A stretch of DNA of 64,000 bases from an uncultured Erythrobacter sp. (GTDB lineage: Bacteria; Pseudomonadota; Alphaproteobacteria; Sphingomonadales; Sphingomonadaceae). The notes under the pieces are model-generated. The model did not search any database and was not told the origin of the DNA. It saw only the letters and a program-made list of their open reading frames with translations. Of this stretch, positions 1 to 64,000 are shown in pieces; positions within the stretch are counted from its first letter, which is position 1; each line of letters opens with the position of its first letter. The position numbers and the translations under genes were made by a program. The stretch lies in contig NZ_CANMPJ010000001.1 of assembly GCF_947499705.1 (NCBI RefSeq), positions 2,329,501-2,393,500 of the forward strand. The letters run 5' to 3'.

Positions 1-166
1 CGAACAGCAAGGCGAGCAAGATGCCTGGGAGACCGGTCAGACCGGCAATTCCCCAGGCGCAAACCGTAATAAAGATAGCCAGCAAAAGCCCCGGCACAGC
101 CCGGTTAACGACAGTCGCGATTTTCGCTGACGTGTGGTCTATCCGGGAATCCGGTGCAGAAGCCAT
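1..166 (-). CDS. N-terminal part of a putative YeiH-family (UPF0324) sulfate exporter, cut by window edge
   Basis: The frame opens with ATG at 166 and runs off the left edge, so only about 55 residues are visible. After a short polar N-terminus there is a hydrophobic stretch of transmembrane type (PGLLLAIFITVCAWGIAG) and then GLPGILLALLF, which resembles the start of the Cons_hypoth698/YeiH family of putative sulfate exporters. Its ATG overlaps the stop of the DUF6356 gene by one base (TAATG on the minus strand), so the two are probably translationally coupled. The family call rests on a short stretch and could be another polytopic membrane protein. If right, a sulfate exporter near a sulfatase-rich locus would make sense, but the link is inference. 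Confidence 0.45.
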   Translation of the reverse strand, partial: MASAPDSRIDHTSAKIATVVNRAVPGLLLAIFITVCAWGIAGLTGLPGILLALLF

Positions 167-432
167 TACAGGCTTGAGCCCTCTAGCGTCGACGCGTCAG
201 CCAAGGCTCTGTCGCCCCTGCGTTCCCCGCGATCGCGATTGACGACCATCCGATCATGCAACTCGCAGATCGCAGAGCTGCCGCTGCTCTTGAACCAGAA
301 TGGAAAGATTCCGTGCAACAGGCATGCAATCCCAGCCACGCACATGCGCAAGCCAAAGCTCATCGCCATCCCGAAATGTTCAAAATATGTTTCACCAACT
401 GCCGCGGGATGCTCGGTAAATAGTCGCTTCAT
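166..432 (-). CDS. DUF6356 family small membrane protein
   Basis: An 88-residue protein beginning MKRLFTEHPAAVGETYFEHF, followed by a hydrophobic segment (MCVAGIACLLHGIFPFWF) and ELHDRMV near the C-terminus. This is the pattern of the DUF6356 family, known to me mainly from sphingomonads and without an assigned function. A longer frame starts at 483, but ATG 432 is preferred because GAGGAA lies five bases upstream and the family begins with this MKRLFTEHP sequence. It is the first gene of a minus-strand pair with the putative exporter, and divergent from the Lrp gene; 433-560 is the shared promoter region. Confidence 0.7.
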   Translation of the reverse strand: MKRLFTEHPAAVGETYFEHFGMAMSFGLRMCVAGIACLLHGIFPFWFKSSGSSAICELHDRMVVNRDRGERRGDRALADASTLEGSSL

Positions 433-560
433 AAGTTCCTCGAAAATTCGTGGACCACCAAGCGCAAGCTCTAAAGGATCCACCCAAGGAAAGGTTTCTA
501 AATTTTCTTTGAAATTGGCCTGAAGATAGAATATTTATCTATCTATCGGAGATATTTCGA

Positions 561-1022
561 ATGGATAGCATCGATCGGAAGCTGTTGAGACTGCTTCAGG
601 AAGACTCCAGCTACACCGTGGCGGAGATCTCCGAGCGTATCGGAATCTCGTCAACTCCAGTCTGGAAACGTATCAAGCGGTTGGAGGAAAGCGGTGTTAT
701 TGCCAGTCGAGTTGTGCTGCTCGACTCCCAGAAAATCGGGCTAGGTCTCACCGGGTTTGTCCTGGTGCGAACCAACGACCATTCCGAAAAGTGGCTGCAA
801 CAGTTCGCCAATGTGGTTGAGAGCATCCCCGAGATCGTCGAAATGCACCGGATGGCCGGCGACGTGGATTACCTGTTGAAGGTCGTGGCACCGGACATCG
901 GCGGCTACGACGTAATCTACAAGCGGATCATCAAGCTGATCGATCTCCAAGATGTCAGTGCGAGCTTCTCGATGGAAGTCGTCAAGAGCACAACCGCCCT
1001 GCCATTAGACTATGTGAGCTAG
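561..1022 (+). CDS. Lrp/AsnC family transcriptional regulator
   Basis: A 153-residue protein of normal length for the family. The N-terminal winged helix-turn-helix is visible (MDSIDRKLLRLLQ, then VAEISERIGISSTPVWKRIKRLEESGVI) and the C-terminal half is an AsnC_trans_reg/RAM ligand-binding domain (VESIPEIVEMHRMAGDVDY). Such proteins usually sense an amino acid and form octamers. GGAG precedes the ATG at SD distance. Divergent from the DUF6356/exporter pair, which is the obvious candidate target. Ligand unknown. Confidence 0.9.
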   Translation: MDSIDRKLLRLLQEDSSYTVAEISERIGISSTPVWKRIKRLEESGVIASRVVLLDSQKIGLGLTGFVLVRTNDHSEKWLQQFANVVESIPEIVEMHRMAGDVDYLLKVVAPDIGGYDVIYKRIIKLIDLQDVSASFSMEVVKSTTALPLDYVS

Positions 1023-1097
1023 GGTCGCTCATGGGGAAGCCGAGCCTGCTGGAGCGCGACTGGTCAAGGTCCCGAGTAGCCGGGACTGGTGACCGAC

Positions 1098-2363
1098 TTA
1101 ACCCGCGGCGCGAGCGCGAATACGCCGCCGCCAAAGGATAAGTACGGCTGCAAGCAAAATGGCCGCCACTCCGACCGCGAACACCATGAGCGCTGTTGGA
1201 AGACGAGATGCAAAGGTCAGGCTATCCACATTGCCGTTCTTCCAGAATACCCACTCGCCTGCGATCTCGGTCGCCAGCATCGGGTCACCAGTCGACAGGA
1301 TCACAATTCCATCGCCTGTCGCCGGGTCCATTCGCGCTGCGGTGTTGATGGCTGGTTCATTGCTTCCGTCGTGACCGATGATGAAGTCACCGTGGTTATT
1401 TGACGCATACAGCATGACGCCAAGCCCCCAGATATCCGCGCCCAGTTCCGATGCGTGTGGCTTGCGCATCAAAGCTAATGTCTCTCCCGATAGGACCCGG
1501 TTCGAGGTCCCCGGCGCCTGCACCGCGATGAACTTGGCAAGGTCCTCCGATGTCGTGAACAGCGACGTGGCTGCAAGTGCGGTGTACCACCGAAAGGGCT
1601 CGGTTTTTCCATCTGGTCGAAAGTTCTCAGCAAGCCCTAACTCGATGGCGTTGTCGTGATCAAAGGTGGTTCGATCCATCTCGAGCGGCGCGAAGACCGC
1701 GCTCTGCATGAACTCGGGAAAGGGGGCCCCGGAAACCTCTTCGATCACGAGTTGCAAGAGCGAGTAGCTGCCGCCAGAATAGTTCCATCCGGAGCCAGGC
1801 TCGCTGCCCAAAATTGTCCTGCCATCATGGCTCGGCGATGCGTCCGTGGCCTTGGTCAACGATGCTTCGAGCGTCTGCCGGTCCTCTGCCCGGTCGAACC
1901 CGTCATAGCCCAATCCATCAGTGAGACCCGCAGTGTGGCTCATCAATCGCCGCACGGTCACGCCCGACGTATCGAATTCAGAATCCGGCATGTGCCAGCG
2001 TGCAAGATACCTCGAAACGGGGGCGTCGAGATCGATCTTTCCTTCTTCGACGAGGGTCATGATGCCCCACGCGGTGAGCCACTTGCTGAGCGATGCGACC
2101 TGGAAGACTGTTTGACTGTCGACCGCCTCACCTTTGGACAGGTGGAAGCCATCGGTCACAGTGCCTCCTTCCAGCAGGACGAAGCTGACATTTCCAAGGT
2201 TGCGGTGTTCCGCAATGTCCTTCGCTGCGAGTTCAAACCCTGCAGTGTCGCCAATTGGAGCAATGGGGTCGTGTCCCCAGCCACCATCCAACGCGGCGAA
2301 GACCAACCCACCCCAAGCCACGATTGCCACCACAAGCGCGAAGCCGAATCCTACGAGTTTCAT
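1098..2363 (-). CDS. Membrane-anchored serine hydrolase of the beta-lactamase (class C/PBP) fold
   Basis: 421 residues. An N-terminal transmembrane/signal segment (FALVVAIVAWGGLVFA) is followed by a Beta-lactamase (PF00144) domain with the SxxK nucleophile motif at about residues 91-94 (VASLSKWLTAW), a YSG at the YxN position (WNYSGGSYSLLQL) and HDG as the third motif (IGHDGSNEP). A C-terminal transmembrane helix (VFAVGVAAILLAAVLIL) ends in an Arg-rich tail, so the catalytic domain is probably periplasmic. ATG 2363 overlaps the stop of the DUF1772 gene (ATGA), so an in-frame upstream extension to 2465 is unlikely. Substrate unknown: esterase, peptidase and PBP-like activities all occur in the family. 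Replacement of the usual Asn by Gly in the second motif makes a true beta-lactamase less likely. Confidence 0.85.
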   Translation of the reverse strand: MKLVGFGFALVVAIVAWGGLVFAALDGGWGHDPIAPIGDTAGFELAAKDIAEHRNLGNVSFVLLEGGTVTDGFHLSKGEAVDSQTVFQVASLSKWLTAWGIMTLVEEGKIDLDAPVSRYLARWHMPDSEFDTSGVTVRRLMSHTAGLTDGLGYDGFDRAEDRQTLEASLTKATDASPSHDGRTILGSEPGSGWNYSGGSYSLLQLVIEEVSGAPFPEFMQSAVFAPLEMDRTTFDHDNAIELGLAENFRPDGKTEPFRWYTALAATSLFTTSEDLAKFIAVQAPGTSNRVLSGETLALMRKPHASELGADIWGLGVMLYASNNHGDFIIGHDGSNEPAINTAARMDPATGDGIVILSTGDPMLATEIAGEWVFWKNGNVDSLTFASRLPTALMVFAVGVAAILLAAVLILWRRRIRARAAG

Positions 2364-2869
2364 CCTTGCACCTGACCACTTGTGATGAGTGTAACGGCGG
2401 CGATGGTATAGAGCCCCCCAGTGACGATGCTGCCCACGAACCGCACGTGATTGAGCCGAGTCCACTCCCGGCCATACTCCAGCCAGTATGCGTGCGCCTC
2501 AGCCGAGGTGTGATCGAGTTTTTCAAGCTTGTCGTTCATCGGAACATTGCCGAAAACCGTCATCAGAAAGACGGTCGGCAGATAGACCAGAGGCGCAAGG
2601 ATCAGTGTCACGAGTGCAGCCCCTTCAAAAGCTATCAGGCTGTACACCGCGAAGAACACCGAGAAGACGGCGATCGACAGGATACCCGCAACGAACTGTG
2701 TTCTGATCACGTCGCGATTGATGTGCTGCATGGCCTCAATGCCGCCAGCGGGCTGCGTCTTGCACAATCCAGACATCACGAATTCAGAGAAGGCGGAAAA
2801 GACGCCGCCGACAACGGCGCTCCAAAGCGCGAGGAAGAAGCAAAAGTAGAGTGTCCAATCATAAGTCAT
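2360..2869 (-). CDS. DUF1772-like (anthrone oxygenase family) membrane protein
   Basis: A 169-residue polytopic protein with about four hydrophobic segments (TLYFCFFLALWSAVVGGVF; FVAGILSIAVFSVFFAVY; AALVTLILAPLVYLPTVFL; GSIVTGGLYTIAAVTLI). The GNVPMNDKLE motif in the loop before the last helix and the length fit DUF1772. Biochemical role is unknown for most bacterial members. It is upstream of, and translationally coupled by an ATGA overlap to, the serine hydrolase. Confidence 0.7.
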   Translation of the reverse strand: MTYDWTLYFCFFLALWSAVVGGVFSAFSEFVMSGLCKTQPAGGIEAMQHINRDVIRTQFVAGILSIAVFSVFFAVYSLIAFEGAALVTLILAPLVYLPTVFLMTVFGNVPMNDKLEKLDHTSAEAHAYWLEYGREWTRLNHVRFVGSIVTGGLYTIAAVTLITSGQVQG

Positions 2870-2946
2870 GGTTCGGTTTCCTTCGATTTGTCTGCTGAAA
2901 ATGGGAGCCGTCCAAAGCTCGACGGGTCGCCCCTCGGACAGTCAAT

Positions 2947-3840
2947 TTAAGCCGGTAGCCTGCTCTCTGATTTCCGGTCCGGCCCGGAATTGCTGAGAGA
3001 AGGTGCATCCCAGACGCCCGTAGCGGCGACATCGCGCGCATATTCGGCAAAGTCTTTTGGTGGGCGTCCAAGGGCTCGGTCGACGCCGTTGGTCAGGTGG
3101 GCATTGCGGCCGTCGAGGACCGTCGAAAACAGGTAGTCGAGCATCCAGACCACATCTTTCGGCGCACCCGATTTTGTAAGTTCTTCGATAAAGCCATCGT
3201 GCGGCACGTCGACATAGGCGATCTCGCGTCCGGCCGCGTTTGACAGTTCGGATGCGACGTCAGCGATTGTCATGAGGCGAGGGCCCGTGACTTCGTAGAT
3301 TTCGCCATTGTGGCCGTCTTCAGTAAGCGCTGCGACGGCGACATCAGCGATGTCGTCTGCATCCACGAAAGGCTCGGGCATGTCTCCGGCGGGCAAGGTG
3401 ATGGCCCCGCCAAGGACCATGTCGATAAAGGCGCCTTCGGAGAAATTCTGGTTGAACCAGCTGGCACGCACCACTGTCCATTCAAGGCCGCTGTCCTGCA
3501 CAATCTGCTCGCAGGCCTGAGCCTCTTTCTCACCTCGACCCGATAACAATACGAGGCGTCTCACGCCCTGCAATTTTGCGTGCCGGACAAGCGCCTCAAT
3601 GGCGTCAGTTGCTCCGGGCATAGCCAGGTCAGGCGAGTAGGTGATGTAGATGCTCGAAACGCCATCCAGGACGGCATCCCAGCCGCCTTCATCGTTCCAG
3701 TCGAATGCAGGAGCGGAACCTCGTGATCCGATCCGAACCGCATGCCCTTTGGCAGTCAGCCTATCGGCAATTCGCCTGCCAGTTTTTCCCGTTCCACCGA
3801 TCACCAGTGTGATCCGCTGATTTGTAGTTTGATCGGTCAT
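2947..3840 (-). CDS. NmrA-like NAD(P)-binding oxidoreductase
   Basis: 297 residues. The N-terminus carries a Rossmann dinucleotide-binding motif (LVIGGTGKTGRRIADRL), and the body resembles the NmrA/atypical short-chain dehydrogenase group (VRRLVLLSGRGEKEAQ; WTVVRASWFNQNFSEG). The classical YxxxK is not obvious, which is usual for NmrA-type proteins acting as redox sensors or on small quinone-like substrates. ATG 3840 is preferred over a TTG at 3867. It is divergent from nothing: the AraC regulator gene lies upstream on the same strand, with 92 bp between them, so it may be the regulator's target. No connection to the polysaccharide genes is evident. Confidence 0.8.
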   Translation of the reverse strand: MTDQTTNQRITLVIGGTGKTGRRIADRLTAKGHAVRIGSRGSAPAFDWNDEGGWDAVLDGVSSIYITYSPDLAMPGATDAIEALVRHAKLQGVRRLVLLSGRGEKEAQACEQIVQDSGLEWTVVRASWFNQNFSEGAFIDMVLGGAITLPAGDMPEPFVDADDIADVAVAALTEDGHNGEIYEVTGPRLMTIADVASELSNAAGREIAYVDVPHDGFIEELTKSGAPKDVVWMLDYLFSTVLDGRNAHLTNGVDRALGRPPKDFAEYARDVAATGVWDAPSLSNSGPDRKSESRLPA

Positions 3841-3932
3841 TTGCTTGTTCCCGTTTGTTAGAGACAAGCATGGATTAGGTGAGATGCCGAGCGCTCTCTT
3901 GCCTTAGGATGACAGCCTTTGTGCAGATCGCG

Positions 3933-4946
3933 TCACCGGCTTTCTGCCGCGCTCAATCGATAGGAACGGGGGGTCTCACCGGCCCACCGCTTGAACGCGC
4001 GCGTAAAGCCGCTTTGCTCAGCGAAACCGGTGAGAAAAGCGATTTCGACAAGCGGGAAATCCGTCGTTCGGAGCAGCCGCTCGGCCAATTCGCGCCGGGC
4101 CTGATCAACCAGTTCCTGAAAGACCGACCCATCATCCCCAAGCTTGCGTTGCAGCGTCCGCGCGCTCATCCCAAGAGGCTGAGCAACATCCGATAGTTTG
4201 GGAACACCGCCGCTGAGATTTTTCCCGATCACGGATTTCACCTGCAGTGATACAGGAATATCTGTTTTGATCTCGGCAAGCATCTCTTCGACACGCGCAT
4301 CAAAAAAGCGCGAGATCGCATCATCGCCAACAGCATTGGGCAAAGCCAATTCCTCGTTCGAAATGATTACCGCATTAATGCCTGCCCGATCTTCGAGCGG
4401 ACACCCCAGAAAATTCTCCAGGAATTCCCTGTCGCCGATGAACGCATGCGCGCACAGCGCTCGAACCGGCTTGAAATGGCGCCCCGAAGCTTCGCGGCAG
4501 ATGGCCGTGAAAGTCGCGAAAGTGGCTTCATTTGATAGCCTGGCGCCCATTGGTGCTTCATCTGTCAGCCGATGAAAGCGGATCTCTGTCGTTTGTTCGC
4601 CGCGCGTCATTTCGAGAGCTCTCACACGAGCAACGACGCCAATATAGCGCTGCGCACGATCCCATCCGTCCATCAGCGTAGGTGAGCTCTTCCAGGCAAG
4701 GCCGACAGCTCCAAGATCTTCGCACCGCATGGAAGCGCCCAGCTTGATGTGCGCTCTAGGGGCCCCATCCTCGGCCTGTGCTATTGTCTCAAGCAACCTG
4801 ACATAGTCTTCTTCAGCCACCATCGTGGCGAGATCGGGAGGGCTGTTCATGTCGAGCTTGCAGATCGCAAACAGGCTGGCTCGATCCAGGCTTTCTGGCG
4901 CCTGCTCAATGGCCTTGCGCGCATAGATGGAGGAAGCCTGAGACAC
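3933..4946 (-). CDS. AraC family transcriptional regulator (Arabinose_bd plus HTH_18)
   Basis: 337 residues, starting at a GTG. The N-terminal two thirds fit the ligand-binding domain found in OruR/ArgR-like AraC proteins (AHIKLGASMRCEDLGAVG; GCPLEDRAGINAVIIS). The C-terminus is a two-HTH DNA-binding domain (SDVAQPLGMSARTLQRKL and VEIAFLTGFAEQSGFTRAFK) ending with the typical WAGETPRSYR. Likely regulates the downstream NmrA-like gene or itself; the inducer is unknown. Confidence 0.9.
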   Translation of the reverse strand: MSQASSIYARKAIEQAPESLDRASLFAICKLDMNSPPDLATMVAEEDYVRLLETIAQAEDGAPRAHIKLGASMRCEDLGAVGLAWKSSPTLMDGWDRAQRYIGVVARVRALEMTRGEQTTEIRFHRLTDEAPMGARLSNEATFATFTAICREASGRHFKPVRALCAHAFIGDREFLENFLGCPLEDRAGINAVIISNEELALPNAVGDDAISRFFDARVEEMLAEIKTDIPVSLQVKSVIGKNLSGGVPKLSDVAQPLGMSARTLQRKLGDDGSVFQELVDQARRELAERLLRTTDFPLVEIAFLTGFAEQSGFTRAFKRWAGETPRSYRLSAAESR

Positions 4947-5324
4947 GCGCGATCAATAAGCGTTCACTAGCGCCGTTAAAAGGGGGCAGCCCGGACGCCC
5001 GCAAATGCGCTCTATCCTCCGCGCGTTTGATGCCACCAGCGTGGCTTGAGGCAAATGCACCTAACCTCCACACCGAGATTGCTTCGATGATCGATCAGCC
5101 ATTGGCCAGAGGTTCGTTTCAAAGCCAGACGCCAAATGGCTCTAGTGACATTCAGGAAAAGATGCGGTTGAAACGCCCGTTCTAGCCGTAGCAGCGGGCA
5201 TCGCTGGCCCAGTCCATAGTCGGTCAATATGCGCAACGAACATAGCGAAGAAGTGTCTTGCATCCCACTATGACACCGGTTACCAAACTTTGCGAAACGT
5301 CATCCAAAACGAAAGTGACATCTC
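4947..5324. other. Intergenic region, 378 bp, upstream of dhuI
   Basis: No convincing gene. A minus-strand frame of 83 codons (5012-5263) has a composition and sequence I cannot relate to any protein family and no good ribosome site. The only clear signal is the 15-base palindrome at 5271-5285 described separately. The region separates the unrelated AraC gene from the start of the polysaccharide locus. Confidence 0.6.
5271..5285 (+). promoter_or_regulatory. Predicted LacI-type operator TGACACCGGTTACCA
   Basis: The imperfect palindrome TGACACC/GGTTACCA is centred on CCGG, the hallmark CG-centred dyad of LacI-family operators. The identical 15-mer occurs at 19717 in the lacI-dctP divergent region, and a near copy at 51655. 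It ends 39 bp before the dhuI start, a position suited to repression. Confidence 0.7.
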
Positions 5325-5957
5325 ATGAAGATTGCATTGGTCGTCGAGAACAGTCAGGCCGGAAAGAGCGACATCATCCATGATGCGCTCACCTCAGTAG
5401 TAAAGCCTATGGGGCACGAGGTTTTCCATTACGGCATGTACACACCCGAGGACAAAGCGCACCTGACCTATCCGATGAATGGGTTGCTTTCCGGTGTTCT
5501 ACTCAATTCAGGCGCGGCCGATTTTGTCGTGACTGGATGCGGGACCGGCATGGGTTCGATGCTGGCATGTAATGCGATGCCTAACATCTTTTGCGGGCTC
5601 GTCATCGATCCGACAGACGCCTTTTTGTTCAGCCAGATAAACGCAGGCAATGCGATCGCCATGCCCTTTGCCAAGGGCTTTGGCTGGGCGGCGGAACTGA
5701 ACCTGCAGGACTGTTTTCAAAAGCTGTTCGAGACTGAGGCTGGCCTTGGCTACCCACGCGAGCGCGCCGAAGTCATGCGCACCAATCGCGGTGTTCTGGC
5801 CGACCTCAAAAAGGTCACCTGCCACGACATGCTTACCATCCTGAAGAACGCGGATCAGGAACTGTTGAAGACAGCCATATCGGGTGAACGGTTTGCCGAG
5901 TACTTCTATCCGAACTCGCAGGATGACGACATTAGCGCCTTCCTCAAGGACCTGTAA
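5325..5957 (+). CDS. dhuI: RpiB/LacA/LacB family isomerase, probable DhuI (4-deoxy-5-hexosulose uronate isomerase)
   Basis: 210 residues. The N-terminus (MKIALVVENSQAGKSDIIHD) and the glycine-rich VTGCGTGMGSMLACNAMPN segment mark the RpiB/LacAB sugar-phosphate isomerase fold. It is longer than RpiB (about 150 residues), as are the DhuI isomerases described from glycosaminoglycan degradation, which convert 4-deoxy-L-threo-5-hexosulose uronate to 3-deoxy-D-glycero-2,5-hexodiulosonate. The gene nine bases downstream encodes the next enzyme of that route (KduD/DhuD), which strongly favours DhuI over ribose-5-phosphate isomerase. A LacI-type operator sits just upstream. The window also carries the unrelated isomerase KduI for the same reaction. 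Confidence 0.75.
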   Translation: MKIALVVENSQAGKSDIIHDALTSVVKPMGHEVFHYGMYTPEDKAHLTYPMNGLLSGVLLNSGAADFVVTGCGTGMGSMLACNAMPNIFCGLVIDPTDAFLFSQINAGNAIAMPFAKGFGWAAELNLQDCFQKLFETEAGLGYPRERAEVMRTNRGVLADLKKVTCHDMLTILKNADQELLKTAISGERFAEYFYPNSQDDDISAFLKDL

Positions 5958-5966
5958 GAACACGAA

Positions 5967-6725
5967 ATGGCTAACTCAAATTTCGATCTTTCCGGCAAAA
6001 CCGCGATCGTTACCGGTGCGAACACCGGCATCGGACAGGGCATAGCCGTAGCTCTATCTGAGGCTGGTGCCGATATTGCGTTGGTTGCGCGAAGCGATGC
6101 CAGCGAAACAGCGTCAATGATCGCCGCCACCGGTCGCAAGGTGGCAATCATCGAAGCAGATCTTTCCACCACGGAGCCATGCCAGCGTATCATTTCCGAG
6201 ACCGTGTCTCAGTTTGGTCGTCTCGACATCCTGGTCAACAATGCCGGGATTATCCGGCGCAACGATGCCCTGGATTTTACCGAGGATGACTGGGATGCGG
6301 TGATGGACACCAATCTCAAGGTGCTGTTCTTCCTCAGTCAGGCTGCAGGGCGCCATATGGCAGAGCATGGCCGTGGCTCGATCATCAACATCGCCTCAAT
6401 GTTAACTTTCCAGGGTGGAATCAGAGTGGCGAGCTACACTGCGTCAAAGAGCGGTGTGGGCGGGCTGACTAAGCTGCTCGCCAACGAATGGGCGGGCAAA
6501 GGCATCACGGTAAACGCGATTGCGCCTGGTTACATCGCGACCAACAACACTGCTGCTCTTCAAGCAGACGAGGCCCGCAACCGGCAGATTCTCGAGCGTA
6601 TTCCCGCTGGACGCTGGGGCGAGCCATCAGATTTGGGCGGCGCGGCCGTATTCCTTGCCTCTGATGCCGCACGCTATGTGCAGGGTCATATCCTTGCTGT
6701 GGATGGCGGCTGGCTCGCGCGATGA
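5967..6725 (+). CDS. kduD: 2-deoxy-D-gluconate 3-dehydrogenase / 2-keto-3-deoxygluconate dehydrogenase (SDR)
   Basis: 252 residues, the usual KduD length. Classical short-chain dehydrogenase motifs are present: cofactor site TGANTGIGQG, NNAG, catalytic Ser in NIASMLTFQGG, and YTASK. It reduces 3-deoxy-D-glycero-2,5-hexodiulosonate to 2-keto-3-deoxy-D-gluconate in the cytoplasm. It lies nine bases behind dhuI and is surely cotranscribed, so it should share the LacI-type operator. Specificity within the SDR family is assigned from overall resemblance to KduD and this context. Confidence 0.85.
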   Translation: MANSNFDLSGKTAIVTGANTGIGQGIAVALSEAGADIALVARSDASETASMIAATGRKVAIIEADLSTTEPCQRIISETVSQFGRLDILVNNAGIIRRNDALDFTEDDWDAVMDTNLKVLFFLSQAAGRHMAEHGRGSIINIASMLTFQGGIRVASYTASKSGVGGLTKLLANEWAGKGITVNAIAPGYIATNNTAALQADEARNRQILERIPAGRWGEPSDLGGAAVFLASDAARYVQGHILAVDGGWLAR

Positions 6726-7097
6726 CATGATCTTCCTCGCACCCTGCCGAAATTAGAACGGCCGCCGCTATCGGCACGGTCGTATTCAAATGCGATAGCG
6801 AGCACGGATGCGGGAATAAAGAGACGCAGATCTCTTGACGATACAGATAGGGGTACTTTCTCCTTCGTTGTAGCGGATCTTCGAGCGGCAAAGGCAGCAC
6901 ACTCGGTTGCCTCGCTGGCGTTCGATGCATGCAACTAACAACGACTTCGATAGATTTACGCGTCCAGTATCATAGCTGCGCCGACCCTTCGCTCATTGTG
7001 CAGCATCTGGCAGTTTCTTGCGTGACAATTTGCGACAAGTCGTTGCTTGTATTTGCTGGTTACCCATGATTTTCTGAAGGTGAGCGAAGGGGGTCGC
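6726..7097. other. Intergenic region, 372 bp, between kduD and the DUF1800 gene
   Basis: I see no gene, RNA or clear terminator here. The stretch must hold the promoter of the DUF1800-DUF1501 pair, but neither of the two recurrent motifs of this locus is present. Confidence 0.5.
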
Positions 7098-8453
7098 ATG
7101 TCTGATCATTCATGGACTATTGCCGCGACGCGGTTTGGCTATGGCCATCGACCATCAGACCCGCTCAACGGCTCACCAAAAGCGTGGCTGACAAGGCAAG
7201 TCGAAGACTACGATCCGGATCCAGTTTTGCTTTTAGACCTGCCTGGTTCGGGACCAATTGCCCGGCAGTATGGCGCGTTCCGCCGTTTGCGCGGTGAGGA
7301 TGAAGAAACCAAACGCTCTGCCCGGCGCGAATTGCGCGGCCATTTGCGCGACGCGATCAGCGCACGGATTGAACTGGCGGTTCACACTTCGTCGCCATTT
7401 GCCGAGCGGCTGGTCCATTTCTGGGCCAACCATTTCGCGGTCTCCACTGAAAAACCAGGTGCAGGACCGCTCGCGGGCAGCTTTGAAGCGGAATCGATCC
7501 GGCCAAACATCTTCGGCCGTTTTTCCGACATGCTACGAGCCGCTGAAACCCATCCGGCCATGCTGATCTATCTGGATCAGGCGCGGTCCATCGGACCTAA
7601 TAGCCGCCGCGGACTGGCTGCCGCACAGCGCGGCAGGCGGCGAGCCGGCCTGAATGAGAACCTCGCGCGTGAGATACTGGAATTGCATACGCTAGGCGTG
7701 CGTTCCGGGTACACTCAGGCTGATGTAACGAGCTTCGCCAAAGCGCTGACAGGCCACACGGTTCCCGTCTTGCGGCGAAATCGCGGCGGCGGAAATCGCA
7801 CATATGCCTTTGTCGCACCGCTGCATGAGCCAGGGTCCAAAACTGTACTCGGGACAACCTACCGCGAGGATGGCGCGCGTGAGGCGTTGCGCATTCTGGA
7901 CGATCTGGCCGTCCATCCAGCAACAGCAAAGCATATCGCGACCAAGTTGGCGCGGCATTTCTCCGCCGATGATCCGCCGCCTTCGCTGGTGAGCAGACTG
8001 GAGCAGAGTTTTCTGAATACAGGCGGCGATTTGCAGGCGTTGACGCTGGCCCTGATAGAGGCACCAGAGGTCTGGCAGGCAGAACGCCAGAAATTCCTTA
8101 GTCCATGGGAGTGGAGCATTGCGTCGCTGCGTGCAATTGAGGCGGATCAATACGATCCATTTCGCGTCCGGCGCGTGATGATCCGCTTGGGACAGGACCT
8201 ATGGAAGCCCGGGTCTCCAGCAGGTTTTAGCGACAAGGCATCGGCCTGGGCTGCACCTGAATCGCTTCACCGGCGCGTGGAAGCGGCGCAGACGATCGGC
8301 AGGCGCGGTTCACGGCTGGATGCGAGAACCCTCGCCCCGCTGCTTTATCCCGGGGCATGGAGCGAGAATAGCGCAACGGCGGTTGCGCGAGCGGAAAGCC
8401 CGGAACAGGCAATGGCACTGATGTTGGCAAGCCCGGAGGCAATGTGGCGATGA
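7098..8453 (+). CDS. DUF1800 domain-containing protein
   Basis: 451 residues. The family pattern is clear: an N-terminal ATRFGYGHRP, then LVHFWANHFAVST, LIYLDQARSIGPN, NENLAREILELHTLGV and YTQADVTSFAKALTG. ATG 7098 is chosen over an earlier in-frame ATG at 7047 because GAAGGGGG lies just upstream and the family begins near ATRFGYG. No signal peptide is evident. It overlaps the DUF1501 gene by ATGA. DUF1800-DUF1501 pairs are widespread, commonly near exported carbohydrate-active proteins, and their biochemical role is not established. Confidence 0.9.
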   Translation: MSDHSWTIAATRFGYGHRPSDPLNGSPKAWLTRQVEDYDPDPVLLLDLPGSGPIARQYGAFRRLRGEDEETKRSARRELRGHLRDAISARIELAVHTSSPFAERLVHFWANHFAVSTEKPGAGPLAGSFEAESIRPNIFGRFSDMLRAAETHPAMLIYLDQARSIGPNSRRGLAAAQRGRRRAGLNENLAREILELHTLGVRSGYTQADVTSFAKALTGHTVPVLRRNRGGGNRTYAFVAPLHEPGSKTVLGTTYREDGAREALRILDDLAVHPATAKHIATKLARHFSADDPPPSLVSRLEQSFLNTGGDLQALTLALIEAPEVWQAERQKFLSPWEWSIASLRAIEADQYDPFRVRRVMIRLGQDLWKPGSPAGFSDKASAWAAPESLHRRVEAAQTIGRRGSRLDARTLAPLLYPGAWSENSATAVARAESPEQAMALMLASPEAMWR

Positions 8454-9574
8454 TCATAAACCGGCGAAACCTGTTAGGCGGATCGGCCGCCGCAATCGGC
8501 GCAACAATGCTGCCAAGAGTGGCATTTGCCGCTGGTGGCAGCGGGACCAAAAGACTGGTCTTCGTGCTGCAGCGCGGTGCCGCAGATGGTCTGGGTATCA
8601 TCGCACCTGTTGGCGATCCGGCCTATGCTGGTTTGCGCGGTGCGCTGGCAGAAGATTACGCGGATGCGCCCCTGATCGGCGGGCTTTTCGCACTCCATCC
8701 TGCACTTCAGCGCTCAGCAGAAATGTACGCAGGCGGCGAAATGATGGCGATCCACGCGGTTGCCTCCGCCTATCGCGACCGGTCGCACTTCGATGGACAG
8801 AATGTGCTCGAAAGCGGCGGAACCCGGCCATACGAACGCAAGGATGGCTGGCTCAACCGGCTCGTTGGCATGTTGCCGGATGCAAGCGCGTCGGGCCTCG
8901 CCATTTCACAAACCATCCCGCTGGCGCTGCAAGGTCCGCACAAGGCGGGTTCCTATGCCCCGTCGCGGCTGCCCGACGCCGCAGACGATTACATGCGCCG
9001 GATCGGCCAGCTCTATATGGGCGATGAGCGGCTCCATATGCTGTGGGAAGAGAGCATTGCGACCCGTGCCATAGCCGAAAGCATGGATGGCGGCGGCGAT
9101 ATGCGGCAGGCCGCCGATGTAGGGTCCCTCGCCGCGCGCATGCTTTCGAGCAAGGACGGTGCGCGCATAGCCATGATCGAAACCAGCGGCTGGGATACGC
9201 ATAACGGCCAGAGGCGGCGGCTGGCACGCGAGCTGGGCAAGCTCGATACGCTGATCGAAGCGCTGAAGATGGGCATGGGCGAACTATGGGATGATACGCT
9301 GGTGATCGTCGCCACAGAATTCGGCCGCACCGCTTCTGTCAACGGAACCAACGGGACCGATCACGGGACAGCTTCTGCGACGCTGCTTTACGGAGGTTCA
9401 CTGGGCGGCGGAGATGTGCTGGGCGATTGGCCCGGCCTAAAGCAAAGCGATCTTTACGAGGCGCGTGATCTCAGGCCGACAAATGCACTAGAGGACGTTA
9501 TTGCCTCAACCACTGCCAGCCACTTTGCACTTGATCCTGAGCTGACGAGGCGAACGCTTTTCCCCGGGCGTTAA
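8450..9574 (+). CDS. DUF1501 domain-containing protein with Tat signal
   Basis: 374 residues from ATG 8450, which overlaps the previous stop (ATGA). A twin-arginine signal (NRRNLLGGSAAAIGATMLP) predicts folded export to the periplasm. The body has the DUF1501 pattern (LVFVLQRGAADGLGIIAP; SHFDGQNVLESGG; ETSGWDTHNGQ; ATEFGRTASVNGTNGTDHGT), related to the alkaline phosphatase/sulfatase superfamily by the metal-binding THN and DHGT elements. Substrate unknown. Its relation to that superfamily and its place beside sulfatase genes make a role in sulfate ester or phosphate ester chemistry possible, but this is only inference. Confidence 0.9.
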   Translation: MIINRRNLLGGSAAAIGATMLPRVAFAAGGSGTKRLVFVLQRGAADGLGIIAPVGDPAYAGLRGALAEDYADAPLIGGLFALHPALQRSAEMYAGGEMMAIHAVASAYRDRSHFDGQNVLESGGTRPYERKDGWLNRLVGMLPDASASGLAISQTIPLALQGPHKAGSYAPSRLPDAADDYMRRIGQLYMGDERLHMLWEESIATRAIAESMDGGGDMRQAADVGSLAARMLSSKDGARIAMIETSGWDTHNGQRRRLARELGKLDTLIEALKMGMGELWDDTLVIVATEFGRTASVNGTNGTDHGTASATLLYGGSLGGGDVLGDWPGLKQSDLYEARDLRPTNALEDVIASTTASHFALDPELTRRTLFPGR

Positions 9575-9592
9575 CGCGCCAACGCAGTCCGC

Positions 9593-10654
9593 TTATTCTG
9601 GCGCAGCGCTGTCATAGGCCAGTCTGAAACCGACATTTGACGCCCCTAATCCTGCATCGCGCCCCTGCCGGCTTTCAGGCCGATAACGCTGGCAATAATT
9701 GGGAGCGCAAAGGTAGCTTCCGCCTTTCATCACGCGGCTGGCGAAGCCGGGGTTAAGGGGATCGTATGCGGCGTTTTCGCTGGGGCCGCGCGGATTGTCG
9801 CGATCTGCCGGGTCATGGCCCGGCCGAAAGTAATCAGCGGTCACTTCCCATACATTGCCGACCATATCGTAGAGTCCGTATGCGTTGGGCTTGAAACAGC
9901 CGACCGGTGCAATGCCTTTAAACCCGTCACTCCCTTCGTTGACGACCGGGAACACCCCTTGCCAGCTGTTCGCGAGACGCGGATCGGGCTGCTCGGTATA
10001 TTTCTCCGCGCCTCCGCTGGCGGCATATTCCCACTCCGCCTCAGTCGGGATACGCCCGCCCTTCCACTCAGCGAAAGCGCGCATATCGTCCCATGCCAAA
10101 TGCACCACAGGCTGGCTGGGCTGCGCATCGGGACCATCGGGGCCATAGGGTTTTTGCCAGTTCGCTCCGGGGACATACTCCCACCAGTCGCCGTAATTGC
10201 GCGAAGGCCGCTCGGGCGGCGTGAAGACGGCGGACCCAGGCTCCAGCATGAAGGGCGGAATTTGTTCGACCGGGACACCGAATTGCGCCGGATCGACCGG
10301 TTTCTCGGCCACGCTTTTGTAGCCCGTTGCTTCAACGAATTCGGCGAACTGGCGGTTCGTCACCTCATGCGGATCGATCCAGAATCCGCCAACGGTTGTT
10401 TGCCGCTCAGGCCCCTCCTCCGCATAAACGACGTCGCTGCCCATGATGAACGTTCCGCCTTCGATGCGCACGCGCGCGCTGGAGGGCGCCTTGCATGTGG
10501 TCGCTGGGGCAAAGTCGCTCGCCGAAGTTGGCAGTGGCTGATCTGCTTCTTCGCCGTCCGATGGGCTGCAGGCGGTGAGACTTAGTGCCGTGACAGCCGC
10601 CACAAGACTGCATAGCCGCCACCTGTCATGTCTCGTTGGCTTTTGTACCATCAA
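9593..10654 (-). CDS. Formylglycine-generating enzyme (SUMF1/FGE family), predicted lipoprotein
   Basis: 353 residues. A lipoprotein signal ends at a lipobox (ALSLTACS). The FGE-sulfatase domain follows (RIEGGTFIMGSDVVY; FWIDPHEVTNRQFAEFV; GGRIPTEAEWEYAA; YDMVGNVWEVTADY). Near the C-terminus GGSYLCAPNYCQRYRP carries two cysteines (about 316 and 321) with the spacing of the redox pair of true FGE (SYMCHRSYCYRYR in human SUMF1). It should convert the active-site cysteine of type I sulfatases to formylglycine, using oxygen and copper. It is last in a minus operon with GH105 and a BNR-4 protein, next to four sulfatase genes. The lipoprotein signal places it outside the cytoplasm, which is notable for a maturation factor. 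Confidence 0.88.
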   Translation of the reverse strand: MMVQKPTRHDRWRLCSLVAAVTALSLTACSPSDGEEADQPLPTSASDFAPATTCKAPSSARVRIEGGTFIMGSDVVYAEEGPERQTTVGGFWIDPHEVTNRQFAEFVEATGYKSVAEKPVDPAQFGVPVEQIPPFMLEPGSAVFTPPERPSRNYGDWWEYVPGANWQKPYGPDGPDAQPSQPVVHLAWDDMRAFAEWKGGRIPTEAEWEYAASGGAEKYTEQPDPRLANSWQGVFPVVNEGSDGFKGIAPVGCFKPNAYGLYDMVGNVWEVTADYFRPGHDPADRDNPRGPSENAAYDPLNPGFASRVMKGGSYLCAPNYCQRYRPESRQGRDAGLGASNVGFRLAYDSAAPE

Positions 10655-10660
10655 ACCGGC

Positions 10661-12067
10661 CTAGCGCGGGCTAATCGTCCTTGTCACGGGTCCATCGTCA
10701 CCCAGCAGATACATCCGTCTTGCATCCGTGCCTCGCGCTCTTTCGGCAACGATCACACGCGCATCGGGATGTGCGTTGCGAATGAAGCTGCTGATCGCAA
10801 AACTTGCCTTATCACGCACCAGAAGCTCGCGAGTCCGCGCGAAGCTAGCCCCGCCGTCTTCGCTTTCCCACCAGGCGATCATAGCCTCGCCACCGCTTCT
10901 CTGAGATGCAAGCAGGAAGCGCACATCTTCGCGGCCGTCCACCACCAGATCGCCGTTGCCGACTGGCAGTCTGGTTGATTTCCCGCCGACCCACTCGCTG
11001 CCGCTCCAGCGATAATGGCGCATCTGTTTCGGGCCGCCCACTTTGGTCACACCCAGATCTTCTCCCATGGTGATACCGATATGGGGATGCCCCAGGTCAT
11101 CAAGCGTGACTGAAGCGTTGAACGACCACAGATCGCCAGATCTGGCGACCAGGGTCTTCTCCTCGGCAACTTCACGCGTCAGCGGCATGGGAAGCTGTTC
11201 GCCCTCGACATTCCGCCAGCTGCCATCGCCTGTGTCGAAGACCATGTAGAACAGATCCTGACGGTTGGCTGTGTGGCCGCGCGCATCGGGTGCTCCGGCT
11301 CCGTCCCAGCACAGATGGTAATCAAAGCTGACGATGATCTCATCACCCTCTCCTTTGGTCACATAGGGATACCAGCTGTCGACCGCCTGCAGATCGGTGC
11401 GGCGTTTATGCTTGAGGAAAGACACAGGCTCGCTGAAGGTGCGGCCGTTATCCGTTGATTTGTGATACACCCAATCGCTGCGATGCGCGCCGTGGCGATA
11501 GAACAGATAGATATCGCCATTATCCATTTTCACCACCTGATTGTAGGTGCCGAAAGGCGGGATCGTATCCAGTTCTTCCCATTCTGAAATGTCATACGGC
11601 CGCTTGGAAACGACATGCTTGTTCTCACCATAATGGTGATTGCCAAGCGGGTTTTTGCCCAGCTCCGGCGTGCCGCCATGCCCGCCGAAAAAGATATGGA
11701 CGTAGCCGGCATCGTCGATGATCAGAGTGGGCTTGCCGTGATTGTCGATCTTGCGAGTGGGATCCTTTCCCATCGCGCTCACGCCAGCTTTGAAAGGCCC
11801 GCTCCATTCGCCGGTGTTGTGATTGTACGACGCCACGTAGGGGTCTTCCAGCGGCCCTTGATAGCTCACATAGGTGATGCCGTCCTTATATTCTCCGGCT
11901 GGATGCTGGACCACGGCGACCGCATTGCCCAGCCCGTTATCGGCGAAATATTCGGTCTGGGATGTAGTCGCCGTCGCGGCGCTTTGCGGACCGTATGCAC
12001 CGGTGCATCCGGCGATCCCGGCCATGCAGGCCGTGAATGCTGCTGCGAAAAGGAGTGAGCGTTTCAT
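10661..12067 (-). CDS. BNR-4 seven-bladed propeller lipoprotein, candidate ulvan lyase (PL24/PL25-like)
   Basis: 468 residues from ATG 12067, where a lipoprotein signal starts (MKRSLLFAAAF, lipobox GIAGC at residue 21). The protein has repeated beta-propeller blades (HIFFGGHGG; IYLFYRHGAHRSD; YHKSTDNGRTFS; HIGITMGED) typical of BNR_4. Histidines H110 and H130 are separated by 20 positions (IDNH to FFGGH), the same spacing as in the two other BNR-4 proteins of the window and, from memory, as the catalytic His pair of PL25 ulvan lyase. Expected to cleave rhamnose-3-sulfate to uronate linkages by beta-elimination, giving the unsaturated uronate that GH105 removes. In an operon after GH105 and before FGE. 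A non-lyase sialidase-like role cannot be excluded. Confidence 0.7.
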   Translation of the reverse strand: MKRSLLFAAAFTACMAGIAGCTGAYGPQSAATATTSQTEYFADNGLGNAVAVVQHPAGEYKDGITYVSYQGPLEDPYVASYNHNTGEWSGPFKAGVSAMGKDPTRKIDNHGKPTLIIDDAGYVHIFFGGHGGTPELGKNPLGNHHYGENKHVVSKRPYDISEWEELDTIPPFGTYNQVVKMDNGDIYLFYRHGAHRSDWVYHKSTDNGRTFSEPVSFLKHKRRTDLQAVDSWYPYVTKGEGDEIIVSFDYHLCWDGAGAPDARGHTANRQDLFYMVFDTGDGSWRNVEGEQLPMPLTREVAEEKTLVARSGDLWSFNASVTLDDLGHPHIGITMGEDLGVTKVGGPKQMRHYRWSGSEWVGGKSTRLPVGNGDLVVDGREDVRFLLASQRSGGEAMIAWWESEDGGASFARTRELLVRDKASFAISSFIRNAHPDARVIVAERARGTDARRMYLLGDDGPVTRTISPR

Positions 12068-12090
12068 GTGTCTGGGCCTTGAATGATGGT

Positions 12091-13299
12091 TCACAGCATC
12101 TCGGATGCAAACAGCAACATTCCGCCGGTCGCATAAAGCTGGCTGGTGTCGGCATCGGTGGTCTGGGGATCTTTGCCAATTTGCTGGACCCAGCCGACCT
12201 TGCCGCTGTCTGTGGTGGCCGTGCGCATCGCATCCCATGCCTTGTCACGAGCAGCCTCGTATTGCGCGCCTTCGATCATGCCGTTGTTCAGGCCCCATGC
12301 GAGACCGAAGCCGAAAAAGGCGGTTCCGCTGGTTTCGGGGTTGGTCAGATATTCCGCATCCATCAGTGAAGTGGGCCAATAGCCATCCGGACGCTGGATT
12401 TCGACGAGCTTTGCAGCAAGCGTCTTGAAAGTCTTGACCATCAGCGAGCGTTCAGGATGGTCGGCAGGCATATCTTCGATAAAGCGCGCAAGCCCTGCAA
12501 ATACCCAGCCATTGCCCCGGCTCCAGAACACGGGCTGACCGTTGGGCGTTTTGGCGTCGAAATAACGGCTGTCGCGGAATAGCAGGCCGGTTTCCGGGTC
12601 TTGCAGATATTCGATCACCGCCCGCGTTTCGCTCGCGGCGTAATCCAGATAGCGCGGATCGCCCGATACCTTGGTCGCCAATGCCCATGATGGCGGGGCC
12701 ATGAAGATCGCATCGGCCCAGCACCAGCGCCGCTGGCATGTGCCTTCGGTGTGGCCGTCTTCTGGCTCGATAAATTCGAGGCTCATCGTGTAGTTTTGCG
12801 CGATGATATGGTCGAACACTTCGATCGACTTCTTCATCATGGCCGGATTTTCGTCGCGCAGCGCGATTGCGCCATAGACTGCAGCGACGGCCTGATCATC
12901 ACCGTGCCAGATGCGGTCTCCCAGCTCCATTCCGTTTTCATAAGCATATTGCCGCACGCGGTTCAGAAGCTTCTCGTCACCCAGCTTGGCGGCGTAGCGG
13001 TCAAGACCGATGTAAAATGCCGCCTTGACCCAGCCGCGCCCGTAAGAGCTTTCCGGGATTTTCCGATCAAGATAGCTCATGTCCTCTTTTGCCTGCAGCT
13101 GCCATGCGGCGACAGCGCAGCCGATCTCTTCAGCCGAAGCCTTTGAAGGAGCCACCAAAGCGGGCGCTTGCCACTGCGGCACGATGGCATCGCAGGAACG
13201 CGCTGCGCTTTCATTCGTGTGATCGTCAGCCGAGGCTGAACCCGCCCCGCCAATCGCAATTGCCAGCGCACCAAGCGCGGTCAGATGATGGATTTTCAT
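12091..13299 (-). CDS. GH105 unsaturated uronyl hydrolase, periplasmic
   Basis: 402 residues starting at MKIHHLTALG with a cleavable signal (ending near GSASADD). GGAGAG is eight bases before ATG 13299; a GTG at 13314 is less likely. The (alpha/alpha)6 GH88/GH105 pattern is plain: GWVKAAFYIGLDRYA, HGDDQAVAAVYG, WCWADAIFMAPPSWA with the catalytic Asp, FWSRGNGWVFAGLAR, and ETSGTAFFGFGLAWGLN. The enzyme hydrates the double bond of the non-reducing-end unsaturated uronate left by lyases, releasing it as 4-deoxy-5-hexosulose uronate, the substrate of KduI/DhuI. First gene of an operon with a BNR-4 protein and FGE. A second GH105 is at 41669. Confidence 0.9.
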   Translation of the reverse strand: MKIHHLTALGALAIAIGGAGSASADDHTNESAARSCDAIVPQWQAPALVAPSKASAEEIGCAVAAWQLQAKEDMSYLDRKIPESSYGRGWVKAAFYIGLDRYAAKLGDEKLLNRVRQYAYENGMELGDRIWHGDDQAVAAVYGAIALRDENPAMMKKSIEVFDHIIAQNYTMSLEFIEPEDGHTEGTCQRRWCWADAIFMAPPSWALATKVSGDPRYLDYAASETRAVIEYLQDPETGLLFRDSRYFDAKTPNGQPVFWSRGNGWVFAGLARFIEDMPADHPERSLMVKTFKTLAAKLVEIQRPDGYWPTSLMDAEYLTNPETSGTAFFGFGLAWGLNNGMIEGAQYEAARDKAWDAMRTATTDSGKVGWVQQIGKDPQTTDADTSQLYATGGMLLFASEML

Positions 13300-13462
13300 G
13301 GGGCAGCTCTCCACTTTTCTCTGTTTGGCGCATTATGCTGCGCCTTGGTTGAAGCAGCATCTTGCCACTCAATATCGCGATTGCAATCCAGAAATGTTCA
13401 TTTACGATCAAAATCGCGCATCAACAGGCATGTGCGAGGTGAATTGCGCAGGGAGACAGCAA

Positions 13463-14884
13463 ATGGTTCAGGTGTCGCGCAGACAGTTTTCCGTGGGTGC
13501 ATTGCTCGGCGCGACAATGCTTTCCGGCTGTTGGCAGTCCAGCGAAGTCGCAGGCGCCGCCGGAGCCAAGAACCTGCTACTCATCATCATCGACGATCTG
13601 AACGACTGGGTGACCGCATTGGGCGATCATCCTCAAGTCAAGACGCCGCATATCGACGCGCTGGCCGCGTCAGGCACGGTGTTTACGAATGCGCATGCGC
13701 AGGCTCCCATTTGCGGCCCGTCGCGCGCCAGCCTGTTCTCAGGCCTCTATCCAGCGCAGACCGGTATCTACGGCCAGATCAAGGATGCCGATCTTGGGCC
13801 CGCCGTGGCCGCGGCATCGCCGACCCTTCTTCTGCCGCAATATCTGCGTTCGCACGGTTTCTATGCTGCCGGTCGGGGCAAGGTCTCGCATCAGGGCGGT
13901 CAGGACGGTATGTTTGACGAATACCATCCTCGTTCTGAAAAGAACGGCGATTACGGCCCGAAACCGGAAAAGCGGATCAAGTGGGATAGCGACAAGACCC
14001 ATACCGATTGGGGTGCCTACCCCGATACGGATGCGGAGATGATCGATCACATCACGGCGACATGGGGCGCAGAGTTCCTTCAGCGCGATCATACGCAGCC
14101 CTTCATGCTGGCGCTCGGTTTCGTGCGCCCGCATGTGCCGTGGTATGTTCCGCAGCGCTGGCTCGACAAGTTCCCGCTGGACGAAATCGAGATGCCCAAA
14201 GTGCGCGCCAACGACCTTGGCGATGTGCCTCAGGCCGCCCGCGATCTTGCCGCTGTACCGCAGATGCCGACGCTGGAATGGGCGATGGAGAACAAGGAGT
14301 GGCGCCCAATCATGCAGGCGTATCTCGCATCCATCGCGTTTGTGGATCATTGCGTGGGCATGGTGATGGAGAGCCTGAGCGCATCGGGCCGCGCCGACGA
14401 TACGCTGGTCTGCCTTGCCTCTGACAATGGATACCACCTCGGCGAGAAACAGCGCTTTGCCAAAATGTCGCTGTGGGAACGGTCCACGCGCGTGCCATTG
14501 ATGTTTGCCGGGCCGGGAATTCGCCCGCAAGTGATCACCGACCCGGTCGGCCTGATCGATATCTATCCCACTGCGATCGACATTCTGGACCTTCCCGCAA
14601 ACGCGGAAAATGCAGGGCGCAGCCTCGCAGCTGTGCTGACGCAAGGGCGGGCGCTACCGGTTGAACCGCAGGTCTCCGTCTATGGCGAAGGCAATTACGC
14701 AGTGATCGACCCGGACCATCGCTATATCCGTTATGCCGATGGGTCAGAGGAACTGTACGATCTGCATAAAGACCCGAACGAATGGGTCAATCTTGCCGAT
14801 GATCAGTCCCTGTCTCCGGTCAAAGACAGGCTGCGCACATACATTCCCGCCAATCCGCGCGCCGACGTGATGACGGCCCCTTAG
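13463..14884 (+). CDS. Type I sulfatase, iduronate-2-sulfatase-like (S1_7-type)
   Basis: 473 residues from ATG 13463 (GGGAGA six bases upstream). SRRQFSVGALLG followed by TMLSGCW suggests a Tat signal with a lipobox. The sulfatase domain has metal-binding IIIDDLNDW, the formylglycine motif ICGPSRASLFSG (Cys about 84), VRPHVPWYVPQRW, and ASDNGYHLGEK. Resemblance to iduronate-2-sulfatase suggests an exo- or endo-acting S1_7-like enzyme; members of that subfamily occur in ulvan loci. The divergent operon across 13300-13462 encodes the formylglycine-generating enzyme it needs. The sulfate position attacked cannot be read from sequence. Confidence 0.9.
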   Translation: MVQVSRRQFSVGALLGATMLSGCWQSSEVAGAAGAKNLLLIIIDDLNDWVTALGDHPQVKTPHIDALAASGTVFTNAHAQAPICGPSRASLFSGLYPAQTGIYGQIKDADLGPAVAAASPTLLLPQYLRSHGFYAAGRGKVSHQGGQDGMFDEYHPRSEKNGDYGPKPEKRIKWDSDKTHTDWGAYPDTDAEMIDHITATWGAEFLQRDHTQPFMLALGFVRPHVPWYVPQRWLDKFPLDEIEMPKVRANDLGDVPQAARDLAAVPQMPTLEWAMENKEWRPIMQAYLASIAFVDHCVGMVMESLSASGRADDTLVCLASDNGYHLGEKQRFAKMSLWERSTRVPLMFAGPGIRPQVITDPVGLIDIYPTAIDILDLPANAENAGRSLAAVLTQGRALPVEPQVSVYGEGNYAVIDPDHRYIRYADGSEELYDLHKDPNEWVNLADDQSLSPVKDRLRTYIPANPRADVMTAP

Positions 14885-14891
14885 CGCAGCT

Positions 14892-16361
14892 TCACAGCCC
14901 GTCGCGCCGCTGCGGTATTTGCGCAGGCGGCAAGTCTTTCCAGATACCCGCCGTGACCCGGACGTCGATCGATCCGGAAGCTTCGGGCCAACGCAGCACG
15001 AGGATTTGCTGCGCGCTTTCATCCCAGATGAAGTCTGCCAGCCGGCTGCCCTTCCCTGCGCGCGCCACCTGAAACGCCTCGTCGCTGCCAGGCGCATGGG
15101 TCAGAACCAATCCGTTGCTCAAATGCAGAGAGAAGCCATCAGGGTAATGCCGGTTCGCCCCGACAAACAGCGACGAAACGCCCTTGCTGTTATCCGGCGT
15201 AATCGTGGCTGAAAGCTCGCGCTGGGCAAAGTCATAGCGAAACCGCTCCAGGTCCCCGGCGATGATCTTGGGATAGGGGCGTGCGATAATGTCGGTGATG
15301 TATTTGCGCTCCACGGTCCCGCGGGATTGGTTGTCCTGAAAAATCGCCCATGTCGACGGACCACCGGGGAGGAAGTTCTGATAGCGCGGATTGCCAAGGA
15401 ACCACGCCTTGATCGTGCCCATGCCGGTCTCATCGAAAATCTCTGCGGTGCGGATGTAAAACCGCTGATAGTGCAGTTGATCTTCCACGGACGTGTCCGT
15501 GGACATCAATGTTGGAAAGCCCCACTCGCCCACCAGAATTGGCGCATCGAGCATCTCTGCCTCTCGCTCGAAACGGCGCAGGATCGGTTCAATATAGTCG
15601 ATCCTGTCCTGATAGATATGCGGCGCAAACACGACATTGCCGCCTTCGATCTGATCCTTGATCTCGGCATATTGATTGAATTCAATCGCCTCGCCCTTGT
15701 TCATGAAAATCGTCTGGCAAAGGAAAAGCTTGTCCGGATTGTAGGTGCGACCTTCAGCGATCAGGCGCTCGTAATAGGGGATCAGGAAATCACGCGTGAG
15801 ATCATCGTATGAAATATCCATCGAGAGCTTGCGCGGTTCATTGACAAGATCATAGCCAACGACATCGGGATTGTCGGCAAACCGATCCCACATGATGTGC
15901 CAGGCCTTGGCGTAATTGTCCTGAATGCCGTTTGTATTGTTCCAGAATGCTTCCCACGAAAAATCAGGCACTCCGTACAGCGTCATCTTGAAGCTCGTGG
16001 TCATGCCAGCATCGCTGCCCAACTGCGTCAGCCTATCGAGTTTCTCGAGATAGGCAGGGTCGAAGGTGGTGCCCGGCATGGTCCCGAACCGGCTCAGCTC
16101 CAACCGGATCACCTGCGTGTTTGCGCCCATCCGCGCCATGCGCCAGTAATCGCCTTCATCGAACATCACCGGCTGATTGCCGTCATTCGTGTTCACGACA
16201 AAGCCGCGCGGGACATAATGGCGACCGTCTGCATCTCTCAAACCGTGCTTGATCTGCGCCTGCGCAGGCACAGCAAGCATCGCCAAAAGCGCGGCAGCCA
16301 AGATCCACAATGGCGCCGCAAGTAAGCCTGCCCTTTGCCCTGCTTTCAGAAAGCTCATCAC
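14892..16361 (-). CDS. GH5-like cellulase-family glycoside hydrolase
   Basis: 489 residues with a signal peptide (LLAMLAVPAQAQ). The TIM-barrel glycosidase signatures are YDLVNEPRK (acid/base Glu) and ILVGEWGFPT (nucleophile Glu), with GANTQVIRLE and MTTSFKMTLYG on earlier strands. The last 130 or so residues form a beta domain like that behind endoglycoceramidase-type GH5 enzymes. It follows the heparinase-like gene by 65 bp and is probably cotranscribed. Substrate is unknown; in this setting a xyloside, glucuronide or other backbone decoration is more likely than cellulose or glycolipid. Stop codons of this gene and the convergent sulfatase are eight bases apart. Confidence 0.75.
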   Translation of the reverse strand: MMSFLKAGQRAGLLAAPLWILAAALLAMLAVPAQAQIKHGLRDADGRHYVPRGFVVNTNDGNQPVMFDEGDYWRMARMGANTQVIRLELSRFGTMPGTTFDPAYLEKLDRLTQLGSDAGMTTSFKMTLYGVPDFSWEAFWNNTNGIQDNYAKAWHIMWDRFADNPDVVGYDLVNEPRKLSMDISYDDLTRDFLIPYYERLIAEGRTYNPDKLFLCQTIFMNKGEAIEFNQYAEIKDQIEGGNVVFAPHIYQDRIDYIEPILRRFEREAEMLDAPILVGEWGFPTLMSTDTSVEDQLHYQRFYIRTAEIFDETGMGTIKAWFLGNPRYQNFLPGGPSTWAIFQDNQSRGTVERKYITDIIARPYPKIIAGDLERFRYDFAQRELSATITPDNSKGVSSLFVGANRHYPDGFSLHLSNGLVLTHAPGSDEAFQVARAGKGSRLADFIWDESAQQILVLRWPEASGSIDVRVTAGIWKDLPPAQIPQRRDGL

Positions 16362-16426
16362 AACCCCTTCGTTTTGGGAACGCAGCCAATCGGGCGTTTA
16401 ATCGCCTACCGGATACGCTCAACTGA

Positions 16427-18364
16427 CTATTCAAGAATGATATTGTCTTCGCCGACAAAGAACCGGTCGCTGTGGCCATCGGCAAAGCGGACGATGACCT
16501 CGAAACTGTAGCGCGCCGCGCCCGGGCGCACGTCAATCGTGGGCGGCGCGTCACCTGCAAACGGCACGACAAGGCTGATCAGTTCTGGGCTTTCCGCCTC
16601 AAACCGGGCGGCGATACGCCGGAGATATTTGTCATATCGGAATTCGGTACGCCGCCGGATCAGTGTAACCTCGCTCAGGTCATCCTCGCTCACGCGTAGC
16701 TGCTTGGTTCCCGAATAAGCGGCGAGCAAAGCCTTGCTGCCTGTGCGTTGGCCGTGGACTATCACTGCGTCGCCAGCTTGCTGCACCCGGTTGCCCGGAT
16801 AGGTGATATAGCGGCTTTCAAACGGCTTTGGCCCGCTGTTCTCGGTCCGCGCGTCATCACGAAAGATGATGTAAGGGCGCGGCGTCCGCACGAAATAGAG
16901 CTTGCGGTCGGCCTGCCCTACGAAAGCCGCATCGAAATCGTAGGCTTCTTCGGCCTGGCCGCGCACAAACGCCCCGCGTTCATCCTCACGATATTCGACG
17001 ATCCGCCCATCGCCGCCCTTGATCTGTTCGGCACCGTCGATCTTCAAAGTGGTGTGCGCATCGCTGCGTTCGAGCCAGTATTGCGGATCGATCAGAAACC
17101 CTTCGCCTTTGGCGTAAAATGTAACAGAGTTTTCATCCTGATGATCGTGTCCGCGATGCTTGTCGTAGCCGGATTTGAACGAGACATGCGCGGCATCCTC
17201 GCCGGTCCATTTGTCGCGCAGGAAAACCCGTCCCGATTCAAACCGGTGGCCTAGCGCGAGGCCAGCTGCCAAAGGGTCCAGCGGTCGCACCGGCTTATCT
17301 CCCCAGACAAACAGAAACGGCGCAGTATAGGATATGCCGAAATAGGAACCCAGCTCAGCGGTCGATCCGGACTTCTCCAAACTCTCAAGCGTGGCCCACA
17401 ATTGATCGCCGCGATTGTGGCGCAAAACTCCGATTAACGCTGCGATCTCTGCAGGACGATCGAAATTGTCGTTGAGCGGAAGCATCAAGCCGTCAAAGGG
17501 CAGCAGCTTCCATACCATCTGATCGCCCACCAGCGCGAGTGTCTCATCTGCCTCGGCAATCAGATCGGGACCGCCGTGCCGCTTCAGAGCCATGGAAAAC
17601 GGCACGGCACCGCCCAACCCGTATCCGACGTAATGCACGCCCTCGGTCGCGTAGCCGGTCGGGTCCGCAAAAGTCTGAAAGAAGGCGCGGGTGCGCCGGG
17701 TTGCCATTTCGACCCATTCCGGCCTGTCGCCCAGCGCGAGCGCGACCAGACCCAGCCCGCCGAAATGCACCGAATTGTGGTTGGAAGATGATACGCCGGG
17801 CACGTCCTTGCCCCAGGTTGTGTTTGCCTCGAACAGGATCGTGCCGATTTCTTCCATCTCCGCGCGCACTTCGGCGCGCTCGGCATCGCTTAGCGTGTCA
17901 TACAACCAGTCATATCCAATCGCGAAGGCCTGCGCCGCGTCCCCTTGTTGCAAGTGGGTCTGCCAATGCTTCTTGTTGCCCGGCTGCGTCTGGCGGACCA
18001 CGGCGAGTAGGATTTTGCGTCCCTTCGCCGCGTAGCGTGGATCTCCGGTCAGATATGTCGCAAAGCCCAAAGTACCGAGGCGGTTCTGCAACGCACGCCC
18101 TGCAGTGCCCAAGGAGTTCTGGTTCGAGACAAGCGGATAAGGATCGGTCGGGGTCGCAAGGAATTGGTCGGCCTTGCGCAGGATTTGCTCCCTGGCCGTC
18201 CGAAGCCAGGGCAGGCTTTGCGATCGCGCCTCAATCTGCGCGTGATCAGCCGGATCAAAGAACAGATCAGGCCGATCCTGCGCTGAAAGCGGCGAACCGG
18301 AAAGACCAAGAGAAACCGACGCCAAAGCAACACAAAAGCTCGCAATCAGATATGACTTTGCCAT
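16427..18364 (-). CDS. Heparinase II/III family protein, candidate polysaccharide lyase or uronate dehydratase
   Basis: 645 residues with a signal peptide (VSLGLSGSPLSAQD). An N-terminal (alpha/alpha) toroid (GYDWLYDTLSDAERAE; SSNHNSVHFGGLGLVAL; TEGVHYVGYGLG) is followed by a C-terminal beta-sandwich that starts with the heparinase II/III hallmark GYDKHRGHDHQDENSVTFY. His and Tyr residues in these segments are candidates for the catalytic base and acid. This superfamily includes alginate, heparin and some ulvan-active enzymes (I recall PL40). It is upstream of the GH5-like gene on the minus strand. Whether it is an endo-lyase, exo-lyase or dehydratase cannot be decided from sequence. Confidence 0.8.
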   Translation of the reverse strand: MAKSYLIASFCVALASVSLGLSGSPLSAQDRPDLFFDPADHAQIEARSQSLPWLRTAREQILRKADQFLATPTDPYPLVSNQNSLGTAGRALQNRLGTLGFATYLTGDPRYAAKGRKILLAVVRQTQPGNKKHWQTHLQQGDAAQAFAIGYDWLYDTLSDAERAEVRAEMEEIGTILFEANTTWGKDVPGVSSSNHNSVHFGGLGLVALALGDRPEWVEMATRRTRAFFQTFADPTGYATEGVHYVGYGLGGAVPFSMALKRHGGPDLIAEADETLALVGDQMVWKLLPFDGLMLPLNDNFDRPAEIAALIGVLRHNRGDQLWATLESLEKSGSTAELGSYFGISYTAPFLFVWGDKPVRPLDPLAAGLALGHRFESGRVFLRDKWTGEDAAHVSFKSGYDKHRGHDHQDENSVTFYAKGEGFLIDPQYWLERSDAHTTLKIDGAEQIKGGDGRIVEYREDERGAFVRGQAEEAYDFDAAFVGQADRKLYFVRTPRPYIIFRDDARTENSGPKPFESRYITYPGNRVQQAGDAVIVHGQRTGSKALLAAYSGTKQLRVSEDDLSEVTLIRRRTEFRYDKYLRRIAARFEAESPELISLVVPFAGDAPPTIDVRPGAARYSFEVIVRFADGHSDRFFVGEDNIILE

Positions 18365-18559
18365 TGCGCCCGCCTCGGTCCAGTTCTGGCAGCCAAACCA
18401 AAGGCCGTGGCCGCGCTCATGCCCAAGGGATCAACATCAAGCCCTCAAGCTCATTATTGATCAATATTGACCTATTTTGATTGTCCGTGCAATAGCTCCG
18501 CGATGTGGAGAGCTTCAATCACATCCAAGGCAGCCAGAAAGCGAGCCGCAAGCCTCTCG

Positions 18560-19609
18560 TCAGCTGAGCCGGGCCGAGGATCTCTCAACAATGTGCGACG
18601 GGACGATAACCTGCTCGAGATCGAGCTTGGCCGTCCCATCGCCCAAAAACTCGGGAACCAGTTTCATCGCGGCCAACCGGCCCATCTCTTCAATCGGCCA
18701 GTGGATCGTCGAGAGCGGCGGCCAGACATGCGATGCCGTGGCCGTATCGTCGAACCCGACAATATCCAGATCATCGGGAACAGCGATGCCAAGCCCATGC
18801 GCCGCATGAAGAACGCCAGACGCCATCTCGTCATTGCTGGCAAATATGGCGCTGGGACGATCCGCGCGATCAAGCAAGCTCATGCCCGCCTTCAGACCGG
18901 ATTCGAACCTGTAGCTGCCCTTTTCCATCAATCCGGGGTCCGGTTTCAGCCCAGCCTCTCCCAGCGCATCAAGGAAGCCGTTTTCGCGCTCCAACGGCGA
19001 TCTGAAACCGTCAGGCCCTCTCACAAAGCCGATCCTTGTATGCCCGCGTTTGATCAGGGCCGCGACCATTTGCTGAACGATTTCGCGGTCATTGGAGGCG
19101 ACACAATGCGCCGGTTCATCGAGCACGGTCGAACCGATCCGCATATATGCAACATCCAGTCGCCGACACAGATCGACGATTTCGTCACGCTCCGAAATCG
19201 GCGGCAGGATCAGCACTCCCAGCGGTCGCTGCTTGCTCAGAAAGGTTTCGATATCGTCGAGCAGATCGGGGGAAGTTCGATCAACCGGCCGCACAGCGAG
19301 CGCCAGCTCGGTATCCTTGATCGCGGACAGAACACCTTTTTGAAAATTGAGCACGGTCTGCCCGTTTGGATTGTCATGCAGCAGCGCGATCATGAAGTTG
19401 CGGCGCAGCGCCAGCGCTCTCGCCTGGGGATTGGGGACATAGCCCAGCTGATCAATCGCGACCGAGACTTTCTCCCGGGTTGCAGCGCTCATCAATGGAG
19501 ATTTGTTGATGAACCGGCTGACAGTCTTCTTGGAAACACCCGCCAGCGCGGCCACGTCATTGATCGTGGGCGCGCTCTGATTTTGCGGATTGTCGCCATC
19601 ATACGTCAT
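18560..19609 (-). CDS. LacI family transcriptional regulator
   Basis: 349 residues. The N-terminal LacI HTH is clear (TINDVAALAGVSKKTVSRFIN, with hinge helix NPQARALALRR), followed by a periplasmic-binding-protein-like sensor domain (FVRGPDGFRSPLEREN; AIFASNDEMASGVL; VPDDLDIVGFDDT). It is divergent from the TRAP transporter, with a palindromic operator in the shared region at 19717. The same palindrome precedes dhuI-kduD and the beta-helix/hydratase pair, so this is the natural regulator of the uronate branch. The effector is probably a uronate catabolite such as KDG, by analogy with other LacI-type uronate regulators. Confidence 0.92.
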   Translation of the reverse strand: MTYDGDNPQNQSAPTINDVAALAGVSKKTVSRFINKSPLMSAATREKVSVAIDQLGYVPNPQARALALRRNFMIALLHDNPNGQTVLNFQKGVLSAIKDTELALAVRPVDRTSPDLLDDIETFLSKQRPLGVLILPPISERDEIVDLCRRLDVAYMRIGSTVLDEPAHCVASNDREIVQQMVAALIKRGHTRIGFVRGPDGFRSPLERENGFLDALGEAGLKPDPGLMEKGSYRFESGLKAGMSLLDRADRPSAIFASNDEMASGVLHAAHGLGIAVPDDLDIVGFDDTATASHVWPPLSTIHWPIEEMGRLAAMKLVPEFLGDGTAKLDLEQVIVPSHIVERSSARLS

Positions 19610-19716
19610 GGTTTGCCACCCCTATCAGGCATCGAACGAGGATTGAATTTCGTCCGGGTCCTGCTGTCACCATCAATTAGTCATGGCAATCACATAAATC
19701 ATGCTTGCACATAATA

Positions 19717-19731
19717 TGACACCGGTTACCA
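19717..19731 (+). promoter_or_regulatory. Predicted LacI-type operator TGACACCGGTTACCA
   Basis: Exact 15-base copy of the site at 5271. It lies 56 bp before the dctP start and 108 bp before the lacI start on the other strand, so one site could control the transporter and autoregulate the repressor. Confidence 0.75.
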
Positions 19732-19786
19732 ACACTGTCCTGATCTGCTTTGGGAGGCAAGGTCGGGTTTAGCAGGGAGAGAGAAT

Positions 19787-20788
19787 GTGCTCGTCCAATC
19801 AAGACGTCGGCATCTGCAAATGCTGTCAGTAGCAGGCCTGGCAGGGTTATTGCCGGGTTGCGCGCGTCTGGGAGCGTCCAACCGCATCACGCTCGCCCAT
19901 ACTCTGGACGAACAGCATCCAGTTCATCTCGCTATGGCCCGGTTCCGTGATGAACTGATCCGTCTGTCGGGATCGACCCTGGCGGTAGAAATCTTCCCCA
20001 ACGCGCAGCTTGGAACCGAGCGGGAGCTGGTCGAGCTGGTTCAGCTCGGGGCCATATCCATGACCAAGGTTTCATCGCTGTCGCTAGAGAATTTCGCACC
20101 CGATATGGGTGTCTATTCGCTGCCCTATATTTTCGACGACAGCGAACATCAGAAACGCGTTGTGCAAAGTGAAATCGGGCAGGAGATTCTGAGCGGCCTC
20201 AGCAAGATCCTGCTCAAGGGGATGGGCCATTACGACGCAGGCGCCCGAAGTTTCTATATGACGGGCGGGCCAGTCAATACGCCGGACGATATACGCGGCA
20301 AGACCTTGCGCGTGTTGCCCAGTGAAGCCCTGATCAAGACGGTCGAAACGTTTGGCGGAGCAGCCACTCCGATTGCCTTTGGCGAGCTATACGCAGCCCT
20401 GCAGCAGGGCGTTGTCGATGGCGCGGAAAACAACCCGCCCAGTGTGCTCAGCGCGCGGCATCACGAAGTGTGCAATTACTATTCGCTCGATGAGCATGTC
20501 AGCGCCCCTGATGTTGTGGTGATGAGCCAGAGCGTTTGGGACGGTCTGACCGAAGAGCAAAAAGGGTGGGCAACCGAAGCGATGGCGGCATCGGAAAGCT
20601 ATCAGCGCGAGTTGTGGCGTAAGGCATCCGATGACGCTCTGGCCGAAATCGAAGCGAGCGGGGTTGCAATCAACAGGCCGGACAAGGCGCCATTCCGCGC
20701 CGCCGTCGCCGACTTCAAGGCCAGCTTTGACGGAACACGGATTGGAGACCTCGCCGCCCGGATCGAAGCTATGTCGGAGACCGCATGA
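19787..20788 (+). CDS. TRAP transporter substrate-binding protein (DctP family), predicted lipoprotein
   Basis: 333 residues from a GTG start behind GGGAGAGAG. The N-terminus has a run of arginines (SRRRHLQML) and then a lipobox (GLLPGC), suggesting a membrane-tethered binding protein. The DctP fold is shown by ITLAHTLDEQHPVH, FPNAQLGTERELVELVQLG, VNTPDDIRGKTLRV and ELYAALQQGVVDGAENN; the last includes the region that holds the carboxylate-binding Arg/Asn in family members. The ligand is likely an acidic sugar such as a uronate or KDG. Overlaps dctQ by four bases. Confidence 0.9.
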   Translation: MLVQSRRRHLQMLSVAGLAGLLPGCARLGASNRITLAHTLDEQHPVHLAMARFRDELIRLSGSTLAVEIFPNAQLGTERELVELVQLGAISMTKVSSLSLENFAPDMGVYSLPYIFDDSEHQKRVVQSEIGQEILSGLSKILLKGMGHYDAGARSFYMTGGPVNTPDDIRGKTLRVLPSEALIKTVETFGGAATPIAFGELYAALQQGVVDGAENNPPSVLSARHHEVCNYYSLDEHVSAPDVVVMSQSVWDGLTEEQKGWATEAMAASESYQRELWRKASDDALAEIEASGVAINRPDKAPFRAAVADFKASFDGTRIGDLAARIEAMSETA

Positions 20789-21279
20789 TGCGTATTATCG
20801 TAGAAAAGGCGCTTGCCGGAATTCTGGTTCTTTTGTTCAGCGCCACAGTGCTCACCGTAATCTGGCAGGTGATCGGTCGATATGTGCTGGAAGCTCCGAG
20901 CTCGGCGACCGAGGAAATTGCACGCTTCCTTCTGATATGGCTGGGCATGGTTTCAATGGCATATGCCTTTGCCAAGCGGATGCATGTGGGCGTGGATCTC
21001 ATTTCAGCCAGACTTTCGCCGTCCGCACGCAAGGGTTCGGCGCGCGCGATCTGGCTGGTATGCGCAGCGTTCGCTCTGGCAGTCATGGTCTATGGCGGGG
21101 GATTGCTGGTCAATGTGACGGCGACACTCGGCCAGACTTCGGCTGCGCTCGGACTGCCCATGTGGACCATTTACAGCATCATGCCCGCTTGCGGACTGGT
21201 GATTGCCTATTTCGCGATCTCATTCCTGATTGAAGGTGTCGCGACCGAAGAAGAGAAGATCGAAGGAGAAGTCCAATGA
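20785..21279 (+). CDS. TRAP transporter small permease (DctQ family)
   Basis: 164 residues with four predicted membrane helices (LAGILVLLFSATVLTVIWQ; FLLIWLGMVSMAYAFA; IWLVCAAFALAVMVYG; YSIMPACGLVIAYFAIS), which matches DctQ. Start and stop overlap both neighbours by four bases (ATGA type), so the three TRAP genes are translationally coupled. It forms the membrane complex with the DctM subunit. Confidence 0.9.
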   Translation: MMRIIVEKALAGILVLLFSATVLTVIWQVIGRYVLEAPSSATEEIARFLLIWLGMVSMAYAFAKRMHVGVDLISARLSPSARKGSARAIWLVCAAFALAVMVYGGGLLVNVTATLGQTSAALGLPMWTIYSIMPACGLVIAYFAISFLIEGVATEEEKIEGEVQ

Positions 21280-22571
21280 CAACCGGGCTTATCCTCGTTC
21301 TCGTATTCTTCATACTGGTCGCGCTTAACGTACCGATCGGATTTGCGATCGGGCTTTCCACGCTGGCCGCGCTGGTTGCGATCATGCCGTTCGATCCTGC
21401 CACCACCACCATGGCACAGCGTATGGTGGCCGGGTTGGACAGCTTCACGCTTCTGGCAATCCCGTTCTTCATTCTGAGCGGGTATCTTATGGGAGCCGGG
21501 GGAGTTGCGAGACGGTTGATTGACGCAGCAAAGGGCTTGATCGGCGCGCTCCCCGGAGGCCTTGCGGTTGTCAGCATCATTTCCAGCATGCTGTTTGGCT
21601 CTGTCTCGGGCTCGGCCGTGGCTGCCACATCGGCAATCGGTTCGTTCATGGTGCCCGCGATGAAGAAGGAAGGGTATGACGCGCCGTTCGCGGCCTCAGT
21701 CACCACTTCTGCGTCGATCCTCGGACTGCTGATCCCGCCATCCAACGTGATGATCGTCTATGCGGTGGCCGCCGGCGGCGTATCAATCGGTGCGCTATTC
21801 CTTGCCGGATACGGCCCCGGCCTGCTGGCCGGCCTCGCCCTGGTCATCGCGGCCGTGATCGTTGCGCGCAAAGAAGGCTATCCAGTCTCCGAAAGGCTTC
21901 CATTCAAGGATTCCATTCGCACTGTCTTCCCTGCCATTCCCAGTATCGCAATGCTCGTCATCGTTGTTGGCGGCATTGTGTCCGGCATCTTTACCGCGAC
22001 AGAAGCAAGCGCGTTTGCCGTGGTATATTCATTGATCCTGGGCGTCTTCGTTCACCGTGAAATGGCATGGAAGGACTTGCCCGGTGTAATCGTCAAGTCG
22101 GCTGAAACAACCGGCATTGTGCTGTTCCTGATCGCGGCATCGACCGGGATGGCCTGGATGCTCGCCTATTCGGGATTGCCCGGCGCAATCGCGGCAGCGC
22201 TGCTGACCATTTCGGACAATCCGCTCCTGCTGCTGCTGTTGATCAACGTCGTCCTGCTGATCGTCGGCGCGTTTCTGGATATCACTCCGGCGATATTGAT
22301 CTTCACCCCCATCCTGTTGCCTGTCGCGGTGGCTCTGGGCATCTCACCTGTGCATTTCGGGATGATCCTGATCTTCAACCTGTCGATCGGGTTGTGCACG
22401 CCGCCGGTGGGAACAGTGCTGTTCGTTGGCGCGGCAGTGGGCGAAACCAAAGTGGCCGCGATGATCAAGCCGATGATCCCGCTCTATCTGGCGATGCTCG
22501 CTGCACTAGCGGTCACAACAGCCGTTCCAGCTCTGTCAGAGGCGCTGCCACGGTTCTTCGGAATGATGTGA
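21276..22571 (+). CDS. TRAP transporter large permease (DctM family)
   Basis: 431 residues, typical for DctM, with about 12 hydrophobic segments. Family signatures include FFILSGYLMGAGGVARRLI, VVSIISSMLFGSVSGSAVAATSAIGS, ILGLLIPPSNVMIVYA and LSIGLCTPPVGTVLFVG. It is the sodium-coupled translocation subunit. Last gene of the operon controlled by the operator at 19717. Confidence 0.93.
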   Translation: MTTGLILVLVFFILVALNVPIGFAIGLSTLAALVAIMPFDPATTTMAQRMVAGLDSFTLLAIPFFILSGYLMGAGGVARRLIDAAKGLIGALPGGLAVVSIISSMLFGSVSGSAVAATSAIGSFMVPAMKKEGYDAPFAASVTTSASILGLLIPPSNVMIVYAVAAGGVSIGALFLAGYGPGLLAGLALVIAAVIVARKEGYPVSERLPFKDSIRTVFPAIPSIAMLVIVVGGIVSGIFTATEASAFAVVYSLILGVFVHREMAWKDLPGVIVKSAETTGIVLFLIAASTGMAWMLAYSGLPGAIAAALLTISDNPLLLLLLINVVLLIVGAFLDITPAILIFTPILLPVAVALGISPVHFGMILIFNLSIGLCTPPVGTVLFVGAAVGETKVAAMIKPMIPLYLAMLAALAVTTAVPALSEALPRFFGMM

Positions 22572-22600
22572 GACGTTAGTAGCACCCGCGACCAATAATC

Positions 22601-22625
22601 TTTTTTGATCATTTTCGATCAATTT
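22601..22625 (+). promoter_or_regulatory. AT-rich regulatory site with GATCATTTTCGATC
   Basis: A run of T followed by GATCATTTTCGATCAATTT. The core GATCATTTTCG recurs at 46335 (one change) and 49833 (exact), and TTTTTTGATCATTTT is identical in 15 bases to the region at 41580-41594. It ends 59 bp before the NCS1 transporter start. Best candidate for binding by the DeoR regulator encoded at 48939. Confidence 0.55.
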
Positions 22626-22684
22626 CTTGCATCGGACGGAAAGCGGGTTAATCTCTCGCCCAAAGAATCCGAGGGGGAAAATAC

Positions 22685-24331
22685 GTGGAAGAATTCGAAC
22701 GCGAGCCGGTTGCTCCAACGGCGCTGAAGCCGGGCAGGTACTTTGCGGCATCCTACGCAGGTGAGCATGTTGCCGGTACAGAGTTCGTTATTGGCGCCAT
22801 GTTTGTTTCGTGGGGTGTCGGCGCCGGAGATGTGATTTCGGGACTGCTGCTAGGCAACCTTCTCGCCGTTCTCAGCTGGGTGTTGATTTGCGCCCCTATC
22901 GCGACCGAGACCCGGCTTACCCTCTACGCCTATCTCGAGAAAATTGCCGGACCCGGCTTCATCAAGATTTATAGTGTGATCAACGGCGTGCTGTTCTGCA
23001 TTTTGGCCGGGGCAATGATCACCGTTTCGGCCAGCGCTGTCCGTATCCTTTTCGGAATCCCGCCGCAGGTCGAATGGTATCCGACCAGCATGACCTTTGT
23101 TTTCATCGCACTGGGCGTCGGCGCAGTCGTCTCCTTCGCCGCGATGCGCGGTTTCAGTTTCGTCGCACGCTTCTCCGAAGTTGCCGCGCCCTGGATGATT
23201 GCGATGTTCTTCGTTGGCGGGGCGGCATTGCTACCGGTTATCCTCGCCGGAACGCCATCGGTCTCCAGTGTCGGCAGCTACGGGGATTTCCTCAATCTGG
23301 CAGAGACCAGCATCTGGATCGATCAAGGCACCGAGATGGGATTCTGGCATGTCGTCGCCATCGCCTGGGGGGCGAACCTCGCCTTCCATGGCGGGCTGGG
23401 CGACATGTCGATCCTGCGCTTTGCGCGCCGCTCTTCCTATGCGTGGTATTCCTCTATCGGAATGTTCATTGGCCACTTCGCAGCCTGGCTTGCGGCGGGC
23501 ATCATGGGCGCTGGCGCGGCGATGATCCTGAAGCAGCCGCTAACCTCGCTGGATGCGGGCGAAGTCGCGTTTCAGGCGCTTGGCCCGATCGGCATTCTGG
23601 CCGTGATTGTGGCGGGTTGGACGACATCCAATCCGACCATTTACCGTTCAGGTCTCGCGTTCCAGTCGCTTCACCCGGCATGGTCACGCGAGAAGGTGAC
23701 TCTGGTCGTCGGCGTGATCACGACGATCATCGCCTGTTTCCCGTTCGTCTTCACGCGGCTGCTTGATTTCCTAGGCATCATGGCACTGGTGATGGCACCA
23801 ATCGGCGGGTTGATTTTCGCTGAACACTTCCTGTTCAAGAAGATCGGCCTGACACGCTACTGGCGCTCGGCCAGCGGAGCAGCGCTCAACATACCCGCGC
23901 TGTTGACGTGGATCGCCAGTGTCGCGGTTGCCGCGCTGCTGGGATACGAGCTTGGCGTGCATGTCCTGTTCCTGTTCGTGCCCGCCTGGCTGACAGCCAT
24001 GGTGCTGTATCCGGTTTTGGCTTCGGCGATGGGAGCGAAAACGGTCGACAAGGCTCAGCTGGCAGCATCCGAACAGGCAGAGAGCGATCGCCGCGCGGCG
24101 GAGCAGTCCTTTCTGGACAGTCACACCAAGCCCCAGCTTGCTGCGTCGAACACCAATCGTCTGTTCCTCATCGGTGCAAGCCTCTCGCTTGTGGCGGCGA
24201 TCGTCCTGGGAATTACCGCTTTGACGACAGGCGATCTGGCGCGTTTCCAGTCGCTGATCATCTGGCCCACTGTGACCTATTTCGTCTTCGCGATTGTGCT
24301 CGTGCTGCGGGAATCGACCGCGCAGGAATAG
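22685..24331 (+). CDS. NCS1-type (purine-cytosine permease-like) transporter
   Basis: 548 residues from a GTG behind GAGGGGG. About twelve hydrophobic segments. The early motif GTEFVIGAMFVSWGVGAGD, GWTTSNPTIYRSGLAF and LGIMALVMAPIGGLIFAEH fit the NCS1 nucleobase:cation symporter family. It lies ahead of a DUF4861 gene and a sulfatase gene in the same direction and has the GATCATTTTCG motif of the rhamnose genes upstream. That context argues for uptake of rhamnose or another released sugar rather than a nucleobase. No other obvious rhamnose permease is present in the window. Specificity is inference only. Confidence 0.8.
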   Translation: MEEFEREPVAPTALKPGRYFAASYAGEHVAGTEFVIGAMFVSWGVGAGDVISGLLLGNLLAVLSWVLICAPIATETRLTLYAYLEKIAGPGFIKIYSVINGVLFCILAGAMITVSASAVRILFGIPPQVEWYPTSMTFVFIALGVGAVVSFAAMRGFSFVARFSEVAAPWMIAMFFVGGAALLPVILAGTPSVSSVGSYGDFLNLAETSIWIDQGTEMGFWHVVAIAWGANLAFHGGLGDMSILRFARRSSYAWYSSIGMFIGHFAAWLAAGIMGAGAAMILKQPLTSLDAGEVAFQALGPIGILAVIVAGWTTSNPTIYRSGLAFQSLHPAWSREKVTLVVGVITTIIACFPFVFTRLLDFLGIMALVMAPIGGLIFAEHFLFKKIGLTRYWRSASGAALNIPALLTWIASVAVAALLGYELGVHVLFLFVPAWLTAMVLYPVLASAMGAKTVDKAQLAASEQAESDRRAAEQSFLDSHTKPQLAASNTNRLFLIGASLSLVAAIVLGITALTTGDLARFQSLIIWPTVTYFVFAIVLVLRESTAQE

Positions 24332-24378
24332 ACCATATGGCAATCAACCAACGTTCTGATCGGTTAGGAGATTTGCGA

Positions 24379-25341
24379 GTGAAAGTTTCAGGAATTGCGG
24401 CATCGCTCATCCTCGCAGCAAGTGTTGCGGCATGCTCTGCCGAGACAGGCGGAGCCGACACTGGCGGGACCGAAGGAGCGGCAAACGACGCTGCGGCAGT
24501 GATCGTGGATTTGCGCGTGCGCGACAATCCGGAAGCAGCCTATGTTTCTTTGCAGGAATTCACAGTTCCGGCCTCGCACGAGATCGGCGATGGCATGATG
24601 CCCTATGAAGGGATCGGCTGGGAGAACGGGCTGGTTGGGTATCGCATGTATCTCGATGGCCGACTGGTCAGCGACATATTCGGCAAGCAATCGCCAGATC
24701 CAGCCCTTGGACAAATCGACGAATACGGCAGCTATCACGAGCTCGCCCCGTGGGGCATGGACGTGCTCAAGGTCGGGCCAAGCCTGGGGCTTGGCGGCAT
24801 TGGCATCATGCGCGGCGATCAGCCAGAACAGTTTGGCTCCGTGCCAGAGCTTTCGGCCAGCATTGGCGAAACCGGCGCGGCAAACGGTGTCTTCACTATC
24901 ACGGCCGGAGGGATCGAGGGGGCATCGGGCAACACTGGCGGCTTTGTTGCCGACTATTCGATTGGATCAGACAGCCCGCTAACCCGGGTTAAGGTAAAAA
25001 CGAATGGCGAGCTTCCCCTGGCAACCGGCCTTGTCATGCATGACGGGGCAGAACTGCTGCAATCAGACGGTGCGGAAGGCACGTGGCGCTATGTCGCGAC
25101 ATGGGGTGACACGCAAAGCGAGAACAAGGATGGCCTGGGCATGGCGCTGTTCTACCGCGCTAATGAAGCGACCTATGGCGGCCTTGCGAACTCGACCCAT
25201 TTTGTGGCCTTCGGTCAGCCGGAATTTGAATACGCATTCCTTGCCGCTTGGGAGCTTGATCCCTCAGGCATCAATTCGCGCGAAGCATTTGCGGCACTGC
25301 TGACCAAAGAACTGGCCGAGCTTGAAGGAACGACCGAATAA
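24379..25341 (+). CDS. DUF4861 family lipoprotein
   Basis: 320 residues from GTG 24379, with TAGGAG nine bases upstream; the start gives a proper lipoprotein signal (SLILAASVAAC). The frame is open much further upstream inside the transporter gene, but that part is an out-of-frame shadow. DUF4861 features seen: VDLRVRDNPEAAYVSLQEF, GMMPYEGIGWENGLVGYRMYLDGR, DEYGSYHELAPWGMDVLKVG and GLGGIGIMRGD. The family is common in polysaccharide loci with lyases and GH88/105 enzymes, and I know of no settled activity. Its stop overlaps the sulfatase start by one base (TAATG), implying a linked function, perhaps a binding protein or an uncharacterised sugar-acting enzyme. Confidence 0.85.
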   Translation: MKVSGIAASLILAASVAACSAETGGADTGGTEGAANDAAAVIVDLRVRDNPEAAYVSLQEFTVPASHEIGDGMMPYEGIGWENGLVGYRMYLDGRLVSDIFGKQSPDPALGQIDEYGSYHELAPWGMDVLKVGPSLGLGGIGIMRGDQPEQFGSVPELSASIGETGAANGVFTITAGGIEGASGNTGGFVADYSIGSDSPLTRVKVKTNGELPLATGLVMHDGAELLQSDGAEGTWRYVATWGDTQSENKDGLGMALFYRANEATYGGLANSTHFVAFGQPEFEYAFLAAWELDPSGINSREAFAALLTKELAELEGTTE

Positions 25342-26825
25342 TGACCCGCAAATTCATAGCTCTTTGCGCCGCCACGAGTGTTCTGGCCCTTTCAGGCTGC
25401 GCTGCAACCACCAGCCTTGCCAACAACACAAGCGAGCCTGCGGTCGCAGCAACACCAGCGGTTGAGGCACCCCGCCCCAATATCCTGCTCATCCTGTTTG
25501 ACGACATGGGATACGGACAGCTGGGGATCACTGGCCACAGCATCATCAAGACGCCGAATATCGATGCGCTGGCGCGTGAAGGCATGATCTTCTCCAATGG
25601 CTACGCAGGCAGTACCGTGTGCTCACCCTCGCGTATTTCGCTAATGACCGGACGTGACGCCTCCCGGCTGAGCAGCACCGCAAATACGGTGTCGCTGCAA
25701 AAGGGCGACCGCACTATGGCGCACGTGCTGGGTGATGCGGGCTATACCACCGCACTGTTTGGCAAGTTTGGCATCGGCACGACCTTTGGTGAGACGGACC
25801 CGATGACGATGGGTTTCCAGCAATGGAAAGGCCTGCTGCACAACATTCAGGCGCACCGCCAGTTTCCGATGTTCCTGTTCGAGAACAACAAGATGGTCCC
25901 GGTGCCTGAAAACCGGGCTGGCGCGCGAGATGGCTATGCCCAGCGACTGTTTACGGATGACGCGCTGGAATTTCTGGACACGCAGGATGGCAGCAAGCCG
26001 TTCTTTGCTTTCGTCAGCTACACATCACCGCACTCGGAAATGGCCGCGCCTGAGGAATTCGTTGCCCCCTATCGCGGCAAATTCCCGGAGACCCCTTATA
26101 ACGGTCTAGCTGGCCCCACCCCGGCGAGCCAGTTTCCGGACTATTATCCACTCGCGATTGACGAGCCGAATGCCGTCCAAGCGGGCATGATCGCCGCGCT
26201 GGATTCCTATGTTGGCGAACTGGTCGCCAAGCTTGAAGCGCAGGGCCTAAAAGACAACACGCTGATCATCATCACCTCCGACAACGGCCCTCACTCCGAA
26301 GGCGGCGGCGACCCGATCGGGATTGCCGCTGGCGGCCCATATCGCGGCGGCAAACGCGATCTGACCGAAGGCGGCATTCACATGCCATTCCTCGCGACAT
26401 GGCCTTCCGTCATCAGATCCGGACGGGTGGAAGATGAACCCGTAATATTTGCAGACCTGTTGCCCACCCTAGGGGCGCTTGCGGGCAGGCCCGATGCGGC
26501 TGAAGCGATGGGCGCCAATGGCGTATCGCTGGCCAAATTGCTGATGCGTGAAGATGCCGAACTGCCGGAACGCATGCTCTATTGGGCATTTTCGCGCCAG
26601 CTCGGCGATCCCAATTCCGGCGTGATTGGCGTCACCCAGCAAGCCGGACGCATCGGCAAATGGAAAGCAATTCGCGTAGAAAAGGACGCGCCCGTTGAGC
26701 TGTACGATCTGTCAAAGGATCCCGGCGAGGCGAATGATGTCTCCGCTCAGAACCCGGCCATTGCGGCGGACTTTGCTGCGCGGTTCGATGCCGAAATTGT
26801 GGAACAGGCGCGCTACGCCAAATAG
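25341..26825 (+). CDS. Type I sulfatase, arylsulfatase-like lipoprotein
   Basis: 494 residues with lipobox LALSGC (Cys 20). Sulfatase motifs: metal-binding ILFDDMGYGQLG, formylglycine site VCSPSRISLMTG (Cys about 94), GKFGIGTTFGE, YTSPHSEM and TSDNGPHSEGGGDP. GGPYRGGKRDLTEGGIHMP is typical of arylsulfatase-type S1 enzymes. Likely acts in the periplasm on sulfated rhamnose or oligosaccharides, after activation by the FGE at 9593. Translationally coupled to the DUF4861 gene. Confidence 0.92.
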   Translation: MTRKFIALCAATSVLALSGCAATTSLANNTSEPAVAATPAVEAPRPNILLILFDDMGYGQLGITGHSIIKTPNIDALAREGMIFSNGYAGSTVCSPSRISLMTGRDASRLSSTANTVSLQKGDRTMAHVLGDAGYTTALFGKFGIGTTFGETDPMTMGFQQWKGLLHNIQAHRQFPMFLFENNKMVPVPENRAGARDGYAQRLFTDDALEFLDTQDGSKPFFAFVSYTSPHSEMAAPEEFVAPYRGKFPETPYNGLAGPTPASQFPDYYPLAIDEPNAVQAGMIAALDSYVGELVAKLEAQGLKDNTLIIITSDNGPHSEGGGDPIGIAAGGPYRGGKRDLTEGGIHMPFLATWPSVIRSGRVEDEPVIFADLLPTLGALAGRPDAAEAMGANGVSLAKLLMREDAELPERMLYWAFSRQLGDPNSGVIGVTQQAGRIGKWKAIRVEKDAPVELYDLSKDPGEANDVSAQNPAIAADFAARFDAEIVEQARYAK

Positions 26826-26852
26826 CGCGCCCGATCGCCAGTCAATGCTGCC

Positions 26853-27689
26853 TCAGGCCAATGCGGCCTGGGGCACATGGTCCATATCGTCGAATTCCTG
26901 GTTCTCACCGCCCATGGACCAGATGAAGCTGTAGGAACCGCTGCCGACACCGCAATGCATGGACCATGACGGAGACAGCGCGGCCTCTTCATTCGATAGC
27001 GGCAACGCCTTCAATTCGTCAGGTCGCCCCATGAAGTGGAACACGCGGGCATCGTCCGCCAGATCGAAATAGAAATAGAATTCCGACCGGCGATCATGCG
27101 TGTGCGGCGGGAACGTGTTCCACACGCTGCCCTTGGCAATGCAAGTGAAGCCCATAACCAACTGGCAGCTTTCAACGATGCCGGGGCGTAGGGGCTGAAA
27201 GATCGTGCGTTCATTACAGGTCGCCTGCTCGCCCAGATCGATGCGGTTCGCCTGATCCTGTTTCACCAGCTTATGCGGATAGGTGGTGTGCGCCGGATAG
27301 CTTACAAGATAGAAACGCGCCGGGTTGGCCGCATCGTCGCTTTCAAATTTCACGGAATGCTCCCCGCGCCCGATGTAAAGGCTATCGAGCCGTTCCATCG
27401 CGAAGCGTTCATCGCCCACAGTCACGCTGCCGCTTGCACCGATATTGATCACGCCGACTTCGCGCCGCGCAGTAAAGGCGCCGCCGCCAAGCTCTGCAAA
27501 AGAGCTGAATTCCAGCGCCTCGCCAAGCGGGACCGCGCTGCCCACGATGCCGCGATCGATGTCGGACAGGGTCAGTACCAACTCGCCTTCGGTCATCAGG
27601 TCTGCGATAACGAAGCTGTCACGCAGCTCTTCATTGCGCATGGTGCGATAACGTTGCTGATCTGCGGCATATTTGCGGTCAAGGTTCAC
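26853..27689 (-). CDS. kduI: 5-keto-4-deoxyuronate isomerase KduI
   Basis: 278 residues, the same length as E. coli KduI, from a GTG start with GGAG upstream. The double-cupin metal site is intact: PPHTHDRRSEFYFYF supplies two His and a Glu and MHCGVGS a third His; FMGRPDE and YSFIWSMGGENQEFDDMD are also characteristic. It converts 4-deoxy-5-hexosulose uronate (from GH105) to 3-deoxy-D-glycero-2,5-hexodiulosonate, the substrate of KduD. Divergent from rhaM. The same step is predicted for the unrelated DhuI at 5325. Confidence 0.95.
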   Translation of the reverse strand: MNLDRKYAADQQRYRTMRNEELRDSFVIADLMTEGELVLTLSDIDRGIVGSAVPLGEALEFSSFAELGGGAFTARREVGVINIGASGSVTVGDERFAMERLDSLYIGRGEHSVKFESDDAANPARFYLVSYPAHTTYPHKLVKQDQANRIDLGEQATCNERTIFQPLRPGIVESCQLVMGFTCIAKGSVWNTFPPHTHDRRSEFYFYFDLADDARVFHFMGRPDELKALPLSNEEAALSPSWSMHCGVGSGSYSFIWSMGGENQEFDDMDHVPQAALA

Positions 27690-27792
27690 GATTGGCTCCG
27701 GCTTTCATGTGAATGATTGGTTCTGAATGAAATTGGATTTTCGTGAGTGCTTATGCATGCTAGGCGCTTCGATGAAAAGAGGGAGACTGCGC

Positions 27793-28107
27793 ATGGCGTC
27801 ATATGCTTGGGTGCTGGGGATTCGCCCCGGATATGAAGAGGAATACAAGAAACGCCACGACGAGATCTGGCCTGAAATGACGGAGGCCCTCCAGCAGTCG
27901 GGTATCCGCAATTACCACATCTTCAAGCACGGGCTGACACTGTTCGGCTATTTTGAAACGGACGATTTCGATGCAACCGCCGCCTTTCTGGCGGACAATC
28001 CCGTCAATGCGCGCTGGGCGGAGTATATGGCGCCGATCATGCAGGTCGATATCGACCCGGCGACAAGCTTTCCTTACCTTTTGCCGAAGCAATTCTCGCA
28101 CGACTAA
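27793..28107 (+). CDS. rhaM: L-rhamnose mutarotase RhaM
   Basis: 104 residues, the normal RhaM length, from ATG 27793 with GGGAG upstream; an in-frame ATG at 27727 would add 22 residues not found in the family. Motifs ASYAWVLGIRPGYEEEYKKRH (with the active-site His), GIRNYHIFKHGLTLFGYFE and VNARWAEYM are diagnostic. It interconverts the anomers of L-rhamnose before RhaI. The short region shared with kduI (27690-27792) contains GAATGATTGGTTCTGAATGA, which loosely resembles the GATCATTTTCG class of site. Confidence 0.93.
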   Translation: MASYAWVLGIRPGYEEEYKKRHDEIWPEMTEALQQSGIRNYHIFKHGLTLFGYFETDDFDATAAFLADNPVNARWAEYMAPIMQVDIDPATSFPYLLPKQFSHD

Positions 28108-28124
28108 GGCGCGCGCCAAGCGCC

Positions 28125-29495
28125 CTATTCAAACCCGATCCGGTCAAGCGCTAGCTCACCCTGCCCTTCGCGCTTCAGCCGAATAATCAGGCTTTCTGAA
28201 TCGCCAAGCGCGCCCAAGGGGATGCGCCAGCGGTTGGCACCTTCTAACTGATGGCTCGCGATTGGAGCAGAGGCACCTTTCCGGCTGATCGACAGCTTGA
28301 AAGGCAATGCCGGAGCCCCCTTCATATCCAGCACAATCGTATCCTTGCCGCCTAGCCCGCCGATGTTCGGAAAGGTGAGCTCTCCGGCAGCGCCATCAAG
28401 CACAACATCGAAACCATTGGACGCGTCGGCGCGCTCCCGCTTGGAAAACCCGCTATTGGCGAAGAATTCTTCTGCTTCGATCGGACCCGACGATGCGCGG
28501 TATTCGCCAACTCCCGTCAAATCGACGCGAATGGGAGCGATACTGCCATCGCTGCGATAATGGACATAGCTGATGAAGGTATCGCGGAAATAACGATTGC
28601 CGCTTTGTGAGATGTCGCAATAGGCAAAGTATGTCTGGCCGTGCCATGTGAAGAACGATCCGTGCCGCCCCTGCTGCGGGCCTGTCGGCCAGGTTGGCTG
28701 GGACAGCCCGGTCGGAAAGCTCGCCTCCGTAATCACCGCGCCGCGATAATCGTAAGGTCCGTACAGGTTCTTCGACGTTGCATAGAACGCACCCCACGAC
28801 AGATAATAGAGATCGCCATGCTTGTGCAGGAACGGCTTGTCGTCGGTTAGCTTGCCATCGAACGGCGTGCCGGTTGTGAAGGTGTAAGGCCCTCTCGCAC
28901 CGCGAATATCCATCTTGCGTGGTTCCTCTGCCAGCGAGATCATGTCTTCGCCTAGACGCGCAAGATAGTAATCCCATACACCGAAGATGATGAAGCGATC
29001 ATCGCCTTCCGAATACAGCCCCGGATCATATTCGTGCGTTGGCGTAAGGTCCTCCGTCAGCAGCGGCTTGCCCAGTGCATCGCGCCACGGACCCACCGGG
29101 CTGTCTCCAACGACAACCCCTGTCTGCCGATTGGCTTCGGAGAAGAACCAATAATACCTCCCGCCCTTTTCCGCGACATCGGTGGCCCAGGCGGACGTAA
29201 AATCAGGCTGAGCGCGCAGGTACGTCTGGTCGGGATGAAGCGTCGATTGAAGCGTCCAATTTACAAGGTCATCGGATGACCAGACCTGCCAGTCTTCCAT
29301 GACAAAAGTCTCATTGCGCGCCGACTTGTCGTGGGAAGCATACAGATATGCTTTGCCATCGAAGATACGGATATGCGGATCGTTGACGCCCTGATTGGCG
29401 ATGATCGGATTGCCAGCATTGGCGGGAAAGAATGCGGCTGCTGTCAGCAAGACCGTAGCGCTGAAATTCAGACCGATCTTCTGAAGCCGTTCCAT
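28125..29495 (-). CDS. GH43-like glycoside hydrolase with C-terminal CBM-like domain
   Basis: 456 residues with a signal peptide (TAAAFFPANAG). The five-bladed propeller start GVNDPHIRIFDGKAYLYASHD contains the catalytic base Asp of GH43, and HEYDPGLYSEGDDR holds a second conserved Asp. The C-terminal 130 or so residues (GPIEAEEFF onwards, ending LALDRIGFE) look like a CBM6-type beta-sandwich. In ulvan loci GH43 enzymes act as beta-xylosidases, but arabinofuranosidase is also possible. Last gene of the minus-strand operon that begins at 38006. Confidence 0.85.
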   Translation of the reverse strand: MERLQKIGLNFSATVLLTAAAFFPANAGNPIIANQGVNDPHIRIFDGKAYLYASHDKSARNETFVMEDWQVWSSDDLVNWTLQSTLHPDQTYLRAQPDFTSAWATDVAEKGGRYYWFFSEANRQTGVVVGDSPVGPWRDALGKPLLTEDLTPTHEYDPGLYSEGDDRFIIFGVWDYYLARLGEDMISLAEEPRKMDIRGARGPYTFTTGTPFDGKLTDDKPFLHKHGDLYYLSWGAFYATSKNLYGPYDYRGAVITEASFPTGLSQPTWPTGPQQGRHGSFFTWHGQTYFAYCDISQSGNRYFRDTFISYVHYRSDGSIAPIRVDLTGVGEYRASSGPIEAEEFFANSGFSKRERADASNGFDVVLDGAAGELTFPNIGGLGGKDTIVLDMKGAPALPFKLSISRKGASAPIASHQLEGANRWRIPLGALGDSESLIIRLKREGQGELALDRIGFE

Positions 29496-29524
29496 TCTTC
29501 AATCTCCCGGATGCCTCGCCACCG

Positions 29525-30982
29525 TCACTCGAACTCGATATCAAACACCTGCACCGGCGTAGAGACACCGCGGGTTTCCGGCGCGCGGTGCCACAGCATG
29601 GTCGCTTGCCCCTCTTCGAGCAGCGAGAGGTCCCATGTTATGTAGCCGCCTTGCGGATCGAACTTGCGCTTCTTGTCGATTTCGATCGGAAGCCTCTTCC
29701 ATTTGCGGAAATCGTTGCTTCGATTTGCATAGTAGATCTGCCCCTTGTCCCGCCCGACAAAGGCATAAAGCCGGTCGCCAGCCACTGCGAGCGTCGCGTC
29801 ATTGCCATCAAAATTGGTTTGCTGCTGGCTCCAGCTGCCATCCGGCTTTCCGAGATAATGGAAGTAGTAGGCTTGCTTTGCCCCGCGCTGTGGAAGGTGA
29901 CGCAGCAGCACATGCATATCTCCCGACACTGGATCGACTGTCGATGTGATCGAGGGATTGCTGGGGCCCAGCCCCTTCGGAATCTCGATCACGGGTCCGC
30001 CGATATTGCCGATCGAGATCGCCTCTCCCTTCTCGGTATCGGCGATAACGGTTCCATCGGCGCGTTGCCACGTGCGCCCTTCATCTAGCGATTTGGCATA
30101 GAACAGCCCGTGGTTGCAGAATATCTCACTGCGCGAAGAGGTGGTGTAATCGCACGGCCTTTCGCGGAACACCCACGCGGCGTGGAGCGAGCCATCCGAG
30201 CCGACCTGCATTCCGTTCGCGAGATAGGGGCCTCGTGTGGTCTTTAGGCCATTGTAGGTGCCATGGCGGTCGGAGACGATGTGAACCTTGCCCCACTGAC
30301 CCTGCTCCGCATCATACTTCCCCAGCCGCATGTCGCCGCCATAGGAACCGCCCGTGCGGAAATAGACTACCAGATTGCCGCCGGGGAACGCCTTGAATGA
30401 AGGATAAGTAACGTTGAGCCGCGTCTTTGGATCGCCGCCAAGATTTTCGGCGTATGTGAAAACGCTGTTGTCCCAAGTCACATTGGCCGGGTTGTCCGCA
30501 ACACCGGCGGCCGTGGCTGCGTAGTTCATTGTTGGACGATTGTGATGATCGAACGAGATATGGATCACGCCATCACCGCCCGAGATACCAATGGTCTGGC
30601 GATTATGGGCATCATCGGACGTGACCTTGTACCCCTCCAGCACCGAATATTCCCAGTCAAATCCGCCCAGTTTCCTCCGCGCAACGGCAACGTAGGATGC
30701 CGCCTCTTCCTTAGGCTGACTGCGATCACGCCCTGGGTAGAACACGACATATTGATAGCCATTATAGCTGACCGCTTGCGCGCCCAGAGGCCCTGCAAAA
30801 CGAGGCTTCCCATCGCGCGAACGCTCCATTCCGTCCGAAGTGTGCGACTTGGCAGTCAGTTGGTCCCAGCCGGTGATAGAAGCGCGCTCAGCGTCCTGTG
30901 CACCCTCGGCCAGCAGCGCAGTGCCACTCAACAGCAAACACGATGCTGCCAACGTCGACGTAATTTTGCGCGCTGAGATCAT
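29525..30982 (-). CDS. BNR-4 propeller protein, candidate ulvan lyase (PL25-like)
   Basis: 485 residues from ATG 30982, which shares one base with the stop of the upstream gene (TGATG) and has GGGGAGG six to seven bases upstream. Signal peptide (LLLSGTALLAEG). Blades are visible as HISFDHHNRPTMNYA, LNVTYPSFKAFPGGNLVVYF, LHAAWVFRERPCDY and MHVLLRHLPQRGAK. H126 (DDAH) and H146 (FDHH) are 20 apart, as in the other two BNR-4 proteins. PTMNYA, TYPSF and the WRE/FRE segment are common to the BNR-4 lyase group. Predicted to cut the uronate-containing backbone by beta-elimination in the periplasm or outside the cell. Confidence 0.75.
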   Translation of the reverse strand: MISARKITSTLAASCLLLSGTALLAEGAQDAERASITGWDQLTAKSHTSDGMERSRDGKPRFAGPLGAQAVSYNGYQYVVFYPGRDRSQPKEEAASYVAVARRKLGGFDWEYSVLEGYKVTSDDAHNRQTIGISGGDGVIHISFDHHNRPTMNYAATAAGVADNPANVTWDNSVFTYAENLGGDPKTRLNVTYPSFKAFPGGNLVVYFRTGGSYGGDMRLGKYDAEQGQWGKVHIVSDRHGTYNGLKTTRGPYLANGMQVGSDGSLHAAWVFRERPCDYTTSSRSEIFCNHGLFYAKSLDEGRTWQRADGTVIADTEKGEAISIGNIGGPVIEIPKGLGPSNPSITSTVDPVSGDMHVLLRHLPQRGAKQAYYFHYLGKPDGSWSQQQTNFDGNDATLAVAGDRLYAFVGRDKGQIYYANRSNDFRKWKRLPIEIDKKRKFDPQGGYITWDLSLLEEGQATMLWHRAPETRGVSTPVQVFDIEFE

Positions 30983-33438
30983 CAATGTCCTCCCCTGTCG
31001 TCACGCTTGGGGGCCGCGTCCTTATTGGCCTGTTCCAATTGGTGCGGCGTGTAGGGGCTGAGCGTGAGATAGAAGGCGTCGAACACAAAGCCGTCTTCCC
31101 TCATGGAGAATTCAACCCGGTGCGTGCCCGCCGTTGGTACATCCAACCAAAGCCCGCCTTTGACTCCGCAGTGATCTTCGCGTGTGCGCTGGCGGCTGTC
31201 CCAATGCCAACGCTGCCTGCCCTCACAATACTGGATACGCGCGCCGCTTTCCGGCCATTCGCCATTGATGCCAGCATGCAAGCCGTTGTCTTCGGAGCCG
31301 AGCGAATGCGCGCGCACCCACAGATACCAGCGCCCCGCAGCGGGGAACTCCACATCATAGGAAAGGATCGCCATCTTTCCGGGTGAGCCGCTGAAATTTT
31401 CGCCCCGGATCAGTTCGTCATCATGGGTGACACGGGTGTCTGGGACCAGCGCAATATAATCCGCTGCTCCAGTGCGCTCCCACCCGTCGGGGCATTCCGC
31501 CTTCCTGCACCAGCTGCGCACGTCGTTGGCGCGCTGAGCCACGAAGTCTTCCGCTTGCACCAGAATGCCCTGATCAATCCGTTCGACCACTGCGATCCAT
31601 TTGCCGCTGCCGCCTTCCGGTGGTTCACCGATCTTGGTGTTGCGCCGGTGGTTGTCGACCTCGGCGAGCGACCCTGTTTGCAAGCCGCCGCCATTCACCC
31701 GGTCAAACCAGCGCACCGAGAAGCGCCCTTCGATTCCGCCAGTCGTCATAATGGTTTCTTCCTCACCCGGAACTATGACAGCGAACTGCCCCGGTTCGGC
31801 AAACACGAAATCGTCGCGCGGGCGGGTGAGGTAATCAGCGGCGACCATGCGCACGGCGCGGTCCCCTACATGTTGGCTGAAAAACTCCAACGCCACCCGA
31901 CCTTCGCGCCAGAGACGCGCGCGGGTTCTGTGATCCTGACAATCGAGATCGCTGCAGCCGGTCTTGTAGCCGTAATATGCCTCCACCCCGTTTGCACCGG
32001 CTGTCAGCGCATTCCACAGTCCATCGCGCAGGAACAGTTCCGGATCGAGCTCGACCTCGCGTTTGGCTGGCAGGCGCTCATCGGGATAGTCGGGATCGAC
32101 CCCGGCCCCGCCATCTGCCCTGCCCGGCTCGTCATAGGCCATGACCAGAGGTTTTCCCGCAAGTTGAGCCTCACGAATCCACTCCGTCACATCGGGTCGC
32201 AAATCGGAAATATCATCCTCGCGGCCCTGAAGACTCAGGCCGTTCAGCGCCGAGTCCGGACCCAGGAAAGCGCGGTAACGCTGCTTTTGATCCGGATAGG
32301 AATGCAGCACGAGCGGGTGATCATACGGATCAAGGGCTGCCAGATAGGAAGCCATGTGGCGAACATCGCCAGGATGCTGAACGTTCTCTTCGCCCAGGTT
32401 CCAGGTCAGCGCGAGGAAATGCCCGAACCGCGCGACCATTTCGCGCATGTAAAGCTTGCGCGTGCGGCCCAGTGCTCCGCCATCCATAAAACTGTCATTC
32501 TCGGTTTCCTGCAGTTTGAAATGCAGGTGCAGCCCGCGGCTGTCGGCATAGCTCAGAGCGCGCTGCCATTGGTCGAGCTTTGAGACATCGAAGCGGTCCT
32601 GAACCAGCCCTTCGTCCCACTGCGCGGCAGGGTCCATCTGCTCATATCGTTCGGCGGGAACAGCGAGCAAATGCGGGAAGACATTGCGATCGTCACCGCC
32701 TGCATTCCAAAGCAGCATGGACACCGAATTGGCTCCGGCATCTGCAAGATAATCGAACATTCCGAGCAGTCCGGCGCCCGACTTCTTCTCGCCCCACAAG
32801 ACGCGTGAGCCTTCCTCACGCAAGTCCGAAGCATGGGCCTGCCAATTCTTGCGGAAACCCTTGTAATTCTGGGTTGCGTCAAAGCCTTCGTAGGCGAGCA
32901 TGTTTTCCGGCGCGTCAGGTCCGAACTTGAAAAAGACGCTGCCGTCGCCTGCGAAGCGATAATAGGTTTCGCCCGTATATTGCAGAAGCCCCCTTGCCCG
33001 GATCGGATCGGCCGATTGCCCCGAAACCGAGAAACTTCCCGTGGCACCATGTCCATTGAGATGTTTGCCGGGAGACGGTGCCACGGCCATATCTGGTCCT
33101 GTACGAAAATCGACTTTCCAACTGTAGTCGCCTTCATCCGGAGGCACGAAATGCGCGCGCCAGACATTGCCTCCAGTGCATCCAGTATCCGCAGCATCGC
33201 CGCAGCCGGCAAAGTAGCCCGGAATAACCCAGGTCTCGCCCTCATGCGTAAGCGTCCATTCGAGGCGAACATCCGCGAACGGATTACGGTCGCCGCGCTC
33301 GTCGAGTTCAGGGCCTGCGACGGTTAGCGTAACCAGCTCAAATCGAGCGCCCGCTTCGGAGACCTCTTGCGCCGCCGCATAGCTTGCAAAGGTAATCGCG
33401 AGCAGGCCGCAAAGCAGCGATAGAATGCGATGAAGCAT
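30982..33438 (-). CDS. DUF5060-containing GH-A-like glycoside hydrolase with C-terminal beta domain
   Basis: 818 residues with a signal peptide (LAITFASYAAAQ). An N-terminal DUF5060-like beta-sandwich (FELVTLTVAGPELDERGDRNP region; VWRAHFVPPDEGDYSWKVDF) is followed by a TIM-barrel region with putative catalytic acids in LTWNLGEENVQHPGD and LVMAYDEPGRADGG. The final 250 residues carry a CBM-like domain (ILVQAEDFVAQ; RWYLWVRAHSLG; HRVEFSMREDGFVFDAFYL). This layout is like GH140/DUF4038-type enzymes, but I cannot place it in a characterised family. It sits between GH106 and a BNR-4 gene and overlaps the latter by one base. Confidence 0.75.
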   Translation of the reverse strand: MLHRILSLLCGLLAITFASYAAAQEVSEAGARFELVTLTVAGPELDERGDRNPFADVRLEWTLTHEGETWVIPGYFAGCGDAADTGCTGGNVWRAHFVPPDEGDYSWKVDFRTGPDMAVAPSPGKHLNGHGATGSFSVSGQSADPIRARGLLQYTGETYYRFAGDGSVFFKFGPDAPENMLAYEGFDATQNYKGFRKNWQAHASDLREEGSRVLWGEKKSGAGLLGMFDYLADAGANSVSMLLWNAGGDDRNVFPHLLAVPAERYEQMDPAAQWDEGLVQDRFDVSKLDQWQRALSYADSRGLHLHFKLQETENDSFMDGGALGRTRKLYMREMVARFGHFLALTWNLGEENVQHPGDVRHMASYLAALDPYDHPLVLHSYPDQKQRYRAFLGPDSALNGLSLQGREDDISDLRPDVTEWIREAQLAGKPLVMAYDEPGRADGGAGVDPDYPDERLPAKREVELDPELFLRDGLWNALTAGANGVEAYYGYKTGCSDLDCQDHRTRARLWREGRVALEFFSQHVGDRAVRMVAADYLTRPRDDFVFAEPGQFAVIVPGEEETIMTTGGIEGRFSVRWFDRVNGGGLQTGSLAEVDNHRRNTKIGEPPEGGSGKWIAVVERIDQGILVQAEDFVAQRANDVRSWCRKAECPDGWERTGAADYIALVPDTRVTHDDELIRGENFSGSPGKMAILSYDVEFPAAGRWYLWVRAHSLGSEDNGLHAGINGEWPESGARIQYCEGRQRWHWDSRQRTREDHCGVKGGLWLDVPTAGTHRVEFSMREDGFVFDAFYLTLSPYTPHQLEQANKDAAPKRDDRGGH

Positions 33439-33439
33439 A

Positions 33440-36400
33440 TCAGTTTTCCTGAGTTGTGACGGTCACCGGCCCGATCAGACCGGAAGCGATCAGAGGATCG
33501 TCCGGTTTCTGGAAGTAATGCGTCGCAAAGGTGCGCCTTGGCCCGGGCGGAGGTGGCTGGTTGGAACTGTACCATTCGACCATGTTCCGCTTGGGCAGGT
33601 TTTCTTCGGGCCGGTATCCGATATTGTCCTCCGGCACATATCCGCTGGTGTCTGGCAGGGCAGCGTCGGCGATCAGACGGTTGACCCACAAATTGGCGAC
33701 TTCGATTTCCACGGTGTTGCGTCCTGCGCGAACCGCCGATGAAATGTCGATCGCGTAGGGTGCAGTCCAAACGGTGCCGATTTCCTGGTTGTTCACACGT
33801 ACGGTCGCGACCGTTTCCACCTGACCGAGATCAAGCGCGAAGCCGGATGATCCTTCCAAGGCACCAGCAGTCACCTCGAACGAACTCCGATACGTCGCCT
33901 TGCCTGAGAAGTGAGAAATCTCCGGATCCTGGCTGTTGCTCCAATCGAACAAGGTCGTGCCAGTCAGGTCTTTCGCAGAGCCATAGGCACGATCGAAAGT
34001 GATCGACCAGCCATCGTCCAGATTGGCGAGCGTTTGGACCTCTTCCGATAGTTCTTGCCCGCGCGGCTGAAACGAAAGCCTCTCGTCGAATACCAGAAAT
34101 CGCGACTCATAAGGGGCCAGGCCAAGATCGATATTCGTGCAGCCCCCGTCATCGACCGACCCGGTCAGTGCGCGGGCTCCTCCGGAAACGGGATGCCATT
34201 CTTCGCCGGACTTTCCGTCAACTCTGAAACAGAGATCAAAGTCTTTGCGCACATCGGAATCGTTGAAGACGAAGAATATGTCGGTTGAGCCGGACTGTCT
34301 GTGCGTGAACGAAGGCAGCTGGCCGCTGGATGAAACGCGCGGTTTTAGTCCCGCCGCCAGAAATACCTCGTCGGCCGCTTCACCACGATGACCGAAGGCA
34401 ACGGCCACACCAGCCCGCTTCGCCTCTTCCAGACGCGCTGCTTCAGCCCCTGAGGGTGCGTGGCTATGAGGCCACCAGATCATGGAATATTTCGCGCCAT
34501 TTTCGAGCACCAGTGCACCGCCTTCAAACCGGCTGCGGTTCAGCAATGTGGGTGTATCGACACAATCAAACTCTACCCCTGCGGGCAGATGCTTGCCAGC
34601 TTCTACCTTTTGCGGGCAGATAACCGGGCTGTTGGAACCGATCGCCATCGCAACATCGGCCACCGCCATGCCTTGCCTGAGCATGTGCTGGCCCCGCGCC
34701 ATGTAGCCGAACCATGCCTTTCCGCCTTCGTCCCACCATGGCTGAGTGCGGTCGAAGTGAGAGCCCCAGCGGTTCATCGTCATGCCGGGAGCGACATGGG
34801 TGTTGGCCTGATGCGCGAACCGGTGGAACAGGAACTGGTTGACCCCGGCGACCCATGCGCGGTCACCCCATTTCTTCCCGAAGGCGGGATGGAAAAACCA
34901 GTTATCGTCCCACACAGCTGTGAACGCCTCTGCGGCGACCACCGGTTTACCATAGATGCGCGCGGCTGAGACGGCTCCGTTGAGGTTGGACAGATCGTCC
35001 CGGCGAACCCAGAATTCACCGGCGGGAACGGAGGCAACCGACGCAACACTCAGTTCGTCAAATGGCCCCAGTCCGTAGGGCTGGATCAGGCTTTCCAGCC
35101 CTTCATCGGCCATCAGTCGGGCGAATTCGCCGTAATAGTTTTCATTGATCAACTGCGCATTGAAGCGGCGAATTTTGGCAAACATGTCTGTGGTCGCCGA
35201 CCCGCTGGAGACAAACCGACCGGCGTAAATGGGCAACCATTCTTTCAAGTCGATGCCATGCGCCTGCTGAAACTGGCGGTCGTAACCGGCCGTCCAGTTC
35301 TGACCGCCGACCTCATAGCTGTCTATCATTACACCTGCGGTGGCCGTGGGGGCGACTGCCCTCGCCCGCTTGATCACCGGCGCAATGAAAGCGTCGTAAT
35401 GCACGCCAAACGCGGCTGCATCGAACTTGTCGACCTCAAGCCCGTTGCCTTCAGGCGAAGGGTTCACATTGCGCGCGCCTGTGGATGTGTATCCGAAACG
35501 CATGACCGTCCATTGTCCGGCCGGCAAAGTGGCCCGTAACCGCCCGTCCGAGTCCACCTGCCGCGTCAGGTCCAGGATCGTATCAGAGTTCACAACATCG
35601 CCGACGGGGGGCGTTGCCTGCACCGGCAATTCGTCACCCGGAACGTAGCCCATCCCGCTATGGCCGGAAGCATTGGCGACCTTCGCGAGTTGGGAAAGTG
35701 CAATTTCCCCGATCAGCGCACTGTTGTCGAAAGTGACCCTGAAATGGCGCGCTTCCACCGGTGCGAAAGTCGCGTCCACTTCCCATTCGACGCGCAAAAG
35801 ACGCGTTTTCTTGAACTCGCGGACGGTCCGGAAATTCTTCCCGTCATCAGAAACCTGGAGCGCGATCTTGATGTCGCGCTCACCGATGTTCCCGACCGAA
35901 AGACTGCGGATAGGCACGGCGCGGTCATAGCTGAATTGGACCCAGCCCGGTTCTTCTGCCGGTGCAGTAAGGTATCCTTGCGTGAAACGCTCACCATCGG
36001 TCACCAGATCAAGGTCGAGCTGCGGATCCGATGTGGAGACCGCTGGCCTGTTCGTTCTGTCGGCGATCTCTCCGGTCAACGAGGGATAAGCGATGACAGC
36101 GATGTCGCGATAGAAGCCCTCGGCAGTGCCGGGCTTTTCGAGTTGGAGCGATATCGTCCCGCCATCCACAGCCGCTTCGCTCCATACGAGCCGCTTCATC
36201 GACTTCTCCGGCGTCACCCACGGGCCAGCCGTGGAAGACCATCCATCCGCATTGTGGAACGAGAATTTGAGGCCAAGTCGCTCACATTCCGCTGCAACGT
36301 GCTCGATCAGTTCGAGATGCTCAGGGGAATTGAACTTCACCGGGCCATAAGAAATGCCCTGGGTGACGTGGAACAGCACGATTCCGCCAATCCCAACCCG

Positions 36401-36634
36401 CTCAATCGCCTCGAGATCTTTCGTGATCCCTTCGCGGGTCATGTTCCCGCTCATCACATGAAACCAGGTCCATGGCCGGGCTTCGGCAGGCGGTTTTACA
36501 AACTCCGCCTTCAGCCTCTCAATATCCGTTTGTGCTGCTGCAGGAGAGCCGTGCGCAAGTAAAAGGAACCCTGCGCAGATGGCCGAGAGGCAAGTGCTCC
36601 AAACGCCACGAACCGCGTCAGCCACGCCGATCAT
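33440..36634 (-). CDS. GH106 alpha-L-rhamnosidase
   Basis: 1064 residues with a signal peptide (FLLLAHGSPAAAQ). The GH106 opening is clear: PPAEARPWTWFHVMSGNMT, EGITKDLEAIERVGIGG, and LGLKFSFHNADGWSS. The C-terminal beta-sandwich (FALDLGQVETVATVRVNNQE; APYAIDISSAVRAGRNTVEIE) is the galactose-binding-like module found at the end of these proteins. It should remove alpha-L-rhamnose, possibly next to uronate, from oligosaccharides. One base separates it from both operon neighbours (BNR-4 upstream, DUF5060 downstream). A GH78 rhamnosidase is encoded at 59783. Confidence 0.9.
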   Translation of the reverse strand: MIGVADAVRGVWSTCLSAICAGFLLLAHGSPAAAQTDIERLKAEFVKPPAEARPWTWFHVMSGNMTREGITKDLEAIERVGIGGIVLFHVTQGISYGPVKFNSPEHLELIEHVAAECERLGLKFSFHNADGWSSTAGPWVTPEKSMKRLVWSEAAVDGGTISLQLEKPGTAEGFYRDIAVIAYPSLTGEIADRTNRPAVSTSDPQLDLDLVTDGERFTQGYLTAPAEEPGWVQFSYDRAVPIRSLSVGNIGERDIKIALQVSDDGKNFRTVREFKKTRLLRVEWEVDATFAPVEARHFRVTFDNSALIGEIALSQLAKVANASGHSGMGYVPGDELPVQATPPVGDVVNSDTILDLTRQVDSDGRLRATLPAGQWTVMRFGYTSTGARNVNPSPEGNGLEVDKFDAAAFGVHYDAFIAPVIKRARAVAPTATAGVMIDSYEVGGQNWTAGYDRQFQQAHGIDLKEWLPIYAGRFVSSGSATTDMFAKIRRFNAQLINENYYGEFARLMADEGLESLIQPYGLGPFDELSVASVASVPAGEFWVRRDDLSNLNGAVSAARIYGKPVVAAEAFTAVWDDNWFFHPAFGKKWGDRAWVAGVNQFLFHRFAHQANTHVAPGMTMNRWGSHFDRTQPWWDEGGKAWFGYMARGQHMLRQGMAVADVAMAIGSNSPVICPQKVEAGKHLPAGVEFDCVDTPTLLNRSRFEGGALVLENGAKYSMIWWPHSHAPSGAEAARLEEAKRAGVAVAFGHRGEAADEVFLAAGLKPRVSSSGQLPSFTHRQSGSTDIFFVFNDSDVRKDFDLCFRVDGKSGEEWHPVSGGARALTGSVDDGGCTNIDLGLAPYESRFLVFDERLSFQPRGQELSEEVQTLANLDDGWSITFDRAYGSAKDLTGTTLFDWSNSQDPEISHFSGKATYRSSFEVTAGALEGSSGFALDLGQVETVATVRVNNQEIGTVWTAPYAIDISSAVRAGRNTVEIEVANLWVNRLIADAALPDTSGYVPEDNIGYRPEENLPKRNMVEWYSSNQPPPPGPRRTFATHYFQKPDDPLIASGLIGPVTVTTQEN

Positions 36635-36635
36635 C

Positions 36636-38006
36636 TTAGCGGGGGATCTTGTGCAGTCGCAGCGTTGAAGGCGCAGGAATTTCCCCCCGCGCCTGATCCT
36701 GCGCAGGCGGGTTTGCTTCCCAGCTCAGGTAAAAGTCATATGCGCTTTCTGGCGGCGTGCCTTCAGCCTTCCTGACGAACTGGACCAGTTCCGGGTTTTG
36801 CTGGAACGTACCAATGACGTCAGGCGTCGATTTGTAGCTGCCAACTTCCAGCGTCCGATTGGTCGCCGGATCGACAACAAACTCGATCTCCTGACCATCA
36901 CGCTTTGCCCTTACCCTGATCGTGCCGTCATCCGCTATATAGGGATCCTCGGGCACAAGGATTGAGACACTGAGGCTACCCCCACGATCGAGGAATTGCT
37001 TGCTGCCGCTCCAGTCGCTGATCTGATGGATCGTCCATCCATCGCCCGATTTGCGAGCGAGCATGATCTGCGTGTCGCCGGTTTCATCGTTCTTGTAATA
37101 AGAAATCATCGGGCGGTTATCGACGTCAAATCCGATTTTCTTCTGGCCGTTCAGCATGCCGCCAAACGCCGGGACAGGATCCACAATCTCGCCAGTTGAG
37201 CGGATCAGTGGCAGCGTGACCGGATTGCCGTTGGAATCTTCCCAATTTTCCAGATCGGGACTGCGCACGTAAGACAGGTTGTTGTTGGTCGCAGCAGACG
37301 GCGTTTCGCGCCAGACCCAGACGATATGGAACATGCCGTCGGGACCAAGCACGGGACCGGTATAATACGCGCCCCGCTCGTCCTCACCGTCGAAAAACTG
37401 GCCATCATGCATCAATGACCATGTCTTCGTATCGGTGTCATAGCGGTGGTAGTAGTACCGGCCATTACCACTCCCGCCCAAGCGGTAGATCGCAATCAGG
37501 CGGCCGTCACGGTCATGCATGAACCGGGGATAGGTCACATTCGTGTCCCGCTCCGGATCGATCATGAAATCGACTTGTTTGAGCGAACGGACATTCCACG
37601 GCTGGGTTGAGCGGAAGTAAACCAGCGGATCGTTGTGCATGTTGCCCATCACATGGATGTAGCCGTCCTCATCCACATCGACCGTCACGTAATTGTGGCT
37701 GTCCCAGCCGACGAAGCTGGGGACTTTCTGATAGCGCCAAGGAGTGCGTTGGTGTGCGCGGTGGGCGATGCTCATCTGGCGGTTCGCATCGTAATAAGCG
37801 ATGATCTGATGGTCGCCGCGCTGGATCATCTGCGCGAACACGCGGTGGCCAGACCAGGTAAAATCAATGGCTTCCACTTCGCTGGCGAGGTTGAGCTGCT
37901 CATCAGCAAGCTTCTCGCTCGGCTGGGCCAAGGCAGGCTGGCTCGCACCAAATGAAAACAGCGCGACCAGCAGCGTAGCTCTTATTGACTTCTCCAATCC
38001 GCGCAT
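36636..38006 (-). CDS. BNR-4 propeller protein, candidate PL25 ulvan lyase
   Basis: 456 residues with a signal peptide (VALFSFGASQPALAQ). WDSHNYVTVDVDEDGYIHV and MGNMHNDPLVYFRS hold H104 and H124, spaced by 20; TNVTYPRFMHDRDG, GSGNGRYYYHRYD and FHIVWVWRETPSAATNN follow. Of the three BNR-4 proteins here this one most resembles the PL25 group as I remember it, where such a His pair, a Tyr and an Arg form the active site. First gene of the operon BNR-4, GH106, DUF5060, BNR-4, GH43, directly after a terminator-like hairpin behind TonB receptor 1. Confidence 0.78.
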   Translation of the reverse strand: MRGLEKSIRATLLVALFSFGASQPALAQPSEKLADEQLNLASEVEAIDFTWSGHRVFAQMIQRGDHQIIAYYDANRQMSIAHRAHQRTPWRYQKVPSFVGWDSHNYVTVDVDEDGYIHVMGNMHNDPLVYFRSTQPWNVRSLKQVDFMIDPERDTNVTYPRFMHDRDGRLIAIYRLGGSGNGRYYYHRYDTDTKTWSLMHDGQFFDGEDERGAYYTGPVLGPDGMFHIVWVWRETPSAATNNNLSYVRSPDLENWEDSNGNPVTLPLIRSTGEIVDPVPAFGGMLNGQKKIGFDVDNRPMISYYKNDETGDTQIMLARKSGDGWTIHQISDWSGSKQFLDRGGSLSVSILVPEDPYIADDGTIRVRAKRDGQEIEFVVDPATNRTLEVGSYKSTPDVIGTFQQNPELVQFVRKAEGTPPESAYDFYLSWEANPPAQDQARGEIPAPSTLRLHKIPR

Positions 38007-38036
38007 TCTTCGTTTCTTCCCTATCGATAAAAGGGA

Positions 38037-38075
38037 GTGGGCCGACAGTCAGCCTCATGCTGACCGCCGGCCCAC
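38037..38075 (-). terminator. Rho-independent terminator or attenuator after TonB receptor 1
   Basis: A 16-base-pair stem (38037-38052 with 38060-38075) with a 7-base loop, followed on the minus strand by TCCCTTTTATC. The two imperfect positions are G-U pairs in the minus-strand RNA but A-C mismatches in the plus-strand RNA, so the hairpin is suited to minus-strand transcripts. It lies between the receptor stop and the five-gene operon at 38006. Confidence 0.75.
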
Positions 38076-38094
38076 AGGGAGGCTCGTGAATTCA

Positions 38095-41000
38095 TTAGAA
38101 CCTGAAGGTTGTCGAAAGCGAGTATGTCCGGCCATCATATTCATAGAGACGGAACAGTTCTTCGACACCGAGATATTCGAGGCGTGAGCTCTGGGTGATG
38201 TTGAAGACCTCGAAGCGAACCTCGAGCCCGCGTGCAGGCTTGATCGCGCCGCTGAAGTCCAACTGGCCGCGCGGTGCGATGATAGTCGAACCGCCGATGA
38301 AGGAACTTCCGCCCTGACGCTGGATTTCTGACTGGTGGTTGTAGGCCAGGCGGGCCTGCAGGAAATCGTCTTCGTAATAGCCGATGATATTGTAGGTATC
38401 CTCGGCCACGTTGAAGAGCTGAACATCATTGTCGCCGCCTGAACGCACACGCGTGTAGTTGAGGACCGTGCCGGTGTTCTTCAGAAGACCGGGCAGGAAA
38501 TCGAACTGCTGCTGAATCTGCGCTTCAAAACCTGTCACGTTGATCGTGTCCGGGTTGTTGACCGTGCGCGAAACACGAATGCGTTGCGGATCGCCAAGGT
38601 CGTTGGTGAAGATACAGCTGCCTGCAAACGATGCTTCAATATCATTCGCCGAGTTCACATCGGCAAAGCGGATATCGTTGAAGGCACGGTCACCGACAGT
38701 CAGGTTTTCACCTTCCGGGCAGAAATTGCGCTGACGCGAAATGTCGCCGATCAGTGATTTGCGGAAGAAGCCAAGCGAAATGACGTTGCCTGGCCCGTTG
38801 TACCAGCTCAAACCGATATCAAATGCTTTTGACCGGCGCGGCTCAACTTCAAGCGTTGAGATGTTGACCGATGTACGCGGAATTGGATTGCCATCAGCAC
38901 CGAGGATACGATCTGCAGGATCGAAATCGTCGTCGTCCGGATCGACCGCATTTTCCACGATCAGCGTCGGCGTCGGAGTGAACTCGGCAAGATCGAGCGC
39001 CTCAAACGTTTCATAATACGCCGCGCGGAGCACCAGGTCCGGTGTGATTTCATAAATGAGATTTACCGATGGAAGGAACCGCTCGAAGCTGTTGCTGCCC
39101 TGACCAAAGACCAGCGCATCGTTGTCGCTCGGATCCTTGAACTCCAGCGCCGGCCCACCGTTGGCAGCGCGGATTGCGTTGAGATTGTCGTAGAATTGCA
39201 GGAATGTCGGGTTTGTTTGTCCGACCAGATCGGTCTTGACGTAACGCACCCCGATGCTGCCTCGCAGCTGCGCATCGGATACTCTGCTCAGGTCAAACTT
39301 CGCCATCCCGTAAAGTTCGACAGTCTCACGCGAAGACGTGAAGTTGTTATCGACTATGGTCGATCGCGTAAGCTGCGGCCGGGTGAGATACGTGTTTCCG
39401 CCCGGCGCCCTGATCAATGGCAGAGCAGCGAGGATTTCCTCTGCGGTAACAGTAGCAGCACTCTCTGTCGTCAGCTGCGGGAAGTAGTTGCGAATATTTC
39501 CTGCACTCGGCGTAAACTGCAGGTCCGGCCTCGGCGACTGACTCGCAGAACCGAGCAGGGACTCCAAAACAGGAATGTCGAGTGAAAGAAAACTGTCCAG
39601 CTCGACGCCAGGAACATCGCCGCCGAGATAAGCCCCGCCCTCGGCCACGCCATCGTTAGGCACAAGGATGCTTGGGTCGAACGCGGTCGCATAATCGAGA
39701 CCAAGTCCACCAAACTCCGAGCGGAAACGATCAGAAGTTTCGTCAGTGTAGAAACCACCAACCTGAATCTCGGTGATGAAGCTGTTTTCGAATTTGCGCG
39801 CAACATCGATATCAATCGATTTCAGGTCCCGCTTAACGCCTTCAGTAAAGCCGAGCGCCAGGATCGAGGTTGGCTGATTAAAGCCATTTTGGTTCGGTCC
39901 CGGCGGGAGGAAGCCTGCAAAATCGTCACGCGCGCCGATACCTGCACCCGTTTCAATTCTGGCATTACCCCGCGTCTGGTCTAGTTCAAGAAGCCGAGGA
40001 TCGATGATGTTGTCGACGAATATCCCGCCCAGATCGCCAAGCCCCTGATCAAGGATGAGGATCGAGTTGTTGCCGCGATCATCGATGCCATCAAGGTTGG
40101 AATCCAGGTTACGGGTCGAAGCACCACCGCCGCGGTTACGGACACGCAGGCTGTATTGATTCAGCGACGAGGTCCCCAATGCTTCCGAATATGTACCGGT
40201 AACATCGACGCGCCAATCGTCGTTTTCAAAGTTGAACTGCGGATAGATCGCCCATGCCTCATCAACGGCAGGGAAGCTGCGGTTTTCGACGGCTGACTGG
40301 GAATCGCTGATCAAAACGCGCGGCACGATGAAGACGTTCTCTTCAGTGCCGTTCTCGTCGAAGTCGACCACTCCGACATTCACCGGATCGGAAAGCGGCG
40401 AAATCAGCGAATTGAAGTTATTCGTCGCCTCGTAGATCGAGATATCCTGGTTCGATTCACTCAGATCGCGGCGGGTGTAAAGGCCATCGAGACGGAAGGT
40501 CAGGTCGTCCGAAATCTCATAAGCAAGTCCAGCGCTTGTCGAAAAACGCTCGCCCCGGTTGTTCTGCACAAACTGACGGATGACACGCGGGAAAATGACG
40601 GCGTTATCAAGACCATTATCCCCAACTGCCGCGATATCGAATGCGGCATTGGGCGTTGCTGACAGCGCCTCCAGCCCATCTCCAACCCCGCTGACTGCAG
40701 TACCATTTGCGAACGCCGCGACTTGGGCATCAGTGAACTCGCGATAGTTGTTCAGCCGGAGCGAGTCGCGGCGGAAGCTCTGTTCAGAATAGGCAATATT
40801 TGCATACACACCGAACCGGCCAAAACGCTGCGCACCGGAGAAAAAGAACTTCGGCAGGAAATCGCCGGTCGTCTCTTCATAGTCCACTTCACCGCGAACG
40901 ACGAAGCCTTCCCGGCGTGCCAGAGCACTGTTCAGGCGCAGATCGACCTGCGCGGCAAGGCCGCCAGCCGGAGTGTCCGCTGTGAACGACTTCAGGACAT

Positions 41001-41490
41001 TCGCGCCGTTGAAGATCGAGCTTTCAAAGATTCCGAATGGGTTGCCTGTATTGTTCCCGCGAGTGGTGGACGCGATCGACTGGTTCATGATCGTGGTTTT
41101 CGTAAACCTGCCCGGCAGGCCGCGTACCGAAATGGTGGCGTCGCGGCGCGCGCCTTCACGGTTGATCTGAACACCCGGGATACGCGCAAGGGCCTCGCCA
41201 AGGTTGAGGTCGGGAGTGGAACCGATATCGTCCGAAGAGATACCATCCAGAATGACATCTGCTTTCCGGCGGATGTTCAACGCATCTTCAAGACTCGCCC
41301 GGATACCCTCAACGATAATGACGGCGTCGTCATCGCCGGATTCTACTGTCGCCACCTCTTCTTGCGCATCGTCAGCTGCTGCATCTTGAGCGGCCGCGAC
41401 AGAAGGCATGCAAAGCGCAGCTGCAGCCACACCCAACTTCAGGCTCAAATCGAACGCGTTGCGCGCCCCATCGGTGCGGATGAATCCCAT
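38095..41490 (-). CDS. TonB-dependent receptor 1 (large, sphingomonad type)
   Basis: 1131 residues. Signal peptide (VAAAALCMPSVAAAQ), a likely TonB-box region (DDAVIIVEGIRAS), plug domain (SSDDIGSTPDLNLGEALARI; ATISVRGLPGRFTKTTIM), a long beta-barrel and a C-terminal strand ending TYSLSTTFRF with terminal Phe. This architecture matches TIGR01782-like receptors used by Caulobacterales and sphingomonads for oligosaccharide import without SusD. It should take up large sulfated oligosaccharides released outside. A GATCATTTTTG site lies 96 bp upstream. Confidence 0.95.
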   Translation of the reverse strand: MGFIRTDGARNAFDLSLKLGVAAAALCMPSVAAAQDAAADDAQEEVATVESGDDDAVIIVEGIRASLEDALNIRRKADVILDGISSDDIGSTPDLNLGEALARIPGVQINREGARRDATISVRGLPGRFTKTTIMNQSIASTTRGNNTGNPFGIFESSIFNGANVLKSFTADTPAGGLAAQVDLRLNSALARREGFVVRGEVDYEETTGDFLPKFFFSGAQRFGRFGVYANIAYSEQSFRRDSLRLNNYREFTDAQVAAFANGTAVSGVGDGLEALSATPNAAFDIAAVGDNGLDNAVIFPRVIRQFVQNNRGERFSTSAGLAYEISDDLTFRLDGLYTRRDLSESNQDISIYEATNNFNSLISPLSDPVNVGVVDFDENGTEENVFIVPRVLISDSQSAVENRSFPAVDEAWAIYPQFNFENDDWRVDVTGTYSEALGTSSLNQYSLRVRNRGGGASTRNLDSNLDGIDDRGNNSILILDQGLGDLGGIFVDNIIDPRLLELDQTRGNARIETGAGIGARDDFAGFLPPGPNQNGFNQPTSILALGFTEGVKRDLKSIDIDVARKFENSFITEIQVGGFYTDETSDRFRSEFGGLGLDYATAFDPSILVPNDGVAEGGAYLGGDVPGVELDSFLSLDIPVLESLLGSASQSPRPDLQFTPSAGNIRNYFPQLTTESAATVTAEEILAALPLIRAPGGNTYLTRPQLTRSTIVDNNFTSSRETVELYGMAKFDLSRVSDAQLRGSIGVRYVKTDLVGQTNPTFLQFYDNLNAIRAANGGPALEFKDPSDNDALVFGQGSNSFERFLPSVNLIYEITPDLVLRAAYYETFEALDLAEFTPTPTLIVENAVDPDDDDFDPADRILGADGNPIPRTSVNISTLEVEPRRSKAFDIGLSWYNGPGNVISLGFFRKSLIGDISRQRNFCPEGENLTVGDRAFNDIRFADVNSANDIEASFAGSCIFTNDLGDPQRIRVSRTVNNPDTINVTGFEAQIQQQFDFLPGLLKNTGTVLNYTRVRSGGDNDVQLFNVAEDTYNIIGYYEDDFLQARLAYNHQSEIQRQGGSSFIGGSTIIAPRGQLDFSGAIKPARGLEVRFEVFNITQSSRLEYLGVEELFRLYEYDGRTYSLSTTFRF

Positions 41491-41585
41491 TTATACTCCC
41501 CCTCAATCAATCTTTGTTTTTTTACATATGATCGATTGAATTCGAGCATGTCAATGCTCTAACATGACGCATAGTGACTTTTTTT

Positions 41586-41598
41586 GATCATTTTTGGC
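41586..41598 (+). promoter_or_regulatory. GATCATTTTTGGC site upstream of TonB receptor 1
   Basis: Part of TTTTTTGATCATTTT (41580-41594), a 15-base match to the sequence upstream of the NCS1 transporter. The same spacer also has ATGATCGATTGAATTC (41528-41543) and TCAATCAATC near 41512. The gene downstream on the minus strand is TonB receptor 1. Confidence 0.5.
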
Positions 41599-41668
41599 AA
41601 TATGATGCAAGAAGGCGTCGATTTCCTGCCGACAGGTTGTCAAAAAACCAGTCAGCGCGTTGGCTTGA

Positions 41669-42847
41669 TCAGTCTTGCTCGAGTCGGAGAATCTGGCCCG
41701 CTGCCAGCAAGAAGGCTCCTGTGCCATAAAGCTGGTGGTCATCTGGCTGTACACCCTCCGGTCGATCGCCGACCTGCTGGACATATCCAAGCCGCCCTTC
41801 ACTATCGATATTTTCTGTGAGCGCTGTCCATCCGGCATCCACTGCCGACGCATACTGTTCGCCTTCCAGCAAACCTTCATTCAGTCCCCAGGCAAGACCA
41901 TAGACAAAGAAGCCGGTCCCGCTGGTTTCTGGAGGCGTCGCGCTGGATGCGAGAAGTGACGCGCGCCACATCCCGTTTGGCGCCTGAATAGCGATCAGCC
42001 GGTCCGACATTTTGCGAAACAGGGAAACGTAATAGTCTCTGCGTGCATCATCCTGCGACATGGTGCGCAGGATGTTCACCAATCCGCCATAGACCCAGCC
42101 ATTACCGCGGCTCCAGAACAGTTTTTCGCCGTCATTCCCGCGCCGATCAAAGAAACGGCTGTCGCGGTAATAAAGGCTCACGTCAGGATCGAAGAGCAGC
42201 TCCGTCGCGACCTGGAATTCTGCGTGCGCATAATCGGCGTAAGCCTCATCGCCAAACGTCTCGTGCGCGTCCCACCAGGTGGCGGGAGCCATGAACAGGG
42301 CATCGGACCAGCACCAACGCTTGGAACAGCCGGGATCGCCCTTCTTGTCGGGATGGAGCATCTGCGTGTTGGGCTTTTCCGCGAGAATGGCATCCAGCGT
42401 TTGGCGGGTCGGGCCCAGGTCTGCGCTAGCAACACCGGCGCGGGCCAGCCGCATATACACCTGACCGACAAGGTGATCGTCTGCATGATAAAGCCGGTTA
42501 CCCAGCCGCCATTCTTCGCGCTGCGCGATGGCTGCCAGAGCATTCACATAGCGCTCTTGGCCGGTCTGTTCTGCGTAATCCGCCAGCCCCAGGAAGAAGG
42601 TTCCCTTCACCCAGCCACGCGGGTTCGGCGTTTCGCGGGAGATAAAGCGAATATAGGTGTCGAGATTATCGAGGTTGGCCAGCTGCCAGTCAGCAACCTG
42701 ATTGGCCACCAGCTTGATTTCGGCCTGCCCGCTTGACTGCGCCGATGCGGACTGAACACCAGACTGGCCTGAAGGCGAGTAAGTGCAGCCTGCGGTCAAC
42801 GCAGCGATTGGCAACAGGCTAGCTGCGAGTGAGCGCATGACAGTCAT
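41669..42847 (-). CDS. GH105 unsaturated uronyl hydrolase, predicted lipoprotein
   Basis: 392 residues from ATG 42847 (TAGGAG seven bases upstream); lipobox ALTAGC. GH88/GH105 motifs: GWVKGTFFLGLADYA, YHADDHLVGQVYMRLA, WCWSDALFMAPATWW with the catalytic Asp, FWSRGNGWVYGGLVN and ETSGTGFFVYGLAWGLN. It parallels the GH105 at 12091 but has a Ser before the catalytic Asp and is membrane anchored rather than soluble. Last gene of the rhaD-rhaI operon, which ties uronate release directly to rhamnose breakdown, as expected for a disaccharide of unsaturated uronate and rhamnose. Confidence 0.9.
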   Translation of the reverse strand: MTVMRSLAASLLPIAALTAGCTYSPSGQSGVQSASAQSSGQAEIKLVANQVADWQLANLDNLDTYIRFISRETPNPRGWVKGTFFLGLADYAEQTGQERYVNALAAIAQREEWRLGNRLYHADDHLVGQVYMRLARAGVASADLGPTRQTLDAILAEKPNTQMLHPDKKGDPGCSKRWCWSDALFMAPATWWDAHETFGDEAYADYAHAEFQVATELLFDPDVSLYYRDSRFFDRRGNDGEKLFWSRGNGWVYGGLVNILRTMSQDDARRDYYVSLFRKMSDRLIAIQAPNGMWRASLLASSATPPETSGTGFFVYGLAWGLNEGLLEGEQYASAVDAGWTALTENIDSEGRLGYVQQVGDRPEGVQPDDHQLYGTGAFLLAAGQILRLEQD

Positions 42848-42874
42848 CGGAATGCTCCTAATTTTAGCGGGATC

Positions 42875-44167
42875 TCAAACGATGCCAGCGCCCAGGCCAA
42901 CGGCTTTGCGCTCCTGGGCCTTGCGATCACGGTATTGGCTGGCCCGGTACACACCAAGCCAGTCAATCGCGCCGCCAAGCTCGTCACGAGCCTGCGCCAG
43001 GATCGGCGTAACATCGGTTTCGTAGGCCGTGCGCAAAGTTCGAAACGCCAGCATGACATCATTGTCGTTCTGGGCTGCGTGCAATGCCTCGCGATCAACC
43101 ATTGCTGCCCGCGCGTAGCATCCGGCAATAGTCTCTGCCGATGACAACATGCTTTCGATCGGGTCAGTCACATTGTGCGATTGGTCGATCATGTATGACG
43201 GATCAAAACCATCGCGCGGATTCTGCTCGGCCTCGATCAATTCGTTGAAAACCAGAAACAGCTGATGCGGATTAATGCTCCCGCTATCAAGATCGTCATC
43301 ACCATATTTGCTGTCGTTGAAATGGAATCCGCCCAGTTTACCAGCGTGATGCAGGCGCGCGACGATCTGTTCGATATTCACATTGGGCGCATGGTGGCCA
43401 AGATCGACCAGGCATTTGCACTTCTCGCCCAGCGCCTGCGCCGCCATCAGCGAACTGCCCCAATCCGAAATGACGCTGGAATAGAAAGCGGGCTCGAACA
43501 TCTTGTGTTCCAGCATCATTTTCCAGTCTCCCGGAAGCGCGGCATAAACCTGCGATGCGGCCTCGATGTAGCGGTCAAAGCTCCGGCCAAGGTCCTGCTG
43601 ACCAGGGAAATTCGTTCCGTCGCCGACCCAAACGGTCAACCGGCTCGATCCGATCTTCTGGCCGATCTCAATGCATTCAATGTTGTGATCGATTGCCTGC
43701 TGCCGGGTATCGGCAATTGTGGACGATAATGACCCGGTGGCATAGGTTTGCGCCTGTCCGGGTTGATCCTGAAACGTATTGGAATTCACCGCATCGAAAA
43801 CGAGGTTGTAAGCCGCCGCTTCGTCTTTCAGCGCGGCAAAATCATCAACGCAGTCCCACGGAAAGTGCGGACTGACAGCTGGTGTTGATTGACCCAGCTG
43901 ATGGATTACCGCGCAGTCTTCCAGCTTCTCGTGAATGTTCGTCGGCTCGCCGGCGATCGGGAATTTCGCGAATCTGGTGCCACCGCGCCCAGCCCCCCAG
44001 CTCGGCACGGCGACCCCAAAACCTTTGACCTTGTCCTTAATCGCATCGACGGCGATCCCGCGTCGTTCAAGCTTTCGCCCGAGCGCCGCATAATCTTCTG
44101 CCACGGCATCACGCGCATTCGCGTTGTGCTCGGCAATCAAATCGGCCGAGATAGGCAATTGTGTCAT
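42875..44167 (-). CDS. rhaI: L-rhamnose isomerase (RhaI type)
   Basis: 430 residues of the Pseudomonas/Rhizobium RhaI type rather than E. coli RhaA. Seen: VAVPSWGAGRGGTRFAKFP, SPHFPWDCVDD, WVGDGTNFPGQQ, MMLEHKMFEPAFYSSV, LVDLGHHAPNVNIEQIV and GGFHFNDSKYGDDDLDSG, which contain the metal-binding Glu, Asp and His residues. It converts L-rhamnose to L-rhamnulose. 21 bp behind rhaD and 27 bp ahead of the GH105 gene. Confidence 0.95.
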   Translation of the reverse strand: MTQLPISADLIAEHNANARDAVAEDYAALGRKLERRGIAVDAIKDKVKGFGVAVPSWGAGRGGTRFAKFPIAGEPTNIHEKLEDCAVIHQLGQSTPAVSPHFPWDCVDDFAALKDEAAAYNLVFDAVNSNTFQDQPGQAQTYATGSLSSTIADTRQQAIDHNIECIEIGQKIGSSRLTVWVGDGTNFPGQQDLGRSFDRYIEAASQVYAALPGDWKMMLEHKMFEPAFYSSVISDWGSSLMAAQALGEKCKCLVDLGHHAPNVNIEQIVARLHHAGKLGGFHFNDSKYGDDDLDSGSINPHQLFLVFNELIEAEQNPRDGFDPSYMIDQSHNVTDPIESMLSSAETIAGCYARAAMVDREALHAAQNDNDVMLAFRTLRTAYETDVTPILAQARDELGGAIDWLGVYRASQYRDRKAQERKAVGLGAGIV

Positions 44168-44188
44168 CTGTCCCCTCCGATTTCGATG

Positions 44189-46300
44189 CTAGCGCGTAAA
44201 TGCCTGGGCGTTGCCCGCATCGACATTGATCATGTTGCCGGTGGACTTTGCCGATGCTTCGCTGGCCAGCCAATAGGCAGCTTCTGCGATATCCTGAGGC
44301 AAGACAGACCGTTTCAGCATCGAACGCTGGCGATAATGCTCTTCAAGCTCATCGCCTGAATCGATCCCATGTGCTCCGGCGCGTTCTTGCCGCCAGTCGC
44401 CGTCCCAGATCCGGCTGCCTTTGATAACAGCATCGGGATTTACGACATTCACGCGGATGCCGTCATCGGCACCTTCGAGAGCAAGGCACCGCGCAAGATG
44501 GTTAGCCGCAGCCTTGGCACTGGCATAGGCGCTGGCGTTCTTCGCTGCAGCCACAGCATTCTTCGATCCGACAAACACCACGCTCGAACCGCCTTGAGCT
44601 GCCATTCCCTGAAGCAGCGGCCAGGCATACTTGGCCGTGAGAAAATACCCCTGCGCCAAGACGTCAAAGTTCTTGTTCCACAGCTCGATTGTCGTTTCAC
44701 CGATTGGCGCAGATGATGCGATCCCGGCATTGGCGACCAGAACATCCAGTCCGCCGAATTCAAGTGCACAAGCCTCCAAAGCGGCGGCTACTTGCGCTTC
44801 ATCGGTCACATCACAGGTGACCGAACGCACCACATCCTTGCTGAAGGCTCCGGCAAGATTGGCTTCGATTTCCTTGACTGCTTGCTCGTCCCGATCCGCC
44901 AGCATCACACAGGCCCCATCGCGGAGCATGCGCTCAGCCACAGCCGCCCCGATACCGCCCGCGCCGCCGGTTACCAGTGCAACCTTGCCCACCATCTCCT
45001 TGGGTGCAGGCATGCGCTGCAGCTTGGCTTCCTCAAGCAGCCAGTATTCGATATCGAATGCCTCCTGCTCATCGAGCGCAATGTAGTCACCAATGGCCTC
45101 CGCACCGCGCATCACGTTGATTGCATTGAGATAAAACTCTCCGGCAATACGGGCTGTCGCCTTGTCCTTGGCAAAGGTCATCCGGCCAACACCGGGAACC
45201 AATACGACGACCGGATTGGCATCGCGCACGGCAGGGGAATTGTGACGCTTGCACCGCTCGTAATACGCCGAATACATCGCGCGGTAATCCGTGATCGACT
45301 GCTCCAGATAGGAGTCATCGTCCAGCTTCGCGGGATCAAGCGTCAATGGAGCGATCTTGGTGCGCAGGAAGTGATCCGGGCACGACGTGCCGAGTTCAGC
45401 CAGGCGCTCAAAATCAGCGCTGCCGACGAATTCAAGCGTTGCATCGTCATCCGAATAATGTCCGACTTTGCGGCGATCACCAACCATCAGCGCACGCAGA
45501 CGCGGCATCAGGCCAGCTGCCAGCTTGTGCCGGTCTTCGTTTGGAGCGACTTTCGCGCCGCCAAACGCCGGTCCATTCGACAGCTTCGTGTTCAGATAAT
45601 CCGCCGCTTCGGTGATCAATCTGACGGTCTGATCATAGCAATCCTTGGCAGTGTCGGCCCAACAGATGATGCCGTGCCCAGCCAGCATGGCGCCTTTCGC
45701 CTGCGGGTTGGCCCGCGCAAAATCTCGAATTTGCACGCCCAGTGTGAAACCGGGACGTTTCCATGGCAGCCAGCCGATTTCATCGCCCCACAATTCCTTT
45801 GTCGCCGCTTCGCCGCCGCTTGAAGCTGCAAGCGCGATAATCGCGTCAGGATGCACGTGGTCGATATGCTTGTACGGCAGAAGCGAATGCAGCGGCGTAT
45901 CAATACTGGCCGCGCGGCCGTTCAGATTGAATGTGCAGTGAGGGAGGAAACCGACCATCTTGTCATCGTCGTCCTCACCTTCGTAGTGTGTCTCCAGGGC
46001 GAGCAGTTTTTCCTGATAAAGAGTGGCAAAACCATCCATACCCATCGAACCGATATCGCCGCCCGACCCCTTGACCCAGAGCACCTCAACATCGCCGCCC
46101 GTCAGCGGATCGCGCTCGGTCACTTTCGCCGAAGTGTTGCCGCCACCGAAATTGGTCACAGTCAAATCCGCGCCTAGCAAATTCGACCTGTAGAGCAGCA
46201 ATTCCGCTTCAGACATGGAGGTTGCAGCTTGCTCATCCCAACGGTTGACGGGGATAGCGAACGGAATGGCCACTTCGGCCAGAGACGCGTGCATATTCAT
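44189..46300 (-). CDS. rhaD: Bifunctional rhamnulose-1-phosphate aldolase / lactaldehyde dehydrogenase (SDR fusion)
   Basis: 703 residues from ATG 46300; an in-frame TTG at 46336 is less likely. The N-terminal class II aldolase/adducin domain (about 1-420) has LTVTNFGGGNTSAK, the zinc-binding HVHPDAIIALAA and AMLAGHGIICW. The C-terminal SDR domain has LVTGGAGGIGAAVAERM, VANAGIAS and YASAKAAANH. The fusion splits L-rhamnulose-1-phosphate into DHAP and L-lactaldehyde and oxidises the latter to L-lactate with NAD, as known for this family. First gene of the operon with rhaI and GH105; divergent from rhaK. Confidence 0.95.
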   Translation of the reverse strand: MNMHASLAEVAIPFAIPVNRWDEQAATSMSEAELLLYRSNLLGADLTVTNFGGGNTSAKVTERDPLTGGDVEVLWVKGSGGDIGSMGMDGFATLYQEKLLALETHYEGEDDDDKMVGFLPHCTFNLNGRAASIDTPLHSLLPYKHIDHVHPDAIIALAASSGGEAATKELWGDEIGWLPWKRPGFTLGVQIRDFARANPQAKGAMLAGHGIICWADTAKDCYDQTVRLITEAADYLNTKLSNGPAFGGAKVAPNEDRHKLAAGLMPRLRALMVGDRRKVGHYSDDDATLEFVGSADFERLAELGTSCPDHFLRTKIAPLTLDPAKLDDDSYLEQSITDYRAMYSAYYERCKRHNSPAVRDANPVVVLVPGVGRMTFAKDKATARIAGEFYLNAINVMRGAEAIGDYIALDEQEAFDIEYWLLEEAKLQRMPAPKEMVGKVALVTGGAGGIGAAVAERMLRDGACVMLADRDEQAVKEIEANLAGAFSKDVVRSVTCDVTDEAQVAAALEACALEFGGLDVLVANAGIASSAPIGETTIELWNKNFDVLAQGYFLTAKYAWPLLQGMAAQGGSSVVFVGSKNAVAAAKNASAYASAKAAANHLARCLALEGADDGIRVNVVNPDAVIKGSRIWDGDWRQERAGAHGIDSGDELEEHYRQRSMLKRSVLPQDIAEAAYWLASEASAKSTGNMINVDAGNAQAFTR

Positions 46301-46334
46301 GAGAGACTCGCTACCATTGGGTCTTTTCAAAATC

Positions 46335-46345
46335 AATCATTTTCG
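46335..46345 (+). promoter_or_regulatory. AATCATTTTCG site in the rhaD-rhaK divergent region
   Basis: One base different from GATCATTTTCG found at 22607 and 49833. It is 35 bp from the rhaD start and 47 bp from the rhaK start; CAATCAAT is also present nearby (46352-46359). One site here could serve both rhamnose operons. Confidence 0.55.
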
Positions 46346-46391
46346 CTAATCGGCAATCAATAAGGTTCATTGAGGTTGTGGGGAGTGGGTT

Positions 46392-47792
46392 TTGAAAAAA
46401 GGTCATGCGATTGTTGTCGATATCGGCAAAACGCTTGCCAAGGTCAGCCTATGGACCCGCTCAGGCGAAATGGTGGCGCGCGAGACGCGGCCAAACCAAA
46501 CCGTTGCGCTTGATGGCATCCGCCGTCTGGACGCCAGTGGCATTGAAGAATGGCTGACTTCCGCTCTCGCAAGCTTTGCAGGCCATCCTGTGGAATACAT
46601 CGTGCCAGTGGCGCATGGCGCCGGGGTCGCAGCAATCCGTAACGACAAACTGGCCATTGCGCCCATAGATTACGAACAGGAACTGCCCGAGCATTTGGGC
46701 GCTCAGTATAACGCCGCAAGAGCGCCTTTTGCAGAAACGGGTTCTCCATCCCTTCCCGCCGGGCTCAATTTCGGAGCGCAGCTGTTCTGGCTTGAACAAT
46801 TACAGCCCGATCTGATTGCGCAGTCCACATTGATCCCGTGGGCACAATATTGGGGCTGGTTCCTGTCTGGCGAGGCGCGCTCCGAAGCGACCAGCATGGG
46901 TTGTCATTCAGATCTATGGGCCCCTGCATATGGGACATTTTCCAGCCTTGCGGTCAAGCGAGGCTGGTCCGATCGTTTTGCGCCAATTGCTGCAGCAGGC
47001 GATGTGATCGGAACACTGCGATCAAGCCTAGCAAAGAAGACCGGGTTACCCGCAACGGCCAAGGTCTTGGCGGGATTGCACGATTCAAACGCGGCCCTGA
47101 ATGCGGCGCGCGGGTTTCACGAGATCGAAAATCGCGAAGCGACCATCCTTTCCACTGGGACCTGGTTCATCGCCATGCGCCTTGCCGCAAGCGCGATCGA
47201 TATGAGCAAACTGCCCGAGGCGCGCGATTGCCTTGTCAATGTCGATGCCTTTGGCAATCCGGTGCCATCCGCCCGCTTCATGGGAGGGCGCGAAATCGAA
47301 TCCCTGATCCAGATCGACACGCGGCAGGTTGACATCAAGCCAGACCAGCCGCGCCTGCTCGAGGCGGTCCCCAGCATACTCGAACAGTCTGCCATGGTTC
47401 TGCCGACGCTCGCTCCTGGCAACGGTCCGTACCCGCAAGGGCAAGGCGGTTGGATCAATCGGCCGGAAGACTGGTTCGCAAGACGCGCAGGCGCATGCCT
47501 TTACGCCGCGCTGGTTGCTGACACTTCGCTCGATCTGATCGGCTCAAGCGAATGCCTCCTGGTTGAAGGGCGCTTCGCCGAAGCCGAAGTGTTTGTAAGA
47601 GCACTCGCAGCTTTGCGGCCCGATATGAAAGTCTACGTCGCCAATGCACATAACGACGTGAGCTTTGGCGCGCTGAGGCTGATCGACCCAGATATACGCC
47701 CCAAGGGCGGATTGACGCAGGTGGAACCTCTGGCAGCGGATCTGTCAGGCTATCGCAAGGCCTGGCATCAGGCGCAGATGGCCGGCGCATGA
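46392..47792 (+). CDS. rhaK: Rhamnulokinase-type FGGY carbohydrate kinase
   Basis: 466 residues from a TTG start behind GGGAGTGGG. The FGGY phosphate-binding start ([16 protein letters not shown]), [17 protein letters not shown] with the catalytic Asp, [13 protein letters not shown], and [20 protein letters not shown] are seen. It should phosphorylate L-rhamnulose at C1. The sequence is of the alphaproteobacterial kinase type rather than E. coli RhaB, but operon context (divergent from rhaD-rhaI, coupled to lldD) supports the role. Stop overlaps the lldD start (ATGA). Confidence 0.85.
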
Positions 47793-48946
47793 AGGCTGCA
47801 AGCGCAATCGACTACCGTGAGCTCGCCCGTCGGCGACTGCCGCATTTCCTGTTCGAGTATATCGACGGCGGCTCGTACGCAGAGGTCACGCTTGAACGCA
47901 ACGTCGCTGACCTGAAGGACGTAGCCTTGCGCCAAAGGGTGCTGCGCGACGTCTCGCAAATCGACCTGTCGACACAGTTGTTCGGCCAGGATCTGGCGCT
48001 ACCTGTGGCTCTCGCTCCAATCGGGCTTGCGGGCATGAACGCAAGGCGCGGCGAATGCCAGGCCGTGCGTGCCGCGAACAAGGCAGGCATCCCCTTCACC
48101 CTTTCGACGGTCTCGGCGTGCGATCTGGAAGAAGTCGCCGCTGCCAGCAGCGCGCCGTTCTGGTTCCAGCTCTACATGATCCGCGATCGCGGCTTTATGC
48201 GTGAACTGATGGCCCGCGCTGTCGCGGCCGGTTGCACGGCATTGGTGTTCACTGTCGATATGCCTGTGCCCGGCAGCCGTTACCGCGACTATCACTCAGG
48301 CCTGGCCGGCGCGCCGGGCGTTGCCGGGGCGATCCGGCGTTCCTGGCAGGGCGCGATGCGGCCCCATTGGGCCTGGGATGTAGGCATAAATGGCCGCCCG
48401 CACAGTCTCGGCAATGTTGCGCCGGTATTGGGCGACAAGTCGGGAATCGAAGACTTCTTCGCCTGGATGCGAGACAATTTCGACCCCTCCGTGACATGGG
48501 ATGATCTCGATTTCATTCGCAGCGAATGGAATGGCCCGCTGATCATAAAAGGGGTGCTCGATCCAGACGATGCCATGCGAGCTGCGGAGCTTGGCGCCGA
48601 TGGCCTGGTCGTCTCGAACCACGGAGGCCGACAGCTGGACGGCGTATTGTCGACCGCGCAGGCGCTACCTCGAATTGCAGAAGTCGCTGGCGACCGGATG
48701 ACCGTGTTGGCCGACGGCGGAATACGGTCCGGGCTGGATGTGGTCAGGATGCTCGCACTTGGCGCCAAGGGGGTGCTGCTTGGGCGCGCTTGGGCCTATG
48801 CGTTGGGCGCGCGCGGCGAAGCCGGCATTTCGCACGTGTTGCAGCTGATTGAAGCAGAAATGAAAGTGGCGATGTCGCTTACGGGTGTGACTTCCATCGA
48901 CAAAATCACGCGCGACATACTGGCCGATGAAAACCTGACTAGCTGA
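47789..48946 (+). CDS. lldD: FMN-dependent L-lactate dehydrogenase
   Basis: 385 residues. Family motifs of FMN alpha-hydroxyacid dehydrogenases are complete: [44 protein letters not shown], catalytic [11 protein letters not shown], and the phosphate-binding [16 protein letters not shown] with [12 protein letters not shown]. It oxidises L-lactate to pyruvate and feeds electrons to the respiratory chain. Overlap with rhaK means the L-lactate formed by RhaD from rhamnose is its likely substrate. Its end overlaps the convergent deoR gene by eight bases. Confidence 0.93.
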
Positions 48947-49736
48947 CCGGCTTCACCAGATCGATTTGCTCCAGACCGGCTTCGCGTAACTGATCGATCA
49001 GTTCGGGATCTGCTGCGTCATCGGTGATCATTCGGTCGATGCGGTTCAACTCGCACACGATTGCGCCCGAAGACGCTTGCAACTTGCCACTGTCGACGAC
49101 CAGAATGACCTCATCGGTCCTGTCCAGGAACCTGCGCTGGCTGGCCACTAGCAAAGCATCCGCCTGAAAAATGCCGCGCGGACTGACTGCCGCTGCGCCC
49201 AGAAACAACTTGCTGGCGTGAAAGTTCGGCATCGTGGTCTCACCAGCCGGGGCGAGAATGATATTCTGCTCCCGAAAAATCGGACCTGATGGAACCAGCA
49301 GCTGCGTCGCCTCCTGACGCAGCAAAGTGTTTACGATGTGAAGCGAGTTGGTCAGGACCTGAAGGTTGAGATCGCCCAGATGTTCGCACATCTGGTATGT
49401 CGTGGTCCCGCCATCTATGATGATGCCCTCACCCGGTGCGCATAGTTCGGCTGCCGCCCTACCAATCGCCCGCTTTTCGGCGATGTTCTGTTTGAGCGAT
49501 TTTTCAAAAGGCGTGCCAGCAAGGCTGGGCGGCGTCCCTGCTACGCCTGCATCTGCATCAACGGCCTTGGCCCCGCCGTGCAAGCGAATAATCTTGCCCT
49601 GCTTTTCGAGCCTGGCCAGATCGCGCCGGATCGTTGCAGGAGAAGCCTCCACGTTCGCTTCGAGGTGTCGATACGTGGTGAAGCCCTTCTTCATCAACGC
49701 GTCGAGAATGATTTCTTCGCGTTCGGCAGCGTGCAT
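48939..49736 (-). CDS. DeoR family transcriptional regulator, probable rhamnose regulator
   Basis: 265 residues from ATG 49736, with AGAGGA about eight bases upstream. N-terminal DeoR HTH ([46 protein letters not shown]) and C-terminal DeoR sensor domain ([41 protein letters not shown]). Rhizobial rhamnose genes are controlled by a DeoR-type repressor, and this gene lies next to rhaK-lldD, so the same role is likely, with a phosphorylated rhamnose intermediate as effector. The GATCATTTTCG motif upstream of itself and of the rhamnose genes is the suggested operator. Confidence 0.9.
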
Positions 49737-49832
49737 GCGCAAATCCTCTTTCGCAGTTCGGCACGGAATGCGATGCCAAACTTGTTCAGCGATCTCCCTG
49801 CATGCTGTTCAATTCAGTATCAAGCCGGAACT

Positions 49833-49843
49833 GATCATTTTCG
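49833..49843 (+). promoter_or_regulatory. GATCATTTTCG site upstream of deoR
   Basis: Exact copy of the core at 22607. It lies 97 bp before the deoR start, with TAAATCAATCAC (49890-49901) further upstream. Suggests autoregulation by the DeoR protein. Confidence 0.5.
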
Positions 49844-49919
49844 CGCAGCCTTGCGATCGACGTTGTGCGTTGTGACGCTAAGTAGGTTATAAATCAATCA
49901 CTTACTATATTGCCGCCAA

Positions 49920-51608
49920 CTACATACGCTTGTTTAACTGGTAAGCGTAGAGGGAAGGAACTGCCTCAACGGACTGGTTGAGCCACTCCAGATATGGCTC
50001 TGGCGTATGATCGAGACGAATTTCACGATTTCCATGCATCCCGATAATTCGCGCGTCCGGACCTTCCGATCCACCGAGGATCACGATCTCCCCGCCAGGC
50101 TCCACGCCGCTTGCGACCGCGACATTGACGTTCCACGCCGTGTTGTATCGACCATGACCGGGCAGCCAGTATCCCGCCCCGCCCGCTTTGTAGAGATCAT
50201 ACATCGGCGTGCCATCTGATGCAGTCAGGTCGGGCGTCACGTGTACCGTCACATTATCATACAGGTTCTGATGGTTTGCGCCTGCATGCTGATCGAGCCT
50301 CGGCGTGGTCCAGACCACCGCGTCTTTATACACTGACTTGGTCGACTGCGTGTTGAAACTGAGCGCATGAACGGTCGGATTGAAGACGGTGAGCCCTTCG
50401 ACCAATACATTGTGAACATTGCCGATATGCACGCTGTAATGCGCGGTGTGATCGCCCTCGGTCACGATATTTCGGATGGTCACATTGGCCAGATCATCGG
50501 TCAGGATTCCGCTGTCGCCATTTGCGATGCGGACATTGCGGATCCAGCCATTGTGGACCCCGGTAAAATAGACGCCGTTATATCCGCTTTCATTGTGATG
50601 CCCGAAATCGGGGTTCTCCGGAAAGACGAGCGACATATCCTGAATGCCCACATCGGTTAGATGCTCCCACGATGAAAAGTATGCAGGAAGATCCGCACCG
50701 ATCGAATGGAGCAGAGGGTCTGCAATGGTCACCTTTTCGCCGTTGATTGCCTCAATCCGTGTGGCCTGACGAACAAGCGGACGGTCGGGCAATTCCCAAT
50801 GCCTGCTTCCGATCTTTTCCTTGGTATCGCCGTAGAGGGATTTGACCAGCGGGCCGTCTGGCCCCTCACGGTTGTGCCAATTGATCTGCAATACATCGCC
50901 AACTTTAAGGCTGCTCGCATCGGAGACCATGACTTCGCGCGAGAACTGCGATCCTGCCGCAATCTCCGTAACAGTCCTGATGGGCCGATCGTATCGTTCA
51001 AGATAGGTCGCGTGGCGACCATCGGGGACGCGGGCCCATATGAAACCAGCGCTCCAGCTGTATGGCGAAAACAGAACCTCGAGATTTGCGTCGGGGATCC
51101 GTTCGTATTTGCTGTTTTCCTCCAGATAAATCCGGATCTCGTCGAGCGCGCCGCCATCGTCGATCTGGTTCAAGGGGCGCGGCATATACAGTTCTGTGCC
51201 GCCCTCACCCATCCCCATGCCTGAAAGCACTATCCCGCTGCGTTCGATCCACAATATCTCGCTCAGGAGATAGCGGCCGGCATGAAACTGAACCCGCACC
51301 GGCTCAGCGCTTTCATGTGCAGCCTTGAGCGCAGCGAGAAGCGCCTTGCTATCGTCCTTCCCATCATCCGGTACGGCCCCGAATTCAGCCACATCGATAG
51401 CGTTCGAGATGTCCGGAATCTCAGTGACTCCGAAATCATACCCGGCATAAGAAAAGTCCGGCAGCGGATTCTCCGCACGCACCGATTGATCTGCAAGGAT
51501 GGCGGGCAGATTCTCAGCGTTCGCAGGCAATGCCAGACCACCCGCAGCTACAGCGACCGCAAAAATTCTGGTCGGAAAAAACGAGAACACACGGGTCAGG
51601 CTAGTCAT
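49920..51608 (-). CDS. Secreted right-handed beta-helix protein (Pectate_lyase_3-like)
   Basis: 562 residues from ATG 51608 (GGGAGA upstream; ATG 51611 is an equal alternative). Signal peptide (VAAGGLALPANAEN). IDVAEFGAVPDDGKDDSKAL is the classic N-terminus of Pectate_lyase_3/GH28-like beta-helix proteins, followed by coils such as NGVYFTGVHNGWIRNVRIAN, DLANVTIRNIVTEGD and VHNVLVEGLTVFN. It may be a lyase or glycosidase on a uronate-bearing backbone, but no catalytic set can be assigned. A LacI-type operator sits 47 bp upstream, putting it in the uronate regulon. Confidence 0.75.
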   Translation of the reverse strand: MTSLTRVFSFFPTRIFAVAVAAGGLALPANAENLPAILADQSVRAENPLPDFSYAGYDFGVTEIPDISNAIDVAEFGAVPDDGKDDSKALLAALKAAHESAEPVRVQFHAGRYLLSEILWIERSGIVLSGMGMGEGGTELYMPRPLNQIDDGGALDEIRIYLEENSKYERIPDANLEVLFSPYSWSAGFIWARVPDGRHATYLERYDRPIRTVTEIAAGSQFSREVMVSDASSLKVGDVLQINWHNREGPDGPLVKSLYGDTKEKIGSRHWELPDRPLVRQATRIEAINGEKVTIADPLLHSIGADLPAYFSSWEHLTDVGIQDMSLVFPENPDFGHHNESGYNGVYFTGVHNGWIRNVRIANGDSGILTDDLANVTIRNIVTEGDHTAHYSVHIGNVHNVLVEGLTVFNPTVHALSFNTQSTKSVYKDAVVWTTPRLDQHAGANHQNLYDNVTVHVTPDLTASDGTPMYDLYKAGGAGYWLPGHGRYNTAWNVNVAVASGVEPGGEIVILGGSEGPDARIIGMHGNREIRLDHTPEPYLEWLNQSVEAVPSLYAYQLNKRM

Positions 51609-51654
51609 CATTCTCTCCCGAAATGGAACTAACACTGGCGGTATTGACCCGCGA

Positions 51655-51668
51655 TGATACCGGTGTCA
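51655..51668 (-). promoter_or_regulatory. Predicted LacI-type operator TGATACCGGTGTCA
   Basis: A 14-base inverted repeat with one mismatch (reads TGACACCGGTATCA on the minus strand), sharing TGACACCGGT with the sites at 5271 and 19717. It lies 47 bp before the beta-helix gene and 121 bp before the divergent hydratase gene. Confidence 0.7.
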
Positions 51669-51788
51669 ATAATGTTCGCTTACGGGGGATGTTTCGGGCT
51701 TGGGTTTCGGACACCGGCTAATCACTTGGCTCATGAGGGAGAGCGCTGGCGTGGACTTGGCAATGAATGGCTCACGAAGGATTGAACA

Positions 51789-52595
51789 TTGAGTTCGCCG
51801 CGCGAAGTTGTTGCCCCGCGCATCAGAGAGGCGGTGGAACTGACCTCCGCTGGCAAAGACATTTCTGCGTCCCTGCTCGACGCGCGGCGTAGAGCGAAAG
51901 CCCTTCCCGGATTTCCCGGCGCTCTGCCAGCCGACCTGTCTTCAGCGTATGAGATCCAATCGCATTCGATCGGGCAATGGCCCGACAAGGTCGCGGGCTG
52001 GAAGGTTGGCGGCGTCCCCCCAAGGTGGCGCGAAGCACTCGGCGCGCCTTGGTTGGTGGGACCGATCTTCAGCAAATCGGTAAGAACGGACCGAGCCGGA
52101 GAAACCACGACCATGCCAGTCTTCGAAAATGGCTTTGCAGCGATCGAACCGGAGCTGATCATCCAGCTGGGAGAGAGCCTCGAACAAGACCGCATGTTTA
52201 TCGGTGCTGAAATCGCAAGCAGCCCCGTGCCCGCGATCAATGACTATGGACCAATTGCTGTGGTTTGCGACTTCGGCAACAACAACGGTGTGCTGCTGGG
52301 GCAGGAAATAACCGAGTGGGCCGATCATAAAGAACCGATCGGTGTTTCTATCTGGATCGACGGACAGATCATCGGCGAAAAAGTGCTCGAGAACGCATTT
52401 GCAGGCGCGCTGTCGGCGAGAGAATTCTGCCTGGCAAACGCCAAACAGCGCGGAATTGAGATGCCTGCCGGCACGTTGATTTCATCAGGTGCGATCACCG
52501 GGGTTCATGAAGCCCAAGTGGGTGCACACAGCGTAATTTCATTTGGACCGCTTGGTCAGATCGAGTTGGAGTTGGGTGTTGCGCAACCACTTTGA
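51789..52595 (+). CDS. 2-keto-4-pentenoate hydratase-like protein (MhpD/FAH superfamily)
   Basis: 268 residues from a TTG start behind GAAGGA. The MhpD-type hydratase/decarboxylase pattern is present: AYEIQSHSIGQWPDKVAGWKVG, metal-binding GFAAIEPELIIQLG (Glu pair), VPAINDYGPIAVVCDFGNNN, and GTLISSGAITGVHEAQVG. Members add water to 2-hydroxydienoates in aromatic degradation, but no aromatic genes are near. Divergent from the beta-helix gene across a LacI-type operator, it may act on a 2-keto-deoxy sugar acid; this is speculative. Confidence 0.8.
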   Translation: MSSPREVVAPRIREAVELTSAGKDISASLLDARRRAKALPGFPGALPADLSSAYEIQSHSIGQWPDKVAGWKVGGVPPRWREALGAPWLVGPIFSKSVRTDRAGETTTMPVFENGFAAIEPELIIQLGESLEQDRMFIGAEIASSPVPAINDYGPIAVVCDFGNNNGVLLGQEITEWADHKEPIGVSIWIDGQIIGEKVLENAFAGALSAREFCLANAKQRGIEMPAGTLISSGAITGVHEAQVGAHSVISFGPLGQIELELGVAQPL

Positions 52596-52788
52596 TGTGC
52601 TTGAGACGATGATCGAACGCGAGCTTGGGAAATCGCGACCGAAAGCCAATGCACACCTAACCGGCAAACATGTTGAAGGAGGTTTCAACCTAACAAACCG
52701 AATTTAGCTGAATGACCGCGTTATCGGCGTTGGCGATTTAGCCGATCTGGCAAAGAGAGGCATATTCGCAACATAATCGCTCAATCAT

Positions 52789-52798
52789 GATCATTATG
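52789..52798 (+). promoter_or_regulatory. Weak GATCATTATG site upstream of TonB receptor 2
   Basis: Within TCAATCATGATCATTATG (52781-52798). It matches GATCATT of the motif seen at 22607 and 49833 but differs after that. It is 77 bp before TonB receptor 2. The rest of 52596-52874 has only a small hairpin (GTTGAA with TTTCAAC near 52672-52688). Confidence 0.35.
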
Positions 52799-52874
52799 TT
52801 TCATTCGAGGCGATCTGTGACGTTTTTTAGGCTATCTGACGACTTAAGAAGAATACGAATCAAGGGAGAGAGAA

Positions 52875-55800
52875 ATGCGAAAATCTGCGAAATCAATTTT
52901 GAGTTCGGCCGTGTCGCGGGCAGTTGTGACTGCCATGTTGGCAACCCCGGCTGTCGCCGTTGCGCAAAGCAATGATGGCGAAACTCAGGATGTTTCAAGT
53001 GAAAATGACACCGCTGTCAACAATGAGATCATCGTTAGCGGTATCAGGCAGTCACTTGCCAGTGCGCTCGATGAGAAGCGCACCACCGACAATATCATTG
53101 AAGTGATTCAGGCCGAAGATATCGGCAAGCTGCCCGACCAAAACCTTGCTGAAGTTCTGGAGAACATCACCGGTGTTCAGATCACACGCGATGCCGGTGT
53201 GGGTACAGGCGTGCAAATTCGCGGTACTGGCGCAAACCGGGTCGAAATCAACGGCGTCTCGACCGTCGGCTCCGGGACCGGTCGCTCAGGCATCAGCTTC
53301 GAAGATCTTCCCGCTGCTCTGATCGCCGCCGTTGAAGTCATCAAAGTGCCAGAGGCCAAGACCATCGAAGGATCGGTTGGCGGCACAGTCAACCTGCGCA
53401 CCCTTCGCCCGCTCGACATCACTGAGCCGCTTTTGGCTTTGCGTGCGCAAGGCGAACACAGCAACCTGCTGGACACTGTGACTCCGCGCCTATCAGCGAC
53501 CATCGGTAACAGCTGGGATACGGGCGCCGGTGAAATTGGCCTGGTGATGAGCGCAAGCTACGCCGAGCTCGATGTTTCGGAGTTTTTTGCGCGTGTCGAC
53601 AGGGACCGCACGGTGCTTCCAGGAGCGTCGGCCAGCTCAGAAGCGTTCCCTTTCCTGCGTGTCCAATTCCTTGATCAGGACATCAACAATCAGGAATATA
53701 CGACGATCAACTGGACCGGCTCGCTCGAATGGAAGCCATCGGACAATCTGCGCTTTTATGTCGACGCGACAATCAACGACCAAGAGCGGGTAGAACAAGG
53801 CTCGCGAGCGTTCTTCTCAGGAACAACGTCCAGCGCTGTTATCAACAATACCAACAACACCAGCTTTGAGACTGTCGACTTCGGGACCGTTCAGGGCCCG
53901 AACGGGGCGCTAGTCTTGGGCGAAGTGCAAGCTGTTACGTCAGGCATCCTCGGCGTGGGTGTCACGGCGAACGGAACAATCGACCCCAACTTGCGTACTT
54001 CGACAACAACCGGTGCGCGTCAGACGGACAGCACCGTGATGGCTTCCGGTCTTGAATGGAACGAGGGACGTTTCACAGTCCTGACCGAAGTATCGCGGTC
54101 GACATCCGATTCCACCTTCCCTGGCCTTGGCTTCCAGTTCGACTTTATCAATCCGAATGGGCCGCAGCCTTCGTTGGGACAGAGTAGTGACAACGGCGTG
54201 CCAGCCGTTTTCGACGTTAGCGGCGGCATCCTGCAATTCGGAATTGCTCCGGGGTTGGCCGAAACGCCGACAACTGAACAGCTGCTGGATCCGGCCAACT
54301 ACCGCATCCGGCAAGTCAGCCGCACAGCCAACACCAATGACAATAGCGAAACAGCGGTGCGGCTCGATTTGAGCTTCGAATCTGACGGCGTGCTGCCGTT
54401 CTTCTCATCGATTGATGCTGGTTGGCGCTATAGCGTGTCAGAGGCTGAGAACATCGACAGCAGCCTGCGCAACAACTTCACAGCAACAAGCTCGCCGTCA
54501 TTCTTCCGTCCGACATTTGATCAACTGGGTGGACTTGTGATCCCGGGAGAAAGCGGTTTTGACGCAGCGGGCGGTGGCCGTACGCTATTCATCCCCGATT
54601 ACCTGCAGATCGATCCGGCAGCGGCCGCGAACGATCCCGATGGCGTGCTTGCTGCGATCAATGATGCGATCGAAGCTCAGAATGCTGCGAATGGCGTAAG
54701 CTTGCCACTCATCAGTCAGCCAACCGAGACGCTATCGTCATTCTTTGACATCCAGGAAAAGACCCTGGCTGCCTATTTCCAGGGCAACTACGACACCGAA
54801 CTTGCCGGCATGCCAATACGTGGCAACGTCGGCGTGCGCTGGGTTTCAACCAACATCGACTCGATCGGCAACAACGTCGTCAACGGCGCTGTGGAAGGGC
54901 AGATTCGGCAATCATCGAACTATGAATTCTGGTTGCCACGAGCCAGTCTGGTACTGGAACCGGCCACTGATCTGCTGATCCGTGCAGGTGTTTCACGCGA
55001 CTTGCGCCGTCCGAATTTCGACAACCTGTCGACTTCGGTCGGGTTCGGAGGAAGCGCGACCGCAGCGGTGAATGTCGGCAATCCACAGCTGGAGCCTGAA
55101 ACCGTGTGGTCCTTCGACCTTTCGGGCGAATACTACTTCTCCGATACAGGCTTCTTCAGTGTCGGCTTCTTCCACAAACGCCGGACCAACCTCTTCGCTC
55201 AACAGACTGAATTCCCGGTCGAAGTGAATGGTCCGAACGGGATCGAACGCGATATCACTGATCCTTGTGAAGGCGGTGGTATCTTCAACCCGTTTGCAGA
55301 CAGGAACGTCTTCTCCCCAATCCAGGGGATCGGAATCTGCGTGCCGGTGGCATCCACTTTCAACTCGGATGGTGTCGCCACTCAGACCGGTGTGGAAGTA
55401 GCGTTTCAGTATGACCTGTCCGATTTTGAAGACACGCTTGGCTTCGCTTCAGGGTTCGGATTCATCGGCAACTTCACCTATCAGGAGGATGGCGGGGACG
55501 TCTCCAACTTCTTCAATGGCAGTGGCGGCGGTAACGCGCTCAACCTCCTATTGGGGCGCACAGATTCCACCATGGCTACGCAGACATTGGATGATGATGT
55601 GGTGCAGCAGCTGGTAACGCTGCCCAACCTGTCGCGGTATGCATACAATGCGACGCTCTTCTACGACAAATACGGATTGAATTTCCGTGCTCGCTACAGC
55701 TGGCGTTCGTCGTTCAGGGGTACGGATACTCGCCGCTTTGGTCTTCCGCGCATCATCGATGACCGCGGCCAGTTGAACGCCAGCTTGAGCTACGCGCTTA

Positions 55801-55943
55801 CGGATCAGTTCACCGTTGGCGTGGATGGAATTAACCTGCTGCGCGAGCGGAGCGACGAATTCTGCATCCGTGAAGGTGCTCTGCTTTGTCAGCAAGACAC
55901 TGCAGATCGCCGGATTGTCGGAGGCATCAGCTTCAAGTTCTAA
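52875..55943 (+). CDS. TonB-dependent receptor 2
   Basis: 1022 residues from ATG 52875 behind GGGAGAG. Signal peptide (MLATPAVAVAQ), TonB-box region (NNEIIVSGIRQSL), plug domain (AEDIGKLPDQNLAEVLENI; VQIRGTGANRVEINGVS; SVGGTVNLRTLRPLD) and a barrel ending IVGGISFKF with terminal Phe. Smaller than receptor 1 and of the common Caulobacter TonB_dep type, so it may take a different oligosaccharide size or pattern. It is followed by a strong terminator and so forms a single-gene unit. Confidence 0.95.
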   Translation: MRKSAKSILSSAVSRAVVTAMLATPAVAVAQSNDGETQDVSSENDTAVNNEIIVSGIRQSLASALDEKRTTDNIIEVIQAEDIGKLPDQNLAEVLENITGVQITRDAGVGTGVQIRGTGANRVEINGVSTVGSGTGRSGISFEDLPAALIAAVEVIKVPEAKTIEGSVGGTVNLRTLRPLDITEPLLALRAQGEHSNLLDTVTPRLSATIGNSWDTGAGEIGLVMSASYAELDVSEFFARVDRDRTVLPGASASSEAFPFLRVQFLDQDINNQEYTTINWTGSLEWKPSDNLRFYVDATINDQERVEQGSRAFFSGTTSSAVINNTNNTSFETVDFGTVQGPNGALVLGEVQAVTSGILGVGVTANGTIDPNLRTSTTTGARQTDSTVMASGLEWNEGRFTVLTEVSRSTSDSTFPGLGFQFDFINPNGPQPSLGQSSDNGVPAVFDVSGGILQFGIAPGLAETPTTEQLLDPANYRIRQVSRTANTNDNSETAVRLDLSFESDGVLPFFSSIDAGWRYSVSEAENIDSSLRNNFTATSSPSFFRPTFDQLGGLVIPGESGFDAAGGGRTLFIPDYLQIDPAAAANDPDGVLAAINDAIEAQNAANGVSLPLISQPTETLSSFFDIQEKTLAAYFQGNYDTELAGMPIRGNVGVRWVSTNIDSIGNNVVNGAVEGQIRQSSNYEFWLPRASLVLEPATDLLIRAGVSRDLRRPNFDNLSTSVGFGGSATAAVNVGNPQLEPETVWSFDLSGEYYFSDTGFFSVGFFHKRRTNLFAQQTEFPVEVNGPNGIERDITDPCEGGGIFNPFADRNVFSPIQGIGICVPVASTFNSDGVATQTGVEVAFQYDLSDFEDTLGFASGFGFIGNFTYQEDGGDVSNFFNGSGGGNALNLLLGRTDSTMATQTLDDDVVQQLVTLPNLSRYAYNATLFYDKYGLNFRARYSWRSSFRGTDTRRFGLPRIIDDRGQLNASLSYALTDQFTVGVDGINLLRERSDEFCIREGALLCQQDTADRRIVGGISFKF

Positions 55944-55969
55944 CCGGCAGGGTAAGACTGAAAACAAGA

Positions 55970-56002
55970 GAGGGGGCGTCCATGCGGCGCCCCCTCTTTT
56001 TT
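55970..56002 (+). terminator. Rho-independent terminator after TonB receptor 2
   Basis: A perfect 9-base-pair GC-rich stem (GAGGGGGCG at 55970-55978 with CGCCCCCTC at 55988-55996), a 9-base loop and six T residues (55997-56002). It follows the receptor stop by about 26 bases. Confidence 0.93.
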
Positions 56003-56046
56003 GTCCGGTGCCGGCAATTGCCAATTCGGCAACGCCACAGGAGAGA

Positions 56047-58401
56047 TCAGGTCAACGTCACATGGCTGTCCTTCAGGTTCTCACTATCAGTGCCTGACAT
56101 GATGACGAACCGCCCCGGTTCAACCAGCAGCTGCCCCTCCCCGTCACGAAAGCCGAAGTCTTCCATTTCGAGAGAAAACTCGACCATTCGCTCTTCGCCG
56201 GGTTGAAGTGCCACTTTCTCAAAACCGCGCAGCTGTTTGACCGGCCGCGTCAGGCTGGCAATCTCGTCTCGTATGTAGAGCTGGACGACCTCCTGCCCCG
56301 CTCTTTCACCCGTATTGCGGACGGGAACATTGACCTTGAGCGTATCGCCGCGAGCCACCGAGCTCGCCTGAGGCTGCGGCGCGCCAAATTCAAAGCTCGT
56401 GTAGCTCAAGCCGTGCCCGAAAGGATAAAGCGGGGTGGAATCCGAGAATACGTAATTGCGGAATTTCCCGGTTGGCTTCTGGTAGTAGAACGCGGGAAGT
56501 TGTCCGACATTGCGGGCGATAGTGACCGGCAGCTTTCCGCTCGGATTGACATCGCCGAACAGGATGCTTGCGATGGCATGTCCGCCCTCTTCGCCCGGGT
56601 AAAAGGCATCGAGGATCGCCGGACACTTTTCTGCCAGAACCTGCGGTGAAAGCGGACGTCCGTGGATGAGAACCGCGACCGTTTTCTTGCCCAGCGTCAG
56701 CAGAGCTTCGGCGAGCTCGTTCTGCTCTCCGATAAGATCCAGACTGTCGCGGTCGCCGCGTGAATCTCCGGCGAAGTAAGCCTCTCTCGCTGTCGCCTCG
56801 TTTCCGCCCAGGCACATTACAATCGTATCGACATCGCCCGCTGCTGCGACCGCTTCGGCGATCAGCTTGCGGTTGAGCGCTGGATCGGCCCGCACGGTTT
56901 CATCCGCTGCATCGGTTTCGATCTCGTTCTGGCCTTCATCGCCGGCTGTGATCCGGCAACCCGGGGCGTACTCAGTTTCAAACCCAGCGCGCTGTCCATA
57001 GGCCTTGATCCCATCGAGCATGCTGACGCCGATAAAGGGCTTGGGCGAATACCCGCCAAGATGCACTGACGCCGCGTTGGGCCCGACCACCAGCACCTTT
57101 TTGGTGGTGGCCTTTTCAAGCGGGAGAAGCGCGTCATCGTTCTTGAGCAAAATGACCGATTCTTCAGCCGCCTTACGGGCCAGTGCGCGGTGCTCCTTGC
57201 TTCGTGCCAGGCTGGCCGCCTTGGCAGGTTCGGCCCACGGCAGATCGAACAGCCCGCATTTGAACTTGGCCGCCAACACACGCTCGGCAGCGCGGCGGAC
57301 ATAGCTTTCTTCAAGCTGACCATCACGGACAAGCTGCGGCAGCATCAGGTAGACCCCGTTATTGGCGAGTTCCAGATCAACGCCTGCCTTCAACCCCATG
57401 ATCGCAGCTTCGGCTTCGTCTTTGGCTACACCGTGCAGGCTGTGGATGCGGCGGATATCGTCCCAGTCGGAAACGACGTAACCGTCAAAGCCCCAGTCAT
57501 CGCGAAGCAGGTCTGACAGAAGCGCGGTATCCGCGTGCGCAGGCACTCCGTCGATTTCGCCATGCGATGCCATCAGGCCGACGGAACCGGACTCTTTAAT
57601 CGCCGCCCGGAATGGCGGCAGCACCACATTCTGCATCTCGGCCGGGCCGATATGTGATGGCGCAAAATTGCGACCGCCGATCCCCTGCCCATAACCGGCG
57701 AAGTGTTTCACGCTGGTGGCGATGCGATCCGGCGGCAGGTATTCGGCGCGCGTCCCTTGCAGACCTGTCACAATCGCACGCGCAGAGACTGACACCAGAT
57801 AGGGATCTTCGCCCCATGTCTCTTCAGCCCGACCCCAGCGCGGATCGGTGCAAATGTCGATATTGGGGGAGAAGCACGCTTGCGCACCGCGCGACCGAGC
57901 TTCTTTCGCAGTGGCCGCAAAAATCTGCTCCACCAGTTCGGGATTGAACGCGCAGGCCATTGCCATCGCTTGCGGATATTGAGTCGCACCGTCTGCCAGT
58001 AACCCGGCCAGACATTCCTCGAAGATGAAGGCCGGAATGCCAAACCGGCTGCGGCTGACGACTTCGCGTTGCAGCGCCATCACTGCGCGGGCGTTGTCTT
58101 CTGCGCCGGCTTCAAGGCTGGCCGAATAGACGCCTCCGATACCGTGCTGGAAATATGAGAAGTCTGCCTCGAACGTCTTTGCATCAGCCATCACGTCAGC
58201 TGCGCGCGGGCAATTGAGCTGGGCGCCGACTTCATCCAGCGTCATCAGCGCGACGAGCGCCTTGGCACGGCGTGCGGGTGACAGGGACTTGTCGCGATAA
58301 TCATCATTGGTGCGAGCGTGCAGGACATTGCCGAAGCCCCCGGCTGCGGCAAAGCCTAGTCCGCCAATGCCAGCCAGAGTTGTTCGCCGGTCGATTTTCA
58401 T
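56047..58401 (-). CDS. GH3 beta-glycosidase with Tat-like signal
   Basis: 784 residues from ATG 58401; an upstream in-frame start at 58449 adds no signal-like sequence. A twin-arginine motif (DRRTTLAGIGGLGFAAAG) suggests Tat export. The GH3 barrel shows FSPNIDICTDPRWGRAEE, ATSVKHFAGYGQGIGG and the nucleophile Asp in GYVVSDWDDIRR. GH3_C (LLKNDDALLPLEK; CLGGNEATAREAYFAGDS; AILDAFYPGEEGGHAIASI) and a C-terminal Fn3-like domain (QEVVQLYIRDEIASL) follow. Probably beta-xylosidase or beta-glucosidase; with ulvan as substrate beta-xylosidase is likely. Last gene of the GH78-sulfatase-GH3 operon. Confidence 0.92.
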   Translation of the reverse strand: MKIDRRTTLAGIGGLGFAAAGGFGNVLHARTNDDYRDKSLSPARRAKALVALMTLDEVGAQLNCPRAADVMADAKTFEADFSYFQHGIGGVYSASLEAGAEDNARAVMALQREVVSRSRFGIPAFIFEECLAGLLADGATQYPQAMAMACAFNPELVEQIFAATAKEARSRGAQACFSPNIDICTDPRWGRAEETWGEDPYLVSVSARAIVTGLQGTRAEYLPPDRIATSVKHFAGYGQGIGGRNFAPSHIGPAEMQNVVLPPFRAAIKESGSVGLMASHGEIDGVPAHADTALLSDLLRDDWGFDGYVVSDWDDIRRIHSLHGVAKDEAEAAIMGLKAGVDLELANNGVYLMLPQLVRDGQLEESYVRRAAERVLAAKFKCGLFDLPWAEPAKAASLARSKEHRALARKAAEESVILLKNDDALLPLEKATTKKVLVVGPNAASVHLGGYSPKPFIGVSMLDGIKAYGQRAGFETEYAPGCRITAGDEGQNEIETDAADETVRADPALNRKLIAEAVAAAGDVDTIVMCLGGNEATAREAYFAGDSRGDRDSLDLIGEQNELAEALLTLGKKTVAVLIHGRPLSPQVLAEKCPAILDAFYPGEEGGHAIASILFGDVNPSGKLPVTIARNVGQLPAFYYQKPTGKFRNYVFSDSTPLYPFGHGLSYTSFEFGAPQPQASSVARGDTLKVNVPVRNTGERAGQEVVQLYIRDEIASLTRPVKQLRGFEKVALQPGEERMVEFSLEMEDFGFRDGEGQLLVEPGRFVIMSGTDSENLKDSHVTLT

Positions 58402-58449
58402 ATTGTTCGTTTTCCCTTTTCCAGGTCGTTCGGAACCGCACGGCTCCAC

Positions 58450-59772
58450 TTAATTCGGCCACCATTCTTCGATCTCGGCGCGCAGCGACGAAATCTGATC
58501 TGCATGCTGCGGAGCGCCCGCAAGGTTTGTCTTCTCGTCAGGATCGGACGCCAGATTGTAGAATTCCGGACGCCCGCCATCGAAATCATTGAGGATCAGT
58601 TTCCAGTCGCCCTTTCTGGCCCAGCGATGCGTCACGTTGACGGTGGGATCATCCAGATCGACCGAGGTGTGGTAGTAAATCTCACCAAAGACCGTTCGCG
58701 GGTTCAGGCTGCTGCGCTGCTCCAGGAAGGGGCGTAGGTTTCGCCCCGGCAGTTCTTCGGCTTGGGGCAGCCCCGCCAGCGCCAGCGTGGTTGGAAAGAA
58801 ATCGATCGAGCTGACCAGATCATCATGGCGACCCGGCTTTATCCGATCAGGCCAGCGCACAAAGACAGGGGTGCGCACGCCGCCTTCATATGGGGAGCTC
58901 TTGCTGCGGGGATCAAAGCGGATGGTCCGGTTCTGAAGGTCGCGAAAACTCTCGCCATCGCGATTGGGCAACCAGCCATTGTCGACGATGAACATGATGA
59001 CCGTGTTTTCTGCTTTGCCGTTCTTTTCGAGCAGCTCCATCAGCTGACCAACGGTATCGTCAAGCCACGATATGTTGGCGTAGTAACCAATCTCGCGTCG
59101 CCCCAGCCCTTTACCGCGAAACGGCTCCTTATACGCTTCCACAGCATCAAACGGCGCATGGGGCAGATACGGGGCGAACCAGAGGAAGAACGGGTCTTCC
59201 CCGACGCCGCCCAGGAACGTGTCGATCGGCTCCATCGTCTTTCGGCCGATCCTCAGGCCCGCGTCACCATGACGCGTCCCTTTGGTCATTCCGTCGGCAA
59301 ACCCACCATTCGTGTAGATGCCTTCCCAGAACTTACCCGTCTGCATGCTGCGATAGCCCGCATTCTTCAGCGCCATGGGCATAGGCTTTTGCATCTGGAG
59401 AAAGCGGAAGGTGGCCGAATGCGGGATGCCATCGGGCGGATCGTTGAAACAGATCCCGTGGTCGAAAGCATATTTGCCGGTGATCAGCGTCGCGAGCGAA
59501 GCGCGGCAAAGGCTTGTCGGCACGTAGCCATTTGGAAAAACAGCTGATTCTGAAGCGAGCTTGTCCAGATGCGGAGTGCGAACAAGATCATGCCCCATAA
59601 AGCCAAAATCGGAATAGGCCTGATCATCGGCGATTATCCAGACGATATTGGGCGGCTCTTCTTGCTGGGCGAACTCTGCCGGAGCCGTCTTTTCGGATTG
59701 GAGCGCGCAGCTGGCCAGAAGCGCAACGAAGGCAAGCGCTATGAGGAAACCCGGTTTGATTTGCCCGAACAC
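58450..59772 (-). CDS. Type I sulfatase with variant active-site motif (CRASL), lipoprotein
   Basis: 440 residues from GTG 59772, chosen because TGAGGAG lies six to seven bases upstream and it directly follows the GH78 stop; an ATG at 59817 inside GH78 is the alternative. Lipobox ALLASC. Metal-binding IIADDQAYSDFGFMG, then TSLCRASLATLITGKY (Cys about 89) where other sulfatases have CxPSR; KFWEGIYTNGG, FLWFAPYLPHAPFD and FIVDNGWLPNRD complete the fold. The motif lacks the Pro and Arg of the formylglycine consensus, although sulfatases with LCRxSLAT are known. Probably active on sulfated rhamnose with the GH78 in its operon. Confidence 0.88.
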   Translation of the reverse strand: MFGQIKPGFLIALAFVALLASCALQSEKTAPAEFAQQEEPPNIVWIIADDQAYSDFGFMGHDLVRTPHLDKLASESAVFPNGYVPTSLCRASLATLITGKYAFDHGICFNDPPDGIPHSATFRFLQMQKPMPMALKNAGYRSMQTGKFWEGIYTNGGFADGMTKGTRHGDAGLRIGRKTMEPIDTFLGGVGEDPFFLWFAPYLPHAPFDAVEAYKEPFRGKGLGRREIGYYANISWLDDTVGQLMELLEKNGKAENTVIMFIVDNGWLPNRDGESFRDLQNRTIRFDPRSKSSPYEGGVRTPVFVRWPDRIKPGRHDDLVSSIDFFPTTLALAGLPQAEELPGRNLRPFLEQRSSLNPRTVFGEIYYHTSVDLDDPTVNVTHRWARKGDWKLILNDFDGGRPEFYNLASDPDEKTNLAGAPQHADQISSLRAEIEEWWPN

Positions 59773-59782
59773 AGCGCTCTCC

Positions 59783-62617
59783 TCAATTTCCAATGACTTC
59801 ACGGTCGCCAGCCGCATTCAGACGAAACCGATGTTTGCCCGGCTTGATGAGGCGAGAGCCTCCGTTACGCGTGTCCAATGCTGACGTGTTCTGCGGCACC
59901 TCGACATCCCAGATGATGTCATCGCCTTCGCGCTTCCATGCGCTGCGAATGGTCCCATATCCCGTCTCAAGCGAAACCTTGGTTTCGTCGAGTCCTGCTG
60001 GAAATTTCGGGTCCAGAAAGAACCTTTTGTAGCCCGGAGCATCGGGGTCCGGACTGATGCCGCCAAGGCCAGAATAGAACCATGCATCATAGCCGCCTTT
60101 GAACGGGTGGTTCAGCGACCTTCCAGGCTCGGCTCCATCGCCGGGCACAAAACCGGTGATGTTCTCCCACAAGGTCGTGCCGTCCAGTGTTTCGAACAGA
60201 TAGGAATATCCCGGCGGCCCTTCGGCCTTGAACACGCCGAACGCTGTGTCGTCATATCCCGCATCGGCCAGAGCCGGATATAGCCAAGTCTGCCCCAACG
60301 CCCCGACAGAGGCATGGCCGTCCCATTTTTCGCGGACGTCAGTGTTCATGGCCGCAGCAATCGATTGTCTCTTTTGCACAGGAGCAATGCCGAATTGCAG
60401 TGCCATCGCATTGGCAGTCTGGCTGCCGTAACCAACACTATCGGTCTGGTAATAGGCGCGGTTAAACGCGGCGCTGACATCGTTGAAACGCTGCCCGAAC
60501 GCCTTCGCTTCGTTGTCCCGTCCAAGCTGTGCGGCCATATCGGACATTTGCTGGAACACCCGCGCCATCAGCGCTGTCGCGGTCAGATCACCCGGCGTGC
60601 TGAACGATGCGCAGCGCCCAAGCGGGCGTTCCATGCCAAGTTCCGGCAAAGCGTCGCACCAGTCGCCGTAATAATGGAACGGGTCGGTGACGCGGTCATC
60701 GTCCATCGCCTTTTCAACATAGGCGACATAATCCAGCAGGCTGTCATATTGCCGCTCAATCACCGACACGTCGCCGGTATGGAGGTAGTGTTCCCAAGTC
60801 AGGAAGACCTCGGCTGCCGCCCAATCGACTTTGCCCGAATGCGTCCGCCTGCCCGGTACGATGGCCGGTGAGATGAAGTCGGTAGTCCTGAAATCACCGA
60901 GATACTTTTCGAGAAATGGACCCATGGCGAAATTGTAGCTCGCCGTTTGGATGATCGCGTGGGCATCACCGGTCCAACCGTTGCGCTCGCGGATCGGGCA
61001 GTCGGACAGGACGGAAACCATATTTGTCTCGAACGACCAGAGAGCGGTTTCATGGATACGATTGAGCAGCGGGTCTGACGAAGAGAAATGCCCGATGCGC
61101 TCGATATCGGTCCGCGTCAGGTGTGCCGTGATGGCGTCCAGCGGTGGAGGTCCATCGATCCCGCTGATTTCCATGTAGCGAAAGCCATGCCAGGTGAATG
61201 ATGGCGACCACGGGGTCTCATCCTTGCCGTCCGAGACATAGGCATCAACCTGCTTGGTACGCGGGGCGCCGCCGCCGGATTTCATTCCTACCCTGCCATC
61301 TCCATCGGCCCATTCGCCGTATCGCAGCAGCACGGTCTGCCCTTCGGAAAGACCCAGGCGCGACATGTCGATAGTCGGCAATCCGGTGAAATTCTGTCCA
61401 AGATCGATGGTGTAGATACCCGGCTCTGGATTGAGCACGGCTTTCGGCGTCACTTCGGTGACGCGGCGAACCGGGGGCATTTCCGCTGCCACCAGCGCCT
61501 GTGTCGGGCTTTCGTCCAGCACCGCCGCGCTGCGCCAGCCGCTGCCTTGTTCGAGGTCGCTGTCATTCCATGCTACGACATTCTCGCGTGCATCGAAAAA
61601 CTCGCCCGAATAGACCCCGTTCTTCAGGATTGGCGACGGATGAGCGAGCCAGCTGCCATCGCTGACAATCGTCTGGCGCGCGCCGTCTTGATAAGTGATT
61701 TCCAACTGAGCAATCGCGGCGGGTTCACCGTAGAACAGCTTGTCCATCCCGAAGGCAGTGCGCTCTCCATAAAAGCCGTTGCCCAGATGAACGCCCAGAA
61801 CGTGTTCGCCCTGACCGATCCGATCCGTCACGTCATCGATATCGTAATAGATCCGCTTGTCGAAATCGGTCTGCGCCGGGTTCAGGATGCGGTCGCCGAT
61901 CTTTTCGCCATTCAGGAAGAACTCGGAATACCCCGCTGAGGTGGAATACAGCAGCGCCGACTTGATCGGCTTCGTGACAGCGAACGACTTGCGGAAATAG
62001 GTCGCGGGCCGCACGTCGCGCAGGCGGCGTTTTGTGTCCGCTACGGTCTCGGCATTCTTGAACTGAGGGTCTGCCGCTGTCGCTTCGAGCCACCGCGCCA
62101 TGCCTGCCGTCTCTTCCGCAGCCGGAAAGATCGGGCTGGTGATCCATCCAGCGCGCCAATCGGTAGGCTCCAGCAATGCCATCCGCCAGCTTTGCACTTC
62201 GCTCCATGGGCCTGGCCGATCCTCACCTTCGGCCCAAACCCGCACTCGCCAGAAGGCTTGCCCGCGCGACTGCAATGCTTCGCCGCGATACGGTATCGCA
62301 ACGGAGCGCCCATCTTCGATCCGGCCGCTCGACCATAGATCCGCAGCGCCGGAATTCAGCAGATGTGCAGACGACGCGACTTCAATCTCAAAGGCGGTCT
62401 GGCTATCGACAGCGCTGCGCCAGGACAGGCGAGGAACTTCGCGTCCCACTCCAACGGGATTGGTCTGGCCCTCGACTTTCAGGAAAAAAGGAGCCGCGCT
62501 AGCAAAGCCGCTCTCAGACCGGGGAACAGCGCTCTGTTGCTCAAACGGAACCGAGCAAGCCATGGCTGAAAAGCATGCGGTGATCACCGCAGCGCTGCGC
62601 AACATTCGGCCAATCAC
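59783..62617 (-). CDS. GH78 alpha-L-rhamnosidase, predicted lipoprotein
   Basis: 944 residues from GTG 62617 (GAGGGG seven bases upstream); the signal ends in lipobox FSAMAC. N-terminal beta domains (FFLKVEGQTNPVGVG; PTDWRAGWITSPIFP; LNPAQTDFDKRIYYDIDDV) precede the (alpha/alpha)6 domain, where SDCPIRERNGWTGDAHA carries the GH78 catalytic acid region. GQTVLLRYGEWADGDGR and HGFRYMEISG are also typical. Removes alpha-L-rhamnose from oligosaccharides. First gene of the operon with a sulfatase and GH3; a GATCATTTC site is 53 bp upstream. Confidence 0.94.
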   Translation of the reverse strand: MIGRMLRSAAVITACFSAMACSVPFEQQSAVPRSESGFASAAPFFLKVEGQTNPVGVGREVPRLSWRSAVDSQTAFEIEVASSAHLLNSGAADLWSSGRIEDGRSVAIPYRGEALQSRGQAFWRVRVWAEGEDRPGPWSEVQSWRMALLEPTDWRAGWITSPIFPAAEETAGMARWLEATAADPQFKNAETVADTKRRLRDVRPATYFRKSFAVTKPIKSALLYSTSAGYSEFFLNGEKIGDRILNPAQTDFDKRIYYDIDDVTDRIGQGEHVLGVHLGNGFYGERTAFGMDKLFYGEPAAIAQLEITYQDGARQTIVSDGSWLAHPSPILKNGVYSGEFFDARENVVAWNDSDLEQGSGWRSAAVLDESPTQALVAAEMPPVRRVTEVTPKAVLNPEPGIYTIDLGQNFTGLPTIDMSRLGLSEGQTVLLRYGEWADGDGRVGMKSGGGAPRTKQVDAYVSDGKDETPWSPSFTWHGFRYMEISGIDGPPPLDAITAHLTRTDIERIGHFSSSDPLLNRIHETALWSFETNMVSVLSDCPIRERNGWTGDAHAIIQTASYNFAMGPFLEKYLGDFRTTDFISPAIVPGRRTHSGKVDWAAAEVFLTWEHYLHTGDVSVIERQYDSLLDYVAYVEKAMDDDRVTDPFHYYGDWCDALPELGMERPLGRCASFSTPGDLTATALMARVFQQMSDMAAQLGRDNEAKAFGQRFNDVSAAFNRAYYQTDSVGYGSQTANAMALQFGIAPVQKRQSIAAAMNTDVREKWDGHASVGALGQTWLYPALADAGYDDTAFGVFKAEGPPGYSYLFETLDGTTLWENITGFVPGDGAEPGRSLNHPFKGGYDAWFYSGLGGISPDPDAPGYKRFFLDPKFPAGLDETKVSLETGYGTIRSAWKREGDDIIWDVEVPQNTSALDTRNGGSRLIKPGKHRFRLNAAGDREVIGN

Positions 62618-62669
62618 CAGCCACCCCTCAATCCATAACGATCTTTTATAATCACATATACGCAAATTA

Positions 62670-62679
62670 GATCATTTCC
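62670..62679 (+). promoter_or_regulatory. GATCATTTCC site upstream of the GH78 operon
   Basis: Eight leading bases match GATCATTT of the motif at 22607 and 49833. It lies 53 bp before the GH78 start within an AT-rich stretch (62641-62680) that contrasts with the surrounding coding DNA. Confidence 0.4.
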
Positions 62680-62775
62680 AAGTGAGGACTTGATCTTCGA
62701 TCTTTTCGAGCAGGCGTGAATGCAGGCCGAAGCCGTGGGGCGGGTCAGGTCACAGGGATCCCAAAGGATTGGTCG

Positions 62776-64000
62776 TTAACAGGGGGCAAGCCGCTCGGGA
62801 TCAACTTCGGCGATGGGCGAAGGCTGATACCCATAGCGAACCGCTTTCGCCTTGAATGGCGATGCCGCTTCGATAGGCACCACATAGAGCCGCGTCTCAC
62901 CATTCGGGCCGCCATAGCCAATCGATGCGCCAATGGTTGCAGAGGTGAGCACGGTTTTGCCATCCGTGCGCAGGCAGGCTTCCACTATCTCCGTCTGCGG
63001 CTGCACACCGCCCGGCCAGATACGGGCGACCAGATTGCGCTCTGGAATAAGGCCCATATCCCCGCTTGCTGCGATCCATTCTTCCAACCGTTCAGACAGG
63101 CGGCGCTTGATAGCTGCGAAGCGGGGATCATCCGCGAGATTGCGCACTTCATGCGGGTCAGCCTGAGTGTCGAACAGCATCTCACGCGGGGCAATCCCTT
63201 CGAGGTAGGAAGCCTGCAATGCTGACAGACGACCTTCAGTCTGAAGGCGCCGCATTTCGCGCATGATCGGGTTGACGTTCTGATAGCCGAGCGAGGGGAT
63301 CACCGGCGTGTCGCTGAAATAGCGGATATAATGCCAGCGTTCCTCGCGCACACCCCGAAACCGCTGTGGCACCTCGTCGAACCTGTCACCGGCCATATAG
63401 ATGGCCTCAGGTGCGGGATCGTCAAACAGTAGGCGTCCCTGGATATAATCTGGAATAGCCACGCCCGCCCAATCCAGAATGGTCGGGGCGAGATCGATGA
63501 AGCTGACGAGATCACCGCGCTGCGTCCCCGCTCCGAAACCGTCGGGAAAGCGCACCAGCAGAGGGACATGGGTTCCGCTGTCGAAGATGGTGCGTTTGTG
63601 GCGCGGCAATCCGTCACCGTGGTCGGTCGTGAAAATGATGATGCTGTCGGCGAAGCGACCCTCGGCCTCAAGACGGTCGAGCAGTTCACCGACCTGGCCA
63701 TCCATCACTCTGATATTGTCATAGAACCGCGCAAGGTTGGCGCGAACCGCCGGGGTGTCGGGCCAGTATGGCGGGATCTCGACGCGCGCCGGATCGGTCA
63801 GCGGAAAGTTCTTACCCGCATCGATCTGTGCGTTGAGCGGATTGCGCCGGGACACGACCGGATGCAGCGCTGGATCGGTGTCAGGGGGCCAGGTTCGCCC
63901 CTCATGCGTGACTTCGTGGTTGATCATCGCAAAAAACGGCTGGCCGGGTGCACGCTCGTTCCAATCCGCGCCCTTGGTGTTGCGATCCCACACGGTGAAG
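62776..64000 (-). CDS. Type I sulfatase, C-terminal part, cut by the right window edge
   Basis: At least 407 residues; the frame stays open to position 64000, so the N-terminus with signal and formylglycine motif lies outside. Visible sulfatase elements: FFAMINHEVTHEGR, IIFTTDHGDGLPRHK, VPLLVRFPDGFGAG and SFIDLAPTILDWAG. TTDHGDGLPRHKRTIFDSG resembles heparan N-sulfatase-like S1_8 enzymes. The last 90 residues form a beta domain (TVLTSATIGASIGYGG). Its stop is 158 bp upstream of the GH78 start on the same strand. The sulfated group it attacks is unknown. Confidence 0.85.
   Translation of the reverse strand, partial: FTVWDRNTKGADWNERAPGQPFFAMINHEVTHEGRTWPPDTDPALHPVVSRRNPLNAQIDAGKNFPLTDPARVEIPPYWPDTPAVRANLARFYDNIRVMDGQVGELLDRLEAEGRFADSIIIFTTDHGDGLPRHKRTIFDSGTHVPLLVRFPDGFGAGTQRGDLVSFIDLAPTILDWAGVAIPDYIQGRLLFDDPAPEAIYMAGDRFDEVPQRFRGVREERWHYIRYFSDTPVIPSLGYQNVNPIMREMRRLQTEGRLSALQASYLEGIAPREMLFDTQADPHEVRNLADDPRFAAIKRRLSERLEEWIAASGDMGLIPERNLVARIWPGGVQPQTEIVEACLRTDGKTVLTSATIGASIGYGGPNGETRLYVVPIEAASPFKAKAVRYGYQPSPIAEVDPERLAPC

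Follow-up and report, generated by a model that had tools for sequence, protein, structure and literature searches.

Bacterial ulvan loci have been characterised in Bacteroidota and Gammaproteobacteria, and none was found described from an alphaproteobacterium in the open literature searched. Among the described systems is plasmid pAlt76 (NZ_LR136959.1), whose host, Alteromonas sp. 76-1, is reported to grow on ulvan (PMC6431674). Nine characterised PL25 enzymes are described as ulvan lyases (PMC13193363), and His123, His143, Tyr188 and Arg204 have been named as the catalytic residues of PLSV_3936 (PMC8377490). In seaweeds, Ulva among them, Erythrobacter is listed as one of the genera that dominate the phycosphere (PMC10233909). 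Our analysis has identified a chromosomal locus of Erythrobacteraceae type that very probably feeds ulvan into central metabolism through cutting by lyases, removal of sulfate and exo-cleavage.

The window is the whole 64,000-nucleotide stretch of DNA that was analysed; coordinates below are window positions, followed by the strand. The locus comprises 43 genes, starting at 5,325 and ending at window-equivalent 75,668, about 11.7 kb beyond the window end. A previous sequence-only reading had given its span as 5271..64000; the locus does lie there, but that right end is too short, and three further sulfatases (e, f and g), a GMC oxidoreductase pair and a second GH106 follow outside the window, to 75668. 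Genome-wide counts place all seven S1 sulfatases and all three BNR_4 proteins inside these 70.3 kb (1.9% of 3,667,510 bases). Pfam was used for domains and NCBIfam cut-offs for the catabolic genes kduD, kduI, rhaI, rhaD-SDR and lldD. The Pfam scans recovered the gene set claimed for the window: three BNR_4 propellers, a heparinase-like protein, two GH105, GH78, GH106, GH43, GH3, four sulfatases with a formylglycine-generating enzyme (FGE), two TonB receptors and sugar catabolism genes. Overlooked in that reading were a DctPQM TRAP transporter, an NCS1-type permease, a GH5-type enzyme, DUF5060 and DUF4861 proteins and a beta-helix protein. Ulvan lyase, GH105, sulfatases, TonB receptor and rhamnose/uronate catabolism co-occur in one locus, and no SusD family member was among the Pfam matches of its scanned ORFs.

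The first propeller (10661-12067, minus) is a predicted PL25 ulvan lyase and lipoprotein, its start moved by inference. It matches 5UAM (PLSV_3936) with 630 bits (2.3e-188) over 439 residues, and H110/H130/Y175/R191 correspond to H123/H143/Y188/R204, all four active-site residues being kept. Of 103 matched loci with PL25 relatives, the 79 listed, with taxa assigned from sequence records, comprise 41 from Gammaproteobacteria, 23 from Bacteroidota, 14 from Alphaproteobacteria and one from Verrucomicrobiota. Alteromonas sp. LOR and Glaciecola sp. KUL10, the latter presumably a user of ulvan, are among those listed. No PL24 was recognised in the locus, and PL25 is its sole recognised ulvan lyase. 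The suggestion that all three propellers are ulvan lyases is not supported: the first belongs to PL25, and the second and third come closest to PL42 and GH145, respectively.

Homologues of 33 of the 43 locus genes were found on pAlt76 (E<=1e-6), compared with one of 16 control neighbours outside the locus; within the 33, some sulfatases share one plasmid gene, and the matches of the DUF5060 protein and TonB receptor 1 are limited to 28% coverage and 26% identity, respectively. Since so many genes have relatives on an ulvan plasmid, the locus likely digests ulvan, and this agreement, together with the kept catalytic residues of PL25, supports the substrate originally proposed. Common to both are PL25, PL42-like and GH145-like propellers, GH88/105, GH78, GH106-type enzymes, sulfatases, TonB receptors, TRAP and NCS1-type transporters, DeoR, the GMC pair, KduI/KduD/RpiB and RhaI/RhaD/kinase/LldD. 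In contrast to the chromosomal locus, pAlt76 is a plasmid and is described as having three PL24 (PMC6431674). No pAlt76 sequence match was obtained for the LacI, FGE, heparinase-fold, GH5-type, DUF1800, DUF1501, GH3, MhpD-like, GH43 and DUF4861 proteins. By annotation, pAlt76 carries its own GH43 and DUF4861, which do not match the locus versions in sequence.

Five relatives share most of the locus in synteny. Genes in place at 40% identity or more number 40 in G292, 39 in G179 and 36 in G041, all three of which keep the gene order from PL25 to GH78, and 29 in G121 and 30 in G359, whose stretches cover the locus only in part.

Propeller 2 (29525-30985, minus; Pfam BNR_4) is a PL42-like predicted lyase, nearest to FoRham1 (PL42; 2.9e-34) and 45% identical to pAlt76 RS20240. 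Its H127/H147/Y194/R210 correspond to PL42 His85/His105/Tyr150/Arg166; FoRham1 Arg331, which binds rhamnose, aligns to Thr in a gapped, weakly aligned stretch. Propeller 3 (36636-38006, minus; Pfam BNR_4) is a GH145-type predicted lyase, nearest to the BT3686/BACINT_00347 structures (5mum, 6.4e-38; 5muk, 7.2e-38). Its lyase tetrad H104/H124/Y159/R175 compares with the anterior GH145 residues His90/His110/Tyr143 and the neutraliser Arg, and each residue is present in 119 of the best 120 of 948 homologues. The posterior His48 needed for rhamnosidase activity is replaced by R63; in the same 120 homologues this position is mainly R (73), K (20) or Q (12), with I in four, H in three and E in three. 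E353 aligns with BT3686 Arg333, which is needed there, in a weak stretch where the position is not conserved. Both propellers resemble FoRham1 and the Bacteroides GH145 lyases in sequence and in a His/His/Tyr/Arg tetrad with spacings of 20 and 16 (the GH145 Arg spacing inferred from the propeller-3 family), but the Rha-side Arg of FoRham1/BT3686 is unmatched in this weak alignment, and propeller 3 is without His48. The known substrates of these lyases are gum arabic and wine AGP, with which, to our knowledge, both propeller types have been associated so far, whereas propellers 2 and 3 sit in an ulvan-type locus.

Among 397 family genomes, close forms of propellers 2 (at least 70%) and 3 (at least 74%) occur in the identical seven. 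Six of these have PL25, and the seventh is a fragmented MAG with a third, unclassified BNR_4 match. GH145-type relatives of propeller 3 at 40-44% identity occur in seven family genomes that have no other BNR_4 and therefore no PL25. No sulfatase match was found around these relatives in five neighbourhoods of 20 kb each, and GH105 was present in one of the five. These relatives indicate that the GH145-type family is not exclusive to ulvan.

The heparinase-like protein (16427-18364, minus) falls slightly below the Pfam cut-off for heparinase II/III. Its structure model (pLDDT 93) has fold matches nearest to GAG lyases and human dermatan-sulfate epimerase, and we predict that it represents a narrow family of lyases (or epimerases). 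GAGase II and VII, which we take to be PL35, and human dermatan sulfate epimerase 1 are only 17-21% identical to it. The family conserves N195/H196/Y245/Y248/D299/H406. Compared with the PL40 pattern of Asn-Trp, Tyr, Asp and His-x-His, it has Asn-His in place of Asn-Trp and keeps Tyr, Asp and His, the second His of His-x-His being present in 27 of 34 close homologues. Its nine distant homologues, in contrast, have Asn-Trp, and an occasional Trp to His change is recorded for PL40. The gene is absent from two of the five relatives' stretches.

For desulfation, the FGE (9593-10654, minus), a predicted lipoprotein with a lipobox, has both Cys of the motif YLCAPNYC, presumably its functional pair. 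Sulfatase a (13298-14884, plus; CGPSR) has a twin-arginine motif close to the N-terminus. Pfam also assigned S1 sulfatases b (25341-26825, plus; CSPSR), a predicted lipoprotein, c (58450-59817, minus; variant CRASL) and d (62776-64000 and on to window-equivalent 64455, minus; CSPSR). Sulfatase b is 51% identical to pAlt76 RS20460, which adjoins the plasmid's PL25, and each of b, c and d has a counterpart among the pAlt76 sulfatases lying about 5 kb or less from that PL25. The glycoside hydrolases, all matched by Pfam, are two GH105 unsaturated uronyl hydrolases (GH88/105 matches; 12091-13314, minus, 42% to pAlt76 RS20450; 41669-42847, minus), the alpha-L-rhamnosidases GH106 (33440-36634, minus) and GH78 (59783-62665, minus; 44% to RS20400), GH43 (28125-29495, minus), GH3 (56047-58449, minus) and the GH5-type enzyme (14892-16361, minus). 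A right-handed, GH28-related beta-helix protein (49920-51635, minus; Pfam) is 46% identical to RS20535 and matches the NCBIfam BT3328 family far below that family's cut-off. Also present are a DUF1800 and DUF1501 pair (7047-9574, plus; Pfam), found in four of five relatives (the fifth contig ends earlier), a DUF5060 protein (30982-33438, minus; Pfam) with no PDB match at E<=1, a DUF4861 predicted lipoprotein (24334-25341, plus, within ORF 23908-25341, start moved by inference) and, by eye, an MhpD/FAH-like protein (51789-52595, plus) without a Pfam match, syntenic in four of five relatives.

An organisation with TonB receptors only and LacI/DeoR control had been taken as different from known loci. 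This does not stand: besides TonB receptors 1 (38095-41490, minus; Pfam) and 2 (52875-55943, plus; Pfam; 57% to RS20410), the locus has the TRAP genes dctP, dctQ and dctM (19787-22571, plus; Pfam), with homologues on pAlt76, and a permease (22685-24331, plus; 58% to RS20160) without a Pfam match, called NCS1-type and inner-membrane from the names of its homologues. pAlt76 likewise combines TonB receptors with TRAP, a 'nucleoside transporter' and DeoR, and its rhamnose/uronate genes form the same set. The regulators LacI (18560-19609, minus) and DeoR (48939-49742, minus; 36% to pAlt76 DeoR) were assigned by Pfam, and a search for a shared operator found none.

The rhamnose genes claimed were found at 42875-48946: rhaI and rhaD-SDR on the minus strand and an FGGY kinase and lldD on the plus strand (57%, 41%, 35% and 38% to pAlt76, respectively), predicted to convert rhamnose to DHAP and pyruvate. 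NCBIfam cut-offs were passed by kduD, kduI, rhaD-SDR and lldD, with rhaI slightly below (626 vs 647 bits). The kinase has no NCBIfam rhamnulokinase match, and its role in rhamnose use therefore rests on context. Uronate catabolism, likewise claimed, is shown only in part. An RpiB/DUF3666 isomerase, presumably of DhuI type, and KduD (together 5325-6725, plus; Pfam; 51% and 50% to pAlt76), KduI (26853-27689, minus; Pfam) and an Eda-type aldolase at C1:2144600 are indeed present, but no KDG kinase could be assigned: the genome has five PfkB matches, and of three compared with the pAlt76 sugar kinase the best full-length one is 24% identical.

Based on homology, we predict the following order of events, compartments and regulation. 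The lipoprotein PL25 would cut Rha3S-uronate bonds, and the TonB receptors would bring the resulting unsaturated oligosaccharides in. Periplasmic S1 sulfatases, matured by the locus-encoded FGE, would strip sulfate. Further beta-elimination at Rha-uronate ends, by the GH145-type and PL42-type propellers and the heparinase-fold enzyme, would make the oligosaccharides shorter. Both GH105 would take off the unsaturated uronate left by each lyase, while GH78/GH106 would release rhamnose and GH43/GH3 xylose or uronate. Inward transport of uronates and small products would fall to the TRAP transporter and the NCS1-type permease. From rhamnose, RhaI, the kinase and the fused RhaD-SDR would yield DHAP and lactate, and LldD would turn lactate into pyruvate; the RpiB-type isomerase, the isomerase KduI, and KduD would lead unsaturated uronate to KDG and on to Eda. 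Local regulation probably lies with LacI and DeoR. More tentatively, ulvan loci of Alpha- and Gammaproteobacteria might possess a second, exolytic beta-elimination tier of GH145-type and PL42-type propellers, in some joined by the heparinase-fold family, which might complete the breakdown either as a lyase of oligo-ulvan or as a GlcA/IdoA C5-epimerase on ulvan, the first from a bacterium.

Other substrates were considered. The locus might target another sulfated rhamnose-uronate polymer (for example rhamnan sulfate or an exopolysaccharide of microalgae or bacteria), ulvan being only a relative. The Rha3S-uronate specificity of PL25 leaves the rest of the polymer unfixed, ten of 43 genes, the GH5-type, GH3 and heparinase-fold genes among them, have no pAlt76 match, and two propellers fall outside recognised ulvan families. 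However, the record of PL25 enzymes as ulvan lyases and the proximity of the pAlt76 counterparts of sulfatases b, c and d to PL25 make this unlikely. A role in using arabinogalactan proteins or gum-arabic-like glycans with Rha-alpha-1,4-GlcA caps, some sulfated, would agree with reported activity on such caps among PL42 and GH145 relatives, followed by GH105 (PMC8377490, PMC8406133), and with the propeller-3 relatives in genomes without PL25. We consider it highly improbable: PL25 and seven sulfatases are present, the scanned ORFs gave no Pfam match to a galactanase or arabinofuranosidase apart from the single GH43, propeller 3 is without the His48 needed for gum-arabic hydrolysis, and 19 PL25-linked propeller-3 sequences form a clade separate from 12 others (SH-like support 0.81).

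It is also rather unlikely that the locus is a fusion of two, with ulvan as the target of the left part (5.3-38 kb) and another rhamnose-rich glycan as that of the right. None of the five relatives' stretches contains sulfatase f or g, and the GMC pair is absent from three of the five, although two stretches end short of the far right. Against such a division, TonB receptor 2, the beta-helix protein, GH78, sulfatases c and d and a GMC enzyme all have pAlt76 homologues, and the order from PL25 to GH78 is conserved in three relatives.

We favor a single ulvan locus, which compares with two further systems by description. PUL H of Formosa agariphila has the same lyase, sulfatase, GH105, GH78 and GH3 steps (PMC8511951), but belongs to Bacteroidota and uses the PL40 lyase P10 (PMC12915356) and the dehydratase P29 (PL37 profile). 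The ulvan locus of Pseudoalteromonas marina PUA1001 likewise combines PL25, GH105/88, GH106, GH43, GH78, TonB, TRAP and rhamnose genes, but is described with PL24 and PL40, two sulfatases instead of seven, and MFS transporters (PMC13050008). What is new here is a version that is both chromosomal and alphaproteobacterial and has a predicted set of four lyases, the narrow heparinase-fold family included, adding predicted cutting enzymes that resemble those of gum-arabic and animal-sugar breakdown.

Our analyses show that the ulvan-type locus of this Erythrobacter is real, large and conserved. It comprises 43 genes and extends from window position 5325 to the window-equivalent of 75668, past the right end of the window, which itself occupies G000:C1:2329501-2393500 in a source genome of 3.67 Mb. 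Pfam scans bore out the inventory of genes that the sequence-only reading had drawn up for the window. To the right of it, stretch L004 completes sulfatase d and adds three more sulfatases (e, f and g, of which e also bears a 3-keto-disaccharide hydrolase domain), a GMC oxidoreductase paired with gluconate-2-dehydrogenase subunit 3, and a second GH106. Farther right, past the locus content, come a cyclophilin-type protein and RelA/SpoT. All seven PF00884 proteins and all three BNR_4 proteins of the whole genome are located within the locus, as is one of the genome's two proteins of the FGE (sulfatase-maturing) family. A DUF1800/DUF1501 pair (window 7047-9574) was observed to adjoin FGE and PL25 in Erythrobacteraceae loci.

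Genes in place at 40% identity or more numbered 40 of 43 in the related genome G292, 39 in G179 and 36 in G041. The counts were 29 of 43 in G121, which was partly covered (to 80 kb) and where the GH43 match is partial, and 30 of 43 in G359, where the contig ends beside kduD. These counts exclude the second-GH106 query in G179 and G121, which lands on the first GH106 gene, and a 42% GH3 match outside the cluster in G121. The left neighbours, a beta-lactamase-fold PF00144 protein (window 1098-2465), NmrA and AraC, had no match in the relatives' stretches. In the source genome RelA (G000:C1:2408771) begins about 4 kb past the right end of the locus, whereas over 200 kb separate the two in the same-genus G041 and G121, meaning that either the locus moved or the chromosome was rearranged. 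Because RelA is distant in these two genomes and no counterpart of the left AMP-ligase exceeds 55% identity in 30 other genomes of the genus, no empty insertion site could be shown.

Propeller 1 (10661-12067; 468 amino acids) belongs to PL25, scoring 630 bits against PLSV_3936, while the nearest families of propellers 2 (29525-30985) and 3 (36636-38006) are PL42 and GH145, respectively. The residues reported for PLSV_3936 (His123, His143, Tyr188 and Arg204) and for FoRham1 (His85, His105, Tyr150 and Arg166) (PMC8377490) share the same spacing, with 20 residues between the histidines and 16 between Tyr and Arg. Both spacings recur in propeller 1 (H110/H130/Y175/R191), propeller 2 (H127/H147/Y194/R210) and propeller 3 (H104/H124/Y159/R175), and each residue of the propeller-3 tetrad is present in 119 of the best 120 of 948 homologues. 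In GH145, mutants of His90, Tyr143 and Arg333 at the anterior lyase site are inactive, and the posterior hydrolase site has His48 (PMC8406133). Since propeller 3 retains the lyase His and Tyr and has Arg at the His48 position, it is predicted to be a lyase with no rhamnosidase activity. A role for propeller 3 as a gum-arabic hydrolase was rejected on account of the missing His48. Arg333 has no counterpart in propeller 3, nor does FoRham1 Arg331, which contacts Rha O2/O3, in propeller 2, the aligned stretch being weak in each case. These unmatched arginines could be compatible with a rhamnose bearing a 3-sulfate, although they are not evidence for such a sugar, and they weigh against a plain PL42 or GH145 assignment. 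FoRham1 is reported to have only trace activity on ulvan (PMC8377490).

A search with the heparinase-fold protein (window 16427-18364) returned at least 99 matches, of which at least 90 reach 38% identity; those listed come from records of Erythrobacteraceae, Paraglaciecola and Verrucomicrobiota. One homologue, P0181 (1066 amino acids), carries sulfatase domains as well. For seven listed homologues outside Erythrobacteraceae-type records the longest contig is exactly as long as the one listed for a propeller-3 homologue, which is a sign, not proof, of a shared contig; one such pair is numbered GYB33_00635 and 00655. A model built from 43 sequences (pLDDT 93) matched the folds of GAGases VII and II, human DS-epimerase 1, several alginate lyases and, lower, PL40 Uly1040. 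Six positions (N195, H196, Y245, Y248, D299 and H406) are invariant across 34 close homologues, and they agree with the Asn/Tyr/Asp/His machinery of PL40 (PMC12915356). This common fold cannot separate a lyase from an epimerase. The gene was not found in the G121 and G179 stretches (two of the five relatives), and it is therefore not indispensable.

The modified position is Cys in all seven sulfatases, with sulfatase c (window 58450-59817) having CRASL instead of C-x-P/A-x-R. A PDB search did not fix the S1 subfamily of sulfatases c and f, their best matches being broad S1. The FGE of the locus (window 9593-10654) has a lipobox; among eight homologues from related loci, both Cys are kept in every one and the lipobox pattern in seven, the eighth having LQGC. 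We predict that the locus FGE would mature sulfatases after export. No shared operator was obtained from palindromes in the intergenic stretches, and comparison of 19 such stretches with shuffles gave no shared half-sites. For the DUF5060 protein, an AlphaFold model from a two-sequence alignment (pLDDT 36) was set aside and a PDB search had no match at E<=1; the same search with the permease gave nothing useful.

BNR_4 proteins are present in 21 of 397 genomes of the family. Seven of these (four of the source genus and one in each of three further genera) have both propeller 2 and propeller 3 in a close form; PL25 was shown in six, including the source, with the three propellers within about 31 kb, and the remaining one, a fragmented MAG, also yields a third BNR_4 match. 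Each of the remaining 14 genomes has one BNR_4 gene, which is GH145-type at 40-44% in seven and at 26-34% in five, and resembles none of propellers 1-3 in two. No sulfatase or PL25 match was found in five 20-kb neighbourhoods from these 14 genomes. A FastTree phylogeny was built from an outgroup and 31 propeller-3-type sequences; L101, a fragment, and L108 and L109, which do not match, were left out. It placed the 19 PL25-linked sequences in one clade (SH-like support 0.81) and the 12 others outside it. This separation gives moderate support to the view that the ulvan link is a property of that clade and not of the whole family. A fourth BNR_4 gene was observed 5-7 kb from PL25 in G041, G121 and G179, and two of these (L116 and L117) are PL25-like, at 62% and 56%.

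The closest PL25 relatives listed are from uncultured Erythrobacter (85-86% identity), with a partial sequence from an uncultured Sphingomonadaceae at 89%, followed by Pontixanthobacter rizhaonensis (73%) and Aurantiacibacter marinus (68%). Among the 79 loci listed of 103 matched, a propeller-3 homologue was located within 10 kb of PL25 in 12 of 41 from Gammaproteobacteria and in none of the 23 Bacteroidota, 14 alphaproteobacterial and 1 verrucomicrobial loci; the distance is about 25 kb in the source and its relatives, outside the range of this count. In two more distant alphaproteobacteria, PL25 lies beside GH3, DUF5060, rha genes and FGE (L074) or beside TRAP, DUF4861, kduI, GH43, GH106, a beta-helix protein and a TonB receptor (L017).

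Erythrobacter is among the dominant phycosphere genera in a study that counted ulvan PULs (PMC10233909), and green-algal CAZymes of Sphingomonadaceae have been counted (PMC9676036). No description of an alphaproteobacterial ulvan locus was found in the portions consulted of these two papers and of PMC12304696, PMC11556038 and PMC12859650. For comparison with a locus of established role we used pAlt76, the plasmid of an ulvan-growing bacterium, Alteromonas sp. 76-1 (PMC6431674). Matches at E<=1e-6 were found for 33 of the 43 genes, including the NCS1-type permease and GMC (both 58%), TonB receptor 2 and RhaI (both 57%), PL25 (56%), KduI (53%), sulfatase b (51%), propeller 2 (45%) and propeller 3 (43%); TonB receptor 1 (26%), sulfatase f (25%) and DUF5060 (across 28% of its length) matched weakly. 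The ten without a match are DUF1800, DUF1501, FGE, GH5-type, heparinase-fold, LacI, DUF4861, GH43, MhpD-like and GH3. As a control, 1 of 16 neighbours beyond the locus matched pAlt76, a TonB receptor. Another TonB receptor (L006 3267-6323) lies outside the window, some 14-16 kb to the left of where it starts, and is 45% identical to RS20410 of pAlt76, itself the homologue of TonB receptor 2. On the plasmid, a single gene, the sulfatase-b homologue, stands between the propeller-3 homologue and PL25. Set against pAlt76, this kind of locus is ordinary; what is new is the class of its host and its set of lyases.
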